From: Cephalotus follicularis
Lineage: Eukaryota; Streptophyta; Magnoliopsida; Oxalidales; Cephalotaceae
NCBI GenBank assembly: GCA_001972305.1
Contig: BDDD01000120.1
Span: 1 to 64,000 of the forward strand
Direction: 5' to 3'
DNA length: 64,000 bases
The position numbers and the translations under genes were made by a program. The notes under the pieces are model-generated. The model made no database searches and was not told where the DNA came from. It saw only the letters and a program-made list of their open reading frames with translations. The number at the start of each line of letters is the position of its first letter. Positions within the stretch are counted from its first letter, which is position 1. Below, one piece after another: positions 1-64,000 of this stretch.

Positions 1-1896
1 AACACCCACCATAGGAAACCTATTTGGAAAGTCATACCCATGTCAATAGGATTCCTATAGTCTTGGTAGTGTATAGTCTATGGTGACTAGTAGGTCTTAG
101 ATTGCGTTGTATCGTTAGACCTGAGCGGCTGGCATGCATTGTGTTATAGCTGCTTGGTTTTGATTTCCACCTTCCCTAGCACTAGCCACGTGCTAGCAAA
201 AGGGTTGTCTTTGGGCCTTATGGGAGCTTCATTGAGATGTATGGGCGAGTGCGCAATAAGGAATCGTCACACCCGTATGAAGGGTGATCAGCTGTATATT
301 ATTTATGTCCGTTGAGACTCTAAAACCCTTATCGGGTATAGGCAGACTGGAAATATGGTTTTCGGGGAAGTTTGCTGAAAGTCTCGATGCGTACGTAAAT
401 TTATAGTTATCGTGACTTTACGTAAGGGTGACATTATTCCGAACCCTAGGTCGTGGTCGGAGCTAAGAATGTCGAAGGATACATGACACATATGTCGATG
501 ACTGGATAAAGTATTGGTTAACCGGTTATGGATGATAGACTTGGTTTACACAAATCTGGGGGATGATTGGAAATCCTACCGGGGTCATTCTGATAGTCGA
601 GGACTATCAGGGTGGTCGTACCAGAACTCTGGGATGTTCTGAGAAATTTATCGTTGTACCGAAATTAACCGGGCTTTCAGGTCCCTCTTGATTATTGGAA
701 AAGTGATGCATGCTACACACATGCTAGCTTGGTGAAAAATCTAGTTTTTAACTAGTATATATTAATTTGACATTAGTGGTTTATTTTAATTTACCATCGT
801 ATTATCAAATTGATATATTAAGAGAACCACAGTGGGAGTATGTTGATACATACTTTGTGCGGGACACATAAAATAAAACAAGAGAGAAACATAATGTTGC
901 AATTATAATAAAGAGAAAGAGACAATTTTTGATTAAGTCAATTTTGGGAAAAACACACGCCTCACACACGCGGGGATGCTAGAGGCAAGGGAGAAACGCA
1001 CGATGTCGTGCGTTGCGCACCAGGCCCGGTTCCTGGCTGAGAACATGGCATGCGAGGCGCCAGTGGCCGAGAAAGTAGTTATCCTTTCATCCACGGTACT
1101 CTCGTCTCTCTCTCTCTCCCCCCCATTTTCTCTTTCTCTCTCTCTGGTTTGGCCGGACGCTTTTAGCATCTCCCACCGTCGGCCTTATCTTCCACCACCG
1201 ATGGTCACCTGTAGGTGGAGCCAACCTTTGGCTCTACCGATCTTGACCTTAGATTATTTTTTTCCCGGCGTTTTCTGGCAAGTTTTTATATGTTTAGTCG
1301 ATTCTGTTAAGATGACTCGCTGTGCGCCGTGACTTGGCATTTCAGCCCGTGTCACGGCGAGTCTTGGCCACCAGGGCGTTTATCGAGGTGTCGGCTTCCA
1401 TAGATGTCATGGCCGATCAAGGACGCATTGACTGAGACTCATTGAGTCCAAACTCAGTGACTCGTCGCCGCTGTTCGCTGAGTTTTAGGGCGCATCCCAC
1501 CGCGTATCCGCCAGAAATTGGTAGACCGAATTTTTTGGAGTCCGTTGGTGTCAAGATTGGACCTTAGTTGTACTAGTCGGAATCCGGCAGTGGAGTCAGT
1601 GATAGGCAGTTGCTTCGAAAAAGGCGTAACCGCAAAGTGGTGGAGCCGCCAACGTTGGTATGATTCCTAATCATTTATATTTATTGTTTACCGAATTGGT
1701 GTCGGTTAAGTGGATGTATGCTTGACATTTCATTTTGTTCGATTGAATAGTAAACAGATATCCTAGGCGTTTTTTATTTTGGTAGTAAGATGTAAGTGTG
1801 ACCTTGACTTCGTGTCTTGGTGTTTTTGAAAAATTAAAATTATACACTCTTGCATCCTAGACCCAAAATCGACCGGGACCCTCCTGCGTTCCAACA
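1..1896 (+). mobile_element. Ty1/copia LTR (E family), cut by window edge
   Basis: This stretch is the reverse complement counterpart of the LTR at 36104-38668, so it is an LTR of the same copia family in the opposite orientation. Its end (TTCCAACA at 1889-1896) matches the end of the other copy (TTCTAACA). The LTR lies inside the 5' LTR of the gypsy element that resumes at 1897. It contains a TC-rich tract (about 1100-1145) and a module with GAGTC/ACTCA palindromes (about 1430-1480) that is also found in gypsy G. The rest of the element lies left of the window, so a solo LTR cannot be told from a full element. Confidence 0.8.
1100..1145. repeat. TC-rich tract in LTR
   Basis: Nearly pure run of TCTCTC and CCCC in the E-family LTR; the inverted copy near 36975-37022 is the GA-rich equivalent. 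Such tracts are common around plant LTR promoters and leaders; no specific function can be shown. Confidence 0.6.
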
Positions 1897-2113
1897 GGAT
1901 GGTGGTGTATATTACTTACACTGTATATATATTATATTATATTGTGATGGGTGGATTGTTATGGTATATGGTATATGGGTAATTGGTGAATTGAGAGGAC
2001 ATGAATTCCTGCCTTTTCTCAATTCACAGGTTATGGGATGGATTTCAAATGAATTACGAACTGTTTTGCAAACTGGTATTTCTGTCAAAACCATCAACGC
2101 TTTCTATTTAACT

Positions 2114-2288
2114 GTCGACGCTTTTATGTGTTAAACTTACAGTTGACGCTTTACGCTAACAAACCCGTCGACACTTTGTACCTTACTGTTTTGACTAATG
2201 ACGCTTTAACATTATGCGTCGACACTCAACACCAAACTGTCGGTGCTTAAGTGCTGAGCGTCGACACCCGGGGCTAAGCGTCGACGCT
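2114..2288 (+). promoter_or_regulatory. GTCGAC motif array in G 5' LTR
   Basis: About eight copies or near copies of GTCGAC. The last four cores start at 2218, 2239, 2260 and 2280, a spacing of 20-21 bp. The last copy is the exact 12-bp palindrome AGCGTCGACGCT (2277-2288). The array lies about 100 bp upstream of a TATA-like site, so an enhancer-type role is possible but not shown. Confidence 0.55.
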
Positions 2289-2395
2289 TAGTGCCCTGCT
2301 TTGCCAAAAATGATTGTCTTTACACCGTTTTTTATTTTAAATGGCTTATACCTTAAATGGACTCCATAGGAAGCCTCCCTAAGGCTTTGTGACCC

Positions 2396-2403
2396 ATATA
2401 AAT
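2396..2403 (+). promoter_or_regulatory. Candidate TATA box, G 5' LTR
   Basis: ATATAAAT lies downstream of the GTCGAC array and is conserved in the other LTR at about 7114-7121. It is a plausible core promoter, with no direct evidence of transcription start. Confidence 0.35.
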
Positions 2404-2573
2404 CCATCTTTAACTCTTGCATTATAAAAATAATGTTTCAAGGAAGGTGTTTTACGAAAAGTTTTCCCGTGAAAGAGTTTCCCAAAGAGTTTCATATAAC
2501 GGTTTTCAATAAATGGTCATGAGTGTTAGACTACACCATAAGAGGAACCCCACTTGATGGGAGGACCAATGGT

Positions 2574-2765
2574 ACCCCGCAAGTGTGGGAGGATAGATAT
2601 AAACTACAGTGGGACCCCAAAAATGTGGGAGGACCGACATCAAGTGCAATGGGACGGCACAAGTGCGGGACGACCAACGTCAATTGCAATGGGACCCCGG
2701 AAGTGCGGGAGGACCGACATGAATTACAATGGGACCCCATAGTTGCGGGCGGACCGATATGGATA
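2574..2765 (+). repeat. 40-bp minisatellite in G 5' LTR
   Basis: Almost five units of exactly 40 bp, each starting near ACCCC and containing GTGCGGGAGGACC and CAATGGG. The same array occurs in the 3' LTR at about 7264-7465, so it predates the insertion. Confidence 0.8.
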
Positions 2766-2931
2766 TCAGGTTATCTCGATACCTATGTATGATTATTGAC
2801 TGCTTACTGAGCGTCTGTAGGCTTATAGCCTTTGATATGTTATAGGACTAGCTGAGTATACCACTGCTTAGGGATAGTTGGTATATTGAAGCTGTCCGTA
2901 ATTGTCATACATGTATATGACATTACGTGAC

Positions 2932-3057
2932 ACATGGATACATATATGAAACATACTTGGCACATGTATATATATATGATACATACGTGGTACATGGTTA
3001 CATATATGATACATGGCACATGGATATATATATATATATATGGTACTTACATGGCAT
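2932..3057 (+). repeat. 30-bp minisatellite in G 5' LTR
   Basis: Four units of about 30 bp built on ACATGGATACATATATGA and CATAC, ending in a TA-rich stretch. The 3' LTR has the matching array at 7630-7749 with four regular 30-bp units. Confidence 0.75.
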
Positions 3058-4094
3058 ATAATATAGCTTTCAGTCATACGGATTGTTCAGCTACGGATAT
3101 GGTAAGATTATGAAATGGATATGGATCATAATGGTACGGATTGTGATGTTATATGGATATTGATTATGGCCGTAGCTAGAGAGACCAGTGTTAGAGAAGG
3201 TCCATCTTCTCTTCCTTGTTCTACTTATGAATGTTACTCTAGTCTGCCAGTAGAATGAGGAGCTCTGCTTAGGACGCTAAAAGTGCCTAGTCTATTACCT
3301 CAACAAGGAAAGCCGAGAAAAGCTTATATATGGTTTGAAGGACTTTGGAATGATACGGACGCCGAATGATAATGGAATTGTATTGGAATCGTATGGATAT
3401 GGTTATCAAATGATGACTACTATGGAACATGGCATGTTTATATATGCTAGTTTTCATAGCATGTGTTATATCGATTGTCATGTATACATCTCACATATTG
3501 TACACATATCTGTTGCACTTATATATGTTCCTTGCATATGTATATCCTACACAACCATCAGGTTGCTGATCCATTTCATTGTAGGTGACGTGCAGCAGTG
3601 ATCAGCCAGGCCAATCGCAGAGTAAAGATCTACATCTTCTCTGACCTATCTTGTATAAATATGGTTTTGTAAATGTACAAATGTTATATAAGAGACATGT
3701 TTTATATTCAGCTATTGACCTGTCGGCTTGTGGCGGTGCTTGATTTATATGTATGTTGATGTAAAGGATATGGATGGGTCCTGCTATTGTGATTATTCCT
3801 GTTTTCCTCATATGGAAGTGTGGATTGTTGAGGGCTGAGCCCATATTATAAATTGAGTTTTTCTTTACAGGAAGCATAGTCCGATAAACAAATTCTTGAT
3901 GCCCGATTTTTGGGAGATTATAAGAGTTAGTATATATATTCGATTTGATTATTCTGCTGATGTTATGGCTGTTTAAGTTTTAAATTTGTAGCACTTTTTG
4001 GAGTATGATTTATATGATATGAAAGGGTTGAAGGGACGGTATTTTACGCGTCGAGTCGTGGGGGTTTACTCTTATGGTTCGGGGCGTGACAGCT

Positions 4095-4108
4095 TGGTAT
4101 CAGAGCCA
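4095..4108 (+). other. Primer binding site of gypsy G (tRNA-Met type)
   Basis: TGGTATCAGAGCCA starts four bases after the 5' LTR end. This is the usual initiator tRNA-Met complement of plant LTR retrotransposons and fixes the element's orientation. Confidence 0.85.
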
Positions 4109-5256
4109 GTCCTATGTTGGATACGCCAGGATAGGGTCCTCGGCTAGTGGAATTGGGATTGATGGATTGAGTTAAAATGCTATATTTGGAGTTACTTGGA
4201 GTAGCGGAATGATAAGTGTTATAATAAGTTTCTTGGAATTATGGTTATGAAAGTTGATAGCTGACTTTTGTCTCTTATGCAAGGTAGAATATGAAAGGTT
4301 AATGCGGAAGAACCGCAAGAGGAGATAGAGCCAGGCCGACGACTGGACCGACCCGAGCTAATAGAATTGTGGAAAAGGAAGGTGTGGCCCAAGAAGTAGA
4401 ACATGTTGCTTTGGCTTGAGAAGAGCCTAGAGATTATTTGAAAAGAGATGCATGGCATGATGGCCAAATGAATGGAATGATGCAGCGACAAGTGGCTGCA
4501 AATTGATGGTAGCCAATGTGAGGCTAAGTTTATTAAGGATAACACCTCATACGAAAGGCAAAGAAGATGTATGGCATTGTGCTTAAGGGTGCATTACATG
4601 ATCAAGATGAGTTCAAACCCAAATTGTCGGTTCATGGTGATGGCTTGATATGATCCCAAGATAGAGTTTGTATCCTTTACAATAAATGGCTAAAGGATGA
4701 ACTGTGGTCATAAGCCTATTGCTCTAGTTTGTCAGTACATCCGGCAATTAGCAAGATGTACCGGGATTTGAAGCCTAATATGGTGGAATGACATGAAGAA
4801 AGAGTAGGCGCGGTTGCCCACAGACTTGCCTTACCACTCAGCCTATGGGATCGAAACCTACCATGTAAGGTATATTATATGCCATGAATCAGAGTGGCAC
4901 AACAGAATGTGATGGATTGGGATAGCAGTTGGAATGAACATCTACTATTAGTAGAATTCCCATTGGGAGATCATGTAATGCATAATGTGTTCACATCTTA
5001 ATGCTCAAGAAGTATTATCTAGATCCTTCTCACATGCTACCATAAGAGCCATTAGAGTTAAGGACGGATACGAGCTTGAAGAGATACCTTTCCGAGTGAT
5101 CGGTCATCGAATCAAACAGTTGAGAAAGAAGGGCATTTTGTTAATGGTAGTGTTATAGCAATATTATGGGCTTGAGAAAGCGACATGGGACGTGAGGAAG
5201 AAACGAAGGCATTGTACCCTCACATGTTTTAACCTAGGGAATCTCGGGACAAGATT
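4109..5256 (+). pseudogene. Remnant internal region of gypsy G
   Basis: No long open frame. Traces of a gag start region (about 4290-4450), of the integrase zinc-binding region (about 4735-4810; the DNA resembles the same part of element I near 17040-17130) and of the chromodomain end (about 4985-5230). The region is far shorter than a complete chromovirus interior of 4-5 kb. Broken, many breaks. Confidence 0.6.
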
Positions 5257-5271
5257 TCTTTGAGGAAAGGA
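5257..5271 (+). other. Polypurine tract of gypsy G
   Basis: The purine-rich stretch TTTGAGGAAAGGA lies just upstream of the 3' LTR start TGTAATGCCC (5272). This is the expected plus-strand primer position. Confidence 0.7.
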
Positions 5272-6831
5272 TGTAATGCCCGTAATTTCATAAATAATTA
5301 TTGCAATATTGGTACAGTGTATGCCCGTGATAAAGCCGATAGAGGCTCGGAGTAATAAAAGGCATTGCACATCTAAGCCTGAAATTCTAAGTCCCAAAAA
5401 TGGCTAATAAAGCCTATTTTTAATGCGCGACAGTAAGGCCCTATGTTCGCATTATCATTGAGATTATTTTAGTGGCGGTTGGATTAATTAATATTGCAAT
5501 GCGCTGAATAATCGAGACCCATGCCTTAGTATTTTCCTGGTAAATAACAAAGAGGAGGCAAAGATTAAAGGGAGAAAGAGATGAGACATGAGCGCATAAG
5601 GTGCCCGTGCAAAAGAAAAAAATAAAAGAAAAGAGACACGAGAGGGAGAGAACCAGTGGGAGAGAAAGGGAAAGAGTGAGAGAGCAGCGCGCCAGAGAAG
5701 AAATGAGAGATAGCGGCGCAAGGCACTGGACCAGGAAGAGATGGCGAGCTTCCAAGGACCTCAGCACGACGGTAACCCCTAACCTTTTCTTCTCTTTTCT
5801 CCCCGTTTTCTTCACTGGCATTTTTCGCCTGTCCCTGCTATTCCACCGTCGATAACACCATGGGTGGAGCTGGTTTTCACCCTGAGGACTGGCTATGCCC
5901 ATTTTGGTGACTGTTGGGGCGTATCTCGGCCAGAATTGGTCAGAATCAGTCTACTGAGTCAACTCAGCGAGTTCGACTCGATGCCACCTATGACCGCGCA
6001 ATTAGCGCCTAGTAACGGTGAGTCTCGGGCAGAGACGGGTAGAACTGATGGTTTTGTGACGTTTTGGGTGGTGACCGAAGTTGTTGACCGATGAGTCAAC
6101 TCAGTGAGTCGGACTCACTGCCGGCTGTGACCATACGATTCTACGCCGAGTCACGGTGGTTCTTGACACCAATGTATAGATCAGCCAATTTGGAGCCTAT
6201 TTATGCATGGCCGGAGTCCCGATGTGTTTGCTGGAATCTGGCTGGAGCTCCGGTGACAATAGTGTGTTACTACCTTTGTGCAGGGTGTAACGAATGTGTG
6301 CTGATTATTGCAGTGATACTAAGAGAGAGGGATCTCGTTGGCACAAGGAGCTGTGCTCGTGACAGTGAGTGAAGCATAGAGGAGGTGGCACTTCGTGGAT
6401 TCTGCTACAAGTCCTCCCAATCCCCATGCTCAATCGTTAACAGGTAGGGTATTCATATGCTCCGATGGTACGTACCCAGATGACTGTTGACTTGATCCCA
6501 TTCGTATATGCCGGTATGGTGCTGTAGTATACGAATGGTAGATCACTATAGTACGTTATACTACTTGCGATGTATTCATGCATTTGAATGGTTATATGGA
6601 TTATGATTGTGATTGATGGTGGTGTATATTACTTACAATGTATATATATATGATACTGTGATGGGTGGATTGTTATGGTATATGGTATATGGGTAAATGG
6701 TGAACAGAGACGAGATGAATTCCTACCTTCACTCAATTCACAGGCTATAGGATGGATTTCAAATGAATTGCAAACTGTTTTGCAAACTGGTATTTCTGTA
6801 AAAACCATCAATGCTTTCAATTTAACTGTCG

Positions 6832-7005
6832 ACGCTTTTATGTGTTAAACTTACAGTTGACGCTTTACGCTTTTAAACAAACCCGTCGACACTTTGTGCC
6901 TTACTGTTTTGACTAATGACACTTTAACTTTATGCGTCGACGCTCAACACCAAACTTTCGGCGCTTAACTTCTGAGTGTCGACAGCCGGGGCTAAGCGTC
7001 GACAC
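6832..7005 (+). promoter_or_regulatory. GTCGAC motif array in G 3' LTR
   Basis: Counterpart of 2114-2288, with GTCGACGC, GTTGACGC and GTCGACAC variants. It lies upstream of the TATA-like site at about 7114. Confidence 0.5.
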
Positions 7006-7263
7006 TTAGTGCCCTGCTTTGCCGAAAATGACTGTTTTTACACTGTTTTTTATTTTAAATGGCTTCTACCTTAAATGGACTCCATAGGAAGCCTCCCTAA
7101 GGCTTTGTGACCCATATAAATCCATCTTTAACACTTGGATTATAAAAATAAACTTTCAAGGAAGATGTTTTATGAAAAGTTTCCCCTGAAAGAGTTTCCC
7201 AAAGAGTTTCATATAACGGTTTTCAATGAATGGTCATGAGTGTTAGACTACACCATAAGAGGG

Positions 7264-7465
7264 ACCCCACTTCATGGGAGGACCAATTGGATCTACGTCA
7301 ATTACAATGGGACCCCGCAAGTGCGGGAGGACCGACATCAATTGCAATGGGATGGCCCAAGTGCGGGAGGACCGACATCAATTGCAATGGGATCCCGCAA
7401 GTGATGGAGGAACAACATGAATTACGATGGGACCCCACAGTTGCGGGTGGAGCGATATGGATGTC
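7264..7465 (+). repeat. 40-bp minisatellite in G 3' LTR
   Basis: Same family as 2574-2765 but with different internal substitutions and a divergent first unit. Confidence 0.75.
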
Positions 7466-7629
7466 AGGTTATCTCGATACCTATGTATGATTATTGACTG
7501 CTTACTGAGCATCTGTAGGCTTACAACCTTTGATATGTTATAGGACTAGCTGAGTATACCACTGCTTAGTGACAGTTGGTATATTGAAGCTGTCCGCAAT
7601 TGTCATTCATGTACATGACATTACATGAC

Positions 7630-7749
7630 ACATGGATACAGATATGAAACATACTTGGCACATGGATACATATATCATACATACATGGTACATGGATACA
7701 TATATGATACATACTTAGCACATGGATATATATATGGTACATACATGGC
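7630..7749 (+). repeat. 30-bp minisatellite in G 3' LTR
   Basis: Four consecutive 30-bp units beginning ACATGGATA. This is the clean version of the array at 2932-3057. Confidence 0.8.
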
Positions 7750-9119
7750 ATATAATATAGCTTTTCGTCATACACATTGTCCGGCTATGGATATGGCACG
7801 ATTATGGAAAGGATATGGATCGTAATGGTTACAATTGTGATGGTATATGGATATTGATGGTGGCCGTAGCTAGAGAGACCAATGTTAGAGAAGGTCCATC
7901 TTCACTTCCCTGTTCTACTTACGAATGTTACTCTAGTCTGCCAGTAGAATGAGGAGTTCTGCTTCGGATGCCAAGAGCGCCTAGTCTGTTATCTCGGCAA
8001 GGAAAGCCGAGAAAAGCATATATATGCTTGGAAGGACTTTGGAATGATACGAAAATGATAATGGAATTGTATTGGAATCGTATGGATATGGTTATCGAAT
8101 GGTGACTACTATGGAACATGGCATGTTTCTAAATGCTAGTTTTCATAGCATGGGTTATATCGGTTGTCATGCATGCATCTCACATATTGTACACATATTT
8201 GCTGCACTTCTATATGTTCCTTGCATATGTATATCCTACACAACCTTCGGGTTGCTGATCCATTTCATTGTACTGAAATGGATCAGGTTCAGGTCCAAGT
8301 GACGCACAGCAGTGAACAGCGGGGCCAATTGCAGAGTAAGAATCTACATCTCCTCTGACCTATCTTGTATAAATATGGTTCTGTAAATGTACAAATGTTA
8401 TATAAGAGACATGTTTTATATTCAACAATTGACCTGCCGGCCTATGGCAGTGCTTGATTTATATGTATGTTTATGTAAAGGATATGGATGGGTCCTGCTA
8501 TTGTGATTATTCCTATTTTCCTCCTACGAGAGTGTGGATTGTTGAGGGCTAAGCCCATGTTACAAATTGAGTTTTTCTTTACAGGGGGCATAGTCCAATA
8601 AACGAATACTTCATGCCCGATTTTCGGCTGATTATAAGAGTTAGTATTTATATTCGATTTGATTATTCCGCTGATGTTATGGCTTTTTAAGTTTTAAATT
8701 TATAGCACTTTTTGGAGTATGATTTATATGATATGAAAGGGTTGAAGGGACGGTAATTCATGCGTCGAGTCGTGGGAGTTTACTCTCACGGTTCTAAGCG
8801 TGACATAATAAATTTGAAATCAGTCATTTCCAAGTAATTTATAAGTTATAAAATACTTGATGTAGTACATTTATTCAAAATGTAATCAGTCTTTGAAACC
8901 ACGTTCAATCCTTGGAAAACATACATTTGGCAAAAAATACATTTTCGTGTAAAAATAATGATTTGTTATAAAATCATGTATGAACTTCTAAAGTGATAAA
9001 ACACTTTAGAAATCACTCATATTTCAATCACAATTCAATCCACAATTCAATCAATAATTCAATCCATAGCAATATGCAATGCAATCATATGCTCGAATAT
9101 GTAAAACAAGCTTATTCGC

Positions 9120-9477
9120 GTCAACGTGTTCCTCCCAGGCGTCAACACGTATATCAGTCCTCTTAGGCGTCGACGTGTAACTTACGCGTCAACGCGTATG
9201 ACAATCCTTCTGGGTGTCAACACATACCTCTCTAGCGTCAACATCCAATCCAGTCACTTAAGTGTCAGTGCTTCGTTCCTTTGCGTGGACGCTCTAAGGC
9301 AAAAGCCTTGGGTGTCAAAGTCTATCTCTTTTTGGTGTCGACACTATAAGATAAGAACCTTAAGTGTCATTGCCTTGCCTTTGGGCGTCAACATTACCTC
9401 ATGGCGTCGACGCTTAAAGCGTCTTCTTCCCTGTATAACAGGCCAAGGCGTCAACGTCTTCTCCCATAGGCGTCAAC
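9120..9477. promoter_or_regulatory. GCGTCRACGC motif array in LTR L
   Basis: About fifteen copies or near copies of GTCGAC/GTCAAC, most preceded by GC. Core starts include 9120, 9141, 9169, 9188, 9216, 9237, 9264, 9285 and 9387; spacing is mostly 19-23 or 27-29 bp. Most copies read GTCAAC, which fits decay of the central CpG. Confidence 0.55.
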
Positions 9478-10104
9478 GTTTATCGAACCAGAACAATGTG
9501 GAAATCGTATCAACGTCTCAAACTAGTAAGAATCATGCATAAAACACATGCAAATTAATCCATTTTCACTCCAAACAGATCATGCATGGCAGGTTAACCA
9601 TTTCCAGCAACCTAACAACATTCATACAATCCACAATCCATGCATTTCACTAAATGAACATTCACTATTTTTGAACTCAAAATACAATTATATAATCCCT
9701 ACCTTAGATTCCAAGTTAGAAATGGAAGTCCACATCTTTAAGCTAAGGTCTGTCGTAGCAGCTCCAAGTTCGAGCTTCCAACTCTCAAGCATTCAAGCTT
9801 TCGTCCGTCACAACAAGTGGAGAGCGTGGCTCTCTCCTTTGCTCTCTTTCTTTCTCTCTATTTCTCTCTATCAGGTGCTGCTCGAAGAAGGACAAGAAGA
9901 GAGTGCCTTATGGAGGAGTCTCTCTCTGTCATCTCACCCGCATTCATGGTGCCAAGCGCCTCTCTCTCTCCCCCTGCCGATGTGACACTCGCCAGTCCCA
10001 TCTCTCGCTTTCCTCTACCGCTGCAGGCACGGGAAACTGGTAAAGTTTCTCACACTTTACCTTCACGCATCTCCTGTCAGCGTTTTGTCCTATACTACCG
10101 ACAG

Positions 10105-10350
10105 TTTAGGCGTCAACGTTCACGATACGCGTCGACGCATTGACTATCTTCCTTAGCGCTAACAAGTTCCACAAACAACGTTAAAACCCATCCATTGGCG
10201 TTGACGCGTTCGGGCAAAGACCCTTAGTCGCACCTCACTTCTTGGCATCGATGCTATTTCATGGTGTCGACGCTTTAAGGCCAGAAACCTTAAGTGTAGT
10301 GTTCACCTCTTTGGCGTTAACGCCATTTCTTGGCGTCAATGCTCAACGCC
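10105..10350. promoter_or_regulatory. Second GTCAAC/GTCGAC cluster in LTR L
   Basis: Further copies such as GCGTCAACG, GCGTCGACGC, GTGTCGACGC and GCGTTAACGCC, on the other side of the CT-rich stretch. The layout matches the two clusters of the C LTR. Confidence 0.45.
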
Positions 10351-10504
10351 CTTTTTCTTGCATTTAAATCCAACACAACAATTTTAACATTCTTTACCTA
10401 GAATTTAAAACCATAAGTCAGAAAATCCATTATTCTCCTTAATTCATGATAGATTACATTGAGAATTTACATCAACACATATAGTGGAAATTTGGGACAT
10501 TACA

Positions 10505-10788
10505 ATAAGAAAGCCCTAGCGATGGAAAAGATCATTGAAACATTTAAGCATGTCCAAATCAATATTCCATTGATAGAAGCAATTAAGCAGGTGCCCTCTT
10601 ACGCACAAGTCCTAAAAGATTTATGCACGGAAAAAAGGATCCTTCAGACTCCAAAGAAAGCTGTCTTGGCAGCCAACATTAGTGCGATGTTTTCGCAACC
10701 CATGGTTCAAAAGTATAAAACCCTAGCTACCCGAAAATCTCTTGTGTCATCGGCAATACTAAAATCGAACATGATTTGCTCGATTTAG
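10505..10788 (+). pseudogene. gag C-terminal fragment, element H
   Basis: Encodes a gag-end motif of the Athila/Tat type (INIPLIEAIKQVPSYAQVLKDL), with lysine-rich flanks. Only the last part of gag is here; LTR fragment L occupies the upstream side. Confidence 0.6.
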
Positions 10789-11594
10789 GAGCAAGTGTGA
10801 ATTTTTTGCCATCATCGGTTTACGAGAAGCTTGGTTTAGGAGAGTTTCATCCGACTACAATGAAATTGCAATTAGTGGATAGGTCTGTGAAAGTACTGAG
10901 AGGGAAAATTGAGGATGTTTTGATAAAGGTTGGTCAGTTTTTCTTTCCTGCCGACTTTGTCATTTTAGATACCCAGCCTGTTGCGAATCTCAATGATCAA
11001 ATCCCAGTTATCCTCGGTAAACCCTTCCTTGTGATGAATAATGCGTTAATCAATTGTCACAATGGCCTGATGAAGTTGAGTTTCGGAAATACGTCCGTGG
11101 ATTTCAATGTCTTCCGCTTGGGTAAGCACTCCATTGATTTTGATGACATGAATGAAATACATTCAATTCCCGACCACATCGATACACACTTTGACATTAA
11201 TTTTGATAGAAATTTCAGTGAGTGTATGCGGGATTTAGAGGATGTCGACGGAGGCGATTTCTTTGATGTGTTTAGCATGCAGCCATCAGAGCCAGTGGGC
11301 CCCTTGTCCACATCTCTTCCTAAACCATCAATAGAAGAGTCTCCGAAACTCGAATTGAAAGAATTTCCATCTACGTTGAAATATTCATTATTAGGTGACA
11401 CCCAGACTCTTCCTATTATTCTTTCATCTGATCTTACTCCCAGTCAGGAAGAGGAGGTTATTCACCTACTCAAGGAAAATAAAGAGGTAATTGCTTGGAC
11501 TATGGCTGACATCAAGGGAATCAACCCTTCTGTTTGTGAGCATCGTATAAATCTCATAGAGGGATCCAAACCTTCTAGAGAACCTCAACGATGA
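10776..11594 (+). CDS. Protease and start of RT region, element H
   Basis: A 272-codon open stretch. The aspartic protease motif LLDLGASVNFLP is encoded at its start (the leucine codons just precede the first ATG), followed by ILGKPFLVMNNALI near residue 90, as in Athila/Tat proteases. The end (EHRINLIEGSKPSREPQR) is the connection to reverse transcriptase. The role was processing of the polyprotein. Now a fossil. Confidence 0.75.
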   Translation: MLDLGASVNFLPSSVYEKLGLGEFHPTTMKLQLVDRSVKVLRGKIEDVLIKVGQFFFPADFVILDTQPVANLNDQIPVILGKPFLVMNNALINCHNGLMKLSFGNTSVDFNVFRLGKHSIDFDDMNEIHSIPDHIDTHFDINFDRNFSECMRDLEDVDGGDFFDVFSMQPSEPVGPLSTSLPKPSIEESPKLELKEFPSTLKYSLLGDTQTLPIILSSDLTPSQEEEVIHLLKENKEVIAWTMADIKGINPSVCEHRINLIEGSKPSREPQR

Positions 11595-12155
11595 GCAAAT
11601 CCCTGATGAAAGAAGCCAGACAAAAATAAATTTGTAAGTGGCTGGACAATGGGATCATTTATCCCATCTTGGATAGTCAGTGGGTGAGTCCAGTCCACAT
11701 TGTTCCAAAGAAATCCGAAGTGACGGTAGTGCAATCCTCCACCGATGACTTAATTCTAAATAAAATCCAAACTAGATGGAGGGTGTGAATTGACTACCAC
11801 AAGTTGAATACAGCCACCTGGAAGGATCATTTTCCCCATCTGTTTATCGATCAAATGCTGGATAGGTTGGCTGGTCATGAGTATTATTGTTTTCTCGATG
11901 GGTACTCCATATAATCAAATTCCCATCACCCCCGAAGATCAAGAGAAGACCACATTCACATGCCCCTTTGTCACATTTGCATATCGATGCATGCCATTCG
12001 GCCTCTGTAATGCTCCCGCGACTTTCCAGCGATGTATGATGAGTATCTTATCTAATATGGTGGAGGACTTTCTTGAAGTATTTATGGATGACTTCTCTGT
12101 TCATGGTTTCACGTTCTCTGAATGCCTTCATCATATGAAATTAGTTCTCGAATGA
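11595..12155 (+). pseudogene. Reverse transcriptase, element H
   Basis: Carries the RT motifs FVTFAYRCMPFGLCNAPATFQ and the catalytic-site region VFMDDFSVHG (about 12080-12110). Broken. Confidence 0.7.
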
Positions 12156-12173
12156 AGTAGGGAGAAAATTTTA

Positions 12174-12848
12174 GTGCTTAATTGGGAGAAGTGCAATTTT
12201 ATGGTGAAGAAGGGGATCGTTCTTGGACATATAGTGTCAAAAGAGGGAATTCAAGTCGATAAGACAAAAATAGAAGTCATCAAACATTTGCATGCACCTA
12301 GAAATGTGAAAGACATCCGAGCATTCCTCGGACATGCTAGTTTTTATCGAAGGTTCATGAAGGATTTCAGCAAGGTGGCTCGACCCTTGACATCGCTCCT
12401 AGCGAAAGATCAAGATTTCGTATTTTCTGATGAGTGCCTTGATGCGTTTTCCTGCTTAAAGAAGGAGCTCACCTCTACTCCTAACATTAAGGCATCGATT
12501 TGGACCGAGCCTTTTAAGATCATGTGTGACGCTTCTGACAGTGCCATTGGAGCTGTTCTCGGGCAAAGGATGAATAAATTGCCTCATATCATATACTATG
12601 CAAGTAGAACCTTATCCGATGTGCAATTGAACTACACGACCATTGAGAAAGAGTTTTTAGCTGTGATCTTTACATTAGAAAAATTCCGATCATACCTTTT
12701 AGGATCACATGTCATTGTTTATACTGATCATGCTGCGATTCGATATTTAATGAGCAAAAAGGACACAAAAGCGCGTCTTATCCGATGGGTTTTGCTACTC
12801 CAAGAGTTTGACGTTGAAACTCGAGACAAGAAAGGGACGGAGAATTAG
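12174..12848 (+). CDS. RT thumb and RNase H, element H
   Basis: A 224-codon open stretch. First comes the RT connection ([19 protein letters not shown], then [12 protein letters not shown]), then RNase H with [24 protein letters not shown] and [11 protein letters not shown]. Order and motifs are typical of gypsy pol. RNase H would degrade the RNA strand during reverse transcription. Fossil. Confidence 0.75.
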
Positions 12849-13041
12849 GTTGCTAATCACTTATCCCGCCTCTCCAATGCACCGGAGGTCCATGGTCCGA
12901 TGAATGAAAATTTTCCTGATGAGCAGCTTATGCGTGTCGAGAGAGAACCATGGTACGCAGAGATAGTTAATTATCCTCTCGCAAGAGAAACATTTTTTCT
13001 GGGATGATCCTTATCTTTTTAAAGCATGTCCTGACCAGATT

Positions 13042-14200
13042 ATGCGACGTTGTTTTCCTGATCATGAGTGTCGATCTATACTCTATTTTTGTCATGATCA
13101 GGCGTGTGGTGGCCATTTTGGGCCAACAAAGACAGCGGCCAAGGTTTTACAATGTGGATTTTATTGGCCAATAATTTTTAAGGATGCTTTTCAATATTGT
13201 AAGGCTTGTGCATCATCTCAATCTATAGATCGTATTACTAAGAGAAATATGATGCCCTTAACTCCGATTTTGACTGTGGAGATTTTTGATGTTTGGGGCA
13301 TTGATTTCATGGGTCCTTTTCCCATTTCATTTGGAAATTTATATATCCTTCTGGCTGTTGACTACGTTTCGAAATGGATAGAGGGGATTCCTTGTACAAC
13401 TAATGACAAATCTGTGGTTGTCAAGTTTCTCAAGGACCATATCTTTCTTGTTTTGGTACCCCACGTGCCATCATTAGTGATAGGGGTACCCACTTTTGCA
13501 ATCGTTCTTTCGCAGTGCTCATGAAAAGATATGGGATTACTCACAAGCTCGTTACCCTTACCATCCACAAACAAGTGGGCAAGTTGAAGTATCCAATCGA
13601 CAGATTAAGCAAATTCTTAAAAAAACAATCAACCCTAGATGAAAGGATTGGTCTACCCGACTTGTAGACGCTTTATGGGATTATCGGACCACTTTCAAGA
13701 CTGATCTTGGTCAATCCCTTTACCGGCTGGTTTATGGTAAATCATGTCATCTTTCGATGGAATTTGAACATCGAGCCTTTTGGGCCATCAAGCAATTCAA
13801 TTTTGATCATTCCACTACGGGTAGTCATCATGCTCTCCAGCTGTATGAGTTGGAAGAAATCTGAAAGGATGCTTATGAGAATGCCAAGATTTCCAAAGAA
13901 AAGACCAAGGTCTTTCATGATCCGCGGATTTTACGAACAAATTTCGAAGTAAGAGACAAAGTGCTTTTATATAATTCACATTTACATATGTTTCCTGGTA
14001 AACTTCGATCTCGTTGGGATGGACCCTATGTTGTTAAAATTGTTTACTCACATGGTGCGTTTGAGATTTGTAAGCCAGGTACTGACGACGCGTTCAAGGT
14101 GAATGGGCAGCGATTGAAGAAATTTTTAGAGCTTCCAGCTACGCCGATGGAGGAGGCCATGGACCTTCATGAGCCTCAATGTTTTGAGCCTCCATTATGA
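13042..14200 (+). pseudogene. Integrase, element H
   Basis: The zinc-binding region (CHDQACGGHFGPTKTAAKVL) is followed by the catalytic core beginning WGIDFMGPFP (about 13290-13325). The C-terminal part at 13961-14200 contains [23 protein letters not shown], the usual end of Athila/Tat integrases. Broken. Confidence 0.7.
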
Positions 14201-15436
14201 TATTCGGTAAACCTACCCCTTTTGTTCTTTATTTTATTGCATTGTATCTTATATATTCGTGCTCATTCATTGTTATTTTGTCTAGTTGATATTCATTGCA
14301 TTGAAGACAACGCAAAATTTAAGTATATAATGGGGTTTAGACCAAAGTTCATTTTAATTTTGAAAGTAGGAATAAATGTTTATATACTTACAAATAATAG
14401 AAAACCCCATAGGAGAAATAATAAAAATTTTATTTTCAAGTAAAAGAAAATGAATACATCTCAAGGTAGGAGTTTGTGCGAAAAGTAAAGTAACAAAAAA
14501 AATGAATAAAAGACCGATCTTGTGTGTTTTCAAGGTTTCATAAAATTTTAGCAAGGAGGAAGACATGTAATTGATGTTCTTGTATATATATATATATATA
14601 TAAAGAAAAAAAAGAATGAAAAATGAAAAATAAGTTATTTTACCTATTTGAATTCAATCTTAGTCTGTAGCCTAATTGATTTGAGTAATTAAGCCTTAGG
14701 GGTGTTCTACACCTAGTTCCTTAAAGCCAACTGGTTTGAGAGTAACTGGTCGAAAGCTCGCTACATGGGTCTTTTAGAAAGCTTAAAAGGCTAAGACATT
14801 ACACGAATTTAATTTGGTAAAGTTTTTGTTGTTGCATGTGCGAATTATAAATTCTTAAGCTACTTAGTACTTTTGGTGTCTGGTGTTTGCTCCGTCCATG
14901 ACAATTCATATGGAAAGGTAGTGGAGGAATGAGTTTGAATAAAGCAAAAGAAAAGGAGAAAGAAATAAAATATGTGTAAGTGCTAAAATTCTTTGTTTGA
15001 CTTCGAATTAGGATTTTATGTTGCTAAGAATGCATATCTTGATTGGTATATATGGTGTGGAATAACAGAAAAATTTGGTAAAGCTCCTTAATTGAGATGT
15101 GTTTTTATTCTAGAACTTGGAATGAGATAATAGAATTTAAGTATGGGGGTTACCTATGAATTTTTAAGTAGAGATACATTTGGCTTATTGTCAAAGTTAA
15201 AATGAACCGAATTTTGTGTGTTTATTAGCTGGAAAACACTCACGAGACAAAACTCGTCCACTAGGGCCGCCTAGGGGTTTAACGGCTTGTTGTATATGCT
15301 AAATGCAATCGTGATTCCTACGGAAGTGAGTTAGGTTTTTGTCTACGTCTTCTTGTTTTAGTTTCTGGTTCATTTGTCTTTTTATTTTGTTTTCGTGTTC
15401 TAGCTTTCCATTTTGCTCGAGGACAAGCAAAGTCTA
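14201..15436 (+). other. Non-coding spacer between pol and 3' LTR, element H
   Basis: No supported coding region. AT-rich, with a TA microsatellite (14583-14602). A 1-2 kb spacer after pol is normal in Athila/Tat elements, some of which carry an extra envelope-like frame there; I see none. Confidence 0.6.
14583..14602. repeat. (TA)n microsatellite
   Basis: About ten TA units within the H spacer. Confidence 0.8.
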
Positions 15437-15450
15437 AATATGGGGGTATT
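15437..15450 (+). other. Polypurine tract of element H
   Basis: AATATGGGGGTATT lies directly before the LTR start TGTTTAGCAT, the usual plus-strand primer position. Confidence 0.75.
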
Positions 15451-15658
15451 TGTTTAGCATAAAAATGTGTTATTTTTTATGATATAATTGTGATATTTTT
15501 ATGCTTGAAATGGACTACTTTGGTTGTGTTTATTTGATTTTCAGGTAAAAGGCCAAAAAGACCAAAGTGCAAAAATGCTACTCAAATTGACGTGAAGTGG
15601 AGACAAAAAGATCAAAGATTGAAATGTTGGAAAAAATCTGCAGAAAACAGAGTTAAGC

Positions 15659-15850
15659 GTCGACGCCTAGACTCAAACCGTCGACGTTTAGCTTTAAACC
15701 GCTACGCCAAACACTTCACGTCGACTCTTAGAGCCCTGGAATAACTCTTATAACCTTCTGTGTGAGACCGTCGACGCTTAACACTAAAGCGCGGAGCACA
15801 TCAATGCCAAAGTATCAAAGCGCCAACGCAAAACAGTCCAAACCGTCGAC
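15659..15850 (+). promoter_or_regulatory. Upstream GTCGAC cluster, H LTR
   Basis: GTCGAC cores at 15659, 15680, 15720, 15770 and 15845, with a decayed copy at about 15701, so the first four are about 20-21 bp apart. They end about 110 bp before the TATA-like site. Confidence 0.5.
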
Positions 15851-15962
15851 GGTTCAGATAGCTGATAGCAAATTTGGAAAGTTTTCACTTTTTAATTATT
15901 CCCTTAAAACAATTATAACTAGGTTAAACTTTTTCCTTTTCTTGTTTGCAAGGGATTTTGTG

Positions 15963-15970
15963 TATAAATA
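15963..15970 (+). promoter_or_regulatory. Candidate TATA box, H LTR
   Basis: TATAAATA follows GTG and lies about 0.5 kb into the LTR, between the two GTCGAC clusters. A plausible retrotransposon core promoter. Confidence 0.45.
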
Positions 15971-16247
15971 AGTCAGGATATGTCACAAAACAGAGTAGCC
16001 ACCTCATTCTTTTTCTTTAATTTTAGTTTTTATTTTACAATGTTTAATAGCTAAACTCTTAAGGTTTTTTGGGTTAGAACAAAGCGTAGATTGTATTGTT
16101 TCAATTCCATCAATAAAAATCCTTGAAGTTTTGATTTATTCTTCAATTTTCTGCCTTCGCACACACTTTGTCTGTCTGATTAAAATCCACAAACATTTTG
16201 TTGGTGAATAAGAACGTTGGCGAATAAATGGTTTTCAACCCGATCAA

Positions 16248-16402
16248 TGGAGTCTACTCATAAGGTTTGTCACACCGAACAAACTCCGTATAGACCTAGC
16301 ATGTCTACTCATACGATTTACCGCCGCTGCCGTACTCCGTATAGACCTAGCATGACTACTCATATGATTTGTCATCATACTCGCACTCCGTATCGACCTA
16401 GC
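16248..16402 (+). repeat. 51-bp tandem repeat in H LTR
   Basis: Three spaced copies of ACTCCGTATMGACCTAGC start at 16283, 16334 and 16385, exactly 51 bp apart. The CTACTCATA and TTTGTCA parts extend the array upstream by a partial unit. Confidence 0.8.
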
Positions 16403-16583
16403 TACCGTTGGTTATTAAGCTTTGATCGCTCAAGTAAGTGAATTGTTCAATATAATTTATGGTGAGTTTCTATACCCTAAAACCGACTTTTCCTTGCATA
16501 TTTCCTTCAGCTTACTTTCTGTTTTGCTAGTTTAATAAATTGTGTGCCTATTTCTTGTTAGTATTATTCCAGCCCACATAACT

Positions 16584-16711
16584 GTCGACGCTTCTCTCGA
16601 TAGCGTCGACGCTTTTTGTGTTATTTTTTAAGTTTACGTCGACGCCTTCTGTCGACGTTTTCATTGTTTCCAGTCATACTACCGTCGATGCCTTGACAAA
16701 GCGTCGACGCT
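16584..16711 (+). promoter_or_regulatory. Downstream GTCGAC cluster, H LTR
   Basis: GTCGAC cores at 16584, 16605, 16638, 16651 and 16703, and GTCGAT at 16684. Two copies are the exact palindrome AGCGTCGACGCT (16602-16613 and 16700-16711). Confidence 0.5.
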
Positions 16712-17095
16712 TTCTTGCCTGTTTTCAGTAATTTAGTTTATTTTTCATGTTTAAGAGTAGATTTTAATATTAGGCCTCAATTTTGCATGCTATGCCTAGG
16801 TTGAATAGAATAAAATTAATTTAACTTGATTTTCTAGTGTTCGACCCGTTACTGCACAACTGTGCACTTGTGGTATAAATTTAAAACATTCTTTTGACAT
16901 GAACACCTGCTCAAGATTGTATTAGATGGTTAAGGGGGGTTGAAACCCAAGTTTTCGAATCATGGTGATGGACTGATCAGATTTCAGGGCAGAGTTTGTA
17001 TTCCTAGTAGTAAGTTGCTGAAGGATGAGCTGTTGTCGTAGGCCCATCACTCCAGTCACTCAGTACATCCAGGAAGTACAAAGATGTATTGAGAC

Positions 17096-18278
17096 TTGAA
17101 GCTCAATTACTGGTGGAATGATATGAAGAAGGAGATAGCAGAGTATGTTGCTTTCTGCCTAATTTGTCAACAAGTGAAGGTAGAACACCAGTGGCCAACT
17201 GGATTGCTTCAGCCGTGGCCAGTGGCAAAGTGGAAGTGGGCACACATCACGATGGATTTTGTGACAGGGTTACCAAGGACGATAACTAATTGTGATGCCA
17301 TATGGGTCATTTTTGATCACTTTACGAAATTTGCACACTTTCTAGCAATAAATATGACTTATTCTCTTGAATGGTTGGCATCCTTATATATTGATGAGAT
17401 TGTTAGGCTTCACGGAGTACCAGTTAGTGTTGTGTCTAACAAGGACCCAAGGTTCACTTCACGGTTTTGGATGAAATGACAGGTAGCTTTTGGAACTCAG
17501 CTAAGCTTCAGCACGGCTTTCCATCCCCAGACAGACTGTCAGTCTGAGCAGACAATCCATAACCTTAAGGATATGCTCAGAGCATGTGTGATGGATTGGG
17601 GGTTGGGACCAACACCTACCGTTAGTGGAGTTCTCGTACAACAATATTTATCATGCTAGCATCGGTATAGTACCGTTTGAGGCTCATTATGGACGAAAGT
17701 GTAGGACTCGATTTTGGTTGTTTGAGTTTGGTGAATAGAGTCTTTTAGGGCCAAAGCTCATGCAAGAGACAACGGAAAAGGCCAGGGTTATCAAGGAAAG
17801 GCTTCTAACGGCTCAGAGTCGACAAAAGAGTTATGCAGATCATCGGAGGCGAGACTTGGAATTTTCAGTGGGGGATCATGTGTTCCTTAAGGTTTCACCA
17901 ACCAAAGAAATTATGAGGTTTGGCAAGAAAGGAAAGTTGGCCCCATGGTATATAGGATCTTTTGAGATCCTTGAGAAGGTAGGTGCAATCGCCTACAGAT
18001 TTGCCTTGCCGCCAAGCTTGTCAGAGGTGCACAATGTTTTCCATGTATCAATGCTGAGGAAGTATCATCCAGACCCTTCTCTATAGTTTGAGCCGTTGGA
18101 GTTGAGGACGGATATGAGTTTTGAAGAGATACCTGTTCAGATCTTAGATCGCCGAGTCAAACAGTTAAGGAACAAGAGCATTGCATTGGTCAAAGTGTTA
18201 CGGCAGTATCACAGACTTGAGGAAGCAACATGGGAGCATGAGGATGATGTGAGAGCATTATATCCTCACTTGTCTTGA
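17096..18278 (+). pseudogene. Integrase and chromodomain, element I
   Basis: The zinc-binding region ([12 protein letters not shown]) is followed by the integrase core ([46 protein letters not shown]). The C-terminal part reads LAPWYIGSFEILEKVG and HNVFHVSMLRKYHPDP, and the end (VQILDRRVKQLRNKSIALVKVL) is the chromodomain of Tekay/Del-type elements, which targets chromatin. Broken. Confidence 0.75.
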
Positions 18279-18321
18279 CCTTAGGGAATCTCAGGACGAG
18301 ATTTCTTTAAGGAGGGGAGGA

Positions 18322-18880
18322 TGGAGCCCCGAGTCTTTGATGCATGGAATTGTTTGTATTTATATGTTATTGTACCTATTATATTTACGGATGGTATGGA
18401 CGGTATACATATTTTGGTATTTTCTCCTTCATGGATGTTTATGGGTTATGGGAGCTCGATAAAACCTAGGGTTAGCTTTTGTGTTTTTCACCCAAGGAAG
18501 TCCACATATAGGTGAGATGACTCTTCTATTCTCATTTTTCTTTTCTTCTCCAAGTTTTAGAGGGATAGTGAGAGAAGGAGTTAGAGAGATAGAGTTCAGA
18601 ATCGAGCAAGGAAGGAGCAATGGATTCGTGGCAGAGTTTAGAACTTGAGGGAAGGATCAGATCAAGGATTCAACAGCTAATCCTTCTTGATCTGCATCTG
18701 AACAGTTTTGAGGTAGGTTCTTCATATATGCTTTGAATTTCAAATAGAAGTGGAATTGTGCTTATAGGGTTATGCATTGATATATCTATGCTAGATGCAT
18801 GAGTTATGGTGATTGTTTCGGTCAATAACGGATTAAATAGAAATCAGAGAGAGAATTGAGAGTTTTAAAAGACTAGTGAG
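18322..18880 (+). repeat. 3' LTR of element I (partial)
   Basis: Follows the purine-rich AAGGAGGGGAGGA. Starts TGGAGCCCCGAG. No partner copy is in the window, so the right boundary is estimated. Confidence 0.45.
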
Positions 18881-20606
18881 AGGGGAAAGAAGCATTCCTT
18901 AAGTGCCCAATGAGCATTGGACACTGAGCAACAATGGCTACGCCCCAACAAATCAAGCACGGCTCATCACCCGAGCATACACAACAAGGATCAAATAGAC
19001 TACTTGGAGAATAATTAAGCAAACGATATATATATATATATATATATATAATCAATAATGCTGAGAAACAATAGCAAGAGAGACAAAATAAGGCAAGTAT
19101 CCAAATCAATATTCCGAGGACCCAACAAAAAGGATCTCAGACTCCAAGGATCAAATAGATCTGAGGAACACTGGTACCCGTTCACATTCCACAAACCACC
19201 ACTGTCGGAACCACCTCGGCCATATCAATACATCTGCTGGCGCAGGATTTCATGGCGATAATCTCACATAGTTCACCGACTGGATATGAAGATCATAGGC
19301 TTACAGGAAGTGCACCACCTGTCATATATCGGTACAGAGAGCCACATGTCTTGGTCTTCCATTAGAGGTGCCGACTGATCAGTGTCAAACCCAGCCCCTA
19401 AGAGACATCGCAGATCACGAACATCGACTGAGGGGCCAAAAAATCACAGCCCGGGCACCATCCTCATCGGAAATCGCGTATAAGAACATTGAATGGGAGG
19501 TCAGCGAATCACCGCACGAGCCATCCATCATCGGGAATCTCATAGTAGACCATCCTACAAGGCCTGTTGGGAAGAGGAGCGGATCCTCGGCTGTACTAAC
19601 ACTCACACCCCATCATAGACAATGAGAATGTGCAGATCTAGGTTGAGGAACCCGGGGCAGTCACACTTACAGTGCACCATAGACAATGCCACTGCAGTTA
19701 TGAGAAGGGAATCCACACTTTCCTACCCTCACCAAGTCATGCCCGGTCATCACATTTTCCAGTACCCAGTATCTAGAATCAACACCACATGGTATCAAAA
19801 GAGTTATGACATATATATGGGATAAAACAAGGGGAGACATCACCGAGAACATCAAGCATACCAACTCGGAAATCAATACCAACTCAAATATGTTAGAACA
19901 AGTAAAGGAACCACTCCCAGAAATAAGACACCATGGAAGGAAAACCCAGGGACACAAATAAGCTCAGACTCTCAACTATTTCGAGATAAAAGAAAGGAAT
20001 GTCCCACTCACCACTTAACCGCATACCTCCGCACAGCTTCCTATAGCTCTGGATCATTACCTGGCTCCTCGGCTACAATAGCATCGGATAGTCATCCCGA
20101 CCATCCACATTGCTCAACATTCCACCACGGATCACATCATGATCATCACCGCCATCTCTGACTCCACCGGGAACAGGAGGTTTAGCACGCGCATTGCTAA
20201 ACTAACAGAGGAAAGAAGATGACGAAAGAAGAGCTCACCTTGACGAACTCAAAGGTCGCAGATCTTCATAGCAAAACTGGCCTTCGCTAAGGAAAATATC
20301 TGGAGAAGAAGAAGCACTGAGAATCCACACTTCTCTCAACTAACCTTCTACCACAAACAACTTGAAAAAATGGCTTCTTCACCCACTATACTGACTTGGC
20401 GTGAAAAGGCAGTGTCCAATAAATGATGTGGCGCCCATACTCTTACACAAGCATGCAGCCACATGCACTCAACCCCATGTTGCCTTCACACTAAATCAGC
20501 CAAAAAAAAAGAACCAAAACCAGCCCATACTTCTTAAGGCCACACACCTTACTTAACCAAAAAAAAAAAAAAATTCCAAGGCCCAAAACGAACGCGGATC
20601 ATTACA
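18881..20606 (-). mobile_element. Degenerate LTR region J
   Basis: The right end is clear: CATTACA at 20606 is followed by a reversed polypurine tract (TCCTTCCCACCTTAGG) and the chromodomain end of a minus-strand gypsy element. The left boundary is uncertain and more than one old LTR may be present. The stretch holds a TA microsatellite (19025-19050) and an A-rich run (about 20562-20574). No supported gene. Confidence 0.4.
19025..19050. repeat. (TA)n microsatellite
   Basis: About 12 to 13 TA units in region J. Confidence 0.85.
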
Positions 20607-20617
20607 TCCTTCCCACC

Positions 20618-20959
20618 TTAGGAAATTATGTCCTCGGGATTTCCCGCGGGAACACAAAAGAGGTCTGGGTAACGACTCCTCATCTCCATTTCTCGCTCCC
20701 AGGTACCTTCCTCCGCTACTTGGTTTCTCCACAAGACCTTCACCAACGGGATGGTCTTGCTCCGCAAGATCTGATCTCGACGATCCAAAATCTTCACTGG
20801 AACTTCTTCATAAGCTAAGGTTGGAAATCCTTCCTCTAGAAACTCCACCAAGGATTCCAAAACATGATAAGGGTCAGCGACATACTTCCTCAACATAGAA
20901 ACGTGGAAGACATCGTGAACACGAGACAACTCCGGAGGTAATGCCAGACGATAAGCCAC
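20618..20959 (-). pseudogene. Integrase end and chromodomain, element J
   Basis: A 113-codon open stretch with [22 protein letters not shown] followed by VPVKILDRRDQILRSKTIPL and VLWRNQVAEEGTWERE, the chromodomain end of a Tekay/Del-type chromovirus. The B array begins at 20966, so the rest of J lies elsewhere, probably beyond the right end of the window. Confidence 0.75.
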
Positions 20960-20965
20960 CGGTCC

Positions 20966-21888
20966 TGTAACACCCCCGATTCAGAACCGGGATCACTCCC
21001 GATTCAGGATCTGTGTGTCACAAAAAACTATGCTAAAAACATGTCAAAAATCTTAATCTTTTCATCATCAATACATGGTGGTTCTAAAATATGAAAACAT
21101 GCATAATCCTTAACATAAACTCCAATATCAAAAATTTTGTTCATAACACCGGTCAACATATGATCATAATACAATTATTATTCAAATGAAAAAATCAAAC
21201 TCCTAAGTGATCCTCTGACATAGGGTAACTCTCTCATCACACTTTCCCCAGAAGCTCCTGATAACCTGCCGCACGGAAAACAAAAACGCGGCTGAGCAAA
21301 CCTCAGTATGGATATAGAATCATAAAACAGTTTACGAACAAAACAGAACAGTTACGAATCAAAACAGAACAGTTACGAAGCAAAACAGAACAGAAAAGGT
21401 ATCTGGAATTTTAAATCAGAAACCTCATGTATAAAATAATTTAACATTATTTCATAAGGCAAAAGAGAGAATATTCATATAAAAAATTGTAACAATTCAA
21501 AATAAATATCCGAGGTTCAAAGCATTATCTGAATTTCAAAGCAAAATCCAAATTTCAAAACAATATACGAAAGCAATACCCGGAATTTCAAAGAAATATC
21601 CGAGTTTCATAATCTGAATTCAAAATATCATACATTATCCAATTTCATAATTCCATACAGAGATCCAATGCACATATATATATATAAGTGCAAGGGGTTC
21701 ATGACGCCCACATGCTCCGACGGAAAGACGTGTACGGCACTACACAATCAATCCCAAATCTGAATATGAATCTGATAATAACTAGAGTCGACCCATTCGC
21801 CTCAAATGGATCCATACCCTACCCTCAGGATGTATATAAAAAGAGACGTCGTAGACCGATCACACCGCCACGGTAGGTGTCATGTCCT
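20966..21888 (-). repeat. B copy 1 LTR, first part
   Basis: Matches 52198-52473 plus 61027-61665 of copy 2. Interrupted at 21889 by copia F; the LTR resumes at about 32086. Confidence 0.8.
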
Positions 21889-24090
21889 TGATGGAATCGG
21901 ATTAACCAATTCCTATGCCATAAATGGACTAAGGTATGTAGAGTGTAGAACAATACTTAAACATACAATCATGGCAGCAGAAGAACACCCAACAAAGGCA
22001 AAAATAGTCCATTATGGCATGACCACAGGCCACATGGATCACCACATCAATACTTTGATTGAAAAGATGTCACCACTGCAATCAATGGTGATAAACAAGC
22101 AAGGAAATAAGAGAAGGACCAAGAGATATAAGAACGGTGATGGCTCCTTCGTCTTTGCCGCTTCAAGCTTGAGAAGACTCCCTCAAATGCTTCCTAAGCC
22201 TTTTGCTTCTACTCCGATTCGAAGCCCAACTGCTCCAAGCACCAAGACACAAGAACAGTTTCTGTTCTTTAGAAAACTAACATAAAAAGACTCTCTCCCT
22301 CTAAGAAAATCTCACAAAGGATGCATTGGCAATGACAAGGGATGTTAATGTCAATCCACCCTAAACAAGCTCTTGCTTGGTGGATATGAAAGATGGGAAC
22401 TTGTGCAATCTCCAGAGAGAACGAATTCAATTGTGCAGCAATTTTTCTACCTATCTTCATAAAACAAAAAATTTTCATAATAATGCATTCACAAGCCCAC
22501 TCTCCCACTCTCCCATAAACATGGGATCATGGTCCTCACCCCCAGGGAGTCTGTAGCCATGTTCCCCATGTTCCTAAAACATGATAGATAGGAGAAAACT
22601 ACTGGAGATGAGAGAGAAAACGTGCCCACGAAGTGAGTTCGTGCAATGGTTGCACAACCCACTCTAAGCGTCGACGCTTTCAACAACAACGTTGACGCTT
22701 AAGCATTACATGTCACTAAACGTTGACGTTTTTTCTAAAAGTCATGAATGCCTCTGTGAGCCTTAAGCATCGACGCTTTGTCTAAAGAAATGCGTCGACG
22801 CTTTGACTGGTTTATGAAGCAAATAGAGCATAAGTCCAACTTATTTAATCCCTTCTAATATTGATTAAGTGTGATCAAACAAATGTGTTTCCACAAAATG
22901 TATAATCCAAATAACCGATATTTCACACCAAGACTTAATATGTCCAACATATAAAACATCTAATCATTATTGGGCAGGGACCCTATAAAATCTTGGTTAA
23001 AATCGGAGGTGTTCATAAATTACCGAAATACCCCTAGGGTCTGGTTTAGCCGTTCTAAATGGTCCTTGACAAATTTAAATGCTATCGTAATAATATCTAA
23101 TATTATCCAGATGGAAAAATTAATCTAATTAATTTTCCCATAATTTATTATACACCTCATTACCCCTAGATTTTCTAGGTCTTCGGTTCACATGTACTGT
23201 AATCTCTCGTCATGCTTGGCCCCGATTGAGGTCTAGGGTAAGGATATGTGTCAACTCTATATAATACCTCAATGGCTAAAATATCCGATCATTACTAGGA
23301 CCTTTGGTAAACTCTCCGGAAATCTAATTTCCAGTATACCTCAACCTTGGCCAAGGATTTCATAAGTCTAAAGTATAATCAGATCATAATAGAGCCGATC
23401 ACCTTCGCCCAGGTGTAATAATCCCATATTGCGTGCTCACTTATATTCGTATAGATTCGATCATACCCAAAGACCACCTGATTGCCAGCCCTGCACAAGG
23501 ACTGGGTAAGGTGAAGATCAAAGCATAACCGTCTCCATACAATATAGAGCAGTCACTCAGGTCTAAGGATCAGACGAATTTTAGAACTCGCTAAGTGATC
23601 ATCACTTTTACACAACGGCAATAAGTAGGAGTCACTACTGACACGAGAATAGCGACTATCCAAATATTGTCTCCTACGCGGGTACAGTTCAGTGTACACG
23701 CTCCCAGCGTGCACCCCGTATTTGCCCTAGTGTCCAACACAGATGGTAGTGAGAGAATCCATCCTCCAATTCAATGAGCAGGCAACATACGCGTAAGTCT
23801 ATCCAATTAACTAATGCCCACAAAGTGAACCTATGACTTGGAACTAATTTTACATAAGGAATAAGGTAACCAATCTCACAGCCTCCATGCTAGGCATCCA
23901 ACCTTATGTCAGGGCATCACAAGAGTAAGCAGGTAAATAATAAACTACTTCAATGAAGTGATAAAACACAAGTGATATAGCCATAACAAAGTAGCATGCA
24001 TCATATATATAAGCAATAAGATTGATTCATACAAGAATAGATATAAAACGACCGTCCATCCAATCGCTTGTCGGGTCACTACATTAAACA
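21889..24090 (-). repeat. 3' LTR of copia F
   Basis: Starts TGATGGAAT and ends ACATTAAACA on the plus strand. Contains GTCGAC motifs at 22670-22799, including the exact palindrome AGCGTCGACGCT at 22667-22678. Confidence 0.85.
22667..22802. promoter_or_regulatory. GTCGAC cluster, F left LTR
   Basis: GTCGAC or GTTGAC cores at 22670, 22691, 22722 and 22794, plus ATCGAC near 22769. The first two are 21 bp apart. The right LTR has the same cluster at 30663-30795. Confidence 0.5.
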
Positions 24091-24105
24091 ATCTCCCACT
24101 TAACC
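24091..24105 (-). other. Polypurine tract of copia F
   Basis: Plus strand ATCTCCCACTTAACC reads as GGTTAAGTGGGAGAT on the minus strand, directly before the 3' LTR. Typical copia PPT. Confidence 0.8.
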
Positions 24106-24315
24106 CTCAAGCCATGAACTCCTATAGCCTAGACCCATCATCCCACGATGATAGTCCAGAGCCTTGGTGCCCATTGCCTTTGTCAGTGGATCTGCTGTGT
24201 TCTCCTCTGAGGAGACCCTCTCAAGCTGTATATCTCCCCTACCAATAATCTCCCAGATCAAATGATAGCGCCGCTCGATGTGTTTGGATCACTGGTGCGA
24301 CCGTGGTTCCTTGGC

Positions 24316-25449
24316 TTATGCTATAGCCCCATTATTATCACAATATATTACAACTGGATTAATAATGGAAGGAACAACTCCTAGTTTAGTAATGAACTTG
24401 TGCATCCATACATCCTCCTTGGCGGCATCTGAGACTGCTATGTACTCGGCTCTTGTGGTAGAATCTGCAATAGTCCCTTGCTTTGAACTGCGCCAGCTCA
24501 CAGCTCCACCATTAAGTACAAAAACGTACCCAGAGACAGATTTGTGATCATCCGAATCACTATCAAAACTGGAGTCTGTAAAGCCCTCCAATTTCAGCTC
24601 ACTATCTTTTCCATAGATCAAGAACATATCCTGAGTCCTCCTAAGGTACTTCAGGATTCCCTTGACCACTTCCCAGTGCTTCTCAACGGGATCAGACTGA
24701 AACCGACTTACCATACCTAGGGCAAGTGTGACATCAGGCCTAGTACATAACATGGCACACATGATCGATCCTACTACCAAAGCATAAGGTATCCGACTCA
24801 TGCGTGCTCTCTCTTCAGATGTCTGAGGAGACATCTTTTGAGAAAGATGAATTCCTTCGCCTATTGGCAATAGCCCTCTCTTGGAATTCTCCATGCCAAA
24901 CCTCTTCAGCACCTTGCTGATGTACTGGCTTTGGGATAGCCCAAGCAACTTATTGGATCTCTCCCTGAAGATCCTAATACCCTGTATATAGGTGGCTTCT
25001 CCCAAATATTTCATGGAAAAATTCTTAGTTAGCCATATCTTTGCAGACTGTAACATCCCTACATCATTCCCAATGAGTAGGATGTCATCTACATATAGCA
25101 CTAAGAAAGTGATACTAGGTCCCTCTTGCTGTTGATAAACACAGGGCTCATCTACATTTTTAACGAAGTCAAAAGCTTTGACTGCTTCATCAAAACATAG
25201 ATTCCAGTTACAAGATTCTTGCTTTAGTCCATAAATGGATCGTTCGAGCTTGGACACCATGTGCGGGTGCTCGGAAGATGTAAAACCCTCGGGTTGGGAC
25301 ATATGAATATCCTCTTCAAATCGCCCATTTAAGAATGTCATCTTGACATCCATTTGCCATATCTCATAATCATAATGAGCGGCAATAGCAAGTAAGATCC
25401 TAATGGATTTAAGCATGGCGGCATGCGAGAAAGTTTCATTATAGTCCAC
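24316..25449 (-). CDS. Reverse transcriptase and RNase H, copia F
   Basis: A 377-codon open stretch. RT motifs: YNETFSHAAMLKSIRILLA at the start, QMDVKMTFLNG near residue 32, and the catalytic LVLYVDDILLIGND near residue 117. RNase H follows with FTDSSFDSD and TRAEYIAVSDAAKE near residues 295-350. The sequence resembles the Tork/Angela group of plant copia elements. It would copy the element RNA into DNA in cytoplasmic particles. Fossil. Confidence 0.85.
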   Translation of the reverse strand: MDYNETFSHAAMLKSIRILLAIAAHYDYEIWQMDVKMTFLNGRFEEDIHMSQPEGFTSSEHPHMVSKLERSIYGLKQESCNWNLCFDEAVKAFDFVKNVDEPCVYQQQEGPSITFLVLYVDDILLIGNDVGMLQSAKIWLTKNFSMKYLGEATYIQGIRIFRERSNKLLGLSQSQYISKVLKRFGMENSKRGLLPIGEGIHLSQKMSPQTSEERARMSRIPYALVVGSIMCAMLCTRPDVTLALGMVSRFQSDPVEKHWEVVKGILKYLRRTQDMFLIYGKDSELKLEGFTDSSFDSDSDDHKSVSGYVFVLNGGAVSWRSSKQGTIADSTTRAEYIAVSDAAKEDVWMHKFITKLGVVPSIINPVVIYCDNNGAIA

Positions 25450-25584
25450 TCCATGTCATTGCCTATACCCTTTCGCCACTAATTGAGCTTTATAAGTCTC
25501 GATTTTTCCATATTCATTCATCTTCTTCTTGAAGATCCATTTGCAGCCAATAGGCACTATGCATTCGGGTGCTTCAACCAAATT

Positions 25585-25971
25585 TCATACTTGGTTGGAG
25601 TACATGGAATCCATTTTGGATTTGATGACTCTGAGCCATGCTTTAGATTCAGTGCCTTGCACTGCCTCTAAATAGCTGGCAGGCCCGTCATCTTCAATGA
25701 CGTTTATCTCATCAGTACCATCAATGAGGAAACCATACCTCTCAGGTGCTAATGGGATTCTGCCTGATCTCCTCAAAGGAGCTCTGCCTAACTGAGAACC
25801 ATTCTCAGCCTGAGATCCGATCTCAGTTGTGTATGTTGAAGGTCTAACCTCCAACCCCTCCATCTCCTGTATGGTGTCTAACTGTGGCAACTCCTTGAGT
25901 TCCACCTTACTCCCACTGTTTCCTACAAGAAGATATTCCTTCTCTAGGAGCATAGCATTTCGCGAAACCAA
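25585..25971 (-). pseudogene. Integrase-RT linker region, copia F
   Basis: A 128-codon open stretch with LRRSGRIPLAPERYGFLI and the start of the RT domain region (ASYLEAVQGTESKAWLRV), the usual linker in copia polyproteins. Confidence 0.7.
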
Positions 25972-25977
25972 TATCTT

Positions 25978-26682
25978 TTATTCACTAGAGTGGTAGAAGT
26001 AGTATCCTTTAGTTTCTTTAGGATACCCCACAAACCTGCAACGGTCCGACCGCGCTTCCAACTTATCTGCGTCAAGCCTCTTGACATAAGCGGGACAACC
26101 CCAAACCTTCAAATGGCTTATGCTGGTATTCCTCCCTGACCATACCTGGTATGGAGTAGAAGGCACAGATTTTGAAGGAATCTAATTGAAGATATAAGCA
26201 GCTGTATCTAAGGCATAACCAAAGAGATAGGTAGGAAGGTCAGTAAAAGACATCATTGATCGAACCATGTCTAACAAAGTCCGATTCCTCCTTTCAGACA
26301 CACCATTATGCTGTGGTGTTCCAAGAGGAGTCCACTGAGATAGAATTCCGTTATCTCTAAGATAACCTAGGAATTCAGCTGACAAGTATTCACCACCTCG
26401 GTCTGACCGAAGGATTTTAATTGATTTACCTGTCTGTTTTTCTACTTTAAGTCTAAACTCCTTAAATTTCTCAAAGGATTCTGACTTGTGTTTCATCAGA
26501 TACACATAACCATACATAGATAAATCATCGGTAAAGGCTATGAAATAGATATAACCACCTCGTACACTGACTAACATAGGACCACATACATTAGTATGGA
26601 CTAAGCTCAGTAAGTCCATAGCCCTTTCTCCTTTGACCAGAGAAGGGTGATTTGTCCATCTTTCCCAACAAACAGGATTCAC
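25978..26682 (-). pseudogene. Integrase, copia F
   Basis: Core motifs include LLSLVHTNVCGPM, LRSDRGGEYLSAEF and GTPQHNGVSERRNRTLLDM (26182-26682). The C-terminal part with SHLKVWGCPAYV follows at 25978-26166. This is the copia integrase, which would insert the DNA copy. Broken. Confidence 0.8.
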
Positions 26683-26866
26683 AAGTTGGATAGGACTCTA
26701 AGTCCTGGTTATCAAGCAGATCATCCTTAACCAACTGTGATAGCCTAGCATCACTAAGATGACCAAGTCTACAATGCTAAGTGTAGGTTTTATTTAGCTC
26801 AGTTTCTCTTTGTCTTTTCTTATTATTACTTTCCTCAATGGAAAATATATTTGATTGTAAAATATT

Positions 26867-27163
26867 TTAGACATATAATCCATTGTTGATAACACCATTA
26901 CCAGCACAAACATTGTTCGAATATATATAACATCCAATGTCTTGGAATTTAAGCTCCAAGCCCAAACCACATAAGTGAGAAACACTTATAATATTCCGTA
27001 CAATATTCATAACAAAATAGCAAGGATCCAAAGTCAATACATAACCATTACATAAATTCACATCACAAATTCCAACAGCTTGAGCAATGATCCTAGATCC
27101 ATCACCAAGCCTCAAGTACAGGTCTCTTGCTCCAAGCTTTCTAACTTTTCTTAGTGCCTGCAA
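26867..27163 (-). pseudogene. Protease to pre-integrase region, copia F
   Basis: Contains DLYLRLGDGSRIIAQAVG and NIISVSHLCGLGLELKF, typical of the stretch between the protease and the GAG-pre-integrase domain of copia elements. Confidence 0.7.
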
Positions 27164-27341
27164 TGAATTGTAAAGGTTAGTTCCACATCTAGTATCTAAA
27201 TACCGATGAAGAACTACTATTCAAAGCTAGATTAAGTTCAATCATGAACATACCTGATGTACTCACACCATGCGGGTTTTCAGCAGAGACAGCAGCAAAA
27301 GCAACACGACAATCCTTTTTCCAGTGTCCGGTCTTACCGCA

Positions 27342-28160
27342 CTAGAAACAAGCACCTTCAGCGGCTAACTTCTTCATCCGATCTTTGGCAACATTCCCAC
27401 TAGCTCCAAGCTTCCCCTTCTTCTTCTTTTGCTTCTTCTTACCCTTGCCTTTTCTGTTGATAGGCATGAGCACGCCCTTCCCTTTAGAGGAAGACAAGGC
27501 ACTGCCCTTTCCTTGGGCAGACCAAGAAGAAGGAAGAGGTAGGGAGTAGGTCTTTGACTTCCCAGAGTCAAAATCAGCCTCAACCGTCCTCAACATAGCT
27601 ATCAGCTCAGATAGAGTTACCTCTATCTTATTCATGTGAAAGTTCACCAAAAACCAAGAGAACGACTTAGGAAGGGACATCAAGATAAGATCTACATATA
27701 GATCATGGTCCATGACAAACCCTAATTGAGCCAGCTGCTCAATCATGTCTATCATCTCCAATCCATGCTCATGGACTGAAGCTCCCTCTTGCATCTGAGC
27801 CTTAAAGAGTTTGCGTGATAGTTTGAACCTTTGAGCCCTAGATTCAGCTCCATATATCTTCTAGATATGTAGTAGTATAGCAGATAAGGTCTCAATCTTC
27901 TCATTTTGATGCTGAAGCTCATGTGTCATCCCAAGAAGGTCAAGACATCTAGCATACTCGTCATCTTCTAGCCATTTGGCTAGTTGCTCACTCTCTTCGG
28001 GCGTCGGATCTTCACCCAGTGAAGGAGGCCCCCCAATCATCACATAGGCAATTTTATTGGCCGTAACGATGATCTTGAGGTTACAGTGCCAATCGTTGAA
28101 GTTGGGCCCCTCAAGTTTGTTTGTCTCAAGTATACGGGACATTGCATTTGATAAAGCCAT
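27342..28160 (-). pseudogene. gag, copia F
   Basis: The N-terminal part (27861-28160) starts MALSNAMSRIL and reads KLEGPNFNDWHCNLKIIV, the UBN2-type gag domain. The second part (27342-27794) has YVDLILMSLPKSFSWFLVNF and a lysine-rich stretch before the zinc-knuckle region (about 27290-27350). Gag would form the particle. Broken. Confidence 0.75.
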
Positions 28161-29858
28161 ACTAGCAACCTAGATAAGGAAATATAAACATGAGTTAGCA
28201 TTTATTCCAATTTTAATATATGATAACCAGAACACTTGGTCTTTAGTACTTATGGTTCCTCCCACTATTCTAATCATATCCCATACCCCCATATGGAACT
28301 CGGCAAGTCTAACTTCCTAGTGGGGATTGGAATTCATTGCAATCATATTATAACCTCAGCTAGGGCATGACAAACTATAATATATCCAATGGGTAGGCTT
28401 TCTTGCCAATTTGTATATAATATAAGATCCAATCATAGTATTCGGCCGTAGATTCTATATGACCTCAGCCAGGGCATGAAAAACCATCAGAATCTTGATA
28501 AGTCAATTACCCACAATTTTCATTAGAACGCACTAGTTTTAACACCCACACGTAGGCGTGTCCAAGTGCTAAAACATAGCCACCATTTGCAGTGCCCAAC
28601 ACCGACGTTGACATAATATCCCGAAGTTATCATCCTCAGCTAGGGCATGACAAACCAACAACCTAGGAATACAACTCAACAAAAATTATGCAAGGCCACG
28701 GGGAACCACGCCATGGGTTCCTACGTTAAGACTTATTATTAAGGTGAGGGAATTTGCGGTCTCAAATTTTAATTAACAAGCCATTAATTAATTCATTGGT
28801 TGTGTTAGCCAATTCCAATTAATTACGGCTTAGCATGCAAGACGTGTATCTTATGCACCTTGGACATATTTCTAAAATATGTCAATGGATTGGCAAGGAC
28901 ATTATCAGTAGTGACTTGAGCCCAAAATCACTATTATGTCTTCCTTTAAAAGTCTTGTACTCCATTTCTCCTTTCCTCCATCTCTCCTTGTAAGGTCTTC
29001 TTTTACAAAAATAACTTTACATTTTCGAAAGAAAAATTACATTTAAAATTACAAGGAAAAATTACAAAAGAAAGGAAAAATAAATGGTGCACGCAGGCAC
29101 CTTATTACAGACCTTTAAAATAATAAATAAATAACATCAACCACACATAGAAAACCATCAACTAGGTCAATGTCCTTTTTTTCGGGCCATCCATTGTGCA
29201 TAAGACTTATATTATATCCAATATAATAAAACCACAAAATAACACATGCCATAAATAATAACTAATTATAAAATTTAATTTAAGGATCGCCTATATTGGT
29301 TAAACTCCCACTAAATCAAGTAATGATTTTGATTTTCTAAGTGCCACAATGTATAAAATCAAATTTTATTAAAAAACAGATTCTTTTTAAAAACTTTGGC
29401 TAAAGCGTCAACACTTTCCAGAAGGCATTGACGCTTACCTCTAAGGCACGAAAAATACAAAAAATGAATAAGCGTCGACGCTATGACAATGCATCAACGC
29501 ATTTAATGAAAATAGTTGAACAAGAGTCAACGCTTAACAAGAGCGTCGCCGCATTAGTCCCCTGGGCAGTTTCTGCAATTCCACAATTGCAGAAATTATA
29601 GTTTGAACATTAGGCATTTTGCGATTCCAGTCATTTCCAGACAAATTACAGCCTTATTCTACACCATGTTAGTTTCTAAAACATGTTCAAAACTCATTTT
29701 AACATAATCTCCAAGATTAATTAACATAGAAATCCAATTTCATAAACAAGTTCATTAAGGCACTTTGAATATCAAGTTTAACCCAAATAACACATCCTTC
29801 AATTAAACCTTCAATCAATAAATTATTCGTAGCACAGAATCAACTAAGGATGATGTGG
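28161..29858 (-). other. 5' leader of copia F (non-coding)
   Basis: About 1.7 kb between gag and priming site, with no supported coding region. It carries three spaced copies of CTCAGCYAGGGCATGA (about 28354, 28464 and 28637) and a GTCGAC-type cluster (about 29400-29560, with AGCGTCGACGCT at 29471-29482). The leader of copia E (42160-43790) is related. Confidence 0.65.
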
Positions 29859-29859
29859 A

Positions 29860-29874
29860 ACTCTCTGATACCAC
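29860..29874 (-). other. Primer binding site of copia F (tRNA-Met type)
   Basis: Minus strand TGGTATCAGAGAG lies one base from the 5' LTR end (29875). Confidence 0.85.
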
Positions 29875-32080
29875 TGATGGAATTGGATTAATCAATTCCT
29901 ATGCCATAAATGGACTAAGGTGTGTAGGGTGTAGAACAAAACTTAAACATACAATCATGACAGCAGAAGAACACCCAACAAAGCAAAAAATAGTCCATTA
30001 TGGCATGACCACAGGCCACATGGATCACCACATCAAAACTTTAATTGAAAAGATGTCACCATTGCGATCAATGGTGACAAACAAGCAAGGCAATAAGAGA
30101 AGGACCAAGAGATATACCAACGGTGATGGCTCCTTCGTCTTTGCAGCTTCAAGCTTGAGAAGACTCCCTCAAATGCTTCCTAAGACTTCTGCTTCTAGTC
30201 CGATTCGATGCCCAACTGCTCCAAGCACCAAGACACAAGAACAGTTTCTGTTCTTTAGAAAACTAACATAAAAAAAACTCTCTCCCTCTAAGAAAAGCTC
30301 ACAAAGGATGCATTGGCAATGACAAGGGATGTTAATGTCAATCCACCCTAAACAAGCTCTTGCTTGGTGTTTATGAAAGATGGGAACTTGTGCAATCTTT
30401 AGAGAGAACGAATTCAATTGCCCAGCAATTTTTCTACCTATCTTCACAAAACCAGAAATTTGTATAATAATGTATTCACAAGCCCACTAACCCACTCTCC
30501 CACTCTCCCATCAACATGGGATCATGGTCCTCACCCTCAGGGAGTCTGTAGCCATTTTCCCCACGTTCCCATAATGTGCATAGATGGGAGAAAACTGCTG
30601 GATATGAGAGAGATAACATGCCCACGAAGTGAGTTCGTCCACAGGTTGCACAACCTGCTCTAAGCGTCGACGCTTTCAACAACAGCATCGACGCTTAAGC
30701 ATTACATGGCACTAAACATTGACGTTTTTCCTAAAAGTCATCAGCGCCTCTGTGAGCCTTAAGCGTCGATGCTTCCCAAAAGGCGTCGACGCTTTCACTG
30801 GTTTATGAAGCAAATAGAGTATAAGTCCAACTTATTTAATCCCTTCTAATATTGATTAAGTAAGATCAAACAAATGTGTTTCCACAAAATGTAAAATCCA
30901 CATAACCGATATTTCACACCAAGACTTAATATGTCCAACATATAAAAGATCTAATCATTATTGGGCAGGGACCCCATAAAATCTTGGTTAAAATCGGAGG
31001 TGTTCATAAATTATCGAAATACCCCTAGGTCTGGTTTAGCCATTCCAAGTGGTCCTTGACAAATTTAATTGCTATCGGAATAATATCTAATATTATCCAT
31101 ATGGAAAAATTAATCTGATTAGTTTTCTCATAATTTATTACACACCTCATTAACCCTAGATTTTCTAAGTTGTCGGTTCACGTGTATTATAATCTCTTGT
31201 CATGCTTGGCCCCGATTGAGGTCTAGGGTAAGGATATGTGTCAACCCTAGATAATACCTCAATGGCTAAAATATCCGATCATTACTAGGACCTTTGGTAA
31301 ACTCTCTGGAAATCTAATTTTTAGTCAACCTCAACCTTGGCCAAGGATTTCATAAGTCTGACGTATAATCAGATCATAATAGAGCCGATCACCTTCGCTC
31401 TGGTGTAACAATCCCATATTGCGCACTGACTTATATTATTATATATTCGATCATACCCAAAGACCACCCGATTGCCAGCCCTACTCAAGGACTGGGTAAG
31501 GTGGAGATCAAAGCATAACCGTCGCCATACAATATAGAGCAGTCGCTCAGGTCTAAGGATAAGACGAATTTTAGAACTCGCTAAGTGATCATCACTTATA
31601 CACAACCACAACAAGTAGGAGTCCCTAGTGACATGAGAATAGTGACTATCCAAATAGTGTCTCCTATGCAGGTCCAGTTCAGTGTACACGGTCCCAGCGT
31701 GCACCCCGTATTTGCCCTAGTGTCCAACACAGATGGTAGTGAAAGAAACCATCTTCCAATTCCATGAGCATGCAACATACGCGCAAGTCTATCCGGTTCA
31801 CTAATGCCCACAAAGTGAACCTATGACTTGGAACTAATTCGACATAAGGAATAAGGTAACCAATCTCACAGCCTCCATGCTAAGCATCCAACCTTATGTC
31901 AGGGCATCACAAGCGTAAGCAGGTAAATAATAAACTACTTCAATTAAGTGATAAAACACAATTGATATAGCCATAACAAATTAGCACGCATTATATATAT
32001 ATGGAATAAGATTGTTTCATACAAGAACAGATACAAAACGACAGTCCATCCAATGGCTTGTCAGGTCACTACATCTAACA
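29875..32080 (-). repeat. 5' LTR of copia F
   Basis: Partner of 21889-24090, 2206 bp, starting TGATGGAATT and ending ACATCTAACA on the plus strand. Contains the GTCGAC cluster at 30663-30795. Confidence 0.85.
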
Positions 32081-32085
32081 GTGCT

Positions 32086-33981
32086 CTGTGCCAAACAACA
32101 TGCCTATGAGACCTCAGAGGTAAGTTTTTCTCTGTATGTTATTATGGTAAAACATTGTTTTATTCTAAAACAATTTAAAACGTAAACAGATTTTCTAAAC
32201 AATTTCTGAACATATTTGAAATCATAACCATATATGTATCTGAAAGTTAACATACTTTCGATGGTGAAAGTCATGTCCATTTAAAATATTTCGATAGTGA
32301 AAACCATGCACAAAATATAAAATCAGTAATATTAAACTTAGTAATAAAACAGATTTTATTCAATAAAGCCACATATCTGACAACGGAAAATTCCATTTCA
32401 ACACAAACAAAGAATAGCCAAGAATAAGAATATCTGTACATTAATAATAAAAATGAAACTGATTTGTTTCCATAAAATCATATTAAGATAGCAAAAGAAC
32501 AATAGTATCCATACCACATTTATAAAAATTAAACTGAATTTATTTCAATAAAATCAGCAGGAAGGTGTCAAGGACGAAAATCCGTACATCTCATTAAAAC
32601 AAAACAGATTCAACACAGATAAAACCGAATCATAACCAAAACGAAGAATCCCTATTTTATTCACAAAATAAAACTGAATTATACTCAGAAAAAATCGATA
32701 AGACTGTATCAAGAAACGAAGATCCGTACCTCATGCAATCACCAAAATTAACTTAATAACATATCTACAAATCCCTAGATTGCTCCTCAGCTGATACCGA
32801 TATCTAAAAGAATTTAAAACGATTCACGTCAGAAATTAGAATTCTTTAAGAAAGCGTTGATGCTTTCCTACATAAAAAGGCCGAGAGCGTCGACGCTTAA
32901 CAGTTGTAAACGAAACGGTAGTGTCAAAGCTTCTCAAAGCGTCGACTCTGTGTGAATTTGATAATCAGGGAAGAGTTTAGAGACGGCATCAGCAACTTAA
33001 CCAAATTTATAGATAAAATTACTACAGAGATATTTACCAGAAACATCAGAGGACTCAGGAGCAGTAGTTGCGACTTGCCACATCCTTAAGACGCACAACC
33101 CCCAACCAATGACATTACTGGGTGTCTTTTGATCCAATCAACAATTGCTGCACACAGCATGGTTGGCGTTTAAACTAGGTTATAAGAGTGTGCCCAGGCA
33201 CATAGCTGGATGAACAGCCACAATATCCACCCCATGATGCTCTACAAATTCCCATGCTGCTCTCACACCTTGCACCACATTCCTACCCGTTGGTTATAAA
33301 GATATGCCCATTACTGCACTCAAGTTCGTACATTTCTTGTGTAAAAGATCAACACCCACATCAGAAATCTACATGCACCACTTCATGCTCAAACTCTCTA
33401 GCCCAAAACATCACTATCGCCTAAACATTTATACACCTCCAGCTCTCCCAATCCCAAACCGTACTATATCACAAACACCTCTCTGTCTCAAACCTAGCAG
33501 AACGACACATTGACAACCTCCAGACACGGACACGCATGTTTAACACCTCCAACCAGTAGCCATCAACAAATTCACCACGCTAATCACAAAACCCATACCA
33601 TCGATCAAAACCACAAGCACACAAGCATGACCACATAGCCACAAACTTGCAACACCTGCATCCGTGTCATGGCCACCATTCTCAACCAAGACACACCGTT
33701 ACCAACCCCTTACCAAAACACACAACCCTAGAATTCTGGCGCCTCAAGCGCTACCTTAATCAACCAACATTAAACCGAGCGAGAGCAACACACCATCACT
33801 AACCTCACTAAAACGAACCAGGCCCAACTCTCCAACGTCGCCTATAGTTTTCTGAACCGAAGCCAGTCTCTCCCTTCATAGACACATTGTTTTATACAGG
33901 GAAAATAGGAGCGCACTCAGATGGGCAAGAGAGATAACAAACAATGCTACACCACCACCACTTATAGAAACCATGTTAAAC
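32086..33981 (-). repeat. B copy 1 LTR, middle part
   Basis: Matches 61670-63545 of copy 2. Holds a GTCGAC cluster (32856-32946, exact palindrome at 32886-32897) and the captured host gene piece (about 33065-33290). The rest (about 33300-33970) shows no other recognisable gene. Confidence 0.75.
33065..33290 (-). pseudogene. Captured cinnamoyl-CoA reductase-like gene fragment, B copy 1
   Basis: The minus strand encodes AAWEFVEHHGVDIVAVHPAM and CLGT, followed in the DNA by the codons for a GSKDTQ...HWLGV...VKDVA region. In plant cinnamoyl-CoA reductase-like enzymes (extended short-chain dehydrogenases) these phrases lie in the same order after the catalytic YxxxK. The fragment covers only a small central part of such a protein and is not one continuous frame. 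The same piece is in copy 2 at about 62636-62870, so it belongs to the B family LTR. The assignment comes from memory of the family, not from a search. Confidence 0.6.
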
Positions 33982-34332
33982 TGTTTAGCATAAAATTGTG
34001 TTGTTTTTAATGCGTTATTTGTGATATTTTTATGCTTGGAATATACTACTTTGGGTGTGTTATATTGATTTTCAGGTACAAGTACTAAATGACCAAAGTG
34101 CAAAAATACTACCAACAAATGTGCAAATTGGAGCTTAAAAGAGTAAAGATTGAAGAATGGATAAATTCAACAGAAATAGAAAGTTTAGATTTTTGCCATA
34201 TTTTATAACTGGGATTACTTTATTTCCGTTTTTGATCAATTGTGTAGTATATAAACAATAGTTCGACCCGTTACTGCATGATCCGTGCACTTGCGGCTAT
34301 AAATTTTAAAACATTCTTTTTAACAGTGAACA
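33982..34332 (+). mobile_element. Solo LTR related to element H
   Basis: Begins TGTTTAGCATAAAATTGTG and ends AACAGTGAACA, like the H LTR (15451-16905) at both ends but only 351 bp long. It is flanked by a perfect 5-bp target duplication, TAAAC (33977-33981 and 34333-34337). B copy 2 has the empty site at about 63540-63560. The short form suggests a small subfamily. The strand is taken from the H LTR. Confidence 0.85.
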
Positions 34333-34337
34333 TAAAC

Positions 34338-34923
34338 CACCTTAAAATGGTGTATAACTGTGGGAGGAATGCCAGAAAATTTTGGAGCTATCGGCAACGA
34401 CGGTCCAGGGAGTGAGAGACGAAGAAGAGAGATAAAAAAAGAAGAAAGAAAGGTGGTGACTTATGCTGAGCAAAACGCATGAGGTAGATAAGATTGGGAG
34501 AGAAAAGCGAAAGTGAGAGACATGCATGGGTGAGATATGCAAAAGACGGAGATTTGACGCATGAGTGAGATTGGAATTGAGATAGGGACGACGTGGAGAG
34601 AGGGAATAAGTGAAAGAGTTGGAGAGAAATTAGGAAAGGAAGAAATAAGGAAAATAAAAAAGAGAGATTAGGGAAAATAAAAAAATATAAAATATGGTTG
34701 GTATATAATAAATAACAAAAGATTTAAGATTTGGTTTAAAGTATATTTTATATATAGTATTTACATACTCACTAACAAATACCCAATGGCCCGAGGCTAA
34801 AATCAATTTACCCTGGCCAAGAGTAAAACAAAATTGGTAATACAGATACAAAAATAAATAAGCAGTCCACAAAAATTAAATTAAGAGGTCCGAAAATTTT
34901 ACACGAAAAAAATGGGTATTACA
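34338..34923 (-). repeat. B copy 1 LTR, last part
   Basis: GA-rich stretch (about 34400-34640), then an AT-rich end closing in GGGTATTACA. The last 260 bp match 51520-51779. Confidence 0.75.
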
Positions 34924-35339
34924 TCTCCACCCCCTTAAAAGAAGATTTCGTCCCGAAATGTAAAACCACTACTAACCTCCAACTTCCAAACCTTACTTTG
35001 AAATCATGCATCTCCATCGAAAGAAACTCTATCTCCCGAAATTTCATCATTCAACATAATAGTGCAATTCACAAAATACTCCAACATAAAGAAACACAAA
35101 GTCTTACGGTTATCGAAAAAAGAAACCCAAAACAGTACCTTAACCATCTTTAGTCTGCCCCATACGTGCCATCTACGAACAAGAACCGGAACAAGACAAA
35201 ACGAAAGGAAAGAAAAAACTTAAACAAAGACATACCGAAATGACCATTAGGAAAAAGCCCCAACCCGATTTCTACCCATCTCACAGGTCAAACCTAGATA
35301 GGCTTTTAAGGAATCAAACCTATTCTCTGATACCATAAC
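34924..35339 (-). other. 416-bp internal region of B copy 1
   Basis: Begins with a reversed polypurine tract (TCTCCACCCCCTTAAAAG) and ends with a reversed tRNA-Met priming site (35323-35335). It holds no gag or pol. It is about 90% alike to 51780-52197. The polypurine side resembles that of chromovirus D (44653-44690), so B is probably a non-autonomous relative of D-type elements. Confidence 0.75.
35323..35335 (-). other. Primer binding site of B copy 1
   Basis: Minus strand TGGTATCAGAGAA, four bases from the LTR start at 35340. The same is seen at 52181-52193 in copy 2. Confidence 0.8.
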
Positions 35340-35443
35340 TGTAACACCCCCAATTCAGAACCGAGATTACTCTCGATTCGAGATTAATGTGTCACACAAA
35401 ATTGAGCTAAAAACATGTCAAAAATCTTAATCTTTTCATCATC
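35340..35443 (-). repeat. Start of the middle B LTR
   Basis: TGTAACACCCCCAATTCAG matches the LTR starts at 20966 and 52198. It is followed by inserted elements K, E and D, and the end of a B LTR reappears at 51520-51779. Confidence 0.75.
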
Positions 35444-36103
35444 TGTCAGGACCACGTTCCCGCTAACTCCATGGGACACGTGTCCTGCTGGGGATGGTGC
35501 TTCACTTGCCAACAACCCTCTTAAACTATCACTGCACAATGAGAAAGCCTGGGCTGGGCTGAGCGCATAGCTAACTGGGCAGCCGGGGCAGAGGAGCTAA
35601 CTCCTCTCCTGCTTAAGCCCCACACACAACTTAAAACCAAAACTCCAAACGCGTCGTAACACTAACGCCCAAGGCTTTACTTAACCAAGGCTCCAAAACA
35701 CTCCGCATTACTTAAGCCCCATGTGCTCCTCACATGGACGTAACATAACACGCAAAGCATGCACTGGGAGAGCACACACGTGCAACTCACGAGCACACAA
35801 AACCAACATGCCCGGGGAAACTCACTATCCTCGATTCTTTCTCCTTCCATGGCTAAACACCCTTAGCGCAACTCCACTACACTGCGCATAACTAACGCCT
35901 GGGGAGAAACCCACACTTAAACTTCCCTGGGGATATGGCTTGTCCCCCTGCACCCCTGCTCAGCATAACAACACTCACCTCAAAATGCACAGCATAACTT
36001 AAACACTATACATCAAACTTATGCCCGTCCCGGGCCTTACTCTAACATGGCACCCCTGCTGGGCTCATCCCCCACTACTAGCCCGGGGACTCCCTAGCTC
36101 CCC
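35444..36103. mobile_element. LTR-like fragment K
   Basis: Begins TGTCAGGACCACG exactly where the B LTR stops and runs to the left LTR of copia E. It has no coding content and no partner copy here. It contains a 12-bp G-box palindrome, GGACACGTGTCC. Probably part of an LTR of another family; low certainty. Confidence 0.4.
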
Positions 36104-38668
36104 TGTTAGAACCTGGGAGCGGTCCCGGTCAATTTTGGGTCTAGGATGCAAGTGTGTATAATTTTAATTTTTAAAAACACCAAGACTGGCAAGTCTAGGT
36201 ACACACTGACATCTTACTACCAAAATCTATTAGCCTAGGATCTCCGTTTAATATTCAAACGAACTAACGTGAACAAGCATACATCCACTTGTCTCAACAT
36301 AAACACAGCGGAAACATATAAAAGGAATCATACCAACGTTGGCGGCTCCATCACTTTGCCGCTATGCGCTTGCAGAAGCAACTGTCGGTTACCGGATTCA
36401 CTGCCGGTTTCCGGCCAGTCCACGAAAACTTCAACCAAGACACCAACGGACTCGAAAAAAACTACTTAGCTCACTGGTGGTGGAGACAGGGCCAGAAACA
36501 CCCCGGACGGTGGTGAACAGTGGTGATGACTCACTGAGTTCGGACTCAGTGCGACTCGGACGACGCGCCAAGGACCGACGATGACATATGTGGACGATAA
36601 ACTCCCAACAAAGCCGCTGGTGGCTGAGACTCGGCGAGACTCGGCCGGGAACGTGGCGAACAGAAGGCAGCGAGTCGACCCGCCCTGCGAAAAAACGATC
36701 TCCGCGACACCGCACCGCCACAATCGACACCTAAAAAGCATTACCAACACACCCCAACACAAGACTCTCCATGAATCAACACGGAACGCCGAGTCACGGC
36801 GCAAAGCGCACTGAGTCGACAGGGTTGACTCTGTGAGCAAAAATTCGGCCAAACAACGCCGGTAAACGCCTAGTCTAGGGCCAAAATAGGTAGAGCCAAG
36901 CCGGCTCCACCTACCAGGACCACCAGCGGCGGAAGAGAAGGCCGTACAGTGGGTGACCCACAAAGCGTTGGGTCCAAACCGGACAGAGAGAGAAGAGAAA
37001 AAAAGGGAGAGAAGGGAGAGAGGCTTACCATGGATGAAAGCCTGCCTTTTTCCTCGGCCACCGACGTCCCCGACGTCCTCTTCTCCGGCCGGAAGCGCCG
37101 TCCAGGCGCTGCAACGCATGGAGCCGTGCGTTTTGTCTCCCCTGATGCGTTACCCATACGCCAAAGAAGAAAGAATGAAGACTTAAAAAAATGCTCATTT
37201 TTCTTCTTTTTAAATATTTCTCTTTTAATTTTGACTTAGTCAAAATCCCAAAATCTCTTTCTCTAGTTTAAAATATGTGCACCCCGCACAATCGTATGTT
37301 AAACATACTCCCACTGTGGTTTCTCCTGATATATAAATTTGACAATACGGTGGTAAATAAATAAATAAAAACCACTAATATCAAATTAAATATATACTTG
37401 TTTAAAAACTAGATTTCCCGCCAAGCTAGCATGTGTGTAGCATGCATCACTTTTCCAATAATCAGGTGGGACCCGAAAGCCTGGTTTGAATCTGATACGA
37501 CTATAAATTTCTCATAACATCCCATGAGTTCTGGTACGACTATCCCAATAGTCCCCGACTATTAAAACAGCTCCGGTGTGAATCCCATAACCGCTCGGAT
37601 CCGTAGAATAAACTACGTCTATAAGTCGACATCCAGTACACCAGTACTTTATCCAGTCAATGGCATATGTGTCATGTATCCTACGTCATACTTGGATCCG
37701 ACCGCGACCTAGGGTTCAGAATAATGTCACCCCTAGGTAAAGTCGCGATAACTATAAATTTACGTACGAATTGAGACTTTCGGCAAACATCCCCGGAAAC
37801 CCTGTTTCTAGTCTGCCTATACCTGATCAGGGTTTCATGAGTCTCAACGGACATAAATAATATGGAGCCGATCACCCTTCGTACGGGTGTGACGATCCCT
37901 TATTGCGAACTCGCCCATACATGTCAATGAAGCTCCCACAAGGCCCAAAGACAACCCTTTTGCTAGCACGTGGCTAGTGCTGGGGAAGGCGAAAATCAAA
38001 GCCAAGCAGTTACAACACAATTCATGCCAGCCGCTCAGGTCTAACGATACAACGTAGTCCACAAATGGTCTACTCTTCACCATAGACTATACACTACCGA
38101 GACTATAGGAATCCTATTGACATAGGTATGACTTTCCAAATAGGTTTCCTATGGTGGGTTTGTTCAGTCTCATGCTCCTTAGCACGAACCCCACATTATG
38201 CTTTAGGATAAATCCAAATGGTAATGAGATAGTTCATCCTCCACTAAACCCGGGAGCAAGCATAATGCGGAAAATCTTTACGGTTAAACAATTTCCCAAA
38301 GAATGTGAACCTATGACTTGGAACATTCTGTCAGAAGGGAGTAAGGATCTCATTCTCATAACCTCTCAGGCATGAGATCCAACCCCTCGAACGACAGGGC
38401 ACTATATGTGTACTCGGATGACATGGTGATCACACGATCCATTTAAGATGGTTTGGGATATACATATAGCGGGTTACCATTGTTGATTGAATATGCACTA
38501 TTAAACACAAAAAAGAATTCAGATTGTATAAATAGAGAGTGTAATATACACACATGCAGCCGCCCCGCGGCTTAAAGAGATATCTCCAGTTAAGGAGTGC
38601 ATCTCATACATACATATATATTTTTGCAGAGCCACCTCGTGGCATGCTGGGACACCCCTACTCTAACA
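36104..38668 (-). repeat. 3' LTR of copia E
   Basis: TGTTAGAACC to CTCTAACA, 2565 bp. The part up to about 38155 is the inverted counterpart of 1-1896. It carries the GAGTC/ACTCA module (about 36520-36560 and 36785-36835). The right part (37400-38400) resembles the right part of the F LTR. Confidence 0.8.
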
Positions 38669-38699
38669 ATCTCCCACTTGGCCCTCAAGCCACGAAGAC

Positions 38700-41250
38700 T
38701 TTTAGCCTAAGCCCATCACACTTTTGCTGTCGCTCAAGTACTACTAATGCTCATGACATTGGTCAGTGGGTCTGCCAAAATTTGCTACGTCGTAAATCTC
38801 TCTAGGATAGTGTTTCCTCGATATATGATCTCATGAAACATATAAAATAATGATACCGTTGCTTTAACATTTAGAGCGGTAATGAGACCTGGGTTCCATA
38901 GCCTGTGCAAAGGCCCCCTATCGTCATCACTCTACACAACTGGACGAATGATAGATGGAACTACATAAAGTTCAACAGTGAACTTCCGCTACCAAAGAGC
39001 AACTTTTCGGTATCATAGGTTATAACATTCTCTTATTCATGGTTGAGTCAACAGTATCCCACTGTTGTAGATTCCTCCAACTCATACAGCACCTTCGTTC
39101 AGGACATTCACATATCTTGACACGATGTCGTGATCATTCATATCACGGATGAAATCAGAGTCAACATAACTCTTATTCAATTCACTATCTTCTCCAGATG
39201 TCAATAAGAAATCCTGAGTCACTCTCAGATCTCTTTGACAATTCCCAGTGCCTCTCACAGGGATAGAACTGATGATCGACTAGCCAGACCCTTAGGCTTG
39301 TACGATGTCAGGCCTAGTACAAAGTATGATATTGCATGATGTAGCCTTTAGTCGAAGCTTAAGGTAACTGGCTCATACAATACTTTCCTCTGATGTTGGA
39401 AAGATGAATTCCTTGGCTAATTGGCAGTAAGTCAAACGTGGAATTTAGAAGTCCATACTACATCAGCGCCCTGTTGATGTACTGGCTTTGGGAAAGTCCG
39501 AACAACCTACTTGATCTACTCTTAAGATCTTCATTCTCAAAACGTAGGAAGTCTCTCCCAAATCCTTTTGGAGAAGTTCTTGGTTAATTGTACTATAACA
39601 TACCTACAACATTACCAATGTGTAGAATGTTATCTATGTATATTACCAAGAAAGTGATATCTGGGATATCCTATTTCCGGTAGACATAAGGCATAGCATC
39701 ATTTTTGATAAAATCAAAAACAGATGTTTCAGCTACGGATGCTTGTATAAGATCATACACAAACCTTAGGATTTAGCACACACTATGTGCTAATGTTCCT
39801 TGGATGTAAACCCCTCGGGTTTGGGACATTAAGATGTCCTCTTCAAGATAGTCCTTTTTCAAGGTTATCGTGACACCCTTTTGCCATTTGTTATTTCCAT
39901 AACGAGTGGCAATTACAAGCATTATCCGAATGGACTTAATCATTACGATTTAAAGGTTTGAACCTTTTCCATTAACGCCTATCTTCCTCTTGAAGATATA
40001 TATGCAACCATTGGGCAACTCGCCTATGGGAGCATTAACCAAGTTCCATACTCGGTTGACGTCTATGGCGTCCATTTCGGATTTCATGACTCCCGGCCAT
40101 GCCTAGAAAATAGTGCTTCTCACTATTTCCTTTGTAGCTGACAGGCTCGTCATCATCGATGACTTTAGATTTATTAGTGCCTTATACGAGAAAACCATAT
40201 TTCTCAGACGCTGTCAAAATCTTGCCTGATCTCCTTTCACAAGGAGTGCCTTACTGAGATCCCTTCTCAGGTTGGGATCCTTTCCCAAATCTTGTCTTTA
40301 GAGGGTTCCATCTCTAATTCCTCATCGTCCTGTGGGCTTTCACCTGGTAGTAACTCACTTAGTTATACCTTACTCCCACTGTTTCCTGTAAACAGGTATT
40401 CCCCTTTCGAGGAATTTTCCAGTACGCGAAACAAATACCATTTGTTCGCTAGGATGGTCAAAATGAAATCCTAAGCAATTCTTAGGATATCCGACAAAAC
40501 CGGCAATGATCCACTCGCGCCTCCAGCTTTGAAGGTTTTCGCCTTCTTACAAAAGCTGGACATCCATTAACCCTCTTGGTTTAGGCTGGGTTTCCTCCTC
40601 TTTAATATCTTGAAAGATATGGAGGGGACGGATTTCATAGGAATCCGGATTAGGATGTACGTTGCCGCTGCAACGCATAATCCTAGAAGGAGATAAGAAG
40701 ATGAATAAAAGACATAATGGATTTGACATATAGCCGTATGTCAATTCCCTCCATTTGGAAACATCAACACATTATGGTGTTCCAAAAAGGATCCATTGAG
40801 AGAGAATTCCGTTATCTCTCAGATAACCCAAGAATTATGCAGACAGGTATTTGCTTCCCCAATTAGAGCGTAATGCTTTAATGGGTTTACCCGTTTGCAT
40901 TTCTACTTCATATCTAAATCTCTTAACACTCTCAAAAGATTCAGATATGTGTTTCACCCGAAACGCTTACCGAAACCGTGACGAATCACAGTATGAAGGT
41001 AATGTAGTAGTGAAAACCTTCACGTGCATTGTATGACATTATACCACTAATGTCAGTGTGGATATATTACAATATGTCCACTACCTTCTCTCTATCCTTG
41101 GAGAAAAGAAGATTTTGTCATTACACCAATCAACATGATGTACACGTTGGAAAGAGACTCCCCATCCTGGATGTCCAAAAGTCCATCCTTAACCAAACAT
41201 GTTTATCTAGTCTCGCTAGAATGACTTAATCAACAATGCAAAAGGTTGTG
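38700..41250 (-). pseudogene. Decayed pol of copia E
   Basis: No long frame, but the nucleotide sequence follows that of copia F pol: for example 39466-39500 (GTTGATGTACTGGCTTTGGG) matches the F RT region near 24920, and 40740-40880 matches the F integrase region near 26300-26440. Broken, many breaks. Confidence 0.65.
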
Positions 41251-41589
41251 AAGGATTTATATCAAATTTCTGTCATAGTCTTTTATTATTAATTCCTTGC
41301 TCAATAGCTGGTGCTATTGTTTGGTTAGTATTTAAGACTTAAAATCCATTATGCAGTTAATGAGTGCCGACTGATACACAGCCAGAAAATAATAGCCACT
41401 ATCCATTTGTAATAAATTAAAAGCTCTCAGCTTTACAAAATATAAATTGGATATGCTAATCAAAGTTTAGAACAAAAGTTTTGTACAATGTTTATAAAGG
41501 TTAAGTCTATATACAAAAGCCACATTGCTTTACATATATTTACAAATCAAAATATCCTACAACATAAAAGTAGATCCTCGATCTTCATG

Positions 41590-42160
41590 TCATAGGTCCA
41601 TTGCATCCTCAGCTCCCAGCTGCCTAGCTCCTCTTAGCATCCTGCAAAGAGTTACAAATGTTAGTCTCACAACTTGAGTACACAACCCAAATTGAACTTA
41701 CATTGTAAGCTAAGTGGAATATAAAAAATATGATGGTACCTACCCCGAGGCACCATCTGCAATGGAAGCAAGAAATTGTTTACAATTTCTCTTCCAGTAT
41801 CCTAACTTCCCACATAGAAGCAGGATATCTCCTTAATAAGCTGTTTAATCCTCTAATGAATGGCATCCACAAACCACGTGAAATGGTTCCTTTTCTTTCT
41901 TCCTTATGGGCTCCTTGCCCTTTGGAACTGGATCCTCTTGATCCACCTCTCCCTGAGGTTGTTCTAGAAGAATGAATAGGTATCACAGATTGTTTTGATC
42001 CAGACTGGTCCAAAACTACCTTATCAGTCCTCGACTGTGTGCCAAACAACTCCTCAAGTTGTATCAACAGGGCGCATAAGGTCTGTGAAGAATACATAGC
42101 GTTTGCCAGTTTGGCATCATGGCAACACTCGCCATGTATCAAGGTCTATGATCGTCGGCC
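41590..42160 (-). pseudogene. gag remnant of copia E
   Basis: A 120-codon open stretch (41780-42142) with SSQTLCALLIQLEELFGTQS and a serine- and glycine-rich tail, in the place of the second half of gag in copia F. Confidence 0.5.
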
Positions 42161-43797
42161 CACCACTTAGCCACCCCCGGCCTTGTGATGGTCAGATGCA
42201 TTGATCTTTAACGCGGGGGTATTTCAGTCATAACATGAGCAACTCTCATGCTCGTGAGAACCATGCGCAACCATTCAAAGAACGTGGATTATGTCACTTA
42301 AAGAAAACATAAAACATACCAAATAACGGTGATGTCTGCCATTTGAGTATATAGAATATGTTATCTAACAACCTATTAGAAGAAACAAGAAAGTAATTTA
42401 GCAGATTATTCAATTTCATGTAATTACCATAATTCTTGGTCTTTAGTAATTATGGCTCCTCCCACTATTCTAATCGTATCCCACACCTCCATATGTGGAA
42501 TTCGAGAAGCACCCGCTTCCTAGTGGGGATCAGAATATATCTCACAATATCATGGTCTCCGCTATGGCTAGACAAACCATAATACCAAATAGGTAGGCAT
42601 TTAGCATCAATTTGCATTAGGGCCTCGCCCTTGAAATGCAAGATCCGATACAAGTTCAGCCTCACGACCCATACAATCCAACGCTTTGGCACTGCCAATA
42701 GTATGAACTCGGTATAAGTCAGACCCACTACCCTCAAAGAAATAGACCCGTTTTGATACCCGCCCGTTTGCGTGCCATCGGCACCGAAACATGGCTTCTT
42801 CCTTCCAGTACTACCCCAGTACTGATATTTAGTAGAAATGGTCATACGGGGGACCTCTGCTGTGGCAGTGCTATCCCCAATATATCCATACTAGTAAACG
42901 AAGGTGTGGAAGGCCAACGACAGGACACCCTAGTGTCCCACCGCTTATGGACTTATTATTTACAAATTGGAGGAATTTGATGTCTCATCAAATTTTTGTT
43001 AGCCAAAGCCATTTATTAAATCAATTTTAATCTTCCAATCCATTTGGAACGGCTTATTATGCTTGGCGTGTTTGGATTGTTTGCAAAAAGTAAACATCCA
43101 TCTCATGCATCCTATGATCCATATAAAAATAAAAATGGCCTGGCTAGGGATTAAAACTATGAGAGATCACACGAGCGTATGTGATCCCTCGGTCTCCTAG
43201 GTGAACTATTGAAAACAACTTTATTACAAAATGCACCATGCATACATGGCCTTCACTTGGTCATGCAATTTCCTTGATCTACTCTTCAAACTCCTTTGCG
43301 ATTCTTCTCTTCTTTTATTTACAAAAATGAAATTTAACAAAATACATTTAAAAATAAAGAATAGAATACAAACGGAGGGAGCGAGAGAATTACACAAAAA
43401 AGGAAAAATGGTGCTCGCAGACAACCATATTACAGACCAAATAAAGTACATGATAATAAAGCAAATTAAACCATCCACAAAAGAAACCAAAAGCAAGGTT
43501 CAATCCCATTGCCTACCATCATGCATAAGACATTTAAATCTATATCCATAATAGAATTTAAATAAACACAAGCAATTTCAATTTCCGATGACCACTCCAA
43601 ATAATCCCAAGATTGCCTATATTCCAATAAAACCCCTACTAAATTATTTAAAATCTAGTTTCCCTTGATTTAAGAAAAACTTAATTTTATAAAACAACAA
43701 TGGTAAGGGAATTAAATTAGAATCCCAACTACTTTAATCATTCCAAAATAGTCACCAAAAATCAAAATCGAAGTCCAATTGTTATTAAAACGGATCG
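42161..43797 (-). other. 5' leader of copia E (non-coding)
   Basis: Related to the F leader: TCCTCCCACTATTCTAATC (42451-42475) matches 28258-28275. No coding region seen. It has one decayed copy of the CTCAGC-AGGGCATGA motif near 42567. Confidence 0.55.
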
Positions 43798-43810
43798 CTC
43801 TGATACCACT
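43798..43810 (-). other. Primer binding site of copia E
   Basis: Minus strand TGGTATCAGAGCG, two bases from TGTTAGAA, the expected LTR terminus. Confidence 0.75.
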
Positions 43811-43814
43811 TGTT

Positions 43815-44652
43815 AGAAGAATAAGGATGCCGAAACCATAACTAAAACCATCTCTAGCAACCAATGTACAAAAGTTTTGATAGCAACAATCCAAAAACCA
43901 ATCGCCAAGACATAACAATATAGGAAACCAACCTGTTAGATGTTACAACAGTTGCAGGAATACCAATTGAATGACACAGTGGCTGATTACAAAGGAAAAA
44001 CGAGAGGAAGACATCAAAATTTCAAGCCTTCCAACAATACCAACATTGCAAAAACGATTCCTACATTGAAGCCACGAAGAACTAACCTGATTAATGAAGC
44101 AAAAACACCAAGAACACAATGACTCTTCCAATGGCAGGTTCAGCAGCAAGGAGATATGGCAGAAACGAAGACTTTGACATACATATATAGCAAAATAATC
44201 CAAAACGGAAAAGAAGAGGAGATTGGGGAAAGAATAAGGAAACAATGAGACAAAATCATATTGATAAGGAAGGAGAGGATTATTACCGTGTAAAAGTTAT
44301 GAAGGAAGGAGAAAATTCGGGAGAGAGAGTTTGAGAGGGAGAGAGATGTCGTGAGAGGGAGAGTTTGAGAGAAAATAAAAAAAAAAGGAAATAAAGAAAA
44401 AGGAAAAAAATAAAGAAAAGGAAAGAAATAAATTAAAATGTGGTATTTTTAAAAAGGTTTTTAGATTATTTGATTAGTGGAATAACAATAATACAACTAA
44501 TTAACCCAAGCCCAAAGTCCATACTAACAAACCCAAAATTATGGCTGGTATCAGTCAGCCCAAAACATAAACCCAACATAAAACGGACAAATACATAAAC
44601 GAAACAAATAAAACCCGTAAGAAAAATACGTACAGGTAAGCAGGGTATTACA
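43815..44652 (-). repeat. 3' LTR of element D (part)
   Basis: Ends GGGTATTACA at 44652, followed by a reversed polypurine tract (TCCACCCCCCCTAAAGAG). It corresponds to the last part of the longer copy at about 49340-51519. Confidence 0.75.
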
Positions 44653-44834
44653 TCCACCCCCCCTAAAGAGAAGATTTAGTCCCGAAATCTTAACATACAC
44701 ATACCTTAAACGAACAAACGAGGGTATCGTTCCCGAATGTGCTCCTCGATCTCCCAAGTAGCCTCACGTTCGGGATGGTTCCTCCATAACACCTTCACAA
44801 ACGGAACGGTCTTGCTACGCGTAACCCGCTCCTG

Positions 44835-45113
44835 TCAATCCAAAATAGCCTCCGCCTCCTCATCGTAAGATAAATCCTCCCGAATGCTGTCCAAAGGATA
44901 GTGGACCACATGTAGGGGATGATACTGATAACCCCTCAACAAGGACACATGGAACACATCATGAACATGAGATAGCTGTGGAGGCAAAGCTAACTGATAC
45001 GCAACTATGCCTACCCTCTCCAGAATCTCAAATGGTCCTATAAACCGAGGAGTCAACTTTCCCTTCAGTCCAAACCGTCGAACGCCTTTCCAAGGTGAAA
45101 CTTTTAAGAACAC
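44835..45113 (-). CDS. Integrase C-terminus and chromodomain region, element D
   Basis: 92 codons with [40 protein letters not shown] and [15 protein letters not shown]. This is the end of integrase leading into the chromodomain (remaining motif about 44700-44840). Chromodomains direct these elements to heterochromatin. Confidence 0.8.
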
Positions 45114-46906
45114 ATGTTCACCACTTTGAACTCTAAATCCCTTCGATGTTTATCCGCATAACTTTTCTGTCGAGATTGAGCCGTCTTCAACCTCTCCCTT
45201 GCGATTGCCATTTTCTCAGTAGTAATTCGTACTAGCTCGGGTCCCTCGATAACCCTTTCTCTGACTTCATCCCAGCATGTCGGAGCTCGACATTTCCTCC
45301 CATAAAGAGCTTCAAACGGAGCCATACGAATACTAGCATTCCAACTGTTATTGTAGGCAAACTCTACTAGGTTTAAATACTCATCCCAGCTTCCAGTCCA
45401 GTCCAAAGCACAAGACCTCAACATGTCTTCTAAGGTCTGAATGGTCCTCTCGGTCTGCCCATCTGTCTGTGGATGGAAAGCTGTACTGAAATTTAACCTA
45501 GTACCCCATGCTTTCTGAAACCCCTTCCAGAACCGTGAAGTGAAACAGGGATCCCTATCCGAAACAATAGATACAGGAGTCCCATGAAGTCTCACAATCT
45601 CCCGCTGGAAAACTTCCGCCACGCGGTCCACAGAAAAATCCTCTCGAATTGCCAAGAAATGAGCTGATTTGGTCAACCGATCCACCACAACCCAAATAGC
45701 ATCGTTTCTCCTGTAAGTTCTCGGCAAGCTAGTAACAAAATCCATTGCAATACTCTCCCATTTCCATACAGGAACTTCCAAGGGTTGTAACAAACCACTA
45801 GCACGCTGGTGTTCGATCTTAACCTGCTGACAGACCAAATACTTCCCGACAAATTCTGCTACATCCCTCTTCATTCCGCTCCACCAGAAATTCTCCTTTA
45901 AGTCTCTGTACATTTTTGTAGAACCCGGATGTATAGAGAACGGAGAGCTATGCGCTTCAGATAAGACAGCATCTATGATAGAAGTATCTGCCGGAACACA
46001 TAACCGACCACCCAACCAAATCACTCCATGCTCATCCACACGGAACTCTGACTGTTTACCCTTTTCAACATTCTGAACTAAGGCCCAAAGCTCGCCATCA
46101 TCACTCTGAGCTGCCTTAATTCGAGATATAAGAGTAGGCTCCATACACATGCCAGCCATATATCCATCTGAACCCCGAACAAACAGATTCAAATCCAAAT
46201 GCTCCATATCTGCAATCAAATGCGACTGCGTAACCAAAGCCGCCACACTCCCAGAAGTCTTCCTACTCAGAGCATCAGCCACCACGTTTGCTTTACCAGG
46301 GTGGTACTGAATATTTAGATCGTAATCCTTCAGAAGCTCTAACCAACGTCTCTGACGCATGTTCAACTCTTTTTCCGTGAAGATGTACTTGAGACTCTTA
46401 TGATCAGTAAAGACGTCACAAGTTTCTCCATACAAGTAGTGCCTCCAAATCTTCAGTGCAAACACAACTGCCGCCAACTCGAGATCATGTGTAGGGTAAT
46501 TCATCTCATAAGGCTTCAACTGTCTCGAAGCATATGCTATCACATGACCATGCTGCATCAGAACACAACCCAAACCCTTTTTAGAAGCATCACTATAAAT
46601 CTGGTATCCTCCCGACCCAGACGGTAAACGAAGAATCAGTGCAGACACAAGACCGTTCTTCAATTTCTCAAAACTTGCTTCCCGTTCATCATTGCACACA
46701 AACTTCGCTCCCTTCCTCATAAGCTGAGTTAGTGGCAAGGCTATAGAGGAGAAGCCTTCCACGAACCGCCTATAGTAACCAGCTAAACCCTGAAAGCTCC
46801 TAACTTCTGATATTGTAGTAGGTCTCGACCATTTAGTAATAGCTTCAACCTTAGCAGGATCCAAAGTAATCCCTTCCGCTGTAACCACATGGCCTAAAAA
46901 CGCCAC
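45104..46906 (-). CDS. RNase H and integrase, element D
   Basis: 600 codons. The RT end ([37 protein letters not shown]) is followed by RNase H near residues 110-220 ([47 protein letters not shown]). The integrase zinc region comes near residues 320-370 ([20 protein letters not shown]) and the core near 390-530 ([42 protein letters not shown]). Length and order fit chromovirus pol. Fossil. Confidence 0.85.
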
Positions 46907-47593
46907 CTATTCCAACCAGAACTCACATTTCGAGAACTTTGCGTATAGCTGATTCTTCCTCAGAATGGCAAGCACTATTCGAAGTTGATCTTCATGTTCC
47001 TCCTTCGATTTCGAATACACAAGAATATCATCAATGAACACAATCACAAAACGATCCAAAATCTCATGAAAAATCCGGTTCATTAGGTCCATGAAAACTG
47101 CCGGTGCATTCGTAAGCCCAAACGGCATCACCAGAAATTCATAATGCCCATACCGTGTGCGGAAAGCGGTCTTAGGCACATCTTCATCTTTTATCCGCAA
47201 CTGATGATATCCAGACCTCAAATCGATCTTAGAAAAATACCGTGCACCCTGGAGTTGATCAAACAGGTCATCAATCCTAGGTAAAGGGTATTTATTACGA
47301 ACAGTAATCCGATTCAGTTCTCTGTAGTCAATACACAGTCTCATAGATCCGTCTTTCTTCTTCACAAACAAAACCGGAGCTCCCCACGGCGAAACACTCG
47401 GCCGTATAAAACCCCGATCTAACAATTCTTGCAACTGCTCCTTCAGCTCTTGCAACTCAAGCGGTGCCATCCTATACAGTGCTTTAGATATAGGTGCTGT
47501 CCCAGGAATGAGCTCAATGGTAAACTCCACTTCCCGTTGCGGTGGCAAACCTGGTAACTCCTCCGGAAACACATCATAAAATTCTCTAACCAC
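46907..47593 (-). CDS. Reverse transcriptase, element D
   Basis: 228 codons. [20 protein letters not shown] opens the domain. [55 protein letters not shown] and the catalytic [10 protein letters not shown] follow in the usual order. Complete-looking palm; the thumb continues in the next open stretch. Fossil. Confidence 0.85.
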
Positions 47594-47623
47594 AGGATAA
47601 TCTTCAAGGCGAGGCTAACCCTT

Positions 47624-49279
47624 TCAGATATCCTTCACAACAGCTAGAAACCCTTCGGCGCCCTTAGCTACTAACTTCTGAGCTTTCATAACAGATATGA
47701 TCTTAACATTTTTCATAGGCCGTGAACCCTGATAAATAAAATCAGGTCGATCCACATCTCCGAACAGAACCCTCCGAGCATGACAATCAATCGTAGCCCG
47801 ATGGCGCTCCAACCAATCCATCCCCAAAATGATATCAAAATCGTACATATCCATAGGGAAAAGATTCGCATCACGAATCCGATAGTTGAAAACAATAGGG
47901 CAAGCATAAAAACACTCAGATATCACAATAGATGTCCCCATAGGGGTAGAAAGAACCAAAGCTGGATCAAACAACTGCGAAGGCATCCCAAGATGCCGAA
48001 CAAAAGATCTCGCTACAATCGAGTGTGTCGATCCAGTAACATATAACACATAAGCTGTACGATTACCAACAGAAATAAAACCCAAAACCGTACCTGGAGC
48101 ATTAGCTGCCTGATGAGTCGTAATTGCAAAGACTCTACCTCCCACGTTGCGCTGCCCAGCATTCGTACCATTACCCTTCCTTTCCTCAGCACGAGGATCC
48201 TGACAATCCTTCGCAAAGTGTCCCATCTGTCCATATACAAAACAGGCCCCACTGACTTTATAACAGGTACCGACAGGATGATACCTACCATAAGCATCAC
48301 ATCTAGCAATCTGAACATCGGGGTTACCCCCATCAGCTCGCTGTGCATTCTTCTGATCATTTCCTTGCTGACGCTGTTGATTACCATCTTTATTCTGCTT
48401 GTGATTTCTCTTATGCTGTTTACCTCCTCTGCCCCTGTTCCATGAACCGCCTTGACCCTTGCTCTGCTGTCCAGAATCTTGTTCACTCCTATACCGCTTC
48501 TTATCCCCTTCCTGACGTGCTGCCTGGAAGTCCAATCTTTCCAGTTCAATGTTTTTCGCGGCATTGGCAACCTCAGCTACATCCGTAAACCTGGAGTTTA
48601 TCAGCCTTCCTCTAAACTGGTAATGCAGCTTCCACTTGAATTTTTCATCTTGCTCTGATGCTGATCCAGTCGCGGATCCAGCAAACCCAGCCAATCTGGT
48701 GAAACGGGCCAAGAACTCCGAAACCGTTTCTCCATCTTTCTGCCTGGTATTGACGAACTCTCTAGCATAGGCCTCCTTATCAGCAGTGGGGAAATACTGC
48801 TGATAGAAGACATCTCGGAACTCAGACCACAACAGAGCATCTGCATAACTTTCACCCTTAGCTGAATTCAGAGTATTCCACCATTTCTGAGCATCCCCTT
48901 CGAGTTTGTAAGTGGCCAACCTTACTTTCTGCTGATCATCACACCTCAGAACATTAAAGATCTCATCCATGTGTGCTATCCAATGTTCAGCTTGCACTGG
49001 TGTCACAGCCGTACTGAAAGACTGCGGCCTCTGTTTCTGAAACCACTCAAGCCAAACATGAGTAAGTGTGCCATGCCTATCCCCAGTTTCCATATCCCTC
49101 TGAACCTCTGCCGGAGCATTCTCCTCAACAACTTGTTCCCGATTCTGTCGTTGCATCACTCGATTCACTTCCTGAGCAACTGCTTGACGAACCAACTCTT
49201 CCACAGAAGGCTCGTTTCCAACTTCATTTTGAGCCCCAGCTGGTGCAGTTCTCTGAGGAGTGTTTCTTGTGCGTACCAT
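47624..49279 (-). CDS. gag and protease, element D
   Basis: 551 codons starting MVRTRNTPQRTAP, a start also common in related plant gag proteins. The retrotransposon gag domain spans about residues 90-240 (EHWIAHMDEIFNVLRC, YKLEGDAQKWWNTL, DKEAYAREFVNTRQ). A glutamine- and lysine-rich basic stretch and a zinc-knuckle-like segment (GQMGHFAKDC, near 350) follow. The protease region includes YDFDIILGMDWLERHRATID near residue 490. Fossil. Confidence 0.85.
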   Translation of the reverse strand: MVRTRNTPQRTAPAGAQNEVGNEPSVEELVRQAVAQEVNRVMQRQNREQVVEENAPAEVQRDMETGDRHGTLTHVWLEWFQKQRPQSFSTAVTPVQAEHWIAHMDEIFNVLRCDDQQKVRLATYKLEGDAQKWWNTLNSAKGESYADALLWSEFRDVFYQQYFPTADKEAYAREFVNTRQKDGETVSEFLARFTRLAGFAGSATGSASEQDEKFKWKLHYQFRGRLINSRFTDVAEVANAAKNIELERLDFQAARQEGDKKRYRSEQDSGQQSKGQGGSWNRGRGGKQHKRNHKQNKDGNQQRQQGNDQKNAQRADGGNPDVQIARCDAYGRYHPVGTCYKVSGACFVYGQMGHFAKDCQDPRAEERKGNGTNAGQRNVGGRVFAITTHQAANAPGTVLGFISVGNRTAYVLYVTGSTHSIVARSFVRHLGMPSQLFDPALVLSTPMGTSIVISECFYACPIVFNYRIRDANLFPMDMYDFDIILGMDWLERHRATIDCHARRVLFGDVDRPDFIYQGSRPMKNVKIISVMKAQKLVAKGAEGFLAVVKDI

Positions 49280-49339
49280 CTACGAAATAAAGTGTACCTT
49301 TCCAAAACATAGGTTCCATAACTGAGCACCAAAACCCAT

Positions 49340-51519
49340 AACATATCAGAAACACATAGTAGCAAGGGGTTCGCGACACCCACATTGCCAAATGGAATTG
49401 CAGTGTACGGCACTACATATACAATTCCCATATCCCAAAACATATCCCAATAACATATAACTAGGATCGATCCATACGCCTCTATCCTAAATCATATCTA
49501 AGGATATCCCTGAGAGACGCCGTAAACAAATCACACCATTACGGAAAGTGTCATGCCCCCGTGCCAGGCTCACAGCATGCCTATGTTACCCCCATAGGTG
49601 GTTATAAATAGCTCAGTATTTCACCATTTCAAAAACTATGATTTCATCAAATCATTTTAAAATACATAGAAAGATTTCCCAAACATAATCATAAATCGTT
49701 CTCAAACGATGTAAACACATGCTTTCATAATCGGAAAAATCAACTCATTTAATTTCATAATAAAGAGATGATTGCATAATACATCATAACTGATTTCATA
49801 AAGTCAGAATATTTACTTCATAAAATATCAAATGACTTTATTTCCAAAAACCCAAATATACGGAATTCATAAACCAAAAGGAAGCATATTCATAAAACTG
49901 AGTGATAACAAAACCAGAATCTGTATTTAACCTCAAACAGAACTGAAACAGTAAGAATGTGTCAAGGAACGAAGATCCGTACCTTGTGCGATCACAGATA
50001 AGCTTACGAATAACTGATAATTTAAAGGTCCCACGTAGCACAACAATCTATACAATACGAAAACATTCATATAACGGTCTAAAATTCATTTTGAGCATAA
50101 AACAGAATCATAATGATGTTTACGATAGACCTGGATCATCAGAAGAATAAACGGATGAAAACAGAAGTTTACAGGACAAACCAGCCAACTGTTTCAAAAA
50201 TCCAGTCGACTAACAAGGAGTGGCAGTCGACTACACAACAGGGCCAGTCGACTACTCAACCCAAACTGCAGGCAGTCGACTGAATCAGGGGTCCAGTCAA
50301 CTACTCAACAAAAGACAGTCGACTGTTTGCACAATGCAGTCGACTACTCAAACTAGACAGTCGACTTGTTCATACGGGCAGTCGACTGTTCTGGGTATCA
50401 GAACAGCAGTTCAGTGCGATTTGTGCAATTTTAGCAACCAAGACTTGGATTTTTTGACATTAGAAGGTTACCAACATGCAAAACAACTTCGTATGACATG
50501 TAAAACATTTTTACAACACAGAATTCGAAAAAGGCATGTTGACAGAAAATTTCTTCAATGTGACAGGGACTTTAAACCATGGAATACCAATACTCAATTC
50601 AATTCTATCCACTTATCATGTTTACATGCATCAAAGCCAGTTTATATAACTCTTCCTAGATGTCTACAGATGACTGCTAACGCATAATTACTTGACAGAA
50701 GAATAAGGATGCCGAAACAATAACTAAAATCATCTCTAGCAACCAATGTACAAAAGTTTTGATAGCAACAATCCAAAAACCAATCGCCAAGACATAGCAA
50801 TATAGGAAACCAACCTGTTAGATGTCACAACAGTTGCAGGAATACCAATTGAATGACACAGTGGCTGATCACAAAGGAAAAACGAGAGGAAGACATCAAA
50901 ATTTCAAGCCTTCCAACAATACCAACATTGCAAAAACGATTCCTACATTGAAGCCATGAAGAACTAACCTGATTAATGAAGCAAAAACACCAAGAACACA
51001 ATGACTCTTCCAATGGCAGGTTCAGCAGCAAGGAGATATGGCAGAAACGAAGACTTTGACATACATATATAGCAAAATAATCCAAAACGGAAAAGAAGAG
51101 GATATTGGGGAAAGAATAAGGAAACAATGAGACAAAATCATATTGATAAGGAAGGAGAGGATTATTGCCGTGTAAAAGTTATGAAGGAAGGAGAGAATTT
51201 GGGAGAGAGAGTTTGAGAGGGAGAGAGATGTCGTGAGAGAGAGAGGGAGAGTTTGAGTGAAAATAAAAAAAAAAGGAAATAAAGAAAAAGGAAAAAAATA
51301 AAGAAAAGGAAAGAAATAAATTAAAATGTGGTATTTTTAAAAATGTTTTTAGATTATTTGATTAGTGGAATAATAATAATATAACTAATTTACCCAAGCC
51401 CAAAGTCCATACTAACAAACCCAAAACCAAAACATAAACCCAACATAAAACGGACAAATACATAAACGAAACAAATAAAACCCGTAAGAAAAATACGTAC
51501 AGGTAAGCAGGGTATTACA
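49340..51519 (-). repeat. 5' LTR of element D (part)
   Basis: From about 49350 (GCAAGGGGTTCGCGACACC) the sequence follows the B LTR (about 21690-21885 and 32090-32760), so B and D LTRs are homologous. Includes the GATCCGTACC landmark (49973), the GTCGAC array (50203-50388) and the part repeated at 43815-44652. The priming site is not seen. Confidence 0.65.
50203..50388. promoter_or_regulatory. Phased CAGTCGACT array in D LTR
   Basis: CAGTCGAC starts at 50203, 50224, 50245, 50273, 50316, 50337, 50358 and 50379, with CAGTCAAC at 50294. Spacings are 21, 21, 28, 21, 22, 21, 21 and 21 bp. The sequence between cores is not conserved. This is the cleanest array in the window. Two turns of B-DNA are about 21 bp, so dimeric proteins could bind one face; this is inference. 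Confidence 0.65.
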
Positions 51520-51779
51520 TTAGGGGAAATAAAAAATAAAAAATAAATAGCTTTGGTATATAATAAATAACAAAATATTTAAGAATTGGTTTAAAATAAA
51601 TTTTATATTTAGTATTTACATACTCACTGACAAATACCCAATGACCCGAGGCTAAAATCAATTTAGCCCGACCAAGAGTAAAACAAAATTTGTAATACAC
51701 ATACTAAAATAAATAAGCAGTCCACAAAAATTAAATTAAAAGGTCCGAAAATTTTATACGGAAAAAACGGGGTATTACA

Positions 51780-52197
51780 TCTCCACCCCATTGAAAGAAG
51801 ATTTTGTCCCAAAATCTAAAAGCACTACTAACCATCAACTTCCAAACCTTACTTCGAAATCATGCATCTCGATCGAAAGAAAATCCAACTCTCGAAATTT
51901 CATCATTCAACATAATAGTGCAATTCAAAAAATACTCCAACATAACGAAACACAAAGTCTTACGGTTGTCAGAATAAGGAAACCCAAGACAGAACCTTAA
52001 GCATCTGTAGTCTGCCTCATACATGCCATCTACAAAAAAGAACCGGAACATGACAAAATGAAAGGAAACAGAAAACTTAAACAAAGACATACCGAAATGA
52101 CCATTAGGAAAAAGCACAAACCCGATTTCTACCCATCTCACAGGTCAAATCTAGATAGGCTTGTAACGAATCAAAACCTATTCTCTGATACCATAAC
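51780..52197 (-). other. 418-bp internal region of B copy 2
   Basis: Starts TCTCCACCCCATTGAAAG (reversed polypurine tract) and ends with a reversed priming site (52181-52193). Matches 34924-35339 throughout. No gene. Confidence 0.75.
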
Positions 52198-52473
52198 TGT
52201 AACACCCCTGACTCAGAACCGGGATCACCCCCGATTAGGGATCGGTGTGTCACACAAAACTGAGCTAAAAACATGTGAAAAATCTTAATCTTTTTATCAT
52301 CAATACGTGGTGGTTCAAAAATATGAAAACAAGTATAATGCTTAACATAAACTCCAATATCAAAAATTTTGTTCATAACATCGGTCAACATATGATCATA
52401 ATACAATTACTATTCAAATGACAAAATCAAACTCCTAATTGATCCTCTGACATAGGGAATCTCTCTCATCACA
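52198..52473 (-). repeat. B copy 2 LTR, first part
   Basis: TGTAACACCCCTGACTCAG onwards, matching 20966-21240. It stops at the target site TCACA (52469-52473) of element C. Confidence 0.8.
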
Positions 52474-52759
52474 TGTCACACCCCGTTCCCGTTAAGACAG
52501 TATTAAAGCGGTAAAAGCAATCAATATAACGTTATCCAGCTTATACAAATATGATAAAATTAAAAACTTCAATTCCATTCACATGTGCGGAAGCATTTGA
52601 TAACAAGCTAGATTCATATCAAATAATGATTTATATAAAATCACGTACACATTTCTAAAATGAATAAAAACACTTTAGAATCAATCACATTCCAATCACC
52701 AATTCATTTCATATCAAATGCGATGCAAAGATATGCTCAAGTACGGGTTAGTCCCTAAC

Positions 52760-53068
52760 CAGTCGGCTGTCTCCTCATGACAGTCGGCTGTCTTCCGTTG
52801 ACAGCTGGCTGTCCCAGCTCTGGCAGTCGGTTGCCTCCCTTAACAGTCGGCTGTCTCCTATTGACAGTCGGCTGCTTCCTCATCCAGTCGGCTACCCTCT
52901 CTTGGCAGTCGACTACTCAACCTTCTGCAGGTATGTTCTTTTAAACGTATGAACAGTCGACTGGTTCTTACGTCCAGTCGGCTGTTTCCTATTGAGTAGC
53001 CGGCTGTTCGCACTGAGCAGTCGGCTGGTCTAGCTCGCCAGTCGGCTGCCCGCCTTGGCAGTCGACTG
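52760..53068. promoter_or_regulatory. Phased CAGTCGGCTG array in C LTR
   Basis: Cores start at 52760, 52781, 52802, 52824, 52844, 52865, 52885, 52906, 52954, 52975, 52997, 53018, 53039 and 53059. Spacing is 20-22 bp throughout apart from one gap of 48, near which a decayed copy may lie. The 10-bp core is CAGTCGGCTG or CAGTCGACTG; the 10-12 bp between cores vary. The right LTR has the same array (59898-60206). Confidence 0.65.
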
Positions 53069-53608
53069 GATTTATACCAGCAGGCAAAAACAGCAGAAAA
53101 ATGCATGTCTTTCACACTTCAATCCAACCAAACACGAGCATTCAACAACAATAACATACATTTATGCTCATAATACAGTCCATAGCATGCATTTCGTCCA
53201 TTAACTTCCATTATAACGGAACTTAAAGAACAATTATGAAATTTACCCCTACCTTAGAATTCCAAGTTAGGAATTGCAATCCACCTCTTTAAGTTCCAAT
53301 ATGAGTTTCCAAGCCTCCGAATTCGTCCGGCAACTCCACAAAATCTGGTTCGAGCTCCAAGCCCAGATTCCAAGCTCAAAATTGGAGAGATACAACTTCT
53401 CTCTCTCTTTTCTCTCCACTGTCCTCTCCCTCTTCACAACTCTCTATCTCTTTGAATTTACTGATGAGAGGAGAGGAGAAAGTGTGTTTTTATTGCCATT
53501 TTTGTGTCTCTATCTTCACAAGCCGACACTATCACCGATTTTGTCTTCTCCCCCTTTCTATCTGCAAAATGAGACTGCCAACACGTTTTTAACTGACACA
53601 TCTCATGG

Positions 53609-53738
53609 GAGTCGACTGCCTTATCTTTGAAGTCGGCTGCCTCTGTAGACACCATCCCCAGCCGGTTGTCTCTCACAACAATCGGCTGGTTCCTCTCAAA
53701 GGGGGTCCAGTCGACTATCCTTCCTGGGTCGTCGGCTG
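53609..53738. promoter_or_regulatory. Second CAGTCGRCTG cluster in C LTR
   Basis: Cores at 53609, 53630, 53659, 53679, 53708 and 53729; spacings 21, 29, 20, 29 and 21. It lies on the other side of the CT-rich stretch. Counterpart in the right LTR at about 60746-60880. Confidence 0.5.
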
Positions 53739-53929
53739 CCCGCCCTGCATCAGCACCTTCCACACTTCAACTTTTGCCCAAGTTTAACATTACAAAAAGG
53801 GAAAAGTCATAATTCTCATTAATTTAATTGCATAAATGCATCGGAAAATACAACATTACATTAATGAAAATCTCGGGTGTTACATCCACCCATCCTTCAA
53901 GGAATTTCATCCTCGAAATTAAAACAACA

Positions 53930-54226
53930 CTAAAATAAAACAGGGTAACGCTCTCTAATGTCCTCTTCACGTTCCCAAGTTGCCTCATTGGGTCGATGGA
54001 ACTGCCACTGAACCTTCACCATAGAAATGGTTCGGTTCCTCAATACCTGCGTCTTCCAGTCCAGAATCTGCACTGGCAACTCCTCGCAAGACAGGTCATG
54101 TCGTACAGGAAATGAATCATAGTTCAAGACATGTGACGGGTCTCGAGTATACCTTCTCAACGTAGACACACGGAAGACGTCATGCACATTCGACAGTGCA
54201 GGAGGCAAAGCAAGGTGAGAAGCCAC
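53930..54226 (-). CDS. Integrase end and chromodomain, element C
   Basis: 98 codons with LALPPALSNVHDVFRVSTLRRY, then LSCEELPVQILDWKTQVLRN and VKVQWQFHRPNEATWERE, a Tekay/Del-type chromodomain. Confidence 0.8.
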   Translation of the reverse strand: MASHLALPPALSNVHDVFRVSTLRRYTRDPSHVLNYDSFPVRHDLSCEELPVQILDWKTQVLRNRTISMVKVQWQFHRPNEATWEREEDIRERYPVLF

Positions 54227-54273
54227 CTCGCCAACTCTCTCTAAGATCTCGAAAGGACCAATGTAGCGTGGAG

Positions 54274-54975
54274 CTAACTTGCCCTTCTTTCAAAATCTCT
54301 GCACGCTCTCCATGGTAAAACCTTCAGAAACACATGATCACCAGCGTCGAAGGTCAGAGGCCTCCTCTTGACGCTGTCCACATAGCTCTTCTTCCTGCTT
54401 TGAGCAGCAAGCAGTTTCTCCTTAATGAATTTGACCTTCTCAGAAGTCTCCTCCACCAGGTCTGACCCAAGCAAAGGTCTCTCACCAACCTCATCCCAAC
54501 AAATGGGTGATCTACACTTTCTTCCATACAGTGCCTCGTATGGTGCCATACCAATGCTGGAATGATAGTTGTTATTAGAAGAAAACTCTATCAGAGGAAC
54601 GTGGTCCTCCCAAGTACCAACAAAGTCAATAATACAAGCCCGGAGCATATCTTCCAAGGTCTGGATAGTACGCTCTGACTGACCATCTGTCTGTGGGTGG
54701 AAGGCAGTACTAAGGTTCAGCTTTGTCCCAAAAGCTGTATGAAATCTCTTCCAAAAGTTGAAAGTGAAGATTGAATCCCTGTCACAAACTATAATCACAG
54801 AAACACCGTGCAACCTCACGATCTCCTTGATGTATAACCGAGCTAACTTGCCCGCAGAACCTGTGTCATGGGTAGGCAAAAAGTGTGCCGATTTAGTAAG
54901 TCGATCCATAATGACCCATACCGCATTGTGACGGTTCTGAGTCAGAGGAAACCCCGAAACAAAATCCATCGTCAC
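54274..54975 (-). CDS. Integrase core, element C
   Basis: 233 codons with [54 protein letters not shown] and [20 protein letters not shown]. The upstream zinc-binding region lies at about 55010-55150. Confidence 0.8.
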   Translation of the reverse strand: MTMDFVSGFPLTQNRHNAVWVIMDRLTKSAHFLPTHDTGSAGKLARLYIKEIVRLHGVSVIIVCDRDSIFTFNFWKRFHTAFGTKLNLSTAFHPQTDGQSERTIQTLEDMLRACIIDFVGTWEDHVPLIEFSSNNNYHSSIGMAPYEALYGRKCRSPICWDEVGERPLLGSDLVEETSEKVKFIKEKLLAAQSRKKSYVDSVKRRPLTFDAGDHVFLKVLPWRACRDFERRAS

Positions 54976-55514
54976 ATGCTCCTATTTCCATTTCGGAATC
55001 AGTAACGGCTGTAACAAACCCGCTGGCCTCTGATGTTCGGCTTTAACCGTTTGACAAGTATAACACTTTGCGACATAATCAGTAATCTCTTTCTTCATAC
55101 CGGACCACCAGTAGAACCTTCTCATATCTTGATACATTTTTGTGCTGCCAGGATGTATGCTATACTATGATTTATGTGCCGCATGTAACAATTCACTTCT
55201 TATCCAAGCCTCATCGGAAACACATACCCGACCCCAAAACCTCAGAATTCCGTCATAGTGCATCTGAAAATCGGACTCCGGACCAAGGTTCTCGCGAATC
55301 CCCATTAGTTCAGGATCACTAGATTGTGCATCCTTTATATGGTCCAGTAACGCCGGCTGTGCTTGCATGCTAGCCACAAAACCCCCCGGTGACTGATTAA
55401 ACGGGACCACTCTTGGAAGTCCTCTAACATCTTACACTGAGATATCATCGTGTTAGTAACCATAGCCTTACGGCTTAAAGCATCCGCGGCCACATTCGCT
55501 TTCCCGAGATGGTA

Positions 55515-56249
55515 CTAAACACTGCAGTCATAATCATTAAAGAACTTAACCCATCGCCGTTGTCTCATGTTTAGTGTATCCTGACAGAAAAGATACCTCA
55601 AACTCTTGTGGTCAGTGAAAATCTCAAACTGTGCCCCATATAAGTAATGTCTCCATTTCTGAAGAGCAAAGATAATCGCTGCCAATTCAAGATCATGCGT
55701 CGGGTAGTTCTCTTCATATGGCATCAGCTTCCGTGAAGCATAAGCGATAACTCTGCCTCGTTGCATCAACACGCAACCCAATCCCTTACCCGAAGCATCA
55801 CTATAGACTGCGAAGCCCTCGTTACCCTCAGGTAACACCAAAACAGGAGCGGAAACCAACCGATCCTTCAGATCACAAAAACTGGCTTCACATTAATCAT
55901 CCCAGATAAACAAGGTCTTCTTCTGGGTTAGTCTTGTCAGAGGTTCGGCAATCCTCGAGAAGTTCTGAACGAACCTCCGATAATATCCCGCCAAGCCAAG
56001 AAAACTGTGCACCTCAGTCACATTCCTTGGTTGCGGCCAATCTCGCACCACCTGAGTCTTCGACGGATCCACTGCCAAACCCTCTCCAGATACTATGTGA
56101 CCAAGAAAAGTCACATGATCGAGCCAAAACTCACACTTGCCAAACTTGGTGTACAACCGATGCTCTCTGAGAACCTGCAACACCAATCTCAGATGATAGG
56201 CGTGTTCCTCCTTATCCCTTGAATATACCAGTATGTTGTCAATAAACAC
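55515..56249 (-). pseudogene. RT end and RNase H, element C
   Basis: The RT catalytic-site region ([16 protein letters not shown]) and thumb ([20 protein letters not shown]) lie at 55893-56249. RNase H ([28 protein letters not shown]) lies at 55515-55859. Broken. Confidence 0.8.
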
Positions 56250-56273
56250 TACTACAAACTGATCCAGGTACGG

Positions 56274-56849
56274 TCAAAACACATCGTTCATCAGCGACAT
56301 AAACGCTACCGGTGCATTGATGACACCAAACGGCATTACCAAGAACTCATAATGACCATACCTAGTCTGGAAGGCAGTCTTCTCTATATCTCCTTCCTTC
56401 ACTCTCAGCTGGTGATAACCCGACCTCAGGTCGAGTTTAGAAAACACCCTTGACCCTTGTAACTGGTCAAACAAATCTTCAATATGTCGGAGAGGATACT
56501 TATTCTTGATAGTAGCCTTATTCAACATCCTGTAGTCGATGCAAAGTCTCATCGACCCATCCTTCTTTTTCACAAACAACACAGGCCCGCCCCATGGAGA
56601 AACACTGGGCCGTACAAAACCCTTATCAATCAGGTCTTGCAGCTGTAACTTCAACTCTCTCAACTCCGCAGGAGCCATCCGATAAGGCGCCTTAGAAATA
56701 GGAGCTGTACCTGGTACTAGGTCAATCACAAACTCCATGCTCCTCCTCGGGGGTAAAGACACCAAGTCTGTAGGAAACACATCTGGAAATTCATTCACAA
56801 CCAGAACTTCCTCTACGCTCTTACCTTTCTCTTTTCTTTTATCAATCAC
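56274..56849 (-). CDS. Reverse transcriptase, first part, element C
   Basis: 191 codons with [60 protein letters not shown] and [12 protein letters not shown]. Fossil. Confidence 0.8.
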
Positions 56850-56942
56850 GTGAGCCAGAAACCCTTCACACCCTTTCTCTAGGTACCTCGATGCCCGAAT
56901 AAAAGATATAATTCGCGTCGAGAACCCTTTGTTTCCCTTGAA

Positions 56943-57530
56943 CTATACAGTAATCCCATCCGGTAAGTAAAAATCCATAGTCTTGTTATAATAGTCCATG
57001 CATGCACGGTAAGCTGACAGCCAGTCCATACCCAAGATGACATCAAAATCACATATGGGCAAGAGAATCAAATCCGCATACACTGAAACACCTGCCATAG
57101 AAATCTCGCTACCTCTATACACTGAATATGTACACATGGAACCTCCTGTAGGTGTACTCACATCAAGAACATAAGGCATGCAATCAGGAAACACATTTAA
57201 ACATGATGCAAAATGGGAAGGAATAAAAGAATGCGATGCTCCCGAGTCCATCAACACTATAGCAGAAAAGCCGTAAACAAATATAGTACCTCCCATGACA
57301 GAAGTAAACTCCGGAACCTCTGTCTGAGTGAGAATGAGAACTCTACCTTTCACGATACCCTTACCGGTATCCCTCCGCTGTGACAGTCCCGATGCAGAAT
57401 CGCTACCACTCGCTGGCCCGGTAGGTGCTGTCATCTGACCCCTCGGGCAATCCGTTGCCAGGTGGCCAGATTCCCCACATCTCATGCACAGTCCTCTCTT
57501 CAACCGACAATCTCTCGGAATGTGACCCAT
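56943..57530 (-). CDS. Zinc knuckle and protease, element C
   Basis: 195 codons. The zinc knuckle CMRCGESGHLATDC is near residue 16. The aspartic protease active site VLMDSGASHSFIPSHF is near residue 90, and FDVILGMDWLSAYRACMDY near residue 165. This is the gag end and protease. Confidence 0.8.
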   Translation of the reverse strand: MGHIPRDCRLKRGLCMRCGESGHLATDCPRGQMTAPTGPASGSDSASGLSQRRDTGKGIVKGRVLILTQTEVPEFTSVMGGTIFVYGFSAIVLMDSGASHSFIPSHFASCLNVFPDCMPYVLDVSTPTGGSMCTYSVYRGSEISMAGVSVYADLILLPICDFDVILGMDWLSAYRACMDYYNKTMDFYLPDGITV

Positions 57531-57677
57531 ATGGCCGCAGGCAGAACAAGCTCCAGGTTTCGTATTACTCCCCTGACTAGCAGATTGTTTGGATCTGTTC
57601 TTTGGTGACTTTGTTGGAGAACTGCTACCTTGCCATTTTGATGACGCTGGTCTAGACTGAGTAGATGCCTGTTTATT

Positions 57678-58462
57678 CTATTGTGCTCGGGCTTTCTCGG
57701 GCCAGTCTTCATTCGATATACTCTCCAATAGTCTTCCCATCTGGGTGACTTCCACAAAGGTACCCAACTCCATAGCTCTAATCCGAGACCGAAGATCTGG
57801 TCGCAAACCCCTCAGAAACCTCCGGATCTTTTTCTCCTCATCTGCCACTAGATAGGATGAATGTCTGGCAAGCTCCACAAATTTGGCCTGATACTTGGCC
57901 ACAGTTATCTTGCCCTGACACAGCTCCAAGAGCCCCGTCTCTCTCCGATCACGCTCTATGCTTGCACATAAGTCGCTAGAAACTCCTCCTGGAATCCATC
58001 CCAGGTACTGGAAACTCCGGTGGCTTCCTATTTAGCTTTAACCGCCTCCCACCAGTGGGTGGCCTCTCCCCCTATTCGGTACACAGCAAACCTCAGTTTC
58101 TGTCTGTTGGTGCATTCCATCACCTCGAAGATCTTCTCTAGATCCTGTAACCACCTTTCAGCCATAGTAGCATCAAGCTCCCCTTTGAAACTGGGAGGAT
58201 TCTGTCTCATGAACCTCTCAAGGTTCCTTCCAAACCGATTACTGTCATCGTGTATACCCTGAGCAGGGGCCATCTGCTGAGGCTGAGCTTGAACATACAA
58301 TCTTCGCATCTCCTCCATATTCGCTGCATTAGCAGCCATCTGTTGCTGATTAGAAGCCATCTGCTGCTGGATGTAGTCAGCGATGCGGTCCATCGGATCT
58401 CTCACCCCAGGTACCGCCTCTGGAACATTCATGTTGGCAGCCCCTTGTGGAACATCATTCAT
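57678..58462 (-). pseudogene. gag, element C
   Basis: The N-terminal part (58028-58462) has a methionine-glutamine-rich start, then PPSFKGELDATMAERWLQDL and KLRFAVYRIGGEATHWWEAV. The second part (57678-57929) has ITVAKYQAKFVELARHSSYL and RFLRGLRPDLRSRIRAMEL. Standard gypsy gag. Broken. Confidence 0.75.
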
Positions 58463-58669
58463 TGGATCTCCCCCACGATTTACCTCCTCAGGAACCTACT
58501 CATCAACAACTCTACGCCTTTCGCGTCTCTTTCGACCATCCATTTGTACCTATAATAGAATAACATTTACCATCAGGAACAATCTTAAATCATCAATGAA
58601 CTTTCCTTATAGAAACACTCATGTAATTGCCAAGGATAGTATCCTAGCTAAGCATATAAATGGATATAT

Positions 58670-58681
58670 GCTCTGATACCA
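58670..58681 (-). other. Primer binding site of element C (tRNA-Met type)
   Basis: Minus strand TGGTATCAGAGC, four bases from the 5' LTR at 58686. Confidence 0.85.
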
Positions 58682-58685
58682 CTGC

Positions 58686-61021
58686 TGTCACACCCCGTTC
58701 CCGTTAAGACAGTATTAAAGCGGTAAAGGCAATCAATATAACGTTATCCAGCTTATACAAATATGATAAAATTAAAAACTTCAATTCCATTCACATGTGC
58801 GGAAGCATTTGATAACAAGCTAGATAACAAACCGAATCATGCGTCCCATACACCATGATTCCAACATTTAACACAATTGAGCCATCGTCGATTGCCCATA
58901 AACGGGGTGTGATCAAAAGTCGATCAACACCATTAATACATTAATCCAAAATAATACGGGTCGCAATACATTGTTAAAACATTTATTTAAACAATAAAAC
59001 TCCATCTCCCCACAAATTCACCGCGAACGGCCGATATCCACATCACTGCATCAATCTGCAATAGTAGGGGGTTAGCCTTTGTCCTCACTCCGCTAAATCA
59101 TAAGTGTAATTCAAGGTCAGTGATAATGAATGTCATGAAATGAATGCACTCATGATACAATATATAACATATCGCCACACGTATATATACATATGTATAT
59201 ATATATATATATGCCAATAGGTGCAACCATGCTAAGTGGCCACCATATCAAATCACCATCATGCCTCGAGGGCTGTCAAATCAAATTAGTTCAAATTAAA
59301 TAAAATCGAATCAAGCCACTGTCTCAAAGGACAATCAAATCACTGTACGAAGAGCGCCGCCATCTCCTGGACCCGACGTCGTACTCTTACTTCGGCCCCC
59401 GACTCACGGGTCACGAAGCAAGGCAACAAATCAGACTCATGAAGCTCGCACTCTGTGTTCAGCAATCATGGTCCCCCGTGTTACTTGCACTCTGTGTTTA
59501 GTAACATTATATTTGGGAGTCCCTAGCCACCTCCTGGCACCTAGGAGAACATCCCCGCCACCAGCCATCAGTGACACTCCGTCACCCCAGCCAGTACGGC
59601 ATCAATCACAATCAACAAATCAAATAAATTCAAATCGTTTCCAAGTATTTCATAAAGTACTGGAAATAATACATTTATAATAAAATGTATTGCATCTTTG
59701 AGACCATGTTTCAATCCGTTGAAAACATACATTTATCAAAATATATATTTTCATATCAAATAATGATTTATATAAAATCACGTACACATTTCTAAAATGA
59801 ATAAAAACACTTTAGAATCAATCACATTCCAATCACCAATTCATTTCATATCAAATGCAATGCAAAGATATGCTCAAGTACGGGTAAGTCCCTAACCAGT
59901 CGGCTGTCTCCTCATGACAGTAGGCTGTCTTCCATTGACAGCTGGATGTCCCAGCTCTGGCAGTCGGATGCCTCCCTTAAAAGTCAGATGTCTCCTATTG
60001 ACAGTCGGCTGCTTCCTCATCCAGTCGGCTACCCTCTCTTGGCAGTAGACTACTCAACCTTCTAAAGGTATGTTCTATTAAACGTATGAACAGTCGACTG
60101 GTTCTTACGTCCAGTCGGCTATTTCCTAATGAGTAGCCGGCTGTTCGCACTGAAAAGACGGCTGATCTAGCTCGCCAGTCGGATGCCCGCCTTGGCAGTC
60201 GACTAGATTTATACCAGTAGGCAAAAACAGCAGAAAAATGCATGTCTTTCACACTTCAATCCAACCAAACACAAGCATTCAACAGCAATAACATACATTT
60301 ATGCTCATAATAAAGTCCATAGCATGCATTTCGTCCATTAACTTCCATTATAACGGAACTTAAAGAACAATTATGAAATTTACCCCTACCTTAGAATTCC
60401 AAGTTAGGAATTGCGATCCACCTCTTTAAGTTCCAATCTGAGTTTCCAAGCCTCCGAATTCGTCCGGCAACTCCACCAAATCTGGTTCGAGCTCCAAGCC
60501 CAGATTCCAAGCTCAAAATTGGAGAGATACAACTTCTCTCCCTCTTTTCTCTCCACTGTCCTCTCCCTCTTCACAACTCTCTATCTCTTCGAATTTACTG
60601 ATGAGAGGATAAGAGAAAGTGTGTTTTTATTGCCATTTTCATGTCTCTCTCTTCGCAAGCCGACACTATCACCAATTTTATCTTCTCCCCCTTTCTCTAT
60701 GCCAAATGAGACTGCCAACACGTTTTTAACTGACACATCTCATGGCAGTCGACTGCTTTATCTTGGAAGTCAGCTGTCTCTGCCGACACCATCCCCAGCC
60801 GGCTGTCTCTCACAACAGTCAACTGGTTCCTCTCAAAGGGGGTCCAGTCGACTGTCCTTCCTGGGTAGTTGGATGCCCGCCCTACATCAGCACCTTCCAC
60901 ACTTCAACTTTTGCCCAAGTTTAACATTACAAAAAGGGAAAAGTCATAATTCTCATTAATTTAATAGCATAAATGCATCGGAAAATACAACATTACATTA
61001 ATGAAAATCTTGGGCGTTACA
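58686..61021 (-). repeat. 5' LTR of element C
   Basis: 2336 bp, TGTCACACCCC to GGCGTTACA. It contains a stretch not present in the left copy (about 58830-59750), with a TA-rich microsatellite (about 59181-59212). Confidence 0.85.
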
Positions 61022-61026
61022 TCACA

Positions 61027-63814
61027 CTTGCCCCGGGAGCTCCTGATAACCTGCCTCATGGAAAACAAAAACGCGGCTGAGCAAACCTCAGTACGGATAT
61101 AAGAATCTTAAAACAGTTTACGAACAAAACAGAACAGTTACGAATCAAAACAGAACAGTTACAAAGCAAAACAGAACAGAAAAGGTATCTGAAATTTTAA
61201 ATCAGAAATCTCACGTATAAAACAATTTAACATTATTTCACAAGGCAACAAAGAATATTCTTATAAAACAATTGTAAAAATTCAAAATAAATATCCGAGG
61301 TTCAAAGCATTATCTGAATTTCAAAGCAAAATCAAAATTTCAAAACAATATGCGAAAGCAATACCCGAAATTTCAAAGCAATATCCGAGTTTCATAATCT
61401 GAATTCAATATATAAATTATCCAATTTCATAATTCCATACAGAGATCCAATGTACATATATATATAAGTGCAAAGGGTTCATGACACCCACATGCTCCGA
61501 CAAAAACACGTGTACGGCACTACACAATAAATCCCAAATCTGAATATGAATATGATAATAACTAGAGTCGACTCATTCGCCTCAAATGGATCCATACCCT
61601 ACCCTTAGGATATATATAAAAGAGACATCATAGACCGATCACACCGCCACGGTAGGTGTCATGTCTTCAGTGCAAAAGAACATGTCTATGAGACCTCATA
61701 GGTAAGTTTTTCTCTATATGTTATTAGGCTAAAACATTGTTTTATTCTAAAACAATTTAAAAACAGATTTTCTAAACAATTTCTGAACATATCTGAAATC
61801 ATAACCATATATGTATCTGAAAGTTAACATACTTTCGATGGTGAAAGTCATGTCCATTTAACATATTTTCGATAGTGAAAACCATGCACAGAATATAAAA
61901 TCAGAAAATATTAAACTTAGTAATAAAACAGATTTCATTCAATAAAGCCACATATTTGGCAACGGAAAAGTCCATTTCAACACAAACAAAGAATAGCCAA
62001 GAATAAGAATATCCGTACATTAATCATAAAAATGAAACTGATTTGTTTCAATAATATCATATCAACATAGCCAAAGAACGATAGTATCCATACCATATTC
62101 GTAAAAGTAAAACTAAATTCATTTCAATAAAATCAGTAGGAAGGTGTCAAGGATGAATATCCGTACATCTCATTAAAACAAAACAGATTCAATTCAGATA
62201 AAACCGAATGATAAGAAAAACGAAGAATCCGTATTTTATTCACAAAATAAAACTGAATTATACTCAGATAAAATCGATAAGAGTGTATCAAGAAACGAAG
62301 ATCCGTACCTCATGCAATCACCAAAGTAACCTTAAGAACATATCAACAAATCCCTAGACTAATCCTCAGCTGATACCAATATCTAAAAGAATTTAAAACG
62401 ATTCACTTCAGAAATTAGAATTCTTTACGAAAGCATTGACGCTTTCCTACATAAAAAGGCCGAGAGCGTCGACGCTTAAAAGTTATAAACGAAACTATAG
62501 TGTCAAAGCGTCGACACTGTGTGAATTAGATAATCAGGGAAGAGTTTAGAGACGGCATCAACAACTTATTCAAATTGATAGACAACATTACTATAGAGAT
62601 ATTTACCAGAAACATCAGAAGACTAAAGAGCAGTAGTTGCGCCTTGCCACATCCTTAACACGCAAAACCCCCAACCAATGACATTACTGGGTGTCTTTTG
62701 ATCCCATCAATAATTGCTACATACAGCACAGCTTGCATTTAAACCACTTTGTAAGAGTGTGCCCAGGCACGTAGTTGGATGAACAGCCACAATATCCACC
62801 CCATGCTGCTCTGTAAATTCCCATGCTACTCTCACACCCTGCACGACATTTCTGCCCGTTTGTTGTACAGATATGCCCATTGCTGCACTGAAGTCCGTAC
62901 ATATCTTGTATAAAAGATCAACACCCATATCAGAAATCTCCATATACCACTTCATGCTCAAATACTCCAGCCCAAAAATCACTGACGCCTAAACATTTAT
63001 ACACCTTCAGCTCTCTCAATCCCAATCCATACTATATCACAAACACCTCTCTGTCTCCAACCCATAGCAGAACAACACATTGACACCCTCCAGACACAGA
63101 CATGCATGTTTACCATCTCCAACCAGTAGCCATTAACAAATTCACCACGCCAATCACAAAACCCATACCAGCGATCAAAACCACAAGCACACAGACATGA
63201 CCACAGAGCCACAAACTTGCCATACCAGTATCCATGTCACGGCCACTATTCTCAACCAAGACACACTATTACCAACCCCTAACCAAAATGCACATCCCCA
63301 CAATCCCAGCGCCCCAACCGCATCCTTAATCAACAAACATTAAACCCAGCAAGAACAACACACCATCACTAACCTCACTAAAATGAACCAAGCCCAACAC
63401 TCCAATGTCGCCTTGAGATTTCCGAATCGAAGCCATTTTCTCCCTTCATACACATAGTGTTTTATACAGGGAAAATATGAGCACACTCAGATGGGCAAGA
63501 GAGATAACAAACAATGCTACACCACCGCCAGTAGTAGAAACCATGTTGAACCACCTGAAAAATGGTGTATAACTGTGGGAGGAACGCAAGAAAATTTTGG
63601 AGCTATATGCAATGGCGGTCCAGGGCGTGAGAGACGAAGAAGAGAGATAAAAAAAAGAAGAAAGAAAGGTGGTGACTTAAGCACAGCAAAATGCATGAGG
63701 GAGATAAGATTGGGAGAGAAAAAGGAAGGTCAGAGACATGCATGAGAGAGATATACAAAAGACGGAGATTTGACGCCGGAGGTAGATTGGAATTGAGAGA
63801 GAGACGATGCAGAG
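61027..63814 (-). repeat. B copy 2 LTR, second part
   Basis: Continues the LTR after element C. It matches 21240-21885 and then 32086-34595 of copy 1 without copia F or the solo LTR. Holds a GTCGAC cluster (62430-62520, exact palindrome at 62465-62476), the captured gene piece and a GA-rich region (about 63600-63800). Confidence 0.8.
62636..62870 (-). pseudogene. Captured cinnamoyl-CoA reductase-like gene fragment, B copy 2
   Basis: Within a 91-codon open stretch (62707-62982) the minus strand reads AWEFTEQHGVDIVAVHPTTC, then LGTLLQSGLNASCAV. The DNA continues with codons for GSKDTQ, CHWLGV and RVKDVA in another frame. In plant cinnamoyl-CoA reductase-like enzymes the order is AWEF...HGVDVVAIHP...LGPLLQP.LNASCAV...GSKDTQ...HWLGAVHVKDVA, so about 75 residues are covered. 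Catalytic YxxxK and the N-terminal Rossmann GxxGxxG are not in the piece. Not likely functional. Confidence 0.65.
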
Positions 63815-64000
63815 TGTGACGACCCGAATTCCCTTTTTGTACTGTTCATGCATATATTTTACCGTATTAGACCGTATTGAATTGTATTGATTTGAGGTAT
63901 TCCTATACTTATTGGTTATTGTATTGATTACATGCATGTATAGTTGGGATTTTGGGTTGAGTTTCAGAGAATTGACTGAATTGACTATATAAGCCAATTA
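63815..64000 (+). mobile_element. Start of another gypsy-type LTR (M)
   Basis: TGTGACGACCCGAATTCCC is a common start of plant gypsy LTRs. It begins where the match to the B LTR ends, so it is a new insertion. It continues past the window; the strand is inferred from the usual LTR start. Confidence 0.5.

Follow-up and report, generated by a model that had tools for sequence, protein, structure and literature searches.

Clustered GTCGAC-centred palindromes in copia and gypsy-type LTRs of Cephalotus follicularis as putative sites for a host DNA-binding factor

What explains the presence of one exact 12-bp palindrome, AGCGTCGACGCT, in LTRs of both copia and gypsy-type retroelements of Cephalotus follicularis? 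In the 64,000-nucleotide stretch analysed here (contig BDDD01000120.1, positions 1 to 64,000; the window), a sequence-only reading had placed the palindrome at eight positions, and it was found at all of them (2277, 16602, 16700, 22667, 29471, 30663, 32886 and 62465). With up to two mismatches the window held 37 matches against 0.44 expected, a number that none of 100 dinucleotide shuffles attained. The exact palindrome occurs at 28,659 sites in the host genome (1.58 Gb), compared with 37 for the reversed 12-mer control; the latter amounts to some 0.0015 per 64 kb, and the earlier reading had put the chance expectation at about 0.004 per 64 kb. A second palindrome that shares the GTCGAC core, CAGTCGACTG, was counted at 197,377 sites genome-wide against 939 for its control. 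The two words together have more than 220,000 exact sites in the host genome; the phenomenon is larger than the earlier reading stated.

The boxes belong to two types, A (consensus AAGCGTCGACGCTT) and C (CAGTCGRCTG), both of which are GTCGAC-centred palindromes that occur in arrays with a box-to-box distance of typically about 21 bp. A-type arrays lie in the LTRs, and in one case the leader, of the copia family F and of elements that are gypsy-type or non-autonomous; C-type arrays were seen only in gypsy-type elements. The LTR of G, a gypsy-like remnant on the plus strand (1898 to 4091; second copy 6615 to 8803, 88.5% identical; PBS-like TGGTATCAGAGC at 4095), has seven A-type boxes at 2090 to 2288, about 190 to 390 bp past the LTR start and including the exact site at 2277, and the second LTR carries the same array at 6825 to 7006. 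The interior of G retains a weak gypsy pol remnant only (38% identity, E 7e-6). K is a partial LTR on the minus strand (8806 to 10403, ends approximate) whose frame is homologous to that of the D2 LTR, and it holds two A-type arrays, a (9117 to 9483; mostly GGCGTCAACG / GGCGTCGACG) and b (10109 to 10343). The H LTR, on the plus strand (15449 to 16950, end approximate), was recognized by eye from a PPT-like run and a TGTTTAGC start, and has copies elsewhere in the genome. A gypsy-type pol lies upstream, with PR, RNaseH and INT domains and a resemblance to the D1 gypsy pol. H contains A-type arrays at 15656 to 15853 and at 16581 to 16711, the second with the exact sites at 16602 and 16700. An interpretation of the H arrays as hypervariable gaps was dropped because the H copies disagree.

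The copia label that F had been given is borne out by Pfam RVT_2 and copia gag matches between its LTRs. F lies on the minus strand (3' LTR 21888 to 24090; 5' LTR 29875 to 32080; 92% identical; PBS-like site 29862 to 29873), and its A-type arrays are located in the 3' LTR (22667 to 22802, exact at 22667), in the leader on the inside of the 5' LTR (29404 to 29553, exact at 29471) and in the 5' LTR (30663 to 30793, exact at 30663). The two B LTR copies have A-type arrays at 32853 to 32949 (exact at 32886) and 62432 to 62518 (exact at 62465); the positions of its PBS and LTR starts suggest that B is a non-autonomous element with a short internal region. The C-type array of D1 (CAGTCGACTG with a 21-bp period, 50202 to 50387) is in the leader, upstream of the D1 gypsy gag. 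The gypsy element D2, on the minus strand (3' LTR 52474 to 53884; 5' LTR 58686 to 61023), has C-type array a (CAGTCGRCTG, 14 boxes, mostly 20 to 22 bp apart) at 52760 to 53070 with a copy at 59897 to 60207, and array b at 53609 to 53738 with a copy at 60746 to 60855. Array position within the LTRs is variable, and no TATA box could be placed with confidence. A search of viral contigs for relatives of the D1 pol found none.

Information content in the window boxes is restricted to about 12 bp, and at 222 A-type sites the dyad symmetry goes past the scored bases (at ±7, A in 78% and T in 80%; at ±8, 47% and 51%), although the likeness among boxes is partly a product of the search threshold and copies within one family are not independent. 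The earlier statement that each family has the palindrome within a cluster of variants agreed with our sequence sample (the window, a contiguous 200 kb and 20 stretches picked for holding the motif), in which 37 of 39 exact sites had a further box (at most 3 mismatches) within 60 bp; the rate for the reversed control was about 0.016 per 120 bp. When palindromic 10-mers having four or more G+C were ranked in the unbiased 200 kb, CAGTCGACTG (60 vs 0.09 expected) and GCGTCGACGC (12 vs 0.01) came out on top. Overlapping de novo palindrome windows were of A or C type in 30 of 33 cases, and one Markov-simulated control yielded none. A palindrome z test gave 5.5 for the F 3' LTR and 4.9 and 5.5 for B; since other palindromes score up to z 6.3 in coding parts, these arrays rest on the exact word.

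Genome-wide, 4,316 A-type pairs 12 to 41 bp apart were counted against 7 for the control, and the spacing was 19 to 22 bp in 40 of the first 50 of them. Helical phasing of A-type spacing was not significant in the window alone (p 0.14-0.19), and no argument is built on it. Long-gap periodicity in the larger sample was moderate, with the optimum close to 10.25 bp for A (R 0.31) and 11-11.25 bp for C (R 0.55); C-type gaps of about 28 and 49 bp are at odds with whole turns of 10.5. One could envisage a mutational or tandem-repeat process that yields 21-bp minisatellites, palindromic by chance, and TRF did report tandem arrays of 21-bp units in both D1 and D2. However, neighbouring A units have spacers no more similar than those across clusters (0.33 in both cases), and one process would not pick the same pair of palindromes in LTRs that are unrelated, so that we give this account hardly any credence.

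In blastn comparisons among the LTR parts of the window, F, G, B and H shared only boxes at the arrays: the sole match there, between the F leader and H, was 30 bp long and consisted of boxes, and the B-H matches away from the arrays stem from an H-like fragment within B. When the flanks of 73 clusters were linked with the boxes masked, F (copia), G and one more A group were separate from a large mixed group; this was single linkage, which may over-merge, and loci L074, L075 and L080, without a cluster of three within 75 bp, dropped out. A looser, differently masked linkage gave nine groups, with B and D1 separate from the large one. Only boxes are thus common to copia and gypsy LTRs at the arrays, and common LTR descent across the superfamilies is not supported, as the sequence-only reading had anticipated. 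A single ancestral box-bearing LTR behind all families, with everything but the boxes diverged, would account for the many gypsy-type frames that are recognisably homologous. Against it stand the F and G groups, which lack a flank link to the rest, and the related copia element I, which has lone GTCGAC sites and no array; we regard such an origin as very improbable. Copia and gypsy LTRs are not known to share an ancestor at such a depth.

The earlier reading had offered convergence on a host factor, or spread of the motif between LTRs, and this is supported in part. Convergence is favoured by the unlinked F and G groups and the further A group, but it does not extend to the large group, where the gypsy-type LTR frames are homologous and the arrays therefore cannot be counted as independent gains. 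Yet these homologous frames carry an array of either A or C type, so spread or replacement is needed alongside independent gain. One copy, L087, has both array types, and its C-type array aligns to that of D2, spacers included (74% over 300 bp), arguing that at least these two C arrays are of shared descent. Support in the frame trees was low, 40-67% at the nodes that matter; we therefore claim replacement and make no claim about the number of switches.

The same observations could mean that the arrays are selectively neutral and were carried along when co-packaged retroelement RNAs recombined or switched template, their likeness then coming from exchange and not from a bound factor. C spacers are slightly more alike between neighbours than between different clusters (0.33 vs 0.27), as exchange would allow; A-type spacers, however, show no such likeness, and copia-gypsy exchange would require co-packaging, of which no flank similarity is left as a trace. 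We consider this account unlikely, if the strongest of the alternatives to factor binding.

Could the arrays act as RNA? Boxes pairing into hairpins might serve packaging, dimerisation or small-RNA production, a role that has been proposed for maize Sirevirus palindromes; the LTR palindromes of those elements are described (PMC5311732) as small-RNA mapping hotspots in a highly variable region. Of nine arrays whose sense RNA was folded, eight gave values well under those of dinucleotide shuffles (z -2.7 to -6.3) and one gave z -1.6, but such folding is expected of any palindrome array. Moreover, the D2 sense boxes (CAGCCGACTG) contain a C-A mismatch, and change across the dyad was not compensated (of 24 pair tests, one gave p=0.02 and the rest p>0.1). 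Because covariation is lacking, we do not prefer an RNA hairpin function, and hold it to be quite improbable. As to the maize palindromes themselves, they resemble the present arrays in forming a palindrome-rich, variable LTR region, but, as described there, they are complex and come with sRNA data, whereas ours are short boxes described from sequence.

Post-insertion change was compared inside and outside the boxes. In G, F and B pooled, CpG change was lower in the boxes (11/70 vs 106/351, p=0.013), D2 having been omitted after its result was seen on account of an odd error pattern (20 of 20 array-a substitutions read A in one copy). CpG change in D2 was no lower in the boxes (7/40 vs 10/54 outside), and non-CpG change there was higher in them (15/160 vs 28/1020). 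When clusters were set against detectable LTR pairs in the 200 kb sample, enrichment held for C-type clusters (12/24, p=0.003) but not for A-type clusters (3/12, p=0.53). Polyprotein matches cover 17.4% of that sample, and none of 36 clusters lay inside them.

The closest precedent is the palindromic repeated motif (RM) of Sireviruses (Bousios et al. 2010, PMC2829016), in which many copies of a short palindrome with a CGG-CCG core, at least eight per element, are clustered in LTRs from 200-400 bp past the LTR start and upstream of a conserved TATA box; these were called Sirevirus-specific among the Ty1/copia elements compared. The likeness includes a 12-bp palindromic RM in Tnd-1 and a GTCGAC core in the Vitis RM (CGGTCGACCG). 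Eight units are reached in K (17), H (12), D2 (20) and D1 (10, leader), but not clearly in G (7), in B (4 per LTR) or in F, which has 5 in each LTR and another 5 in the leader; the start position is roughly that of G, of H array 1 and of D2 array b, and F, B and D2 array a are deeper. Unlike the Sirevirus motifs described there, the boxes here have a GTCGAC core in place of the CGG-CCG signature (GTCGGC is common in D2, the full CAGCCGGCTG rare), their carriers are mostly gypsy-type (D1, D2 and H), one exact box is common to gypsy-type elements and copia F, and homologous LTR frames have different box types. Literature searches with the exact palindromes returned no title on LTR motifs among the matches listed; AGCGTCGACGCT was met within a Taxus MYC gene sequence and, elsewhere, across a sequencing primer. 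A box-pair scan of viral contigs gave none, and a similar scan of genome contigs gave 47 prokaryote stretches.

A case in which several retroelement families repeatedly and independently acquired the same site for a host factor has been described for the heat-responsive elements (HREs) of ONSEN and other COPIA LTRs and HSFA2 (Pietzenuk et al. 2016, PMC5059998). That motif differs (nGAAn/nTTCn; nTTCnnGAAn was not the pattern of our GTCGAC-centred boxes), and here two superfamilies are involved and the factor is a candidate only. We think it probable, on the sequence evidence above, that a dimeric DNA-binding factor of the host occupies the boxes cooperatively, and that they arose on more than one occasion and were rearranged among LTRs. 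A symmetric, dimeric protein of the nucleus, or a small group of related ones, would recognise the GTCGAC-centred palindrome, and the roughly two helical turns between boxes would let several dimers sit side by side on the LTR or leader, where they may drive or time element transcription. Copia and gypsy lineages would each have acquired the site independently because they share a nucleus, and gypsy-type LTR frames would persist while their arrays undergo replacement or exchange. Most K boxes are asymmetric (GTCAAC) and the majority of D2 boxes are GTCGGC, so that they would not all suit a single factor.

AP2/CBF-type proteins are one candidate factor only, put forward because PLACE, as quoted in PMC4222965 and PMC4482647, lists CBFHV as RYCGAC and CRTDREHVCBF2 as GTCGAC, the preferred HvCBF2 (AP2) site. 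The A and C consensus contain this CRT/DRE core on both box strands, and the D2 variant GTCGGC reads GCCGAC; the boxes differ from the element as listed in that they are putative sites of 10-14 bp with symmetric flanks, and the K GTCAAC boxes do not fit. More speculatively, operator words A and C may compete in one genome, LTR elements losing one and being re-equipped in situ with the other while a host regulator, or a host silencing factor reading one of the words, repeatedly switches allegiance. We offer this as a doubtful extension; if true, the genome would be an arms-race record written in swappable palindromic arrays.

RM-like boxes, called Sirevirus-specific among copia elements in the 2010 report (PMC2829016), are now extended to gypsy elements. 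Should the boxes prove to be sites for host factors, many retroelements in this genome would rely on one or two proteins, and copia and gypsy elements would have taken up an identical short word and rearranged it within their LTRs. Convergent cis-regulation between superfamilies could then be tested here, and a regulator of transposon activity would be named.

The sequence-only reading reported eight exact AGCGTCGACGCT sites, all of which are present where it had placed them. This 12-bp GTCGAC-centred palindrome (the A-type box) has 37 window matches with at most two mismatches (0.44 in shuffles), all but one of which fall in the described arrays; the exception is at position 54343. In the assembly containing the window (1.577 Gb, 9,746 contigs), AGCGTCGACGCT occurs at 28,659 sites, compared with 37 for its reversed form. 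Within the window, the exact 12-mer is carried by G, H, B and F (in F by the leader and both LTRs), and K holds a variant form, chiefly GGCGTCAACG. A second palindrome with the same GTCGAC core, the C-type box, is found in D1 and D2 as CAGTCGACTG or CAGTCGGCTG; CAGTCGACTG occurs genome-wide at 197,377 sites, compared with 939 when reversed.

These carriers were delimited by self-comparison, by primer-binding and LTR-start motifs, and with Pfam. G has LTRs at 1898-4091 and 6615-8803 that are 88% alike, together with a weak gypsy pol remnant; both LTRs also contain a 40-bp tandem repeat (2567-2757 and 7298-7455) apart from the boxes. K is a partial LTR (8806-10403), the H LTR begins at 15449 with gypsy-type PR, RNaseH and INT upstream, and the copia element F has LTRs at 21888-24090 and 29875-32080. 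B was read as a non-autonomous element whose LTRs are long and whose internal part is about 400 bp. B-type LTRs form a seeming LTR-internal-LTR-internal-LTR row (20966-63807), interrupted by other insertions, with internals only about 400 bp long and PBS-like sites at 35324-35335 and 52182-52193; B copy 1, unlike copy 2, contains an array-free, H-like piece of LTR about 350 bp long (33982-34332). D1 and D2 are gypsy elements, and the nearest entries to the D1 pol are from Asteraceae and Apiaceae, with 76-78% identity in the best full-length ones (named proteins among the best 120 of 7,947 matches); by that likeness the host would probably be an asterid. The D1 LTR at 43808-44652 is preceded by a PPT-like run (43797-43808) and followed by a PBS-like site, and that at 50690-51519 has no adjacent PBS-like site (50660-50690). 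The D2 5' LTR includes about 925 bp (58825-59750) missing from the 3' LTR; the end of this stretch aligns to the start of K.

Every palindromic 10-mer with at least four G+C was ranked in 25 window segments against eight simulated sequences per segment. A GTCGAC-centred word ranked first in the G LTR (z 8.6), K (17.0), the H LTR (17.7), the F 3' LTR (5.5), the F internal part (7.3), the B LTR (4.9), the D1 leader (10.5) and the D2 5' LTR (14.8), joint first in B copy 2 (5.5), second in the D2 3' LTR (15.7, behind CAGCCGGCTG at 20.8) and third in the F 5' LTR (6.8, behind GCATCGATGC at 10.1). In copia element I, in the D1 LTRs and in the coding parts of D1, D2, H and I, none of the three top words contained GTCGAC. 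Coding parts gave z values of up to 6.3 for unrelated palindromes, so this ranking does not set the F 3' LTR and B apart.

The unbiased sample was contig 1 up to 200 kb. It holds four exact 12-mers, and its leading palindromic 10-mers (at least four G+C) were CAGTCGACTG, with 60 copies against 0.09 expected, and GCGTCGACGC, with 12 against 0.01; the next-scoring word had three copies. The A or C type accounted for 30 of the 33 overlapping windows in which some palindrome occurred four or more times, and one Markov-simulated 200 kb contained no such window. The three exceptions, 400-bp windows near 18200, 106600 and 174200, have other palindromic words at five copies each (GAGTTAACTC, ACATCGATGT and ACAGTACTGT), which are possibly further box types. 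None of the 36 cluster midpoints (12 A, 24 C) lay inside polyprotein matches, which make up 17.4% of the sample. LTR pairs that could be detected cover 22.6% of the sample and contained 12 of the 24 C clusters (p=0.003) and, with no enrichment, three of the 12 A clusters (p=0.53). The flanks of several A clusters outside such pairs align to window LTRs, which suggests that these are solo or broken LTRs.

Exact A-box pairs 12-41 bp apart number 4,316 genome-wide, compared with 7 in the reversed control. The spacing was 19-22 bp in 40 of the first 50 A pairs listed (p ~3e-26 against a flat spread, with family copies not independent), and the pooled sample had gaps of 20-22 bp in 45 of 129 cases for A boxes and 131 of 182 for C boxes. 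Two turns of DNA are about 21 bp. Whole turns do not account for the C-type gaps near 28 and 49 bp, and helical phasing of A-type boxes was not significant in the window alone. The letters at ±7, unscored by the search, were biased (A 78%, T 80%; 222 A-type sites), so the A site is at least AAGCGTCGACGCTT. Change in one box half was not mirrored in the other (p=0.02 in one of 24 tests, p>0.1 in the rest); the half-sites vary singly, as expected of a dimeric protein and not of an RNA stem. A small-RNA role for the arrays remains a rival: folded as RNA, they beat shuffles in eight of nine cases, although any palindromic array would fold better than shuffles.

When 73 clusters were joined by sequence outside the boxes, seven groups resulted: a large gypsy-type group to which B and D1 belong (27 A clusters, 28 C), G, F (copia), one further A group, one C group and two A singles. 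As the sequence-only reading had proposed for copia and gypsy-type families, the A box is thus common to groups, copia included, that have no other detected similarity. Within the large group, the LTR frames of K and D2 are homologous on both sides of the array and their boxes differ. Flank-block probes for a first frame found nine loci, eight with both blocks; at the cut-offs used, five of the eight had A boxes only (one only at three mismatches), two, the D2 LTRs, had C boxes only, and one (L087, from elsewhere in the genome) had both. For a second frame, four of nine loci had both blocks, two with A boxes and two with C boxes. In L087 (1508-2000), A- and C-type arrays are adjacent in one LTR frame, and its C array and the one in D2 align at 74% over 300 bp, so these two arrays are related by descent. 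Six other copies of the H frame carry five to nine A-type boxes each and no C-type boxes; alignment is lost at array 2, or array 2 is missing, in two of the six, and runs through array 1 in L091 and through array 2 in L072. The frame trees were poorly supported and not usable for the number of array changes.

Recent tandem duplication as the source of the arrays is ruled against by spacer likeness: between boxes about 21 bp apart, A spacers were 33% alike both between neighbours and between different clusters (68 neighbour pairs), and C spacers 33% versus 27%, a slight excess (167 pairs). The boxes themselves were 75% versus 72% (A) and 79% versus 73% (C) alike, a likeness partly imposed by site choice. 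In G, F and B, comparison of the two LTR copies showed post-insertion change of CpG letters at 11 of 70 positions in boxes and 106 of 351 elsewhere (p=0.013, which site choice may bias), and of non-CpG letters at 4 of 114 and 418 of 5,706 (p=0.14). D2 was left out of the CpG pool because of an odd error pattern in its array a (52749-53068 versus 59886-60205), where all 20 substitutions are A in the second copy (eight from C, seven from G, five from T). No such bias was seen between the D2 LTR copies outside array a, and the pattern suggests an artefact of assembly or polishing. CpG change in D2 was not lower in boxes (7/40 versus 10/54 elsewhere); non-CpG change was 15/160 versus 28/1,020.

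We propose that a dimeric host factor would occupy the boxes in rows. Earlier papers describe Sirevirus LTRs in which palindromic motifs, proposed to be regulatory, are repeated upstream of the promoter (PMC2829016), and heat-factor sites gained repeatedly by COPIA elements (PMC5059998). PLACE entries, as listed in PMC4222965 and PMC4482647, give GTCGAC as the site that HvCBF2 prefers and assign RYCGAC to barley CBF1/2, making a CBF-type factor a lead. Among the matches listed from open-licence literature, which lacks most subscription papers, we found no description of this box, nor of any palindrome common to copia and gypsy LTRs. Palindromic LTR arrays as a kind are already known; what is new is a box that crosses superfamilies, and different arrays in homologous frames.
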